From Owenia fusiformis (Eukaryota; Annelida; Polychaeta; Sabellida; Oweniidae), in assembly GCA_903813345.2 (NCBI GenBank), contig CAIIXF020000002.1, positions 11,428,150-11,492,149 of the forward strand: a stretch of DNA of 64,000 nucleotides, written 5' to 3'. Below the pieces are notes generated by a model, which saw only the letters and a list, made by a program, of their open reading frames with translations, was not told the DNA's origin and did no database searches. Made by a program: the position numbers and the translations under genes. Of the stretch, positions 1-64,000 are shown one piece after another; positions within the stretch are counted from its first letter, which is position 1, and the number at the start of each line of letters is the position of its first letter.

Positions 1-1829
1 CATTGATAACATCAGGACGTTGTGTTTATCATATGAAATGGGACATTGATAACATCGGGACTGTACCTGAACACGTGTTTGCTCTATGTAATAAGTTTGT
101 TGATGGTTCCCTACAGTGTTTATCATATGAAATGAAACATTGATAACATCAGGACGTTGTGTTTATCATATGAAATGGGACATTGATAACATCGGGACTG
201 TACCTGAACACGTGTTTGCTCTATGTAATAAGTTTGTTGATGGTTCCCTACAGTGTTTATCATATGAAATGAAACATTGATAACATCAGGACGTTGTGTT
301 TATCATATGAAATGGGACATTGATAACATCGGGACTGTACCTGAACACGTGTTTGCTCTATGTAATAAGTCTGTTGATGGTTCCCTACAGTGTTTATCAT
401 ATGAAATGGGACATTGATAACATCGGGACTGTACCTGAACACGTGTTTGCTCTATGTAATAAGTTTGTTGATGGTTCCCTACAGTGTTTATCATATGAAA
501 TGAAACATTGATAACATCAGGACGTTGTGTTTATCATATGAAATGGGACATTGATAACATCGGGACTGTACCTGAACACGTGTTTGCTCTATGTAATAAG
601 TTTGTTGATGGTTCCCTACAGTGTTTATCATATGAAATGAAACATTGATAACATCAGGACGTTGTGTTTATCATATGAAATGGGACATTGATAACATCGG
701 GACTGTACCTGAACACGTGTTTGCTCTATGTAATAAGTTTGTTGATGGTTCCCTACAGTGTTTATCATATGAAATGAAACATTGATAACATCAGGACGTT
801 GTGTTTATCATATGAAATGGGACATTGATAACATCGGGACTGTACCTGAACACGTGTTTGCTCTATGTAATAAGTTTGTTGATGGTTCCCTACAGTGTTT
901 ATCATATGAAATGAAACATTGATAACATCAGGACGTTGTGTTTATCATATGAAATGGGACATTGATAACATCGGGACTGTACCTGAACACGTGTTTGCTC
1001 TTTGTAATAATAAGTTTGTTGATGGTTCCCTATATTGTGTTTATTATCATATGAAATGGGACATTGATAACATCGGGACTGTACCTGAACATGTGTTTGC
1101 TCTAAGTAATAAGTTTGTTGATGCTTCCCTATATTGTGTTTATCATATGAAATGGGACATTGATAACATCGGGACTGTACCTGAACATTTGTTTGCTCTA
1201 TGTAATAAGTTTGTTGATGGTTCCCTATATTGTGTTTATCATATGAAATGGGACATTGATAACATCGGGACTGTACCTGAGCACGTGTTTGCTCTATGTA
1301 ATAAGTTTGTTGATGGGTCCCTCTATCGTGTTTATCATATAAAATGGGACATTGATAACATCGGGACTGTACTTGAACAAGTGTTTGCTCTATGTAATAA
1401 GTTTGTTGATGGTTCCCAATATTGTGTTTATCATATAAAATGGGACATTGATAACATCGGGACTGTACCTGAACATGTGTTTGCTCTATGTAATAAGTTT
1501 GTTGATGGTTCCCTATATTGTGTTTATCATATAAAATGGGACATTGATAACATCTTCCCTATATTGTGTTTATCATATGAAATGGGACATTGATAACATC
1601 GGGACTGTACCTGAACATGTGTTTGCTCTATGTAATAAGTTTGTTGATGGTTCCCTATATTGTGTTTATCATATGAAATGGGACATTGATAACATCGGGA
1701 CTGTACCTGAACACGTGTTTGCTCTATGTAATAAGTTTGTTGATGGTTCTCTATATTGTGTTTATCATATGAAATGGGACATTGATAACATCGGGACTGT
1801 ACCTGAACATTTGTTTGCTCTATGTAACT
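1..1829. repeat. Satellite array, 96-bp and 137-bp units, distal block (continues beyond window)
   Basis: From 1 to about 919 a 137-bp higher-order period is nearly perfect; it equals a 96-bp unit plus a 41-bp partial duplication. From about 919 to 1829 simple ~96-bp units follow with more divergence, including 3-bp insertions near 1006 and 1045. Read on the MYCBP2 strand, each unit carries TTCAG|GTACAG and the upstream TTACATAGAGC of exon 40. The 96-bp period is a multiple of 3, so long meaningless frames appear on both strands. Confidence 0.95.
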
Positions 1830-2754
1830 AGAAAAACAGCAACTCCACGGAGTAGCAAATCCCACCGAACAAAACATGTTTTGATAAAAAAATTGAGCCA
1901 AATTCATCCACTGGTATTTGAATTATCAAAGATTATGTCTTTATGAAAAATGGCAGCCATTTTGAAATTTAGCAACTACCTTGAAAATCCCTTCTCGAGC
2001 AGAGCTCCTATGTCCCTAGGCATCATCATGTAAAATTTGAACCAAATCCATTCAATGGTAATTGAGTTATCAAAGATAATGTTTTTTATGAAAAATGGCG
2101 GCCATTTTGAAATTTAGCTGCCATCTTGAAAATCCTTTCTTGAGCAGAGCTCCTATGTCCCTAGGCATCAGCATCTAAAATTTAAACCAAATCAAATCAA
2201 TGGTATTTGAGTTATCAAAGATAACCTTTTTTACCAAAAATCGCCGCCATTTTGAAATTAAGCTGCCATCTTGAAAATTCTTTCTCGAGCAGAGCTCCTA
2301 TGTCCCTAGGCATCAGCATCTAAGATTTGAACCAAATCCATTAAATGGTCTTTGAGTTATCAAAGATAACGTTTTTTTACGAAAAATGGCCGCCATTTTC
2401 AAATTTGGTGGCCATCTTGAAAATGTCTTCTTGAGCAAGGCTCCTTTGTACCAAGGCAACAGCATATAAAATTTGAACCAAATCCATCCACTAGTATTTG
2501 AGTTATTAAAGATTATATTTTTTCCGAAAAATGGCCGCCATTTTGAATTAAGCGGCCATATTGAAAATTCACTTTTGAGCAGAGGTCCTACACCCATAAG
2601 GCGTAAGCCTATAAAATTTGAATGAAATCCGTCAACCAGTATTTGAGTTATTGCCCGGACACACGAACGGACGGACGGAAGGACGAACGGACGGACGGAC
2701 GAACGGACGGACGGACGGCTTCTCTATATCCCCCTCGAACTTCGTTCGGTGGGA
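1830..2754. mobile_element. MITE-like element with internal ~130-bp tandem repeats, inserted in the satellite
   Basis: It interrupts a satellite unit (array resumes at 2755 in phase). It starts near AACAGCAACTCCACGGAGTA, shows CCCACCGAAC at the left and GTTCGGTGGG at the right as a short terminal inversion, has about five degenerate units with GAGCAGAGCTCCTATGTCCC, and a (ACGG)n-type run at 2655-2718 before TTCTCTATATCCC. Related copies lie at 6050-6304, 9897-10182 and 18120-18441. Confidence 0.8.
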
Positions 2755-3245
2755 TAATAAGTTTGTTGATGGTTCCCTATATTGTGTTTATCATATGAAA
2801 TGGGACATTGATAACATCGGGACTGTACCTGAACACGTGTTTGCTCTATGTAATAAGTTTGTTGATGGTTCCTTATATTGTGTTTATCATATAAAATGGG
2901 ACATTGATAACATCGGGACTGTACCTGAACATGTGTTTGCTCTATGTAATAAGTTTGTTGATGGTTCCCTATATTGTGTTTATTATCATATGAAATGGGA
3001 CATTGATAACATCGGGAGTGTACCTGAACATGTGTTTGCTCTATGTAATAAATTTGTTGATGGTTCCCTATATTGTGTTTATCATATGAAATGGAACATT
3101 GATAACATCGGGACTGTACCTGAACATTTGTTTGCTCTATGTAATAAGTTTGTTGATGGTTCCCTATATTGTGTTTATCATATGAAATGGGACATTGATA
3201 ACATTGGGACTGTACCTGAACACGTGTTTGCTCTATGTAGTAAAT
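2755..3245. repeat. Satellite array, proximal block of ~96-bp units, fused to exon 40
   Basis: Five units, oriented like the distal block. The last unit merges without a gap into exon 40 of MYCBP2: exon bases 3216-3245 are satellite sequence and vice versa. This is the founder end of the array. Confidence 0.93.
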
Positions 3246-3355
3246 CAGTCACCGCACGTATCACTGAGCTTGCAACGCCAACTGCATTCTTGCGAGATTG
3301 GAATTCTGCAAGGACTTTACTATTTTGGATCTGGTTCTCTCCTTCTTGTGGTGCA
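3216..3355 (-). CDS. MYCBP2: MYCBP2 exon 40 (last exon in window, runs into satellite)
   Basis: Residues 1808-1855. NAVGVASSVIRAVTDLLHRA aligns with ALSVVSTVVRASKDLLHRA in vertebrates, so the exon is real at least to 3230. I place the donor at TTCAG|GTACAG (3215), giving NTCSG at the end; GTACAG is a weak donor. From about 3245 downward the exon shares sequence with the 96-bp satellite units, so the array grew from this exon end. The following exon is outside the window. Confidence 0.72.
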
Positions 3356-6300
3356 CTAAGTATAAAAGGTTAAAAAAGGTTAAAAATGGAAAACTAATCC
3401 CACACAAATGAGGTAATTCATAAGGCAAATTTAAGATATTAATTATAGAGTCCTGGGTATTATTTTACAGTTTCAATAAAAAAGGTGCTCTGTATATGCC
3501 TCATGCCTTGCTAAGCCAATGGTTATAGGGCAGGGGTTTGGCCAGGGGTTTTAATATAAGTTTCTAATGTGCAACTGCTTACCTATAGTAAAGCAGTTGT
3601 GGAATCTGTCCTCTAGTGTGGTTTGTACCATTTGTACTGAGTGAACAGGCAAAGAACGAGAAAGTAGTCCCATCTGGCCCTTTAACTTTGTTTAATCCAC
3701 TATCACCATTCAGTGTTCTGTCACCATAGTTACGGAACCTCACAGCATAACGTACACCTTCCTAAAAGTCAAAATCAAATATTCATTCAGAATCTGTAGA
3801 TCACATGTACAGTACTAAAGATGAAAAATACAGACCAATTATCACATTCTCTGCTATTCTTAAATTATTACATGATCTCAAAAATGATTGAATAAAATCC
3901 TCTACTCATGTTTCACATCAACTGTTTGATTTTTTGACTTCTGAGATTTTCCACAATACAAAAATATTCATTCTTCTGCTGCATTCATTCGAGACTTACC
4001 CTTATAGGTACAGGTTTCTCAAACTTCAGTTCAGCCACATCATTGGTGAGGTCATCGGGCCCATAGCTTCCCTTGATTGACTCAATGTTGTTCCACTTCT
4101 GTGAATGGAAGGAGTCCCCACCTCCACTACTTTGCTGCAAGTGCAAATTTGGTTCACATTTTAAAGTGTCTTTTCCAGAAGTTGTTATGTTACAAAAGCC
4201 AATCCATGTTACTCCAGGTATTTCCCTTCAGGACAACACAGTCTGATAATTGTTACAAGAGAGTTTAACTTTTCTATGCTCCACACTACTAAGATTTGGC
4301 CCTCAACAGGATGTTAAACATATAATTGAATATGAATAGCCTTTAACCTTGGTTCTACCCTGCGTGCAGAATCTAGTTATAAACTACCCTTTGCCTAGTA
4401 TAGACTATATTAGTTTAACAACCCCGCCTCAAAGATTGGTACCTATGACAGCCCAGGTAATAAATCATTTCAAATCTACCACGCTGACCCTTTCTCAACC
4501 AATCAGTTAAGTGGAAGGAACACATGCTAAATACGTGCTCATTAACTATGCGGTAATGTCAGAGGAAATGACCATTATAGAACAAACTCTGATTGGCTCG
4601 GTGGGATCAAAGATTTATTGTAAACTGAAAGAGTGAAGACGAAGCTCTCTTGAAGTTGAACGAACGCAAAGGGTACCTTAGTTCTTACGCGTATGTTATA
4701 CTGAAGTATATCTAGTATATTTCTACTTACATCGTCCAATAGCTCAAGTTGGTAGTCATAACTCCCACCACCGCCGTACACACAGACACCTGCTATCATG
4801 ATGCCACTGCGGTCAACGGTGAATGCTACAGCATCTGGAGATCCTCCCCCTGTGTTCCAGTACTTGTTCTGGGTGGTGCGAGTGTACCTATTGGGCGTGG
4901 TCAGTAGAGGCCTGGTCTGGCCATCTATCTCACCCTGTAAGTGAAAGGGAAAATGTCAACCAAATGAGGACAGGGGAAACAATAGGACCAAGACCCTATA
5001 GGTGAAAGGGAAAAGTTCAAGCTACCAAATGGGAGCAGGGGTCATTTCCCAATACAAAATTTGTATTCTCATTCTGTAGCATTTGTTGCCAAGATGTTGT
5101 AGTCAAGGTCAGGACAGAAACAATAGGGACCAGAATCTGGGATATTCTCTACTAAAAGTGCATGTACAGAAGGTTACATTCTAAAAGGCCTATCTCAGGC
5201 AAGACAAAATGCAACACTGAGCTTTTCTCCCTTTAAATGCACATAAGTTAGAACATAACAGACCTACCTCAGACCCTGTAGCAGCTGCAGAGAGCTCACT
5301 GACCACTGCAGCAATTAGTGAACATGTATTAGAGACAAGAGACTCTGGGTAAGTGACAGGCTCACCATACAGGGCCTGTCTTACTGGTAAAACTGCTATT
5401 GTTAAGAGTTTGTCAAGGAATTCCTTGAAGGAACAATTCCCACTCACCACTCCCTCCATCTGAAAATACATCATATGAGATTGGAAATCAAAATTGATTT
5501 TTTTATTAAGATGTATTTATTTCACTGTAAAGTAAATCTCTTCAATCGCCTGAAGGCATTATAGAAGAGTAGGATACAAAAATATAAAACAAATACAATA
5601 TTATGATACAATTGAATTCAAGGGGTTCACTCTGCACTTGGGGTTGGCCATGATGGTAATGGCACCATTGGTCAGGTCATCATGGCTTAGCTCAACTATA
5701 ACGTAACAATGATTTCCCATTTACCCCAGAAAAATACCAATATGTAATTCATGTTTGTATGAAATTTCAGGTTAAAATATTAGAAAAAAGATTTTAAGCA
5801 TATTTTACGAGAATTCATGAATATACAGGGTGACACAGAAATACAAACAGGGGTTTCATTAGCAGCAGGCAACAGGCGGATTTTAGGGGACTTCAACTTT
5901 TCCATGTTAACTTATGATTACCACTAATTTTACCTGTTGTTTTCATTTATTTAGCCTTTTGTGAGAAATTCTAGTGAAACTCTTTAATTTTGGGAGAACT
6001 TTTTTCAATCATCATGGAATCTTCTTGATACAATATTGGTGTTTTACAAGTTATCTAGAAATTATTCAAATTTGGTGAAATTATCAAAGATTACATTTTT
6101 GTGGTCATTTTGCAAATTCCTTCTCGAGCAGAGGTCCTACACACTAGCCTATAAAATTTTAATTAAATTTAAACAAAATCTGTCAACTGGTATTTGAGTT
6201 TAATATGGACACACTAACAAACTGATGGACGGAAATGAATGGACAAACAGATGGATGGACAGACTGCTTCTCTATATCCCTAAGAACTTCATTCAGTGGG

Positions 6301-9300
6301 ATAATTATTTTCGTTACTGAATAAAATACTGGTTTGAAAAAGTCAGTATACCCCTGTGGAACCAATCCTATTGCTGAATAGTAAGATTAAGGGAATACTA
6401 ATTTTTCAATAATGTTGATTTTGCCTCAACACTCTTTCAATAATTAAAAAAGAACCCAATAATATTTGTTCAACATTCATCATTTACAAAAACGCTAATC
6501 AGAAAAAGCATTTAAATGATCATATAAATGCACAACCTTTTGTGACTGTTCATTAGTTGAAGTAAAGCTTGTACAATTATTAGTTAGAGAAACACCAAAA
6601 TTCACCAAGATTTAGGAACTTCTGTGAGATGGAAAATGTAACATTTAACCACAGTATGGACAAAATTATCAATTTAGGAAATGAAAGAAATATAAGTTCC
6701 ACAAATATTTCACAGAAATGCAATATGACAGGCTCTGAAGAAAACATATTTGCAATTTTATCATCTGTACTTCTACTATTGTTGTCTAATATCGTGACAG
6801 GACTTGGACTTATAGGGAATCTACTGTCATTCTTGGTGCTTTCAAAGGAGAAAGTTTCGAACACAAGAGTATTTCTTCTAAAGACGCTAACCATAACAGA
6901 CTCAACATTTCTCCTACTGACTGTTCCTTTCACTGTGAATGGCAGGCACCAAATTGGGGAGATAAACTTTAAAGTGGATATTACTGATTTCAATGAATTA
7001 TTACTGCCAAGTCTATCTACAGCATCTACTCTCACAACTTGGATGGTTGTCTTGGTAACCATTGACAGATACATGCACATAACAAAGCCACTTCGCGTGA
7101 AGACATTATTCACTGTCAAAAAAATGAAATGGACTGTTGGATGCTTAGTAGTTGGAGCATGCCTCTACAATGTACCTAGCTATTTTGAATGGCCTGGTGA
7201 TACTTGCTTATTACATTGTAATCCAAGCTATCACCTTATATATAATGTGATTTTAAATGCAACCTTAAGATACTTTGGACCAGTTTTCATAGTTTCTATA
7301 CTTAATGTGATATTAGTTAAAACTATCAGAAACTCAAAATCAAAACTTAAGCAAATGACATGTAATGAAATTGAGGAAAGAAATCACGTCATTACCATGA
7401 TTGCAATTGTGTCAGTATTTCTGATATGTTCAGTGACCAATATGGTTAATGAAGTTATAAATATGCTTATAAGATATAATATTATTTCAATACCATTTTT
7501 CAAAGTAAAATTGATGACCATTGTCTCAAAATTTTTTCTTGTTTGGAATTCATCATTTAATTTTGTAATATACTTCATGATAGGGAAATCATTTAGGAAA
7601 AGGTTAAAACAATTATTTAAGAGGAAAAATAACAATTCACCAATACACTAATGAGTTAGCAATTCACAATTACACTAATGTGAAGAATAACAATTAACAA
7701 ATGGAATAACAACTGATGAATATCAAATATCGTTGTATAATGTATTACAAGTGTGACAATAATTATTGTTAGTCCCTGAGTGTAAAAACTCGCATCTGAT
7801 TGGTCAATTAGCGGTCAACATTTTTGCCTGTACCTCACCTGTGCATCATGGGATATCATATCATTGACCGCTTATGTTACTGTACTACACTTGTGAATTA
7901 TGGGGAATATTACGTCATAATGAATGAAAAAAACACCAGAAAAATCATGGTAGACGGACATTTCGTAAACGTTGATGAAAGTGATATTTTGACTTTGCTA
8001 GACGACAAGTATAGCAAAAATACAAATAGAAACGAAAAATTGACATTAATTTACTAGTGAGTACGCAGTTACATGTATGTGCCGAGAACAGAGAGTTTAG
8101 CAACCACTGTCTTAACATTTTCTTAAAAAATTATTGCTGGCGTGGTTCGGAGAAAAGATTGTGAAATGAAGCCATGATTGATGACTGTCGTCTATATGTG
8201 TATTATTAGTTTCTTCTGACTAACAAAACAATTGTAGACCTCTCAATTCGGTCAACCGTCAAAATCATATACCTCGACTGTAAACCTTGAAATTACTGTT
8301 GACCTTGACCTTCGGTCTCTGTCAACAGTAGTTTCTTGGTTTACAGTCTCGGTATACAATTTTGCCGGTTGACCTCTGGAGAGGTCAACAATTGTATTAT
8401 GTAATATTATTTTTTCCGGCTTTTATAGCCCATTTATTTCATTTACATTATACATAATATTATATTAAAGTAGAAAAACTTGTGCCGGAAAAGAGAAAAT
8501 AAAGGTAGATGTGACACTGGTAAGGAGGCTATTTCATTTTTAAGGTAACTGGACAACTCGGACCCAGGACAACTCGGACCCTGGACAACTCGGACCCAAG
8601 ACATCTCGGACCCAAGACAACTCGGACCACTTTTTAAAATTATGATCTTTATCATTATGTATGGTTTTATTTTTTCATTTATGAAAATTAATACATATAT
8701 TATATATTGTGACTTCATATTTTGTATTAACTTGATGAAAATGTTTTAATTTGACTTATTTGATGAAAGTTATGAAGTAAGACCAGTAAGAGAATATTGA
8801 AGCTGAAGACCCGAGACATCTCGGGCCACTTTTTGAAGTTATAGTTGATTTAATTTAAAACAATTTAATCGAATTAACACAATATATGAATTCACAATAT
8901 ATAATATATGTCATAAAAACAAATTAGAACCCCATACAATGATAAAAACCATCATTTCAAAAAGTGGTCCAAGTTGTCTTGGGTCTTTAGCTTCAATAAT
9001 TTCTTACTTCTTAACTCTCATCAAAACATTAATTTAAAACAATTTCATCAAATTAACATACTATATGAATTCACAATATATAATATATGTCAAAATAAAC
9101 ATAAAAAATAATTAAAACCAAATATAATGATAAAAATCAAAAATTTCAAAAAGTGGTCCGAGTTGTCTTGGGTCCGAGTTGTCTTGGGTCCGAGATGTCT
9201 TGGGTCCGAGTTGTCCAGGGTCCGAGTTGTCCTGGGTCCGAGTTGTCCCGAAACCATTTTTAACATAGTTTATAAATTGGGGATGCAAGGGGACTCATAT

Positions 9301-12300
9301 GAATCTTTTTAGGAGGCTCCAACTGTCGTTGTAGCTCTTTGCTTCCTTTGAAATTAGTATGTCTTGCTTCACACTGTTCTTCCATCTTTGTAAGTCTGGT
9401 TTTTCTTGTGCCAGTTTGGTTTTTGTAAATAATAATAATAAAGTAATAAACTGCCTAAAATACAAGTTTGTTTCATTCTGCTAAACTCATCGCTGACTTA
9501 CCTCAATATATCTCAGGGTGCTGTCCAATAATTTTAACACAATTTGTACCAATAATTTTACCAAATATTGTAGGGGTCACTAGGGGAACATTGTTGGGTG
9601 CATTTGAGATGTATTGTCATTGGCTTCACAATGGCATAAAACATAGTACATAGGTTGTTGACACAGACCATTTTATGCAAATATAAAATATACCATTTTG
9701 CTCAATTTTTCATCAAAATGGCCAGTCACCAGCAGAAAACCTCCAAAAGGCTTTGGCCAGCAATGAGTTAATGTTACACATGTACAAGGTTTCAAAACAA
9801 TGGCACTCTCTACTGCAGCAGAAGAATTACCTAATGGAGACAGTAAATCTTGAGCTTTGTATTGATGAAGTTTTAAGCTATATATGACATAATACTGGAA
9901 AACAGCAACTCCACAGAGTAGCAAATCCCACTATACGAGTATTTTACCTTTCATTTTGGACATTACATGGCAGAAGTAAAATTTGGTATTGGAGTTATCA
10001 AAGATTACATTTTTAAATAAAATGGTGGCCATTTTGAATTGAGCAGCCATATCAGCCATTTTGAATTGAGCATAGCCATACAGAGAACAAACCAACAGAC
10101 GGAAGCTGGATGGACGAACAAGCAGATGGATGGACAGATGAATGACTTCTCTATATCCCTATACACTTTGTTCAATGGGATAAAATGAAAAGTAAGCTAA
10201 GATCTGAACATACCTGAGTATTGTACCGCATGATGCTTGTGAGTAGTAAGAACTTGCACTGGTCGACAGATTGGGCAGAACTATTTGTATTATCATCTGG
10301 GCTCCCAAACTGTTTCTTCAGGATCAGTTCCGTCTCATGGTGACAATTAATTGGTAGAATACTGGTCAATTTCACGGTAGGCTGACAGAGAGCTTCCATG
10401 AAGGCTGATAGGAGGCGGTCACTGGGAGGCTTGTCATTCTCGCTCTATAATATAAATTCATGCTATCATTTTATTTATATTTATCAAAATTTCAGTTCGA
10501 TACACATAAATATTATACAAGTTTGGCAGTTCTTATAATGTTGAGGATTGGATGTTGGATATTGTTATCAAATGTTTGTTGATTTCTAATAATAGGAAAA
10601 TCCTAAGTGGAAGCACCACAGTCTATTTCAATATTATATTATATATTTGAGTAAGTAAATGAAATATTCATAGGCACACATAGTTTTTCACTTTGAACGT
10701 GTTTTGAAAATCATGAATATCTTTCAAACTTTTGGGATTGCTTTATACTGAAGTACATAGATATTAACATGTTACAGACACCGAACACCAAATGCTATCC
10801 ACAAAAGTTGGAGACTAAATGTGTCACCACTTATGGAAATTATTAACTTAGGCATATTGTTCATACTACATTTTCAGTAAAGTCATGATCCAACAGATTT
10901 CAATTGTCGTATTGGTTGTTCCCTCTTCAAAAGAGGAGACCCGAAAGATTTTCCATATATGGTCAAAATATTTTCCATGATGAAGTTCGCAGAGGAACAA
11001 ATTCAAACTTCCTAGTTTTCCCCCTTAGCTTTAACATGGGGCTTTTCACTCCTATTTTTCAATCGATATATTCATTCATATTCCCGAACGGGTATACAGA
11101 AAAAATTATCAGATTGAAATGATTGATCTCCTTTTAATCTTAATATAACAGATATTTTTTCATTGTTTTGATTCATACTGTGGTGAAAACGATGATTGAA
11201 AAATGAGAAAATATTCTGGAAGAAAAGGTCACATGATCAGTTGACTAGACGCCATATTGGAAAAATAATTTCATTCAACTTTCAACACTGCAGCAACAGA
11301 ATAAAAGTACTCATCTTCAAATTGCATTACAGAGTTACGTTGAAAAGCCACAAACAACTGAGAAGTTGACCAAAGAAGACGCGTCGCTAGAGGTCAATCG
11401 GTTCAGTGTCCGAAAGCAAATCTATAGTACTCATTTCCGAACTTTATTGTTCATTGTACAAGCTTTTCTTGATTATACTTGGTATACTGAGCATTAAAGC
11501 AATGACAAATAACAATACTTCTGATCGTGTCATTGTTTTATAGCGTACGGGTGTAAAAACAAAATTGCGTAATTTAGAACTTTCGGGTCACTCAAATATC
11601 TAAGCGAAATGTGTCGTTGGAAAATATTGATTAATCATATTTTGTCCTTTTTCATGGCTTTTTAAGTTCATATTTCCGTACCTTCTTGATTAAAGAGCAA
11701 TTTAAACCACGAAAGGCTTAATTACGATTCAAGCGCATGCAAATATTTTGCATATACTCCTCATTCATAGTAGATTTGTGTTGATAGATTTTTACATCTT
11801 CCATGAAATAATTCGCTAGTTCACTGGATTAAAAAAAGATATGACATGTAATTCTAGAAATGATCATAATTCTATAAAAATGTTAATCAAATGTTAAATG
11901 TGGATATTGTTATTTAAGTTTATTATCTTCTTCAGAAGTTAAACATGCAACTAAGTTATAATATTAGAAACAATCATGCATATAGTTTAAAAGTTATTTA
12001 AAAATAACTTGGAAATGGAACATCAAGACACCAATGTACCAAGTTAAACAGATTATTTTTTACTAAATTCTCTTGCTTTACCCAAAGTTTACAGTCTATT
12101 TCCTACTTAATCTAAAATCAGTTAACCTGTGTCACCAATCTAGTTAAATTGACTACTAGTTACAATTTACCCCCCCCCCCCTTCAACACCCTCCAACTGT
12201 CATAGCATACAGAAACATGAGATTAGGCATCTACAGATATCATTGGAAGATGCTTCCTCCTTTTTGGCATTCAATAATGGATGTGATTGTGTGAGTCTTG

Positions 12301-15300
12301 ATGTTTTGAAATAATCTGAAGATTAACATGCAAATGCATTTGTATGTTGTGTGCGATTAGTATGTTAGAAGACATTGAATATAAAGCAGAGAAACACCAC
12401 CAGCTATGACATGTAACAAATCTCATTTTTACCACTTGCATATTAACCTAACCACATGCCAATATAACATGCTTTATAAATCAAGAAAGTGAAATCGGAA
12501 ATATAAACTAATAAGGTCCCTACAGCCATTTTAGAAAGTCGTCCTTTATATTAGTTTTCATCAACCAATTCATAATTCTTATTGTATCATTAAATGTCAA
12601 TCATTTCACACAGTACAGTTATAAATTACCCTGGTGTTTACATATTCACTATATTAAGCCCTACCCTGACTGTAGGAACCCTTTCTAAACAACATTTAGT
12701 ACATCACTCCTTCAGGTTTTCTGCAAGTTACAATGATGCATGTGAAACTGGTGAATAACTTAAGTGAGAAAGACATATTCTGCTGAATTCTGAAGGATTT
12801 CTCCGCAATTTGCATGAAAAATAACAAAAAAAGATTATCCAAGTATACTCATTTTTCATTTTTTCAGTCATCTAGCAAATCAAAATTTATTTATTCAGAC
12901 TAATTCCTTCGGGAAACACATTTTCAGAAAAAAATATGTCAATTCCACAGGAAATTCCATGAAAAATCAAAATTCAAGAATTTGCAAATCCATGAAACTT
13001 AGCGCTCTGTCAGCACTCTATGGATATTGAAAACAAAGAGGAATAACTACTCCCTTTTGGCTAACTATTCAATGTATATTAGGCTATTGTCAAAACATTC
13101 TAGATATTAGTACTACCATGCGATGAAATACTATAGGTTAAATCATGGGTTAGTCTTGCCCCCACCCCTATTCCCTAGGTACTTGTACATCACCAACTCT
13201 GGTGAGGAGGGGTCCAGGGTCTGAAGCAAGACTAATCATGGGTGACTGTCCACTCAAGGAAACCCATGGTTGAATCTACATACATAATACATTCTAATGC
13301 CCCATCCATGTATTTCAGATATTAGTACTACCATGCAATGAAATACAACTATAAGTTAAATCATGGGTGTCCACTCAAGGAAACCCATGGTTGAATCTAC
13401 ATACAATACATTCCTACCAATTTTTCTGGCATCTGCTTATTGTATACGTGATATGTCCCAACATACTGTCAATGTAACAAACAAGCAGATTGTTGATTTG
13501 TGCAAAAGCAGCAATCAATTTTATGTTGATGAATAATGTAATGTTACAGAAATGTGTTGATTAATACTCAAATCACTACAAAATGGATGGTTGATGAATG
13601 CCAACCCTAGATGGACAGTTCATTAAAAATCTATTAAATTAGGAATTGCAATTCCAAATCAAAAATCAATTTTGTGTAATTGATTAAAATGTCTTTAGAG
13701 CTAAAGGGCATAAATGGACCTTTCTTCAAATGATTTCTATTGGAGCAGTATATCTTAATATATATTTATATGCAAACAGTCCAAGTAAGGTTAAATCAAA
13801 TATTATAGGGCTTATCAAATCTCAATCTCATGCAAGTTTACTACATGTAAACATATTCCAATCATAACACCATTAAATGAAATTCACAACAATATAAATT
13901 AACAATAACATATTAATTCAGACCCTCTCCTACACTGTATATGTAAATAGTTCCTGTCAGTACTTACAGGGTCAATGCTGTTGAGAAGATCGCAAAGGCA
14001 GATCCACTTTAGTTCCCCAGTGGGGTAGAAAGCATGGAAGCACGCTGTGAAGGTCTTGTGACATTCTTGTAGGATTTTACTGGCCATATTTAACATGGGG
14101 GCCTAAAATAATGAAACAACACTGTTATAACATGTACAGACTGTCTTCTAACTGGCTAACTCTAGCGTGGGGAAAAACCAATTCATTTTATTTTAAAAAC
14201 ATTTTATTTCATTTACATAATGACTGCATGTACAACTATCAAAACAAACAAACCTTTTTGACAGTGAAACATATTTACACACTTAATCCATTATTACTTT
14301 TACCATTATTGATTGATTAAATTAAATATGGATGTCACTATAGAGCCTGTCTTTAATCGTGATCCAAATATGGTTACTACAGTATAAAACCTGTGTACAG
14401 TGAACAGCTATGGATCCACAATACAAAGAGTGTTCCCTGTAGGTAGTTGTTCATTACAGAGAGGGTAATTTATACAGGAGTCGGAAGACTATTTGCAGAG
14501 GAAGGGTGTTCACTAGAGACAGGTGTTCACTTGAGAGAGGTGTTCACTTGAGTGAAGTGTTCACTTAGACAGGTTTGACTGTAACTATAAAATATGCAAA
14601 TAACTACAGAATATACCTTAAGAGAGTCACTTGGCTTTAAGTTTGTATCTTTTGTGTGATTGTTCAAAGATGGTGGCATCCCCTCAGAGAGGATCTTCTT
14701 TAAGAGACCCCTTGCCTTATACACACATTCTGCCTTTCGTATACTATCAGCAGGGGTCTTTTTCTCAATTGCTGTGAAAAGAAAGATTATACATTTTTAA
14801 ATGAACAATATAGCTTCAAGAACAAGGCCCTCTATGATAAATATCGCACTTGAATTACCCAGCATTCCCAAAACTGATGTTGGCATTAGTCTGATTTTGC
14901 AATTGTAAAAATTTCAAGTTAAATGGTTTTCTTCAATATCTTGATAACAAGATTTCTTTTGGCCTCTCTTCACACCCTACTAACTTCTCTTAGTGTGGAT
15001 ACATTATTAAACTATATCATCACATTATAAATATACTATGTTATAAGCCTTACGTCCATTGGGATACACTTCACAAGTATATATTCTCAACAGTCGTAGA
15101 GTGGCCATACACACATACACCAGACGTTCTAAGTCCAAGATGGCTGCTGTCAGATTGTCTCCTTTGAGGCCAACTGTGTTGTTGAGGGCAGCTTTGAAAG
15201 TCCTCCATCCCCATTCTAGTAGGTTTAACAGTGAGCTAAAACACTCCTGAAAATAAAGCACAATTAAAAATATTTAATGAAATATGTCTCAATGAAATTG

Positions 15301-18300
15301 ATTTATGTGTCAATTCTAAAAAAAATGGTGTCAAATATGTCATTAAAAATCTGCTTGTGTTTTAAACCTATGTTTATTAAGTTTCGTTATCACAAGGTAA
15401 AATCATATATATTCTTCACTGAATGAACACATCAAACACAAACTGCAACTTGTATGATGCAATACGCAGCTTGACCACACTGTGGCAGCAAATTTTTATT
15501 GTTTTTGACATGTCAATTCTCAATCTCTGGTTTTGCCAGTAATCTAATATTTAACTTACAGGTGAGACTGTCCTAGAGAATTCTCTACTAAGAACATGAG
15601 CTGGTTCTGATTGTTCAGCTTTCCTGCTTGGACTCTGGGATGAGTTAGATGGAAGCCTAAAACAGAGATAACATCTAATAAAAACCGGGGCCGGTAATTT
15701 TTGGACAAACTCAAGGGGCCATTTGTAAAACAAAATGTATCAACATTCTCCCTCAGATACTGAATTCACAGAGTCACTGGCATTTTTAGCAAATTAGACT
15801 CAATCGAAAGTAATCTCCATTGACCAAACTTATCTGAAAGATGTTTGAGAATTTCTTGCATTTCTGTACTATTCAGAGTACTGACTTTGTGCATACTTTT
15901 CTTTTTGATTCCACTTGCTATACTTCATTAGTGTATTGGTATATTGGATATATAACTTTGATATTAGTGATTGGACATGGTTGTAAATGAATGCAGCATA
16001 CATTACACATACCTGTATAGAAGCTGGGGTATCTGGCCTGCATTCACATCTGTCCCATTGTTAGATTTTTTGGAGCTCTTCATCTTGAACACAACCCTGC
16101 TCAGACAAGGAATATAAATTGTATACAAACAGTGTAATAAGATATGAGATAACATGTAAGTTTGTTTTTTTTCTCTTCTTTTGTACATTTGCCCTTAAAG
16201 GGATTATTGGTACAATAAATAAATGTGATATTACTATAAACATATCATAGTCTCTGCATTCAAATATATTTAATCTTCATCCAGCTGGAGACGTAAAAGG
16301 TCAGATCAATCTTTAAAGGGTCAAGCTCATGTTAATCTATTAAGAGTCAAAGCTACACATGTTAGCCATGTGAAACTACTTTGGAATATTCAACTTGAAT
16401 GTGACTCATATAGATGTCACTACTTACTGGTCCTCGGTGGTTATGGTTGACTGACCACTAGAGCCACAATCACTGGAAGGCCCTGACACTCTGGCCCAAG
16501 CTACATACCAGTGGTTTGTCTGACATAACACAGGTTCTTCAAATAGCAACGAGAATTTCTCTCTGAAAGTGTAAAATATATGAGTTGAAATTTTGTAAAC
16601 AAGACAACTAACAATTATTGAACCTTAAAAGTAGGAGATAAATTGTGTACAGCAAAACAGAGGTGAAACAATACAATTACAAAATACTAAACTGCTCTCA
16701 AAGTTCAACAAAAAAAATGACTGATACGCCTATTCTCGCTCTCCTGACATATCATAAACTATCTCTTAAACCCATTTTGCCTTATTCAACATGGTCACCA
16801 GTCTTCCTCTATTAACTTACCTAGCTCCACATTCATAGGGCACTTCTTCTGTCTCAGCCAGTAGTTCACCATCAGTCTCATGTTCACCACCCTCAGGCCC
16901 CAACTCATAGAGCTAGAAAACACCATAAGATATTCAACACAAGGAAACCATAGAAACCTTTTAAGGTAGCTCTGAATGATTTGAACTTTCATGTAATTAT
17001 CATGATTTTCATCATCAATTACTATGAAACGGGTTATATTTTTGCTCACCATATTTTTCACAATTTTATGTGGATTTTTAACTGTTATGGTAGTGTACAG
17101 TTGCACAGCTGACATAATTCAAAATAAAAATACATTTTTCATAAAACATTGAAATGACATTTCCAAGTTATGTATTACAAGCATATGTATATCCACAGAC
17201 TATTTCTAGACTTATACATGTATAATGATCGGAAAATCCATAATAGAACAATGTAAAACACTCCATATTTTTAATATATGCCAGTTTGTACTTGAATTCT
17301 CTTACCTTGATTTTACCAAAATATTCCCCTCTGCCACCAAACAATCCAAACCCTCCTAGTAAAACATCAGAGTCTGCCATGAACCTAATTGCCTCAATAG
17401 AGTGGCCAGAGTAGCCCCAACCCCCTCCATGACCTATAATCAGAAATACAGGAATGAAGTGGTGAAAAAATAAAATAAGATTTCTAACAGATGTGACATT
17501 AGGGGTTGGGTCAATATTTCATGTCTGTCTAAAAACATAAATCAATGTTTGTCATCTAATTAAATAGCCTTTTACCCCCTCCCCTAACTTAATTAATAAT
17601 TATGTTTTTTGATGGACCCTGAAATATTGACCTGACCCTTCACCAAAAGGCAAGATAAATTCAAAATGCAAGACTTATTAACCATTTTATTATCAAACTG
17701 GCTGATTATCAAATTTTTTTACTTATTTAGTATAACAGTACTAGCTCTTAACAATAATATTCAATATAAATCCTGTATGTAAAAATTTGAACAGCCATTT
17801 CATTTACTAAAAATACCTACTTTCAAATCTATTGACAACTGCATAGTCCTCTTTGGAGTAAGTCTTTGTCTGTATTCGCTTTTCTTTGTCTTCTTCATAC
17901 ACTGAGAGGTTCAGCTGTTGGGCAGTGGTCAATGTGTCCAGACAAGCTGAAAGAAAATGGGATGAGTTCCATATTACAATATTTGGATCAAAATAAACTA
18001 TGATAAATTTTGTATTACATGTGTGTGATTTGATCAAAAGTTTGTAGATTTGAGTATACATTATGATGGAATTGGGATCACTTTCCGTAGTACCATTCTA
18101 CATAAGACTACAAGATATGGAACTGTTGCACATAGGACCACTGGGCATGAGTTGGACATTAGTATTTGAGTTATCAATTATACTAAGACTTTTTATGCAA
18201 ACTGACAGTCATATTTAATGGAGTCATTTTATTGAAAATTCCTTCTCAAGCAGAAGTACTATTCCCAATATATAAGGCATCAGTCAATAAAATCCAAACC

Positions 18301-21300
18301 CGATCAGAGAAGCAGTATCTGAATTATTGCCTGGACACTTTAAAGGATGAAACTAATGGTGGAACAGATAGAAAAGTGGAAGAATGGACAGATGACGAAT
18401 GAATTCTCTATATCCAACTCAAACTTTGTACAGTGGCATAATGAGCATAAACCACTCCACATAAAATGATATCTCACCTAGCATATGAAGTGCAGCATGT
18501 GCCCTTGTAGAAAATGTCCCCATACGAACTGGAACAGCTAGTTCAGGGCTCAGTATACTAGATATCTCACTACCAGACATATGCAGTTTGCGCACATCAG
18601 GGCTGATGACATTGTAGCATGACACCTCATGATTGATTGGAGAGTACCTTTAATACATAGTTAGCACATTAATTTGGCTCATCAATGTTAATTAATGAGT
18701 CATCACACTGTCAGACATGAGAACAGATCTTAAGCTCATGGACAGCTGGTCACTACCATGTGTTTCTTAATTTTCAATACATACTGGATATTTTCAAGAT
18801 ATATATGAAACATTGCAACTGATCAATCCAAATGTCCTTATTGCAAGTTGCTCTCAAATCCCTAATGTATATGTGGAGTTCTCAGACATCAGAATTGATG
18901 ACACTGGTACTCTACAAATTTTCAATAACTGAGTATACTTACGCCCATAGAGTGTCAAAGACAGGATCAAAACATATACTGGCATTGGCAAGATCAGCCT
19001 GTTCTGGTCCATTGAAGCTCCTGCAGTTGCCATCTAGGTTGTTAATGGTGAGGCACTTGATGGTAGATGACCCATATTCTCCTCCTGGTATTATACCTAG
19101 AATAGTGAAGATATTATAAATTACCAGAGTTAAACTCAAATGGGTCAAGAATTCCCATCATTTCCTTTAACTTCAAATCTTAATGATATAATAACTGAAT
19201 TACACATAAAATATGCTGAACAAGGCATTAAAAAAAATATGACTCAAATGTCATGAGTTGGTTGAAGTTGGTTGAAGTTATCGAAAATGGTTGAATATTA
19301 AACAAATACTGGATGACCATGAGGTGGATATGCCAGAATACCTATCCGAGGAAAAAATACTAGGCGAGGCGTGTTCGACAATCAAAAATTCCATTTATTC
19401 TCTCATTTGGCCTTATTCTTAAGTATTCCCCCCGTATATAATAAGTTTGGCCGATGCCTTATCTAGCGGCACCTACCTTTTGTCAGTTAATCACAGGAAA
19501 TTAAATGGAAATCCCCTTATCTCATATCATCAAATCATTTCTCCCTCGCATTCGTCTCAAATTCAACATGGAAGAGATTCTAAGAAAATGACGTCATCGA
19601 CAAATGGACTCGTCGAAAGTATTTTTTTCGAGGATAGGTATTCTGGCATACGGGATGGTTTGAGATCTCGTTGCTTCAATACTGGATAGAACGAGATCAT
19701 GCTGCCACGTATGGCAATAGACCCTGCAGCTCTTAACCAATCAGATTTGAGTATTTTAACGAGGTGCATAATAAAATAAATAATGAATAATAAACCCACC
19801 TATACAGTTAGTATTGGCGAACACTGTAGCACTGGTCAGTACATGGACGTTAATAAGAGATTCATCAATACGTAGAAATGTCTGGTCTCCACTAGCTGCG
19901 ATCCATGTTGCTCTTCGCCCTGACTCATGCCCGATTCCCTGTATGAGGGCAGGGTAGGCATGCCACTTCTGTGCGAGGGCTTTTGGAACACACCCAGGAA
20001 GTTCAGGAAACTTGGTTGGTTCTGATCTCCCAAGCTGGCCATTCTGAAAAATTAAATGGATCGCCACTTTTTAAACGGTACTCATAACCCATCGGCTATA
20101 CTACAATATCTTCAGATGTTGGTTAATATACAGTTTGGTATTCATCCAATCAATGATCACTAAAAAGCCATGCTAATGTCTTAATTCAAGACAAGAAAAG
20201 CATTGTGGCTGAAAAATGGCAGACCCTATTAATTTTGTAATAAATAAAAACTGTGGGGCCGGCATTAAGCACTCCATTCAAAGTTAAGGGTATCCATTTT
20301 TCAGTTATTGTGACTAACAAAACTTTTAATGAATTTTCATGAATAACTAGTATTTCAATCCAAAAGATAATGAACAAATATTTCACTCTATTGAGGTGAA
20401 TACCTGTACATCTTTCACATCTTTCCCTTCAGGCTTCGTGGAATATCACCTTGTGAAAGTGCTACAGGTATTTACCGAAAATAGAGTGAAATATTTGTTT
20501 TATTATATCACTGTCTAGCTAAACATTCCTAATATTATTAAGTCATGGGTTAACATTGAAATACATACGAATCTACTCGGTTCGTCTGCCATTTTGACTT
20601 ACACTGAACTAAATTATTTAAACTGAACGAAAACAAATTCTTTGAAAATTCCCGGGAGCGTGGGATATCGCTAGATATCTCACGGTTGTCTTATCTGATT
20701 AGCATTGCCATTGAATATCGCCAGATATCCCACGACATGTGACCCGGTTTTGACCAATCATACTGTTGCTAGCTAGATAGTGATATAATAATACACTGTA
20801 TGTCTATTTCCAATATCATTGTATTTCTTACTGTATGGTTCCCAAATGTGTATACATTGCCGTTAGTTGACAATACAACTGTATGTGTTGACCCAGCTGC
20901 AATCTGAAGGGCTCTATGGTCCAGTTTCACCTTGGTAGGGACACCCCTAAGAAGAAATTCAATCATTAGCTTATAAACTCAAGTTATGTCCTCAATTTAC
21001 AATTATGACACCCCAAAGAAGAAATTCAATCATTAGCTTATAAACTCAAGTTATGTCCTCAATTTACAATTATGACACCCCACAGAAGAAATACAATCAT
21101 TAGCTTATAAACTCAGGTTATGTCCTCAATTTACAATTATGACACCCCACAGAAGAAATTCAATCATTAGCTTATAAACTCAAGTTATGTCCTCAATTTA
21201 CAATTATGACACCCCACAGAAGAAATTCAATCATTAGCTTATAAACTCAAGTTATGTCCTCAATTTACAATTATGACACCCCAAAGAAGAAATTCAATCA

Positions 21301-24300
21301 TTAGCTTATAAACTCAAGTTATGTCCTCAATTTACAATTATGACACCCCACAGAAGAAATTCAATCATTAGCTTATAAACTCAAGTTATGTCCTCAATTT
21401 ACAATTATGACACCCCAAAGAAGAAATTCAATCATTAGCTTATAGACTCAAGTTATGTCCTCAATTTACAATTATGACACCCCACAGAAGAAATTCAATC
21501 ATTAGCTTATAAACTCAAGTTATGTCCTCAATTTACAATTATGACACCCCACAGAAGAAATTCAATCATTAGCTTATAAACTCAAGTTATGTCCTCAATT
21601 TACAATTATGACACCCCAAAGAAGAAATTCAATCATTAGCTTATAAACTCAAGTTATGTCCTCAATTTACAATTATGACACCCCAAAGAAGAAATTCAAT
21701 CATTAGCTTATAAACACAAGTTATGTCCTCAATTTACAATTATGACACCCCAAAGAAGAAATTCAATCATTAGCTTATAAACTCAAGTTATGTCCTCAAT
21801 TTACAATTATGACACCCCACAGAAGAAATTCAATCATTAGCTTATAAACTCAAGTTATGTCCTCAATTTACAATTATGACACCCCACAGAAGAAATTCAA
21901 TCATTAGCTTATAAACTCAAGTTATGTCCTCAATTTACAATTATGACACCCCAAAGAAGAAATTCAATCATTAGCTTATAAACTCAAGTTATGTCCTCAA
22001 TTTACAATTATGACACCCCACAGAAGAAATTCAATCATTAGCTTATAAACTCAAGTTATGTCCTCAATTTACAATTATGACACCCCTAAGAAGAAATTCA
22101 ATCATTAGCTTATCAACTCAAGTTATGCCCTCAATTTACAATTATGAGTTTATTAACTCAATGTATGCCCTTGATTTTCATGATAGAATAATAAATCTCT
22201 GTTCATGTACATGTAAATTCTTGGAAACAATATTCATAAACTCATGATCTGCTTCCAAAATAATCCTTAAACTGAAAAGAATATAACAGAATCATATCAA
22301 CATGGCCGAATGGGATATTATAAGCTATACATAAGTAGCCTACCTTGGAGAGAAGTCTGTCAGTCCTAACTGTCCATATTGATTACTTCCCCAGGTGTAT
22401 ACATCACCATTCTCCAGTAGAGCAACTGAAACAGCATTGATCAATTGATGAAATATCAAAATTGTAAAGCAATGCATGGATTTTATGTGAGTGCATTTCA
22501 TAGGTTGCAAGTCCATTCATACCACATTACTCACACTTAGTTGCTGAGTAGTTTCTAAGAGTTCATTTACTATCTCTTATGCAGGTATACATTGATTAGT
22601 TTCACTAGATATTCCTTTTTTAAATTTCTAATTATATTACTTGTTTTTCAACATTCTTAAGTTCACTGAATCAGATACACATTTTAAAGTCGTACACATT
22701 TTAAAGTCAAATGAATGTTTTATTTAATTTCCTACCTGTATGTTGTAGCCCACAAGCTATTTGTATACATGGTGACTTGCCATCTCCCAGTGTTATTTGA
22801 GCTGGAGGTAAACTCACTATCTTTGCATGGTCAACTTCAGCTTCTTGATCTAACAATGAGAAAACATCACAAACGGTCATGTTTTGAAATATAGAATAGA
22901 GAGGAAAAGAGTGGAATCAGTGAGAAATAAAGTAAACAGACATGCAGTTAACACTGATTTCATTGAAATGCAGGAAAACCAATATTACTAATTGTATAGA
23001 AATGCAAGAAAGTATAATTCTTTATTCAACTAACTCAATAGCATGGAAATGGAATACAACGAATGTAAGCCATGGGTAACAGGTAACAGTTTAAGAGAAA
23101 ATACATCAAAAGTATAACCTAAAACAATAAGACCACATTTCTGTCATATCTAAACCACTGGATGCGAATTCACATTTGTTCAACATGGGGGCTACATACC
23201 CTTGAGATTTTTCTTTGAAGCTGCTCTCTGGTGAATCAGTTGTCTACGTTCTTCCAACTTCCTGCTCAATTGGTCAAAGTTTCTAGCACCATGGCGACCT
23301 GTAGCACAAACAATTGAAGTACTGATTGAAAAAGTTCCAAATGAATATTTCTGGATGATCTTACATGCATTTGGAGAAATATCCTGACAAGGTCATCTGT
23401 TTTTGTCTTGAAATATCTGCCGCCTACTCAGAAGTTGTAAATATGTTATTCTTTTTCAAGAATCATCTGAGGATATTACTCACCCATTAAAAGATCAATT
23501 GGAATCATGTCTTTAGATTTGGCAAATATCTCCAGTAAACCTGCATCCATCCCTTCGCGGTCTTTTTCCAGGCTTTCACCGGCACACGTCCTACACGCAC
23601 CACATACAGTACATCCTGAATCTCCCGATCCACAGCCACACGGACTAAAATATACAACTTTTTCTTAACTGGTTGCAATTTACATTTTACTATTTAGAGA
23701 TAAAATGTTCGAAACTCTAAGAAATATCCAAAATGTTCACTACTTTTAAATTGAACTGGGTGCCATTTTCAAAACAATGAATTATTATTCCCTAATTAAA
23801 TAGAAATGTTAAGATTATGGTGGTCCAAACATGAATGACCAAAAGAAGCTTTATGACCTTATTTGTATTGTTACAAATAGCGATCATATGAACAGTAAAA
23901 TTAATTCCAGAATTTGACGAACCAGATTATCTAAATTATGAACTTACGTTCCTGGGTTGCGGTCAGGTCTCCCACTACTGATGCAGTTTGTTCCATAGCC
24001 AGTGCATTCTCCACATACACTACAGATCAGACATGCCTCACTCTTCCACTTGTGCTTACCTAAAAATGTATGGGAATATTTCAAAATTAGATGATAGAGC
24101 AGAAACAATGAATAATACAATAATAGGTGGAAGGAAAAACATCTAGGGAACATTCTAAATTCTAGAAATGACATGACATTATATGGGAAATACTATATTC
24201 ACATTTTAGGCAAGAAATATGGGATTTAGGCAAAGAAAATTTAGAGGCATTCCCGACTTTGTCTTTTGTGATGACATAGTACTTCAAAATACTCTTGTCA

Positions 24301-27300
24301 GTTTTAAATAAAATGTGCCTCATATGATGTACAACAGTCAATATTTCTATTTGAGGAACTATTGATATGAGATTCTATTTTTACCTGGTGGACACATAGA
24401 GTCATCGATTTCTACTTCTTCCTCATCTAGCATGGTTACCGGGTTACTCACTGAAACAAGGATTATCATATAAAATGTCACCAACTGCTATTTGTTACAG
24501 ACATCAAGTGCCATCAAAAAAAGTTGGAGACTATTACAAAGCGTGTCACCACTTGTGACACAAATATGACACAATTCAGTTGGCTCACAAGTAATCCAAC
24601 TTAAGTGCAATGTATACATGTATATACATAAAACGGATGCACAGATGGTATATGAGAACTCAAAATCCTGTAAGTTAAAGCCCAATGTTGAATTCTTGAA
24701 CTCTGTATAAATTACATGTACATCATAGTGTATTGAAAATAAGGAAGAAATCGCACCTTCTCTTGAAGCTCCCACTACAAACTCTCTTCCACATTGTCCC
24801 TTGTTGTTGATACCAAATGTGTAGATGTGACCTTTGTTTGTTAGCGCAACAGCGTGCGCTTTACCAAGAGACATGTACGTCACAACTAGATCCTTGAGAT
24901 CTGTCACATGGCCTGCAATTAAAATTAATATTTTGAAATCTGACATCATGGACTTTTACGTCAAATGTATTTAGACATGTATCTGGAAAAGCCAGTCAAA
25001 CTCAAACAAGTTTAGAGCAGATTACCTAATAGTGCCTACAGTTGTGAACTTGCATCTAGTAATTGTTGAAGTGAGTATGCCAAATATTTCAAGAATTTCT
25101 CACATTTTGAAGCTGGGAACAAAATATTGAGGTGACCGCATCTACAAGCTCATATTAATGTCTTACCGCTAGCATGATCACAATGACAGGTGTCTTTGCC
25201 AAACATATAGACTTCTCCCTCCTTTGTGATGAGAGCACTGGTTCCATTGTTACAAGCTGTCTGTATAATAGACTTGTTCTCCATACGAATCATCTTTTTA
25301 GGTTTTACAGGCTTGGCCTGCTTTCTAGCTTTTGCTGAAAAAGATCAGTAAGGCTATATTATAAGTATGTAGACTGTAAATGATATGAATTGAAAAATAT
25401 GTAGAGCAATATTAGGAGATGTGGGGCAATATAAGGAGAATACAGAATACAATATAAGGAGAATAGAATACATGTAGGTGTACCTCTGTCCTCCAAGAAT
25501 GATGTCTCAACATATGTAGAAGAAAAATGTTCTAAGGGAAGAAAGCAATTTTACTCATTACTTGGTATTGGAAATAAATGTGGAGGTTTAACTCCAATTT
25601 CTGCATCTAAACTGTATAAAACTTATTCAATTCCATGTATGACCTATGCCGCCCCAGTTGTGAATTATCAGCAGAAGGACATTGAAACTATTAATAAAAC
25701 ACAACGTGATATTGGGCGAAGGATCCAGTCCTTGCCTAGATCTGCTAGCAATTCCATTTCTACAGTGACCCTAGGGTGGTTAGACATCGACTTGTATATA
25801 GATTTTTTAAGAATGATGTTCTTGTGGAGTCTTATTCAGTTATCATATAAGAATGTTTACAAAAGATTACTTGTAATACGTTTGACAAAATTCTTACATG
25901 AAGGGTTTAAAAATACCAAAATATTTTCACCCATGGCATCAATGTTGCAATGTGCTATGAGGTATGGATTTAGAGAGATTATTCAGAATATGTTAGATTG
26001 TAATATTGTGATAAGTAAAGGCCAATGGAAAAGATTAGTTTTCGCCAATGTTTCACACAGCCAAATTTATAGAACGTCTATTCAGTCAATCATGTACAGC
26101 AGTCTTGCAGATTTTAGAAAAAATGTTTGTATTACATTGGATCCTAATATATGGTGGATCGTTGCTCAAAATTTTCCGCGGGCAACAGACTCTTGTAAAC
26201 TAATGTTTAGACTATTGGTAGGTGAGCACAACTTGAACTATAAGAATAGAGGAGGTGAAGATCAGTGTAAACGATGTAAACTTTGTAACTCATTCCAGTT
26301 AGAGACGGTTGAACATTTCTTAATGCATTGCTCTGCCGCACAATACTCCATATACAGGCAAGAACTTAAGGAATGTTTTAGTAAGCACAATTTCGAGTTT
26401 TCGTTCAATACAATTCTTGGGATAAATGTTGTGCCAAATCCAAATGCAATTGTTCTCTTAAAAGAGATAGCAAAAATTATTTTCAAACAATATAAAGCAC
26501 GGTCTAACAGTGACTGTGTTTGAGACACTTACAGTGCCTGACTCAACCGTACGAGCATTTTGCTCATTGAAAAGTTTTTATACGTCTAATATGTATATAA
26601 TTTTGTCATAGTTTTGTACTTTTATTTTACATCACTGTACATATAAATTGTATCTCCATTTTATTATGGGCAATAAAGATATACAATACAATAGGGAGAA
26701 AAATATGGGGCAATTTTAAGAGATTATGTAGCGCAATATAAGGAGAAATGTGGGGCAATCTAGAGAAGGAAATTATTTGGGGCAATATTATAAGAATATG
26801 TGGTGCAATCTGACACAACATTAGTAGAGTAATGGCACAATATTAAGAGAATGGAAAATATTGGGGAAATATAAAGAAAATATTTGGGTATTTTTAGGAA
26901 ACATGACAGTCAATCTATAAATCTTATCTCTTAAGGTTTGGCATACACTTACTCATACTGCTGTCTCCATCTTCTCCACGTCTGGGGGTGCCAACAAAGA
27001 ACACACTGCCATCCTCACCCACAAGCAGTGCATGCTGACCCTCATGACCCACCGAGAACTGTATGATCTTTGGGGACTTTGTAATGGGGAGTTCTGCCCA
27101 TTTCTCAGCTGCTGGTCCACCTTGTTTGATACCTAGGGAGGCTGCCTTCCCAGTGTAGAGCAACTGAAACATGATACAAGATGCATTTTATTACACATAT
27201 GATCAACTCCACTGACCCACAGCCCCCCATAACTGTTGGATCTCAGCTGACCTTATTAGAAAAACTTACACAAATGGGAGTAACATTTAACTTCAAATGT

Positions 27301-30300
27301 ATTGATTATGATCTTAATACAGAAGTCCCTTCACAAATCAATCAAAATATTTGTCACAAAAGTATTGGGATATTCGAAAACATTCCACTTTAATCAATTA
27401 TAATAGATGCAAAGAAAAGATATAGATTGTACCTTCCCACTTCCGGTGCGGATAAAACAGAAGTCTTTCCCACCAGCTATGTTGACAGAGTCTTCGTCAT
27501 ACCCAGTATCTACAAACAAATCAATGTTAAAAGCAATGTCAGAAAGTTACAAACAAAACAATGTAAAATCAATGTCATATAGTTACTAAGGGTCTAACGG
27601 TGCTCCAAAACCGCGGTGCTCCACGATTCTTAGGCCTCAGTCAGTACATTTGGTTCAAAAACCGTTACGGTTCGGTTTTTTAACGGTTTGTTAATTCAGA
27701 AAAAGATTGCCGTTCGCAAAAATATTCGCTAATATAGTAGAGAAGAAAATTCCAAACTACCTTAGAGAAGATCTGTATTTGGAAAAAACACTGAAAGATC
27801 ATTTTAACTTTACCTTATATGGAGCTAGCAATTCTTGGTATTTTGCAGTTTAGTCACTTTCAGTTTTTGAACTGATAGCACTGCCATCTATATAACTTCA
27901 TGAAAATATTTTGAAGTCCAAATTCATTCATATAATTACAGTAAAACCTGTGTATAATGAACAATTTTTGCCAAGAAAAAATGTTCACTGTTGGTAGGTG
28001 TTCACTACAGCAATGATTTGATTTCGTGGCATTTTGCTAGATTATATAAAGAGACCAGCTATTAAAAGAGAGGAGGGAATAATCAATTTAACTTGTATTT
28101 TCTACCCATATTAAGCCATGACACTCTAGCGTTAACTATTTGATTTGTTGTAATGTTATATAAAAACTGACTTATTTTAGACTGACTGTGATCTGAATGG
28201 TTCATCCTTTTATTGTCAAATTTTAATCTCTAATTTATAAATAGAGGATGTTCTTTTTATTCCATAGTTAAAGTCATCATCAGAATCGTCGGAAATTAAG
28301 TTATTTAATTCGAATTTCCAAACGATCCGGCGATGTTGACACTTAGCCTCGTTTTGAGTCTGAAGTAGCAAAAATCCATAAACCATCGCATACGACGTCG
28401 TATGTCATGGCTAAAAAACCGTATGTTATGGTGAAAATTTGTCAAAAATATCATATTTTACCACTGATTACAAAAATACCGTTTTTATGTTCACATGTTA
28501 TCCTATGAATATCATGCTAACTATGGAATAATTCTTTTTATCTCATCAAGATGGTCCTTTAAGACAAGTGGAATCTTTGAGACATTTGAGTCACTTAAAT
28601 TGACTTTATTGAATTAGTTAACTCATTCGCATGCTCAGGCGACTTTTGTCGCCAATACGCTACATGGCATATACGTCGACTCCAGGTTGACAAGCTATAG
28701 GGAAGTTTTAACAGACTTAAAAAGATGTCACCCTAGTATTGCAGTGCCAATGTTCGGTACTCACATTGACAGGAAGTGATTTAAAATTAATTTGGCGAAG
28801 AGAAATGATTAAAAAAAATTATTTTGGTCACCTATTGATTTATTTCGAAACAAATACAAATCTGGAAGTGATAAGACAGGTATTTAAAAATGGCAGCCAG
28901 GGCTAGACTGGGTAATGATGATCAAATCGCTGCTATATTCAATGATTCTGATAGAGAAGCCTAATATTTGAAGCCTCAGAAAATGAAATTTCAAAACGAT
29001 GATGGGCCTGACAACTCTGTGGCTGGGGGACAGGCCAGGGAAACTGCTGGGGTACACCAAGGTAAGTTTAGTAGGGGTCTTATGTTTTTTTTGCAATGTA
29101 CATGTTTAAGATTTTTCATCATCAGTGCCTCTCATTGTGATGAGTTCATACATTAACATATGATTTATACATATGTTTCCAATCATGAGTAAAAATTTGG
29201 TGGTGTTATCTCTGTTGATTTCGATTTTATGTCACTTTCAAATTGGCAGGCATGAAAATCCTAATCTTTAATAAATTAATTAACGCTTAGTAGCTTTTAA
29301 AAATAATTAAATAGCGCGCCAATGAGTTAAAGGACATGATAGATGCAGCTTATAGTGAAATGATCATGAATTATAATTTTAATCCAATCTGTTTTTTAAA
29401 TTGATGGGATGAGAAAAAGATCTAGTTGGGACTTAGCAGATAGATGTAATAATAGTTAACCAGATTATCTTTAAAGCAATCAATCCCAGAAGCATATCCT
29501 GTGTTACAAAAACAAAGCTTATTAAGAATTATAATTAGTCACACCTGTTTCAATAGAAGGGATCAAGATCTCAAATTAACCTTTTAATTATTTTTGGCAG
29601 TCTAATATAAACATAAACTGCTTAACTCTGATAAGGCAGTTGCAGAAAATCTGTGAGACATCTTATATCTGATTCAATGTTCACTAGAGACAGGATAATT
29701 CAATTGATTTTGCTAAGATTTGGTGTTCACTGTTCATAGTTGGTAGGTGTTCACGATAGGATTCTACTTTAACTAACATGGGAGTTGTTGGGAGAAAAAG
29801 GTTTTGCTGAATAAAAATGTTCACTGTTGATAGGTGTTCACTAGAGAGATGTGTTCATTAACTCAGGTTTTACTGTAATAACAATCTTTACAACTGCTTA
29901 AAGTTAATTCTACAGATATATTTGAATAATATATATTGATTTATTTTAATGTACAATGTACATTAATAATTAGTATTGTATTATTTGTTCATCCTCATTG
30001 TCAGTAGACTTGAGAAGTTCATCATGTTCCTTTTAAAGAGGTTCAATTCAAAAGATGCACAAAGTTCCTTTTTTAACTTACTGATCTCTACAAAAGTAGT
30101 GCTACAATATCATTTTGGCCAATTTTAGAAAGATTACTCGTTATAATGAATTCTTCACGATGGACATAATGAGAAAACTTACTTAATGTATGTATGTCTG
30201 TTTGACTGTCATAAGAAGCTGTCCCAAACACATCCAGGCATTTTCTGGCAAGTTTAAGTGGTATTTCACTTATTACAGGCATTGGTGACTTGGTTGTATC

Positions 30301-33300
30301 AAATGTTCTCACCAGGAAGTAATCCTGAAATAAAGAAATATTGAACAAGGCACAGACGTGAACAATATCGTACCTAAAACACAGCATTGTGGTCTTGTTG
30401 ACCAAGAAAGCAAGATGGCCGCAGAAAAGTTAATCAGCTCTAGAACTTATCACTGTGTAACATATGAAAAAATTTGAACGGTTTGGCTAGAAACCTGTAG
30501 ACAAGCCTCGATAGACAAGATTTTAGGATGGAAAATCTAAAATGGCAGCCTTAACATTTACCCAGAATGCCCAAAAACTAATCAGTTCTTGACGTTGATA
30601 TGTAGAAACATCCCTGAAAATTTCAGATGAATTCCTCAAATGGTTTGGCTGGAAACCTGTAGACAAGTCTTGAAAGTGAAGATTTTAGGACAGAAAATCC
30701 AAAATGGCCACCTTAAAATTTACCCAGAATGCCCAAAAACCAATCAGTTTTTGACGTTGATATGTAGAAACATCCCTGAAAATTTCAGATGAATCCCTCA
30801 AATGGTTTGGCTGAAAACCTGTAGACAAGTCTTGAAAGTGAAGATTTTAGGACGGAAAATCCAAAATGGCCACCTTAAAATTTACCCAGAATGCCCAAAA
30901 ACTAATCAGTTCTTGACTTTGATATGTAGAAACATCCCTGAAAATTTCAGATGAATCCCTCAAACGGTTTGGCTGAAAACCTGTAGACAAGTCTTGAAAG
31001 TGAAGATTTTAGGACAGAAAATCCAAAATGGCCACCTTAAGATTTACCCAGAATGCCCAAAAACTAATCAGTTCTTGACTTTGATATGTAGAAACATCCC
31101 TGAAAATTTCAGATGAATCCCTCAAATGGTTTGGCTGGAAACCTGTAGACAAGCTGAAAAGTGAGACGCCGCCCGCCCGTCCGTCAAGCTGACTACAATA
31201 TCGTACCTCTTGTCTATCATTTCTTATGACCTTGTCACTGAATGAACAACTGACATTACACACAGTGTCACTTAGGGAACAGTAACACAGTGTCACTTAG
31301 GGAACAGTTGATATTACACACAGTGTCACTTTAGGGAACAGTTGATATTACACACAGTGTCACTTTAGGGAACAGTTGATATTACACACAGTGTCACTTA
31401 GGGAACAGTTGATATTACACACAGTGTCACTTAGGTAGCCTTGCCCCAAGTCGGTCTCTTTTACTTATCTTGATTTCTAATTATGACCGCCTTGTACCAA
31501 AGAGAAAGCCACGTGCTTTACCGACAGTTTGTTTATGTCGGTGATTTTGACCAATAGCACGCGATCTTTCAATGTCTAAATTTAGGTTACAAACACACGA
31601 GGTAATACAGCTGTTGATTTTGCTCCAATCAGCAAGTTAGTATCGGAACCTTTGATAGTGGCATTGTGGGAAGTCCTACCTCGCTTTACTTTCATCAGCT
31701 AGCAAAACTGAAAATGACCCTCGCAAAATCGATAAACGTTTTATTTGCTAAATAGAATTGAAAGTAATTTGAATGTAGTGAACCAATTTAATATCAGAAA
31801 GTTGATGACTGATCAGTTCACATATAAACACTTATAGTTATGCTGTAAAAAGGATAATGAAAAGTTATTATGTTTCTGGTGAATGCGTTTTATTTGTAGG
31901 GGAGATACTTGGATTTGCAGACTGCAAGCATGCCGCATATAACTTCACAACCGCATGGCGAACACGTGGATTTATTTATTGATTTTTGTGTATGACTACC
32001 GCTAATGCTATAGGGCACGCTTAATAGTTGGTGCATAATTTATCATAATAACAGTGGAGATGTATCGGATTACACAAGGCGGTAATAATTCAAGATCAGA
32101 TAAAGTAAAAAATACCGACTTGGGGCAAGGCTATCACTTAGGGAACAGTTGATATTACACTTACATCTCTGACTATAGCAATGTGGCCCAGGACTTCTCC
32201 ATTGCAAAACATCACATTTGTGTCACCGTCATTGCCAGAAGAACTGGATACTGGAAATATCAAATGGAAAAGGGTGCTAGATCTAGTTTATGTACATGTA
32301 CTTTTAATACATATATATATTAAGGTTTAAAAACTAATCAGTAACTTTGATAAATAGCCTGTGTCATTGATCAGTTTAAGCATATGATTTAACTGACATA
32401 TAATTGCTATAATCTGTGCCATCTAAAATGTAGAGTTCCCTCATATGCAATTCTAATTTTCATGGATCTTTTGGCTTTGACTTTGATTGGAACATTGCCT
32501 CAAAAACATAAGCGATTATACAACAAATTGTGCCTAAAAGTGTCATTGAACATCATTATCAAATTAAAATTCAACTCCTCCTAAAAATCATCAGACAATA
32601 AAGCTTGTCCATTACAGTGTATATGTACTCCATTACAGCGTATATGTACTAACTTTCTGGTCTGGTTTTGCCTACAGGTTCAAGTGTCTCTGCATCATAG
32701 ATTTTCAGCTCAGGTTGATCACTCATATACTGTCTGTAGAACAGCTTGCCCTGAAACATTTTCATCAAATCATTTATTCAACGTATCTGTTATTTTGTTG
32801 TATTGTTTATTTATGTTATGTGCCGCAGGCACTTTTTACATATTATACATTTATACAAAAATCTACAGCTATTTGTGATACTGCATACCACTACATATCT
32901 GTCATATACTATATTTCTTGATGATTCCACTTTATACACATATAGCAGTTGCTACATTATACACAAAAGAACATGAACTACATTTCCCAATGCAAAAATA
33001 TCAAGGGGTTCTTCAATTTGCCCAATGGTAGAAGCACATTGTCACTTGGCCATTGTATACATCTACAAGAGCTTACCTTACAATGTGCTATCCCATTTCC
33101 CCAATGGTAGAAGCACATTGTCACTTGGCCATTGTATACATCTACAAGAGCTTACCTTACAATGTGCTATCCCATTTCCCCAATGGTAGAAGCACATTGT
33201 CACTTGGCCATTGTATACATCTACAAGAGCTTACCTTACAATGTGCTATCCCATTTGCCCAATGGTAGAAGCACATTGTCACTTGGCCATTGTATACATC

Positions 33301-36300
33301 TACAAGAGCTTACCTTACAATGTGCTATCCCATTTCCCCAATGGTAGAAGCACATTGTCACTTGGCCATTGTATACATCTACAAGAGCTTACCTTACAAT
33401 GTGCTATCCCATTTCCCCAATGGTAGAAGCACATTGTCACTTGGCCATTGTATACATCTACAAGAGCTTACCTTACAATGTGCTATCCCATTTCCCCAAT
33501 GGTAGAAGCACATTGTCACTTGGCCATTGTATACATCTACAAGAGCTTACCTTACAATGTGCTATCCCATTTCCCCAATGGTAGAAGCACATTGTCACTT
33601 GGCCATTGTATACATCTACAAGAGCTTACCTTACAATGTGCTATCCCATTTGCCCAATGGTAGAAGCACATTGTCACTTGGCCATTGTATACATCTACAA
33701 GAGCTTACCTTACAATGTGCTATCCCATTTCCCCAATGGTAAAAGCACATTGTCACTTGGCCATTGTATACATCTACAAGAGCTTACCTTACAATGTGCT
33801 ATCCCATTTCCCCAATGGTAGAAGCACATTGTCACTTGGCCATTGTATACATCTACAAGAGCTTACCTTACAATGTGCTATCCCATTTCCCCAATGGTAA
33901 AAGCACATTGTCACTTGGCCATTGTATACATCTACAAGAGCTTACCTTACAATGTGCTATCCCATTTGCCCAATGGTAGAAGCACATTGTCACTTGGCCA
34001 TTGTATACATCTACAAGAGCTTACCTTACAATGTGCTATCCCATTTGCCCAATGGTAGAAGCACATTGTCACTTGGGCATTGTATATATCTACAAGAGCT
34101 TACCTTACAATGTGCTATCCCATTTCCCCAATGGTAAAAGCACATTGTCACTTGGCCATTGTATACATCTACAAGAGCTTACCTTACAATGTGCTATCCC
34201 ATTTCCCCAATGGTAGAAGCACATTGTCACTTGGCCATTGTATACATCTACAAGAGCTTACCTTACAATGTGCTATCCCATTTCCCCAATGGTAAAAGCA
34301 CATTGTCACTTGGCCATTGTATACATCTACAAGAGCTTACCTTACAATGTGCTATCCCATTTCCCCAATGGTAGAAGCACATTGTCACTTGGCCATTGTA
34401 TACATCTACAAGAGCTTACCTTACAATGTGCTATCCCATTTCCCCAATGGTAAAAGCACATTGTCACTTGGCCATTGTATACATCTACAAGAGCTTACCT
34501 TACAATGTGCTATCCCATTTCCCCAATGGTAGAAGCACATTGTCACTTGGCCATTGTATACATCTACAAGAGCTTACCTTACAATGTGCTATCCCATTTC
34601 CCCAATGGTAAAAGCACATTGTCACTTGGCCATTGTATACATCTACAAGAGCTTACCTTACAATGTGCTATCCCATTTCCCCAATGGTAGAAGCACATTG
34701 TCACTTGGCCATTGTATACATCTACAAGAGCTTACCTTACAATGTGCTATCCCATTTCCCCAATGGTAAAAGCACATTGTCACTTGGCCATTGTATACAT
34801 CTACAAAAGCTTACCTTACAATGTGCTATCCAACCTCTGCCTTCACTGTTCTCTTTAATCTGTCTCTCTTTACAAACTTTACCCTACAATACAGGAAATA
34901 CATACTCTTCTTAGTCTGTCATTGTCAGATATAATTGCAGGTTGTGTCTGCAGAGAAGCATACTCATCAAACATATTATTGAAAAATATCGAATCCAGTG
35001 AAGGAACACAAGAAATACATTTCTTTAAACTCTTGTAAGTCTACCAAACAGCCCAAGTTAGAAATAATTAATCAGTTCAACATTTACATATGTCACACAT
35101 AGAGGTTGCAATTTGATAGAACCTTACACAAATTACTGGAACCATCTTAATCTAAAATCACAGGTCATACATGAGAAAAATGGTATTTTTGGTATTTCTA
35201 CAAAAGAGCGAGGGAAAGTATCGCAACAGATTTTTGACAGTAAATAATTTTTTTCTAGTAGTTTCTGGCTGTACAAAAATGAATGCATATGAAAGGCCAA
35301 TGTATAATCTTTAAGAAAAATTCAAAGAATGGTTTCAAGATCAATTGGATTATCTCATAAGCCATGTTTAATCCACCCATCAACAAGCTTTTTTTTCAAA
35401 ATACAATCGTCATTTTCACCATCGTCCCTCATTTTTTTTTACAATTTTCATGCAAAGTTACATTGTACTTGAACACATGTTTCATCACTTAAAATATATA
35501 AGGAACTCCTCGTGGATTAGGATTATGATAATCCAATATAAGGGGATCCAATGGGGCTATGCTTTTAGTACAGCACACTCATATAAGATGTCATTAGTGT
35601 GCCATAAAGTTAGTTCAAAATGTTTTCATAAATGAATGGTTGGACTTGTTTGATCCCCTGCTGTTTGATCCCCTGTTTAATCAATGGAGCATAACCGCAG
35701 CATTTCCCAAAAAATCCTGAATACCTGTCAAGTTGACTGTTTAATGTGTGAGTGCAGTTAAACCTGTGTGTGTGTGTAAGTTGCTAAGAAATTCTAAATA
35801 CCTCTCTTTATGATAATTTCTATGATGCCTTATTATAGCATTTACTTTGAACAGGTTTTCTGTATCTTGTTTATCAGTAATGATTCACGAGGTACAGTGC
35901 TATTAAAATCATAAATACAGTACAAGAATTTAGTACATCATACCTTTGCCAATAATTTTAGTAAGACAAATATTTTGATCCAGCTTCTGAAAAAAACATT
36001 GAACATGTTTCTATATGATGATGTGTTGTAACACACTTCCTTATTTGAGTTTATCTCCAGATTGATTATTCAAATAATGAAATGAAGGATGATATGCTAA
36101 GAATAATTTTTGCATATTCATCAATTCAAGAAATGTTATCCTAAGAAAATGTTATGAGTAACATACACTCTTACCTTAATGTTAACATTAGGGAGATTAA
36201 GCTTGCATATAAAAACATTGCAAGCTTAAAGTCCCTATTGAGAGTCTCTGAAAACCACAATCAATACCATTGAGTGTGTGGTGTATACTACCTTTATCAT

Positions 36301-39300
36301 TATTTCTAAGATTTACAATAACATCTTTTTAGCAAAATGTCCGATTTTCTTCCATATTAATGTGAACAAATATAAACAAACATAGAATGATTCTATTGGT
36401 TGAGTCAACAATTTCAGTTATTAGGGAGGTTAAGATCGCACTATTTTGATGAACGTACACATGGAATGTTAAACTTATGGTCCCCTATTCACTGTGTTAT
36501 AGCATGACGGTTACGTCAAGGCGATTTGCAAAATTTTGCAGCAACGATAACAAAAAATGGCGGATGGGAAAGGCAGCATGTCCTCTTTCTCGCCTGTAGG
36601 CAATATTCACAGATAAGATTTCCTTTTAAACTAGTTCCATTCGGTGACGTATATATGGATGGTTATAAAGACTGGGTCAAATCTGCCAGGTGGTCTACAA
36701 GAAACAGAATATAAGCTGTAAACCTACCGACTGAGATATCAAAGTTTATAAGTTTTGATCCATTCTCGTGTTGTCTCAGTACATGAGCCACTCAAAATAT
36801 TAACTGTAAGTATAAGTAAACTGTGTATAACTACTGCAAATTCAAAATACATTATTATGGCTTGAGTAGAACATATTAGGTGGTTTCCAATGCTCAATTG
36901 GCTTTGTATGATCGTATGTAGGTTACATCTATATACCACAAGGTTTTTAGGCAATATAGACCATGCCCTAACAACAAAAACAAAAATAAACAAATTACTA
37001 AATTTTTGTGTAGTTTTGAATTTCAAACTCGACAGTTTTTCTCTTATTTCATGTTATCTTCGGGCATCAATTTGCAAAGGCTACGTTCAAAATATACATT
37101 ACTGAAAGTATCACCGAATGCGTTTCTTACATAAATCGTTCATCCTTTCATTGATACACAGAAGTAGAAAATAACGCGCCAACCTTAGTTTTCTCTTCCA
37201 TCGCGGCCATTTCATTGGATAAATCAGTGAACGTAGCTGTCCAACCTCGTTTTCAGAGGTGGCGTAACCGTCATGCTATAACACCGTGCTATTGACTATT
37301 TTCACATCACTGGCCTCTTTTTGTCTGATTGATATAATGCCAATTGATGTAATGGTCCCCAGTTAAAGCAGTTGAGAGATGGACAACATTACTGGGGGTC
37401 ATAACAGTACTCGTTCATGTTCAAGTTCTCACACAAGTGTTTTACACAGTCTGTAGCCAGCTTTTACCAAGGGGTATGAGCAGTTTTACCAAGGGCAAAG
37501 CTTTTGCCTAGGGATGAACTTTTTGACAGTTTTGGCTAAAAAATCATGCGAAGTGCTCAGATTGGTGAGAAACTGCATCATTTTGAAAGAATCTCTTGGG
37601 GGAGCAGCAGCTCCCTTTATCTCTCCCCTCTACCTGCCTACGAGCCTGTGTACTTAACCTCTCTAATGTTCATGATCAATACTAAATGTAACATTTTCAC
37701 ATTTTTCATATTTCTACTATTCATATTGACCAATCCCATGTCATTTTAACAGGTCCTTAATCCCTTGTTTTCTAGTCGTATGTGCTTTTATTATTCAGTT
37801 TCACAATCTATTGTTTTGCCATGCCAGTTTTACATGTTTGCATGCTGAGTTTGTTTTATGTAATGTTTTTTGTTCCTTATATGGTTTACACATTCACTCA
37901 GCTGAGTTGGGGTGTTGCCCCATTACTAGTTAATGTTGCCTAGAGTTTGTGACTGTACATACACAAAGTATTTCAAATATATATTTTAGAAAACATTTTA
38001 TATTTGATTCCCACCCAAGGGTCTTCCACTCACCCATTAACACGGGTAGTATCTGAAGCCCCGCCATGATTTAGAAATCGCGAGCAAGTTCCCGCTGAAA
38101 TCGCGAGCAATTAAAAGAAATGAAGGGGTATCTTTTGTTTACTTAAATTGTATGTTGTACAAAGCGTTTTCATTTAATTTTATTCAATTATCACATGGCA
38201 GTGATACTAAAAAGCAACTGCTGCAAAACAAGTATCACGATCTGATGTTCTGAATTTCGTTATTTGATAATTGGAGAGAGAATGTATCATCTTAAATCTT
38301 TATCTTTATATTTCTATATTTTATAGCTGAAGAAGGTCGTTGCCCTTCAGTTGAAATGTTTATAGTGATATGAAATAAAGGTATTCAGAGTTTCACTTCC
38401 TAAAGCTTCGCCGAAATTTATATATTTCCATTTTACCATATCCCTCAAGGCCCCGCTTCTAACATGAGCAATAAACTAAAGTTCCCGCTGAAAACATGAG
38501 GAGGCCCCGCTGAAAACATGAGGAGGTCCCGCTGAAATCAGGAGCAAGTGTCTCTCCAAAATGGAGTGAAGTCCGATTTTAATCTGCAAATCTGCCACGA
38601 TTGTAGCCAACTAAATAGATATAATAATTATTGATACTCTACAGAGCACATGTATATCATATATCATTGTTAATGTTATTATTGTGACAACTAAACATGT
38701 ACATGTGCGACTCTTTTAATATTATGTAATATCATTGTTATTTACGACTCTCTTTCATCATCAACTATCAATTCTTTAAAAAGGTCTCACGTGATTATGT
38801 TATTATGATAAGTTTTACCAGTGCAAGAGGCGCATACAGGGTGATCAATAAATAAGGTAAAAGTATCTGGCATTTCTTCAGATTTTACCCAATCCTCATA
38901 AAATTTGCACAGAATAATGTTCAAACATTATTGAATTGAAATATCAAGTTACAGATCAAAGTGATGTGATTGGTTGAAGTTATGGTTGCCATAGCAACAG
39001 AAAGCATGAAGACCCGGGCAACTATCAAAGAACTAAATTTTCAGTCGAAGCGCTTTTGATAATATATTTCAAATCACAATTGAAATGACATATCTTATTC
39101 TTATTTTATACTTCATAACTACTCTACCTAATGTCCTTTGTTTTAAACATGTAGTTCATGTCTTCTACTCCAGTCTTTGAACAAATTTTAAACCCATTTT
39201 CCCATAGCCTGCTGCAAATTTTTAAGATAGCTGACTTCAAGTCTTCCCATGAGAAACTCCCTCAACTCCCTCTTCAGGTCACCATGAAGGTAAAATCATT

Positions 39301-42300
39301 AGGGGACAAGTCAGGAGAGTATAGAACATGACCTAACAGTGGGAAACCCAGTGCTTCAATGGCTTGTACCGTGAGAATAGCATTGTGAGATGAAGCATTA
39401 TCCCAGTGCAATGTGAAACGTTTTACGGGCCTCTTCTTCCTCTTTGCTCTCATCAAATCTCTTCTGTATTGTTTTTCATCATTGACCTGTGTCATAAACT
39501 TTCTATGATCAGATCAGTTTTCATTACATATTTATCTTTTCCATGACATCAAACACCAAATTTGCAAGAAAATATGTAACAATGGTAACAAAGTATTAAA
39601 ACAATAAATGCTGGCACCCACGTTTATTTCTTTTCAGTTTGAAAAAAGGTCCTTTTTATCAGTTTTCGTTCAAATTGGATGCAATTAAATTGCCCCGGGT
39701 ACCTCTGACTCCAGTTGCCATGGTAACTATAATATTAACCAATCAGATGGCAGAATTTATATCTTTATACGTTTTAATTCAGAAATGTACAAGGTATATT
39801 CTGACCAAATTTCAGGATGTTTGGACCAATATTTACAAAATACCAGAAACTTTTACCTTATTTATTGATCACCCTGTATACGTATGTTTAGGCCATCATA
39901 AAAAAGTACCAAAAATATTACGGACTTTCCCAACCGCCCACCCGTATTTGACTCCCATACAATAATTCCCTGAGCCAGATGGCCTAATGCCAACCCCCTC
40001 TCATGAAGATGACAAAGTTGTGCAGCAACCCAGTGGCTGAACGGATGTGATTCATGTGAAGCAGGGATCTTATCTGGAAATAGCAGCATCCAATTGCAAA
40101 AACTCGGCAATACAATAAACTGCTGTAAAAATAAAATTAATGTTAAGTTGATGATTTCGCGCGTCATGTGGAACCAAGTGTTTAAAAGATGAGAGGAATT
40201 CCATCATGTTGAAGTACAGGTCGCATTTCAACATCACATGGATCGGTGTTTCCGATTGTCTTGTCTTGTCTGGTTTGCTCAGCCAGCTAAAAATGTCATG
40301 TGAGATACAATGAGACGCGCAAATTAAGAAGCACGGAACATGTGGAGCTCAGTTTTGAATTCCATTATGGAAACAGATTTAAAATCAGAAATATTATTAT
40401 TGAAATAATACATTCAAAATGATTTGGTTCGTAATCGTAATAGATAAGAGAGTTTAAGCTTGCAAATAAAATCTAAACGTCAACCTATACGTATGACCAA
40501 TCGCCAAAACAAATGCATCGTTTAATATTTCCCGTTCACGTTTAGGTTGTAAAAAACATCGTAAGCTTAAACAACCTATTATCACGATACATCAACGTAT
40601 AAATTGTTAACACTTTTAACACCAATGCAAAGATTGACCAAATGAAACAAAATTTTTCAATAATAAAATGCCATATCTAATGTGCCACTTCAGTGTTTTA
40701 GCATATCAAAGTATTTTGCAACCTAAGTGACATCATAGTGAAATCATTGCATGTAGGTAGCAAAACGTTTTGAACAAAATCAAAATTGATAAATGTTGAA
40801 TGACAATCACATTAATTAAGTTCTATACGTATGAGACAAAACGCAACGGAATATTTGTACATGTATTTTAAAAACATAAATATACAGTGCGTATCAAAAA
40901 ACGCAACAGATCGTTATCTCGGAAAAGCACAAAACCAGTGATAACAGCATTGATTTCATTCAATGCACTGTAAAGCCATATGTCTCCTCTTTACAATGAT
41001 ATATCATTCATTGATATTTGGTCATGGTTGGGCGAGTAATCATTCCATTTGCAAAGAGCGCCAAAATTAGCTTTGGGCCAAGTTATAAAAATTGCAAAAG
41101 TCAGTGTACGGAGCCCGATGCAATATTGGAAGAAAACATAAAACCAATGCTGATTGCATCCTTTTCATTTAATGTACCAAAAAGCCGGATTACTCCTCCT
41201 TGCAATGGAATATCATTCATTCACAGGGAGTCATGGCTGACCGAATAATCGTTGATATTGCAAAGTGGGGCAAAATTCAGCTCGGACCCAAGTTTTAAAC
41301 ATTGCAAAAGTCAGTACAACGGGCATTGGGGCTATTGGAAGAAGGTGTGACAGGTGTGGTATAGACAGTAAAGTGTTCATACTCATACTCTTGCAAGAAT
41401 ACATCCAATACCCCTCCAAATTGCTACCACTTTCTTGCACATAAAGATGCGCTCATCTGTCCACGTCATGCATGGTTCAGCCCTGAGTCATCTGTGGGTT
41501 AAAGCAGAGAAAAGCAGCACATGGGCAACTCTTTCTCGAGGTTTTGCAATATCTGGTGGAGGAATTGTGAGCACAGATGCTCCTGAGAGAGTATCCTGTT
41601 AATAATCAAAGATTCGAGGTAATAAATGTGGATGGATATCTGAAAGAACGGGAAAACCGGTGTAAAGGGTAGGAGGTCCTATCAGTTATGTCCTTCTTCG
41701 AATAGCATTTGTATTTCAAATAATAATAGTATGACACAAATGTTAGCGCAACCAGGTGCAATCGGACCTGTAAGCATTACTATTATATGCAATTTTCCGT
41801 TTTGTAAACTTAGATATACATAGCTAAGTATGGTGTATATTCCTTAGTTTTTTATAGAAATCTACAAAATTCCACTGCTGTTTTGTCTTAACAGTATTTT
41901 CAATCACGGCAATCACTTTTCAAACGAATTTACTAGAAATATCAGAGGGTTAACTGTTATTCTCATATTTAGTAGAACTAGATGTGAATGACATTCACTC
42001 TTTATCAAGCTGGAAAATAAAATAATAATTTGCTACATGGCATAATGAATATAACCAGAGGATATCGCCACGATATAATCCAGTAAACCAATATGCGGAG
42101 GGTTTTGTAACGATATACTCCAATTCTTGTTGATTTCCCCCATTTAGTACACTAATTGAAGGATATTTAGAACATCCTATGAGTTTTTCAGAAAATCATA
42201 TTAATCTTCTCGACGATATTGATATATGAACTCGTTCGCTTCGCTCTCCCGTGCAGATATCAATATCATCTCTAGTTAGATAAAACTGATTTTCTTTAAA

Positions 42301-45300
42301 ATCATAGGGTATCCAAAGAATTTACATCGGATTAACGATTTCGTAAAATGTATCATTTTGTCGAGTTATTGTTAATGGTGAAAAAGAAATGAAAAATGCA
42401 TGTGTTCACCTTAAATTAGCAACAAATTATATTTAATGTAACATAAAGCTAAGGCCACAAGAAGTAGATTCTTTGTTTTGCGTCCTGGAAAAATCCAAAA
42501 TCATGCAAGGGTACAAGGAAAACAAACACAAACTCAATAAAAAACACAATCTTATTTGCTGAGAAATGTTTACATTTTATGGGCTTAAAAAGGGATGACA
42601 TACCAATTTGCAGTGATTACAAACACATAGCTAGACATTTTATACAATATATTTAAACATACAGTAGCTATCATTCGACTGTAAAAAATAAGAAAATACA
42701 CAATGTATGCCAAAGTAATCAATAAAACTGTCAATTTTAATGCAAATCAAATTATCTGCCATTTTATCTGATTCTGATTGAACGAAACGCGACGATACGT
42801 CCAGACCCTTGTGATTGATATTTGGATGTGTTTTTTTCTGATTTACTCAAAATCCTGCAAGCAATATACTTCTTATTGCCTACATTACTTTTCATATCAA
42901 ATTGATGAATCTATCAGAATAATCCAAAGAACCTTTTTCAAATTATTCGTTCAAATAACATGTTCTTGGGACTTATCAACTTTCATAGACATTTCAAAAC
43001 ATTCCTATATTTATATGATAGTACAGAAATAAAAAGTAAAAAGAAATAGGATTTCATATAAGAGCATGGAAATATTTCAATCCTAATTTTGTAAGGGTTA
43101 TGTAATGGGAGGTTTAGGATAAACCCTGTATCCAAAACCGATCGTACATATAGAGATTATCCTATAGTCGGTTCAGGATATTGGGCTTATCCCAAGGCCT
43201 ATATATTATATCTGCCCGAGGGTCGTAGGTCCCAAGGGTAGATATATTATATTGGCCAAGGAATAATCCCAATATCCTGAACCGACTATAGGATTTATAG
43301 GATATCCTATGATTTTGAGGAATATCATTTTTATCTACGAGGTGATATTGATATCTGCACGAGAGAGCAAAATCCTCCGCCCGGAGTATATCGTTGCGAT
43401 ATCCTCCGGATATTCATTTTGCCAATAAATATCAAATTTATTTTTTAATGTTATTATACATTTAGTACACTAAGTGTAGGATAAGATCTGTTTATCCCAT
43501 ACCAATCACATTGTTCAATTGGCCAAAGCTTTGCAACCAACCATGGAATTATTCTAAAATATTCATGTCCAGTTTTGTATTCTTGTCCGTAGCCGGATTT
43601 TCCTGTTCAAATCTTTGATTATTAACGGGGCATACTGCTCCTTCCCTTCTTTAAAGCATCAAAGAGATCGCGATTGTCTGCGTTTTTCTCCATTGTTGTT
43701 CACAGTATGCGAACGTTACAAAAAAGAACCAATACGGGAACAGCGATTATGACGTAGCGGGCAGATATACTGACAAGTCGCAAAAAGGTGGCGCATTTGT
43801 TTTTAAGGGTATCGTGTGAATGTAACTTTGATTCCCCGGATTATAAGATAATATTCTAATTAAAGTTATATATCATTTTAAAGCTGTTTCACGATTCTTG
43901 CGAGTTCTTTTTAAAAAAAAGTTTTTTACCAAAACATCTGGCAAATATCCCCTGTTGACATGTTACATTTTGAATTAATTTTCGTCTTTAAAAGCTCATA
44001 ACTCAAACAATATATGACTATTATACTTTTTTTCGTCTTGATGAAGGTAGATGGAAGTTTTATTTCAAAGGATGAATTTTAGTAAGCGTCCCATATTGTG
44101 ACGTCATAGAGTTTGAAAAATAGAATCTGTTGACAGCGACCTTTTTTGCTCATTTTTTGTTACCTTCAACTTTTCAGGTGTACATTAAACAAAAAATACG
44201 AGATCAATTTTTAAGAAATCATAAATGATTATTTTGCTCTTAAACTGATTTTGTTCGCAAAACTATGTGTTTTCTGTTGTATGTGGAAAAGTGGAGGACG
44301 AAAGGTTTTCAAGATTCATTAAAATAGGGCTAATTTACGCCATTCGCCTATTTTCAAGCACAGCAACACGTATATTCATTTCACCTAAAATATCAATTGA
44401 TTCGTGTTTTATGATACTCCTATCCCATTGTTAATGCATATACGATATCAGAGTTATTCGCCTTAAATGTTTTCACTTATAGAGGGAAATGTGGAGGATG
44501 AAAGGATTTCCATATGTGTACATTTTTCTCAAAAAACGTCACATTCTGTGGTGTTAAAAAGCGAAAATGTGTAACAATGCGTGCGCGACCTTTTTGCGAC
44601 ACGTCACTATATCTGCCCGCTCGGAGAGGGACGTAAAGCTATATTTGCCCGCTGATGAAAATATAAGTTTTTACAAACCGGCTTTATGTACCCGTAACAC
44701 GTCCAAGTATGTGATATAACAGATGTATTCTATAGCATAAACATAAACATATTGATAATTAACTTCCAAAATTCAAACACATACTAAAGTACGGATTTTC
44801 TCAAGAAGTAGTTTTTAAGTTTGATTTTACACTCATATATTGCCGGAGCAGATCAATAAATTGATATTAAAATTTTAAATATACAGCATAAGTAAAGTTT
44901 AAAAAATCTTTATTTCGTAAATTGAGTAAAACGTATTTATTGAGTTCGATTTTCAGGAGCGGTACCGGAGTGGATACAGCCCATATCCATCCCGGTCTCG
45001 TACTTTAGCGATAACTCCCACATACACTATACAGGACGAATAAAACACGCAACAAGCAGTTATCTCGTAAAATCACAAAACTAGAGGTGACTCCATAAAT
45101 TTCATCCAATGTACCATAAAGCCACGTCCTCCTCTTTGCAATGATATGTCATTCATTCACATGTGGTCATGGTTGGGTGAGAAATCCTTCCATTTGCACA
45201 GTGGGTCAAAATCGGCTCTGGACCAAGTTTAAGATATTGCAAAAATCAGTGCAAGGGCTAAGTACCAATGGAAGTTCTCCTGACTTGAATTGTTGTGAAT

Positions 45301-48300
45301 TTTTCTTTTGGAGCTATCTCAGGAGCATCTGTGCTAATCATTCCTCCACCAGATATTGCAAAACTTCGAGAAAGAATTGCCAATGGGCTTATTCTTCGCT
45401 TTAACCCACAGATGACTCAGGGCTGAACCATGCATGACATGGAGAGATGAGCGCATCTTTATGTGCAAAAGGTGGTGGCAATTTGGAGGGGAATAGGATG
45501 TATTCTTGCAAGAGTACGAGTATGAACACTTTGCTGTCTATCACGCGGTACTAACTTCGACCGTTAATTTGAATTTTTGACCTACCAAATCTTTGAAAAT
45601 CAAGGATTGCGAGTCCCATACTGCACAGTTTTTCTTCAAACTTGTTCCATTCAAAGCATAACAAAAATGCCTTTCTGTTGGTACATTTTTCTGTTATACA
45701 GAGTGCCTACTTTCTGCGGCATTTTCGCAGCTGGGGACCAAAACGCTGCTAAAACGAGGGACTCTTTACAATAAAGCAATGCACCGACAGAAAGGCAATT
45801 TTGTTTTACTTTGAATGGAACAATTTTGAAGAAAAACGGTGCAGTATGAGACGCGCAATGCTTGATTTTCAAACATCTGGTAGGTCAAAAATTCAAATTA
45901 ACGGTCGAAGTTAGCACCGCGTGTCTATGTCACACCTGCCACACCTTCCTCAAATATCCCATATGTCCTATGTACTGTTTAAAACTTGGGTCCGGGCTGA
46001 ATTTTGCCCTACATTGCGAAATCAATGATTATTCGGAAGTGATTATTATGAAAAGGATGCATTGGTTTTATGTTTTCTTCCAATATTACACTGACATTCG
46101 CGATGTTTATAAATTGGTCCCAAGCTTATTTTGGCCTACTTTGCAAAAGGAATGATTACTCGCTCAAACATGACCCAATATCAATGAATGATATACCATT
46201 GGAAAGAGGAGACACATGGCTTTAATGTATGGTACATTGAATGAAATCAATGCTGTTATCACTGATTTGCACTTTTCCGAGATAACAATCTGTTGCGTTT
46301 TTTTGATACGCATGGTATATTGATTGTATATCGGCTCGTTATGTGCCTACAAAACCTCAGTAGCCAGGTATGGAATACTTAGATACGACATTAGTAACTT
46401 GGAGAAACATCAAATGACCATCGAAATCTTCCTGACATCTCATATTTTTTGAAGTATTGTAATAAAGTATTTTTCTACATTGATGGTGTATAAATCATTC
46501 TTGAAATAAATATTTAAAAAACAAAAACTTTAATGTTATTGTTAAATTATAAAATTAGAACCTACAACGTCTTCTGAATTATCATGGAGCCTTTGTGGTT
46601 CTCATTTCTCTCAAAATTTCCTCTTCTTGGAACTTGGGGTGTCTCTGTTTAATAAAAGGCTCATTCCCCTGAACTTCATGCTTCCATCAAGTTGTCTTGA
46701 ATTTATGTTGAAGTCTAATACACGATATATCCATCTTTCTCCTATATATTTTGGTTCGTTTATTTTGAAATCCAATGATGGGTGAAACTGTATAAAATGT
46801 TTGACGAAATCGTTCTGCTCTGATGACTTGAAGTTGCAATAAAAACATTTGAAACGTGGCCCTAGAATGAAACAGTATATATAATTAATAGAAATACTTT
46901 GCTTGGTCTTTCGTGTACGTTTATTTGAAGAACCTTAATATTTAATGGAATGTAATGAAGCTTTCCTCGTGATCGAAGCGGGTACTCGTGAAATCTGCTC
47001 CTGATTTCAGCGGGACCTCCTCATGTTTTCAGCGGGGCTTCCTCATAATTTCAGCGGGGCCACTGGAACACCTCCAATGGTGTATTTCACCCCCCACAGG
47101 AGATGTTATTGTAAACTAACTTATCAATACATACAATGTTGATCCAATATTCATTATGAGGAATGCATATCGTAGTTCTTGTCTCAATTTTAACGACAAA
47201 AGTAATTTTGTTACAGTAAATTATGTAAACGTGCATATTTGCGCCAGTTTTAATCCATGCCGGTAAACATATTTATCGTTCATGTCATTGTTTGTGAAGA
47301 TATACCTGTTCTGAAAGTATACCTCAAGTTTCAAAGAACAGTAATGCGTATTCTTACCATTTTTGGCCATATTTCCAAGTGACACAAATAAAAAGGACTT
47401 TGCTCGTGATTTCAGCAGGAACTTGCTCGCGATTTCTAAATCATGGCGGGGCTTTAGATACTACCCGTGCATTAACATAAACAAAACATGAACTCTAATA
47501 AAAATGCCAACAAGACTGCAAGGGAAACTTAATCTATGAATTGGACTTTGCCATATCACATGTATTAGTCCCGTGACCAGGGAGGGGGAGGAGGGGGGTT
47601 GAGAGACGACCCTCTCCCCTAGGTACATTTTCTGTCAACATCCTGCAATTTTTCACCACTTTAGTACTTTTCAAGTGATGTTCGGTTGATGCTTTCATTT
47701 AATTGCTTGCACTGATGGTTTCTCTTGAAAATTCATGCACATAAGGTGATCTAGTATTTCAACACAGGACCCTGAAAGCGCTATTTGAGCTTGAAGTAGA
47801 AGTATTCATAGTATTACTGTTTGCATTATTAATCTCTATGATTTTTCAATAGGCTAACTCAGTCAGTGAATGCAGGATTAAAACACAACACACATGAGTA
47901 ATTCACCCACCTATGTATGTTATTATTGAAAAACATTGCCATCTTTTACATCACTCCTAAATTATTTTTGTAAACATGCATTTTAAGAGGTTCATTTTTT
48001 CAAAAAAAACTCAAAAACAAACTTCATGGAGTTCCTTACATATTTTACTTGATGAAACATGTGTTCAAGTACAATGTAACTTTGCATGAAAAATTGTAAA
48101 AAAAATGAGGGACGATGGTGAAAATGACGAATGTATTTTGAAAAAGCTTGTTGATGGGTGGATTAAACATGGATTATAAGATAATCCAATTGATCTGGAA
48201 ACTATTCTTTGAACTTTTCTTGAAGATTATAGATTCGCCTTTCCCAAGCATTTACTTTTTACAGTCAGAAACTACTCACAAAAAAATTATCAACTGTCAA

Positions 48301-51300
48301 AATTATCAAAAGTCTGTTGCGATACTTTCCCTGCTCCTTTAGAATGTTGAAGTTACAAGACTTACGTTTATACATGTTTTTACTTGATGTTTGATTTGTA
48401 TTTCACAAAATATATTTCTCAGAGGTAAGAATCTCAATCATATGCGTATGACAAAGAGCAGATTAATTAAGTAAATATTTCCCTTTTCTTACCTTTATAG
48501 TTCCGCCATAGCCAGAGCCTACTTTAGTGAGACCATGTTTATTGAAAATGTAAATATATCTTCCATCACTTGTTATGGAACTGGTCCCTTCAGTTTCTGC
48601 AAATAATATGTAAACAAATGGAGTTGATTCAAGAAGAGCATTGATTCTGAAAATCTATTCTAGGGGCTATTTACAAGGCACAGGGTGAACAATATTGCAC
48701 CTAAAATAGAGCAGGACACTAGTCAGTGAGAATGAAGAGCTGCAGTTCTGGATTTTCATTCCAAAGAATCTCTCTGGATATTTTTAATCAATTTGTGAAA
48801 CATTTTTCTCAAAAAAGTTAGACACCACCTACCAATGCCTGCTACGCTAATGCCAATGTTGTACATTTTAGGTACAATAAAAACAGATTTTTGAAATCCA
48901 ATATTGATTAGATTGAAAAATTTTGAATTGTTTTTCAAGGTTACCAGCTCACTATACATATTGAATTTCCAGACATGAACAACATTATACTACAAGTATT
49001 ATTTAGCAAAGCAACTTACTGTCTTGCTCCAGGAGAAAGGAGCCTGTTTTTGCCTCTAGCTTGATGCCCTGAGTCAGCCACTCTGGGTGTTGGGTTTTGC
49101 CTAGCAACACTGCCTGGACACTCTTTTGCAAGGATGTCAGAATACAAGGAACCTGGAATACACAAAGGGAGGTTAAGCTATACATTTTAAGAGAACTTGT
49201 ACATGGGATTACTATCCCTTCTCTATGTATTTAGTTTTTCCAGGGAACTCATTACAACTCTTTTCCTCATACCTCACTCAGGCAACTAAATACTTATATA
49301 AATGACGATCTTCAAAATGTATTCAGCATGCATGTATTCAAGACTAATTAAAAGAATACATGAATACTGAGAGTTTTACATTGAAATAGAACCATAATTC
49401 ATCAAGAAGGAAAAAAATTAAAACAAAACAGAGAGGAAAATGAAACATCTAAGAATACAGCCAGTCATGAAGAAAACAAATCCCAAATATCCCAAACTAT
49501 GATAATAACATGTAAAGAAACAACAACTAGCCCTCCTTCCATCCTCTTCTAAAGAACTAAAACTATCATAGTTTACCACAAACCTTTATAGTCTGTGATG
49601 CAAGTACATTAGAGCTCATTAACATCTCAGATATTGCACACATTAACTTCCCCGTGTCTCCCCTGGCGATTACGAGACTCAGTAGTGCCGAACATGCCAG
49701 TGATGTCATAGAGTCACAGCTGGAGTATGGGACAGGACTGTTTGGGAGAGGAGTCTTGGCCAACTCAAGTAGTAAATCAAATAATGAATCTGGAAGCAAA
49801 TCAGTTATCTAAATTCTACTTCTGGGAAGAAATGTTCTTTTTCTTGAATGTTATTGAAGACATTTTTAAAACTTTTTGTATAGTGTCACTTTTTAACATA
49901 GAATATAAACATTCTAAATAAAAGCCTTTGCAAGTTTTGGCTTCAACCCTTCTGGGGTCTGGCCCTGTAACATGTCTAACAGCACATACCTATAACCTCT
50001 ACAGGTTCTGGCTTCAACCCTTCTGGTGTCTGACCCTGTAACATGTCTAAGAGAGCTTGTAAGGCCCTGGTACATAGTGTGGGCACCTTCTCTTTGGTTT
50101 CATGGATCAGCTCAAACACACTGGAAAGTCCTATACCAACAATCTGAAAATATATTTTACTCAGAGTCAGATTGGAAGTGAGTAATCATTCGTAAACTAA
50201 CTTGAAATTTAACAGTTATATTACGAGCAACCAGGTGGAAAAGAAATCCAGAATTTGACATAGCCAACTTAAATACATCTTACAAGACAAGCTATATATG
50301 TAAAAAAAAGTAGCAGTTTGCTAAGCAATAGTCATGTTTAAATCATGGAATTCTTTATTTTATAGAATTAAATGAAAATCATGATTACCATCTTGAATAA
50401 GACATTACAAAACATAACTCATGGAATCTTCAACTTTAACTCTATTTCTCGTAGTTCCATCTTTTTGTGGATATAATAATAAGAAACCCTTCTCTCTTTT
50501 ATCACACTACTGTATTTCATCTTTCCTTCTTTAAAAAAGAATTTCAGAAAAATCTCTCTCAAAATTTTAACAGATACTGTAGTTCCTAGTCAGGATTCTT
50601 TTTATGGTTTTAAAAATCATTCATCAAGAATGTAAGAGAGAATTATATCAGAAAAGCAAATGATAGGGCAGGATGCATACATCTCTTTGTTTGGCTATTG
50701 GCAAAAAAGTATTGAATAATAAAAAAGAAAATGTTTTTCATATCTAAACAATTCATTACTTTTGGAATTTTTAACTGCAAACTTTTATCTGCCAATTCCT
50801 CATCCTCGTCGCTGTCAGAGTCAGAATGCGTCACAACATTTGATGCGAGATATTCTTTCGTTGTTTCTTTGATCTGGTTCTCGAGTACAGCTTGGCGAAC
50901 ACTGGCATAAACAGCATATGTTGACGGGTTACTAGGAACTTCAATGATGAGTGGAGATTGATCATCTTCAAACACTTTGTCACGCTAAAACATGCAACGA
51001 TGTAATTTAATATAAAATTGTTAGAAGCAAACATCATCTTACTACATTGTTATATTGCTTTGATATTAATCTTGCATTGCACTATGGAAGTGAGTGTCAC
51101 ATTGTAATAGGGACTGTAACACTGCATTGGGGGGCTGTAACATTGCACAAGGGACTGTAATATTACACTAAGGAATGTAACATTGCAATATGGACTGTCG
51201 CATTGTACTAGAGCCTGTAACATTGCACTGGGGACTGTAACACTGCACTAGGGGCTGTAACATTGCACTAGGGGCTGTAGAATTGCACTAGGGACTGTAA

Positions 51301-54300
51301 CATTGCACATGAAACTATAACATTGCACGAGGGACTGCATTGGGGATTGTAATATTGCACTAGGGACTTAAACATTGCACTATGGACTGTAACATTGCAC
51401 TAGGGATTGAAACATTGCACAGGGGGCTGTTATATTGCACTAGGGACTTCAATATTACATCAGGGACTATACTGTAACATTGCACTAGGGACTTAAACAC
51501 TGCACTATAGACTGTAACATTGCACTTAAGGATGGAAACATTGCACAGGGGGCTGTTATATTGCAATAAGGACTTAAATATTACATCAGGGACTATACTG
51601 TGACATTGCACTAAGAACAGTAACATTGCACTAGGGACTGTAACATTGTACTAGGAACTGAAACACTGCATATTAGGGACTGTAACAATGTCCTAGGGAT
51701 TGTAACATTGTACTAGGGACTGTAGAAATGCACTAGAAAATGTATCATTGGACTAATCCATATTGTCTATTGATAGTTAGATATCATTATTGATAAAAAA
51801 TAAGTTGATGTTACTAAGGACGAGAACTACAGACATTGCAATTTAAATTACCAAAAGTAAAATATAACCTTCAAGCCCTTTTTATGGAAGTTTGGATAGA
51901 GAATGAATGTTAGCTACTTATAGGAGGAAAAAAGTATTTTTTAAAAAGTATTTAACAAAAAAATCTTACCTTTGATTTCAGTTTTTCTTTTGTTTTCTTG
52001 TTTTTCTTCTTCGTTTTTTTCTTTTCTTTTTTCCTGTAAAATATGCAGTGGGCACTTAAACAAGGCTCACAGCAAATGATAATAATGTACCTTAAACTCA
52101 AAAGTGGCTAACTTAGAATTACCATCCTCCGAACACAGAAGTCAATTCAACTAGTTCCAAATGCCATTTACAGGTCCAGGATCAGAATGTTTATGGTCAG
52201 AATGACCCTAAACATGATGAAATAACCTTTTCAGCCCTATGAGAATGTGACTGAAAACAGTCATGGAAACACGTTTTTTTTAAAAACTTAAGACTACTAG
52301 GCAAGTACGCTTCATTTTTTTCTCGCCTACAAAGTTGCTATACCAGACTGAAATGGGCAAGTTTGGTATGATTTTATACTTGACTAGCAGGAAATAATAC
52401 TAGACAATTTGAATACTGTTGTATGTATTAAATTTGAATAACGCCGATTTATGAATTAAATGTTATTCAATTGTGAATATGTCATAAATAACACAATAAG
52501 ACTACTAGAGAATATATGAGCTTAATAAGAAAACTCAGTTCTGATATACATGTAATGTTCCTCTTGTTTAACACCGGGTCTTTTTTACTTTTAGTTGATT
52601 CTAAAGATACAGGATTCTGGACCTTTCTTTCCCTGTACACATACACTGTAAATATACCCCAGGGGGGTACTTCTGTATAATGGCTGTATGGGGGATGAAG
52701 TGGGTTGCTTTTTCATTGAGAAATCCCTACTTGTGGGTCTCCTTTTTTTAAATAAAAACCCTACTGAAGTGGGTGAACCTCTGAGAGGCACCCCTGACCT
52801 ATACAAAAAGTAGACCAGTATCCCCCGGGAAATACAGCAATCTATAGTGATCCCATCGATTTTAAACAATTGGTGAATCGAATCCATTTTAGATGAGTTC
52901 AAAAGAATATTAAATCAATTGAATCGTATGTTCAAATGGACTCGGAGTCAGCCTGAAGTTGAAAAATATTTTGTCAACTCCCGCTACAAAACAACAAATA
53001 TTCGTCTTTCTGGTGTGGAATATATATGCTTTCAATCAATTGAACATATCTGCATTAAATGCTATTGTGTATGCTCGTACGTTTAATACGTGGTAATATG
53101 CAATAAAATCGGGATAAAATTGAAATTCGAATATATTTTTTTGATTCATCAATGGTTGTTTTGATACATGAAAACTACGAATGATTTAGAGTGTTGATGT
53201 TCGTATTTTTGTAGAGAATCTATTGTATCGTCAATCACTGGTAATTTCTAAATAAATCATAATTAGACCACTGCCTTTTTAGATTATAGTTAATAATGAG
53301 TTTATCTCCAAAATGTCAACATGGTACCAATGGGATTAAAATATGGGTCATTTTATCAAAAAAGATATGTTTTGACAAAAAAAATGATGCAACTTCCTTC
53401 AAAATTGGGGGGAGGGTGTATGCGCACCCCTCCTGGCTACACCTATATGCTTTCAGTCTATTAATTAGTAAATCTTAATGATTTTGTAAATTCATGTTCA
53501 TATAAATAAAAAGTTATATTACATCGTTGATTATTTCTAAATTATCTAAAATTTGATTTCAAAAGATATTTTAAATTAAATAATAGTGACAACTTGATGA
53601 ATTATCATTGAGCTTAACCGTTTTTTTTAATACTTTTACAACTTTCTATTCAAAGTATCATGCAAAATGCTAGATTTTCAGAAATGAATGACTTAAATTA
53701 TTCATCATAAAAAAATTAAATTAGACATTGCACAAATGAATAGGGTTGAGTTTTACTGGGGTTGAGTTTTACAGGGTTGAGTTGACTTGGGATTGAGTTT
53801 TACTGGGGTTGACTTGACTTGGGGTTGAGTTGACTTGGGATTGAGTTGGACTGGGTTGAGATGACTAGGGGTTGAGATGACCTGTCACCAAATAATGACC
53901 TGTCACCAAATAAATATACAATATCCCTGTTACAGCGTAAAGTTAGTTCTGAGGCATTTAGTGCAAATAGTATAAACCGTTCGCATTTATTTACAAATGA
54001 GACAACCGTTCGTACTTCTTATGCATACCGGCCATGTCCATCATAAAGACAAAGGCCAACCCTCCTTACCATATACGGACCTGGAAATCACGTGATGACA
54101 TAACCTATGAGTGATTCAAGAGGAGGGAAAGCCCCAGAGTTTAAAGATGACAGACATAATTACGTCTCTTGCTTACCACCTTCGTTCGTTCGAATTTTCA
54201 TCGGCTAGTTATCAAATACTACACTTGGATGGGATCTTTTAATTGATATAGGCATATTCCGTACACCTTTCTTTATCCTGATGTTAATTGAGAAGCTATG

Positions 54301-57300
54301 ATATTGGTTAACACACCAGAAATGAACATAATATTATTCCAAGCGTATTTCGAAAATTTTGAAACTCTGGTGTTTCTCCCCCCTCTGGAGTGATTCGTCA
54401 TAACAAATTGACCCGGGGATGTCCGCAACTGATTTGCGAATCTAGATTCGCGTGTTAACTACAAGCACGAGATAACAAACTGACGAAAGTAATTTGGTAA
54501 AAATATTGCTTAAATCTAAGTGTTGGACCTCATAACTGGACCATATTCAAATTGAAATGACAGGTATCAAGAATAGGATTCAATCTTGACTACAAGGCAA
54601 CATGTTTTGGCCGCATTCTCGACTAAGTCATGGTTATTCTCGCATTGGCGATTTGGCGACTGCCTATCTCCATGACTGCTGAAAAATAGCTAAATGTAGG
54701 AGGTAGGAAAGGTCACTGAACAGAATCTTTTGAATTTTTCAGAAAATGTGCCTAATATATTGATACAATCTTTGAAAATTTGATATCATTCATAGAAAGA
54801 GAAAAAAATGATCTATTTTCTTTTTTATGACCACCATTTTTGTTTAAGACAATCTTTTAAAATGTCAAAGATTGTAACAGTTAGAGCATTATATTGGGCA
54901 CATTCTTTTCATCTACTTATTATGTCCTACAAGAGTCATAAAGGATGAGTCTGGGAATGAGTCTGGGTATCGACTTAAAATATTGAAAATTGTAATGTCT
55001 GAAAAACCAACTCAATCACTCATATTATTAAACTTCAATATCTTATCCTTCTTATGAGATTACAAAAATATCAATTTGTATCACAATTGATGAAGAATAT
55101 TGGGATCAAGGACAGAACATATCACTTTGTCAGAATTGAAAATGATACTTTCCTGCTGAGCCTAAAGATGCTATGGAAGTTAACAGGAAATGACAAAACA
55201 GGAAGTGACAATTTTTTTGCATTTTTAGACATTTTTTGAACAAAGATAACAGAGTTCTGTTTTGACCTCCAGTCAATTCAGTTAGTTCCAAATACCATTT
55301 ACAGGTACAGGATCACAATGTTCATGGTCAGAATGACCCTAAACATGATGAATATAGCCCTTTGAATATGTGACTGAAAAATAACTAAAAGTAGGAGGTA
55401 GGAAAGGTCACTGAACAGAATCTTTTGAATTTTTCAGAAAATGTGCCCAATATATTGTTTTAAATGATACATCTTTGAAAATGTCTAGTCAAAACAGTAA
55501 TGTTTGTGAGTACTTTGACTTTAAAAAATAAGCAAACAAATGACATTACTGAAACAGTTTATGTAAAAACATTTATATTTAACCTAACTTTTGTATATTT
55601 CAGATAGTAATGTATAATGTGCAGCAAAGCTGTGGCCTTTTGTAATTTAGGGAGCTTCAGCCATGTTAATTTTTCCAAAAATAACATGGCAGAGAAGTAT
55701 CAAAATAAATGTATTTATGATAGCTAAACTATAAAACAAACTAAAATATACAAAAGTTAGGATAAATATAAATGTTTCTATTTTTACATAAACTGCTTCA
55801 ATATGGTCATTTGATTGCTTATTTTTTAAATTCAAAGTAGTCACAAACATTACTGTTTTGACTATAGTATCATTTATAGAAAAAGAAAAAAAATGAAAAC
55901 ACTGAGTTGAAAAGCGAATTTTTTTCCTTTTTATGACCGCCATTTTTGTTTAAAGTGTGCGCCTGACCCGGCTACGTATAGCACAGAGTTTATACTGGCG
56001 GATTAGACTAGTTCATTTTTTATATGTGTGTGAAAGCTTTCTCTTATTTGCGTTTTTTCGTTTAGTACGGTTTTGTTATAATTGCCGAGGTCATATAACC
56101 GGGATGAAACAATGATTATCGTTGACTGCCCACACACAAAACATACGTTGAGTGAACAGTGTTATTACAAACAACAGGCTTTAGAATACAAAGCCCAGTA
56201 GTGTGATAATAAGCTGTACACTACCACTGCTGCATGTACATATTAGTAGGGCTCCCAAAGAGTGGATAGGGAGGTTGTGTTTGTCACTTTTAAATTTTAC
56301 ATTTCAAAATTGTCATTTTACATGTCATAATTTGTTGGTTTCATTCGTTTAGCCAATCAAAACATTGTAAAACAATAAATTGTCTGTTACGTACAATCAA
56401 TTTTGTTCCGTTTCGATTAGTTGTCAGAATAAAGTTACGTTCATCTGAATCCATGTATCAAAACAAAAATCTTATTTTCACTTCAAAATACTTCAGTGAG
56501 ATGAATGCTCGGAATTGTCACATGCAATAACTTATTGTCGTATTCGTTATTTTATCTTCTCGATAGTAGCATTTAGTCACACATTTGATGCCAGGTCACC
56601 TTGTCGCGTACCTCTTGGGGAGCCCCACATTTATGTGTGTACTCATGGAAGTAAATTCCCCGGTGTAGCCGAGAGCCACAAACTTTTCAACAGCTTCGAA
56701 ATGGCCAATTTCTCTCATATATACTCTAAATATTTTATTATTTAGCACCTACAAAGTATTGCTAATAACCATATGTAATTTCAATAAATAGAGGATATCC
56801 TATGATTTATGAGTGATATGATTTTTATCCACGAATGAATATGATATCTGCACGAGCAAGCGTAGCGAGAGAGTGCAGATATCAATATCCATGAGTGGAT
56901 TAAAATCATATCACGAGTAAATCATAGGATGTTCTTTTTATTCCATAAGTAAAGTCATCGTCAGAATCGTCGGAAATTAAGTGATTTAATTCGAATTTTC
57001 CAAACGATCCGGCGATGTTGACACTTAGCCTCGTTTTGAGTCTGAAGTAGCAATAATCCATAAACCATCGCATACGACGTCGTATGTCATGGCTAAAAAA
57101 CCGTATGCTATGGTTAAGTGAAAATTTGTCAAAAATATCATATTTTACCACTGATTACAAAAATACCGTTTTTATTTTCACATGTTATCCTATGAATATC
57201 ATGCTAACTATGGAATAAGGAAACTTATCTGGCTACATGTAAATTCAATATCAACTCTAGCTGTTCTCTCAACATGCCCTGGCTTACCTTGTGGTGACAA

Positions 57301-60300
57301 ACCCTGGATTTTCGCTATTTATAGTTTATCAACACCTAGACGCATGCGCATTTTATAGTTTATCGGGCACTTTAAGACAATTTTTAAAAATTTCAAAGAT
57401 TGTAACAGTTAGAGCAATATATTGGGCACATTTTCTGAAAAATTCAAAAGATTCTGTTCAGTGACCTTCCCTATGTAGCTCCTACTTTTAGCTTTTTCTC
57501 AGTCACACTTTCAAAGGGCTAAAAAGGTTATTTCATTATTTTTGCACATTGTGATACTGGTCATGTAAATGATACGTGGAAATAGTTAAATTGACTGGAG
57601 GTCAAACCAGAACTCTGTTATCTTTGTTCAAAAAATGTATAAAAATGCAAAAAAATTTGTCACTTCCTATTTTGTCATTTCCTGTTAACTTCCATAGCAC
57701 CTTAATTCCTTGCACTAATGGTTTCTCTTGATTCCTTACATATCAAAAATCCATGCACACAAGGTGATCTAGTATTTCAACACAGGACCCTGAAAGCTCT
57801 ATTTGAGCTTGAAGTAGAAGTATTCATAGTATTACTGTTTGTATTATTAATCTCTATGGTTTTTCAATAGGCTAACACAGTCAGTGAATGCAGGATTAAA
57901 ACACAACACACATGAGTAATTCACCTACTTATGTATGATATCATTGAAAAATATTCCCATCTTTTACATCGCTTCTAAATTATTTTTGTAAACATGCATT
58001 TTAAGAGGTTAATTTTTTCTAAAAAAACTCAAAAATATTTTATGTGATGAAACATGTGTTCAAGTACAATGTAACTTAGCATGAAAAATTGTAATGAAGG
58101 ACCCATGGTCCTGTGCTCACACAGTTTCGAACCTTCAGAGGAACGTATATCTTGACTTTCAAACAAAAATATTGATTTGGATTTGTAGTCTTGAACTTTG
58201 AGAAACTTAGATAGCAAAGTTGTGTGACCTAGTTTGATGACCTTTGACCTTGAAAATTTTACTTATTCAGAGCTCAGTAAGGTCTTTTGTGATTAAGCTG
58301 ACCAAAATTTACATCCAAAAATCAATTTGAAAAATCAACTTTTTCTTACCTTTTGAAGGTCACTGAAGGTCAAATCCTAAAACTAATGTCAGATTTGAAC
58401 TCCTGGCAACTTGTAGATGATTTCAAAAAAAAATTGGTCAAATTGAAGCAAGCTAGTTGAAAAATAATTTATTTTTACTGTTTTTTGACGTCAAATATCT
58501 CAAAAACTGTAAAAATTTGATGCTGACATATATTGAGCAATATGTACTATGTAGGGAATGCTTAAATCTAGTAATGATATAATTCATTGCAAGAAATGAT
58601 CAAGTATAAGGCAAACTTTGAGAAACTTGTCAATCACAAAACCTGCCATTGACATGAGAAAGTTTCCTGAAAATGACAAGTCCTACTTTTTGTCAAATTT
58701 TATAGAGTAAACACCAAAAACTGTAATTCCCAGAGCTTTGAAACCTTCAGAGGACATAAGTTGCATATACAGCAACTACTAAAAGTTATTTGAAAGTTCT
58801 ACTTCAACAAAGTATATACAGAAAAGTTGACTTTTTGACGTCAAAATCCGCAATTTCTCCGAAACTGGGCGAACTTGGGAAATGGCGATGATAGGTCAAA
58901 TAGGCATTATGGATATGCATAAAATGAATGTGGATATGACTCAATATGAATAGCAGTTTTAATTTGTGCAGCCAATTTTGACGGACGAACGGATGGACCA
59001 ACGGACGGACGGACGCCTGATCGATCCCATAGGCTCACTATGTGAGCCCAAAAAAATGAGGGACGATGGTGAATATGACGAATGTATTTTGGAAAAGCTT
59101 GTTGATGGGTGGATTAAACATGGATTATAAGATAATCCAATTGATCTGGAAACTATTCTTTGAACTTTTCTTGAAGATCATAGATTCCCCTTTCACAAGC
59201 ATTTACTTTTTACAGCCAGAAACTACTCACAAAAAATTATCACCTGTCAAAAGTCTGTTACGATACTTTCCCTGCTCCTTTGGAATGAAAATATTCAGAC
59301 TATTGCTCATATATGTTAAAATCTGGGATTGAAAAATATTTGTTTACAAAAGAAGTAAGTAAATTAATTTGCATATTTGTTACTTCACCTAGCTTTATTT
59401 CCATTTGACAACATGCTGTGTTACCTTTTATGCTCATTTAATTGGACCTTACTGTTATTGTTTGAATTGTTGAATTGTTATAATGTTTATTTTTTGGGAA
59501 GTGAAGCTTCCTAAAATTGATAATTTTGTGCACAAAATTTCCTGTTTTTCCTGCAGGAGAAGTGTTACTAAATACCACCTAGGTGTCCCCCTTGGGCACC
59601 TGGATTTATAATTCCATTTTAAATCACATACATATTTTATATATAGTATTTCCTTTGTCACATATTAACTTGACATATAATAGACTTGAAATAATAATTT
59701 GTAGTCGAGAATATTGCAAAGAAGATTCGAAAATAAAATGTAAAAAGTTTTATTGTTAGAAAAATGGGCACTTGGAATTTTGCTCATATGTATGGTCACT
59801 TATTTGTAGTAATAAAACACCGTTTATGCTAAAGTGTGCATTTATATTTGAAATATATATTCTTACTTTAGTTGCTAAAATAGGGAATTTGTAGCATTTT
59901 ATAGTGAGCAAATAATGAAATATTATTCTAACAAATGACTTTTTCGACATCGATCAAAATTTTCAAGACAATTAAAAAAAATATATATATCTTAAACAAA
60001 CAGAAATATTTACACAAGTTCCATGTACGTTATTATGTAATATATTAAAGCTGGACATCGCTCCAAAACGCAATATGTTGACATATATTGTTTTTACATT
60101 TTTAAGCTCTAATATAAAGTTTATGTAAATAAAAATTGTTTTTTTCTGCGTTATATCAAAGAACAATCATTTAGTTAAAAAAAATAAAAAGGCATTTACG
60201 GGATTCGAACCCGGGCCTCCCGCGTGCTAAGCGAGAATTGCGCCCCTAGACCACCGTCTTCTAATGAATGTTGGAAGTAATTAAACGCTACTTATTTTGA

Positions 60301-62181: not shown

Positions 62182-62400
62182 AATTATGGATATCCAGAGC
62201 ACTCCAGTTGTAAGGACTTGTACTGTTTATAATATGCACACGTTTGTGCTCATACATCAAATGAATATAGCATCTATAATCATTTTTCTCTAAACATGAC
62301 TTATTTTAGACTTGGAAGCCATTTTGAAAGAATAGCGCCATCTGGCGAAGATTGTCGCCGTCATACATCGATATTGATGAGTGTTTACTCAGGGACCCAA
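62182..62400 (-). promoter_or_regulatory. Putative 5' UTR and promoter-proximal region of MYCBP2
   Basis: An in-frame stop at 62227-62229 shows the reading frame cannot extend far upstream. Two CCAT-type sequences (62319-62325 and 62338-62341, read ATGGC on the gene strand) resemble YY1-type elements often found near animal transcription starts. No TATA box or CpG-rich block is obvious. The assignment is inferred from position only. Confidence 0.25.
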
Positions 62401-62539
62401 GTTCTGAGAAACAGCTAGAAAGTGAAAATGGATATTGGAAAGTATTACGCGAGATATTTTCAGTTCTTGTTGGAAAATAAGTTACTTTTATGATGTGGGG
62501 TGATATCTAGAGTTTGAGACTTGCGAAAATAAGATATCT

Positions 62540-63720
62540 TCATCTTTATACCCCCCGCCCTATAATTTTAGGGGGCTCAGAAGAAAATAGACTTTAATTC
62601 ATAACTTTGGAAGTATATGAGATACAAACTTAATTTTTTCACCAAAATTTATGAAATAACATCAGTAATGAAGAAAAAAAATATTTTGAATGAAAAAAAG
62701 CTAATTTGCATAATTTAACCCTTAAACTGCCATAAAAACTAGTAAATGACGAAATGATGTTATATCACATTTACTGTTGTTGCCTTCATATGAAGTTATA
62801 ACTTATGAAATAATTCCTAAAAATGCATCTATATATGTATAATAAATGTGCAAAATATTAGAAGTGTATCTTACATAAAGACTGTGAAAAAAATTCTCCC
62901 CCTATCCAGATTTTTGAGGGGAGGGGGTCAAATAAAGATGGACTTTAATTCATAATTTTAAAAGTATATGAGGTACAAACTTAATTTTTTCACCAATGTT
63001 TATGTAATAACATCAGTAATTCAGAAAAAATATTTTTGATACGCAAATAAGCTAATTTGCATAATTTAACCCTTATACAGTCATAAAAACTGTTAAATGA
63101 CGATGCGATAAAATACGACATTTACTCTAATTGACCTCTCATGAAGTTTTAACAAATAAAGTAATTCCTAAAAATGCATCTATACGATATATGTATAACA
63201 GATGTGCAAAATATTAAAAGTGTATCTTACATAACGACGCTGAAAAAAAATTGTCCCCCTACCCAGATATTTGAGGGGGGTCAAATGGAAATGGACTTTA
63301 ATTCATAACTTTGGAAGTATATGAGGTACAAACTTAATTCTTTCACCAAAATTTATGTTATAACGTCAGTAATTCGGAAGAAATATCTTGATATGAAAAT
63401 AAGCTAATTTGCATAATTTAACCCTTATACAGTCATAAAAAACGTTAAATGACAAAGTGATGAAATACGACTTTTAATTGACTTCTATATGAAGTTATAA
63501 CTTGTGAAATAATTCCTAGAAATACATTTACAATGGGTATGCACAATATAAAAAGGGTATTGTATATAATGAGTGTGAAAAAATCTCACACCCTACCCTA
63601 ATATTTTAGGGTTGGGGGAAGTTAAAAGAAAATAATTAACTTTGATTCATAACTTTGAAATCGTATAAGAAAGAGCTTATACATGTATTTCTTCGCCATA
63701 ATATTGAGAAATCACATCAA
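62540..63720. repeat. ~350-bp tandem repeat, about 3.4 units, upstream of MYCBP2
   Basis: Anchors GACTTTAATTCATAA at 62590, 62941 and 63294, and a diverged copy near 63638, set a period near 350 bp. Each unit ends in a CCCCC(T/G)A.CC...TTTGAGGGG inverted motif. The repeat lies 350 bp upstream of the start codon and could be part of the promoter environment. Confidence 0.87.
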
Positions 63721-64000
63721 GAATGAAACAAATATTACATGGAAACAATATTATACTAGTAGTAGTGGTAAATTTATTATTTAAAGTCTAACACACTAAA
63801 GATGTTACATTAAGATACATACATGAATTAAAACAATTCCTGGTTGATGCCGACCTATTAGAGACCATCGCATGTAACTATTTCACGCCTTTTGACTCAC
63901 ATATTTATCATACATTTTCCAAATGTCCTTTGAACAGTTTTTTTCATTCATTATTATACAATATTTTCCTAGACTTGTATACATGTAAAAGTCACTATGG
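63721..64000. other. Window end, nothing recognised
   Basis: AT-rich sequence with no repeat or coding signal that I can support. Confidence 0.4.

Follow-up and report, generated by a model that had tools for sequence, protein, structure and literature searches.

Introduction

Tandem repeats that cross exon-intron borders were named mirages in the Adh3 gene of amphioxus, and they have also been described in the globin, troponin C and PGBD5 genes (PMC3087553, PMC3902484). As presented in the excerpted parts of these reports, mirage units measure 10-160 bp, array length is variable, splicing is reported to be undisturbed, and the interior of an array is homogenised but its ends are not (PMC3087553, PMC3902484). 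In potato, a duplication over an intron-exon border is described, again in an excerpt, as having produced an intron (PMC4974935). A search of the literature on such repeats in bivalves, molluscs and oyster gave no junction case among the matches listed; an intronic minisatellite has been reported in abalone (PMC6905558, in part). A different source of arrays is provided by the pearl/HINE elements of bivalves, which are of the Helentron type and, in the portion of the source on which we draw, carry core repeats of ~145-162 bp by a 4-base microsatellite (PMC7492417). Sub-terminal inverted repeats and a 3' palindrome are further marks of these elements.

An earlier note on the DNA studied here drew attention to six tandem arrays at splice junctions of a single gene, and held that a class of splice-junction minisatellite does not seem widely described. 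Such repeats are indeed rarely reported, but the class itself is known, as the mirages of amphioxus and from human exon-intron boundaries (PMC3087553, PMC3902484, PMC2812944, each consulted as excerpts). Here, we describe an analysis of these arrays in the window, a 64,000-nucleotide stretch of DNA from the annelid Owenia fusiformis. We conclude that the arrays are probably mirage-type junction minisatellites, that is, on-the-spot duplications across or touching exon-intron borders whose extra copies are discarded by splicing.

Results

The host gene and its exon model

The window has a G+C content of ~35%; that of amphioxus is ~41%. With the bivalve-like elements described below, this composition would fit a mollusc better than amphioxus. 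A minus-strand gene at 3216..50984 comprises exons 3-40 of a ubiquitin ligase gene of the MYCBP2/PHR1/highwire type. Its exon model was trained on clear reading frames, and the ends at splice signals were then corrected by hand, a step steered by what we take to be a gene-wide resemblance to human MYCBP2; exon 40 presumably corresponds to a part of the human protein as well (DLLHRA). In an independent rebuild the 38 exons splice into one frame of 1790 codons without a stop, each is preceded by AG and followed by GT (the exon 37 donor after correction), and the exon numbering used earlier agrees with this model. Pfam matches in the gene are to PHR and RCC1, and the PHR domain matches structure 3hwj (MYCBP2) with E 1.4e-63. 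The model requires no extra exon or intron between duplicated copies, and the extra copies at junctions sit on its intron side. An open frame of 1790 amino acids over 38 modelled exons is consistent with a gene that works despite its arrays.

Other frames were noted within the window. A long frame of a rhodopsin-type receptor (6584-7648, plus strand) occupies the opposite strand of the intron that separates exons 35 and 36; the part searched matches Pfam 7tm_1 with E 3.5e-13. By eye, a frame at 25435-26520 (plus strand) resembles a reverse transcriptase remnant, with no Pfam match for a truncated piece in which a few residues were mistyped, and one at 39277-39513 (minus strand) resembles a mariner transposase remnant, with no Pfam match for the piece submitted. 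Searches for tRNA genes and Rfam families gave no match, and no relative was found among viral contigs.

Eight junctions carry tandem duplications

For each of the 76 junctions, a 51-base probe with the junction at its middle was compared, without gaps, with the surrounding 2.5 kb. Exactly eight junctions score at least 30, five donors (exons 40, 8, 10, 9 and 4) and three acceptors (exons 22, 37 and 12); the lowest of the eight scores 32 and the next junction 25 (Table 1). All six arrays noted earlier are real. Four of them cross the junction (the donors of exons 4, 8 and 40 and the acceptor of exon 22), and the other two, at the donors of exons 9 and 10, start 3-4 bp inside the intron. The acceptors of exons 12 and 37 are additional to these six: the exon 12 repeat, like those of exons 9 and 10, lies within 4 bp of its border, and at exon 37 the acceptor itself has been copied.

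Default TRF recovers the 23 x 79, 18 x 67, 2 x 21, 2 x 36, 33-34-bp and 96/137-bp arrays. It does not find the exon 4 pair, and the exon 37 duplication is missed at both default and loose settings. Two further candidates were left outside the eight: a repeat at the exon 15 acceptor (24870-24978, loose TRF only), too diverged to be a clear array, and a weak match at the exon 32 acceptor (15237-15298, score 51).

Table 1. Positions of junction duplications and of the elements inserted in or near them (TRF, tandem-repeat program; strand left empty where none is assigned)
Feature	Position	Strand	Basis
Exon 40 donor satellite, 96/137-bp	1-3245	-	TRF; exon ends 3216
Pearl/HINE-like element	1828-2754		145-bp repeats and (ACGG)n; ATCCCACCGAAC near both ends, inverted
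Exon 37 acceptor duplicated, copies 61 bp apart	4935-5041	-	Junction probe score 36, sequence
Exon 22 acceptor array, 18.0 x 67 bp	20940-22147	-	TRF, unit alignment; exon start 20946
Exon 12 intron-end duplication, 2.1 x 36 bp	27511-27586	-	TRF, sequence; exon 27433-27509
Pearl/HINE-like element, second	~30363-31208		145-162-bp core repeats, degenerate ACGG-type microsatellite; flanked by 13-bp direct repeat CAATATCGTACCT
Exon 10 33-bp array, main part	31233-31435	-	TRF, empty-site test
Inserted 698-bp terminal-inverted-repeat element	31436-32133	-	~58-bp inverted termini, 9-bp target duplication CCTAAGTGA
Exon 10 donor GTAAGT from 32164, with first array unit	32134-32164	-	Sequence, empty-site test
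Exon 9 donor repeat, 2 x 21 bp	32608-32650	-	TRF; from +4 of intron 9 (intron start 32653)
Exon 8 donor array, 23.0 x 79 bp	33016-34831	-	TRF
Exon 4 end and donor, duplicated 2 x ~71 bp	49919-50053	-	Loose TRF, 1.9 copies, score 225

The exon 8 and exon 40 donor arrays keep most of their splice sites

Exon 8 (34815-34883) ends inside the first unit of its array, and this unit contains the donor together with the final 17 bp of exon sequence. The donor AAG/GTAAGC is kept in 23/23 units, only four columns vary in 21 units, and unit 1 has private differences. At exon 40, the gene-side unit of the satellite includes the donor and the last ~30 bp of the exon; among the 21 units with AGAGCAAACA, CAG/GTAC is present in 20 and GTAC in all, and an inserted element interrupts the satellite. 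In-frame stops are met if exon 8 is extended as far as its second or third donor, or exon 40 as far as its second. In the exon 4 pair the donor is lost in the second copy, and read-through of the donor meets stops. The exon 10 array seems to lie 729 bp off its donor because the 698-bp inverted-repeat element has been inserted in it; with the element removed, the empty site carries 6.9 x 33 bp from intron position +5.

The border between exon 8 units can form a hairpin with a 10-bp stem, ACAATGTGCT with AGCACATTGT, that ends 3 nt before the extra donors, and the real donor lacks the upstream arm of this inter-unit hairpin. Masking of the extra donors was rejected as an account of splice-site choice: the inter-unit hairpins are strong, but the first donor is less open than the other 22 (predicted openness 0.031 versus 0.049-0.189 at all 22). 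In predicted RNA folding we found no account for the choice of the first among 23 equal donors. Recursive splicing via the AG/GT of each 79-bp unit was also discarded, there being by eye no pyrimidine tract before the AG.

The donor arrays could be functional, either by collecting U1 or by making a share of messages unproductive through the stop that follows the first extra donor. The complete set of intact donors at exon 8 and the stops met on extension there fit this proposal. We consider it highly improbable, however, in that the array is so homogeneous that its intact donors need no selection, the spare donor of exon 4 is dead, and predicted pairing does not favour the first donor, although the exon tail in the first unit is slightly more open (0.025 versus 0.000). 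Duplication tolerated by splicing is the reading that we prefer for these donors.

Acceptor arrays and the loss of AG

In the exon 22 array the terminal unit includes 7 bp of the exon. Of its 18 acceptor cores, two have TTAG (the outermost core and the one in use), seven have TTTG and nine TGTG, so that AG is lost from 16/18. Across the 17 full units six columns are variable, four of them through changes in a single unit; the remaining two are position -3 (T or G) and position -2, where one outer unit has an A that recurs in the used copy and nowhere else. The random chance that both such columns fall in -3 to -1 is ~0.0014, for a pattern examined post hoc. All 17 acceptor positions further upstream would bring in-frame stops if spliced to.

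The exon 12 repeat stops at the A of the AG, and its upstream copy has AA instead. At exon 37, by contrast with the cores of exon 22, the upstream copy retains AG (TATAG). Counted by eye, a splice dinucleotide is present in one of two copies at exon 4, one of two at exon 12 and both at exon 37. Loss of AG is therefore no general rule, since the spare acceptor of exon 37 and the outermost copy of exon 22 retain it; the exon 37 copy contradicts a simple contrast in which extra donors stay intact (exons 8 and 40) and extra acceptors are silenced (exon 22). The earlier statement that in three arrays no unit lacks the splice signal is true of exon 8 (23/23) and nearly so of exon 40 (20/21), but is wrong for exon 22, where AG is found in 2/18 cores. 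Outer units escape homogenisation, as in the AG of the first and last exon 22 cores only and the private differences of exon 8 unit 1.

Tandem arrays are prone to assembly error, and one amphioxus mirage looked misassembled in a draft, according to an excerpt of that report (PMC3087553). An origin of the present arrays as assembly artefacts is nevertheless hardly credible: their units vary at defined positions, divergence is seen between the copies at each of exons 4, 12 and 37, and the exon 10 array has a transposon, complete with target duplication, inside it.

Arrays away from junctions

It had been proposed that only one clear array elsewhere in the gene avoids a junction. This proposal does not survive, as TRF gives arrays at 30480-31164, 8551-8628, 9155-9247, 14505-14574, 38484-38544, 47004-47061 and others. 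Off-junction arrays are thus no rarity, although several appear to have come with transposons. The array at 51095-51755 is large and clear, stands off a junction, and shows no sign of a transposon origin here. Two inverted arrangements were also observed: a fold-back element at 8551-9247 with inverted arrays of 16-bp repeats at both ends and arms ~77% alike over ~680 bp, and an inverted pair of arrays of 22-bp repeats (38484-38546 and 46996-47058), 8.5 kb apart and 95% alike, in the 13.6-kb intron 7.

The excess at junctions depends on the counting rule

In this one hand-picked gene, the counting rule decides whether arrays at junctions show no excess or one of up to ~7-fold, and P runs from 1.5e-5 to 0.74. 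The chance tests covered exons 3-40, with the arrays at 51095-51755 and 53741-53881 beyond their range. In the seed-unit test each array was counted once in a collapsed gene, and seeds wholly within an exon or with two junctions were disallowed. Over 60 settings, 3 to 9 arrays fall on a junction, where 0.7 to 3.7 would be expected; P is 0.0013-0.13 if the split exon 10 array is omitted and 0.00012-0.055 if it is counted. A second version set aside the arrays judged to be transposon-borne, namely that at 30480-31164, two inverted pairs (8.5-9.26 kb and 38.5/47.0 kb) and a dispersed repeat at 40.9-41.3 kb. P is then 0.0024-0.063 at tolerance 0 and 1.5e-5-0.0029 at 4 bp (nine settings each), where both the 4-bp tolerance and the transposon-borne list were picked post hoc. 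In both tests the exon 15 and exon 32 acceptor repeats count as hits at the loose settings that their scores reach. Of the eight filtered TRF arrays with score >=75, with exon 10 taken at its empty site, six come to within 4 bp of a junction, where 0.85 would be expected; at tolerance 0 the same eight give 3/8 (P 0.032).

At one setting, a base-centred test with collapsed arrays finds duplications at 8/76 junctions where 4.0 would be expected (P 0.047); across 12 settings its P spans 0.004-0.74. When arrays are left uncollapsed there is no excess, copies being found at 10.5% of junctions versus 15.5% of random intron positions.

Chance could have contributed: a minisatellite-rich genome with short introns would put a few arrays on junctions, and a striking gene was then picked. 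The expected hits already present, the lack of excess in uncollapsed positions, base-centred P above 0.09 in 6/12 settings and the post hoc selection of the case all point in this direction; the eight junction copies, the gap in score to the next junction and the low P values at 4-bp tolerance with transposon-borne arrays set aside point the other way. We regard chance placement as possible but less likely than not. It is compatible with local duplication tolerated by splicing, which needs no excess.

The earlier note had offered, as one reading, that junctions are hot spots for replication slippage or R-loop-linked duplication; hairpins at the border would be another possible route. The seed-unit and transposon-filtered tests, taken at face value, show the enrichment that this predicts, and the exon 8 unit folds much better than shuffled sequences (z -4.35). 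The units at exons 4, 10, 12, 22, 37 and 40, however, fold no better than shuffles (z -0.64 to 1.17), and uncollapsed positions show no excess. Hairpin-driven birth was rejected as a general account, a low z being seen only at exon 8 among the seven junction regions folded. Real hot spots thus seem unlikely; the idea is only suggested by the data, as the excess swings with the counting rule, and a single gene chosen for being striking cannot settle whether any excess exists.

Discussion

The anatomy of the locus suggests that this gene underwent at least eight local tandem duplications, each of a short stretch covering or touching an exon-intron border, and that some of these duplications would have grown to 18-23 units and become homogenised. 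The extra copies would end up intronic, so that the mature message remains unchanged as long as the splice site on the exon side is used. Extra donors downstream of the real donor could then be tolerated intact, and the inner units of exon 22 may have multiplied only after the loss of AG. The extra sites at exons 8, 22 and 40 add stops, so no protein can be gained from their use: either splicing passes them over or the resulting RNA is unproductive.

The earlier suggestion that a spare copy is tolerated and spliced away is partly supported, in that the anatomy and the stops at these three exons fit it. We assume that the normal splice sites are used, and infer that the tolerance of splicing explains the survival of the arrays.

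A broader proposal, which we put forward as speculation with the odds against it, is that splice junctions give birth to minisatellites throughout animals and that the polarity of splicing filters the expansion of these repeats. Donors would multiply intact and acceptors only when AG-less, as at exon 22, so that arrays record the sites that the spliceosome would have taken. Should other genes prove as rich in junction minisatellites as this one, such repeats would commonly feed the growth of introns and might also give rise to new ones. They would also provide natural tests of spliceosome choice among many identical sites, such as the 23 equal donors in one intron or an acceptor array in which 16/18 cores are AG-less.

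Compared with described systems, the pearl/HINE elements would explain two off-junction arrays here, by their similar core repeats and microsatellite as given in the excerpted source (PMC7492417); these elements are transposons that carry their own arrays, whereas the junction arrays look local. The potato case resembles the present one in that the duplicated stretch lies across an intron-exon border (PMC4974935, in part), but here existing introns have been enlarged and none is new in the model. Human duplicated genes likewise contain internal tandem repeats with minisatellite units over exon-intron borders; these are reported to be able to create new introns and splice variants (PMC2812944), whereas our exon model needs no new intron. 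The closest likeness is to the amphioxus mirages, which, in the portions of the reports used here, are minisatellite-like, span 5' or 3' exon-intron borders, carry AG/GT in many but not all units, and have boundary units outside homogenisation (PMC3087553, PMC3902484). Unlike them, the gene described here has eight such duplications, arrays of up to 23 units, and one array in which 16/18 acceptor cores are dead. The class of repeat is already known, and what is newer is its density in one gene and the juxtaposition of 23 intact donors with 16 silenced acceptors.
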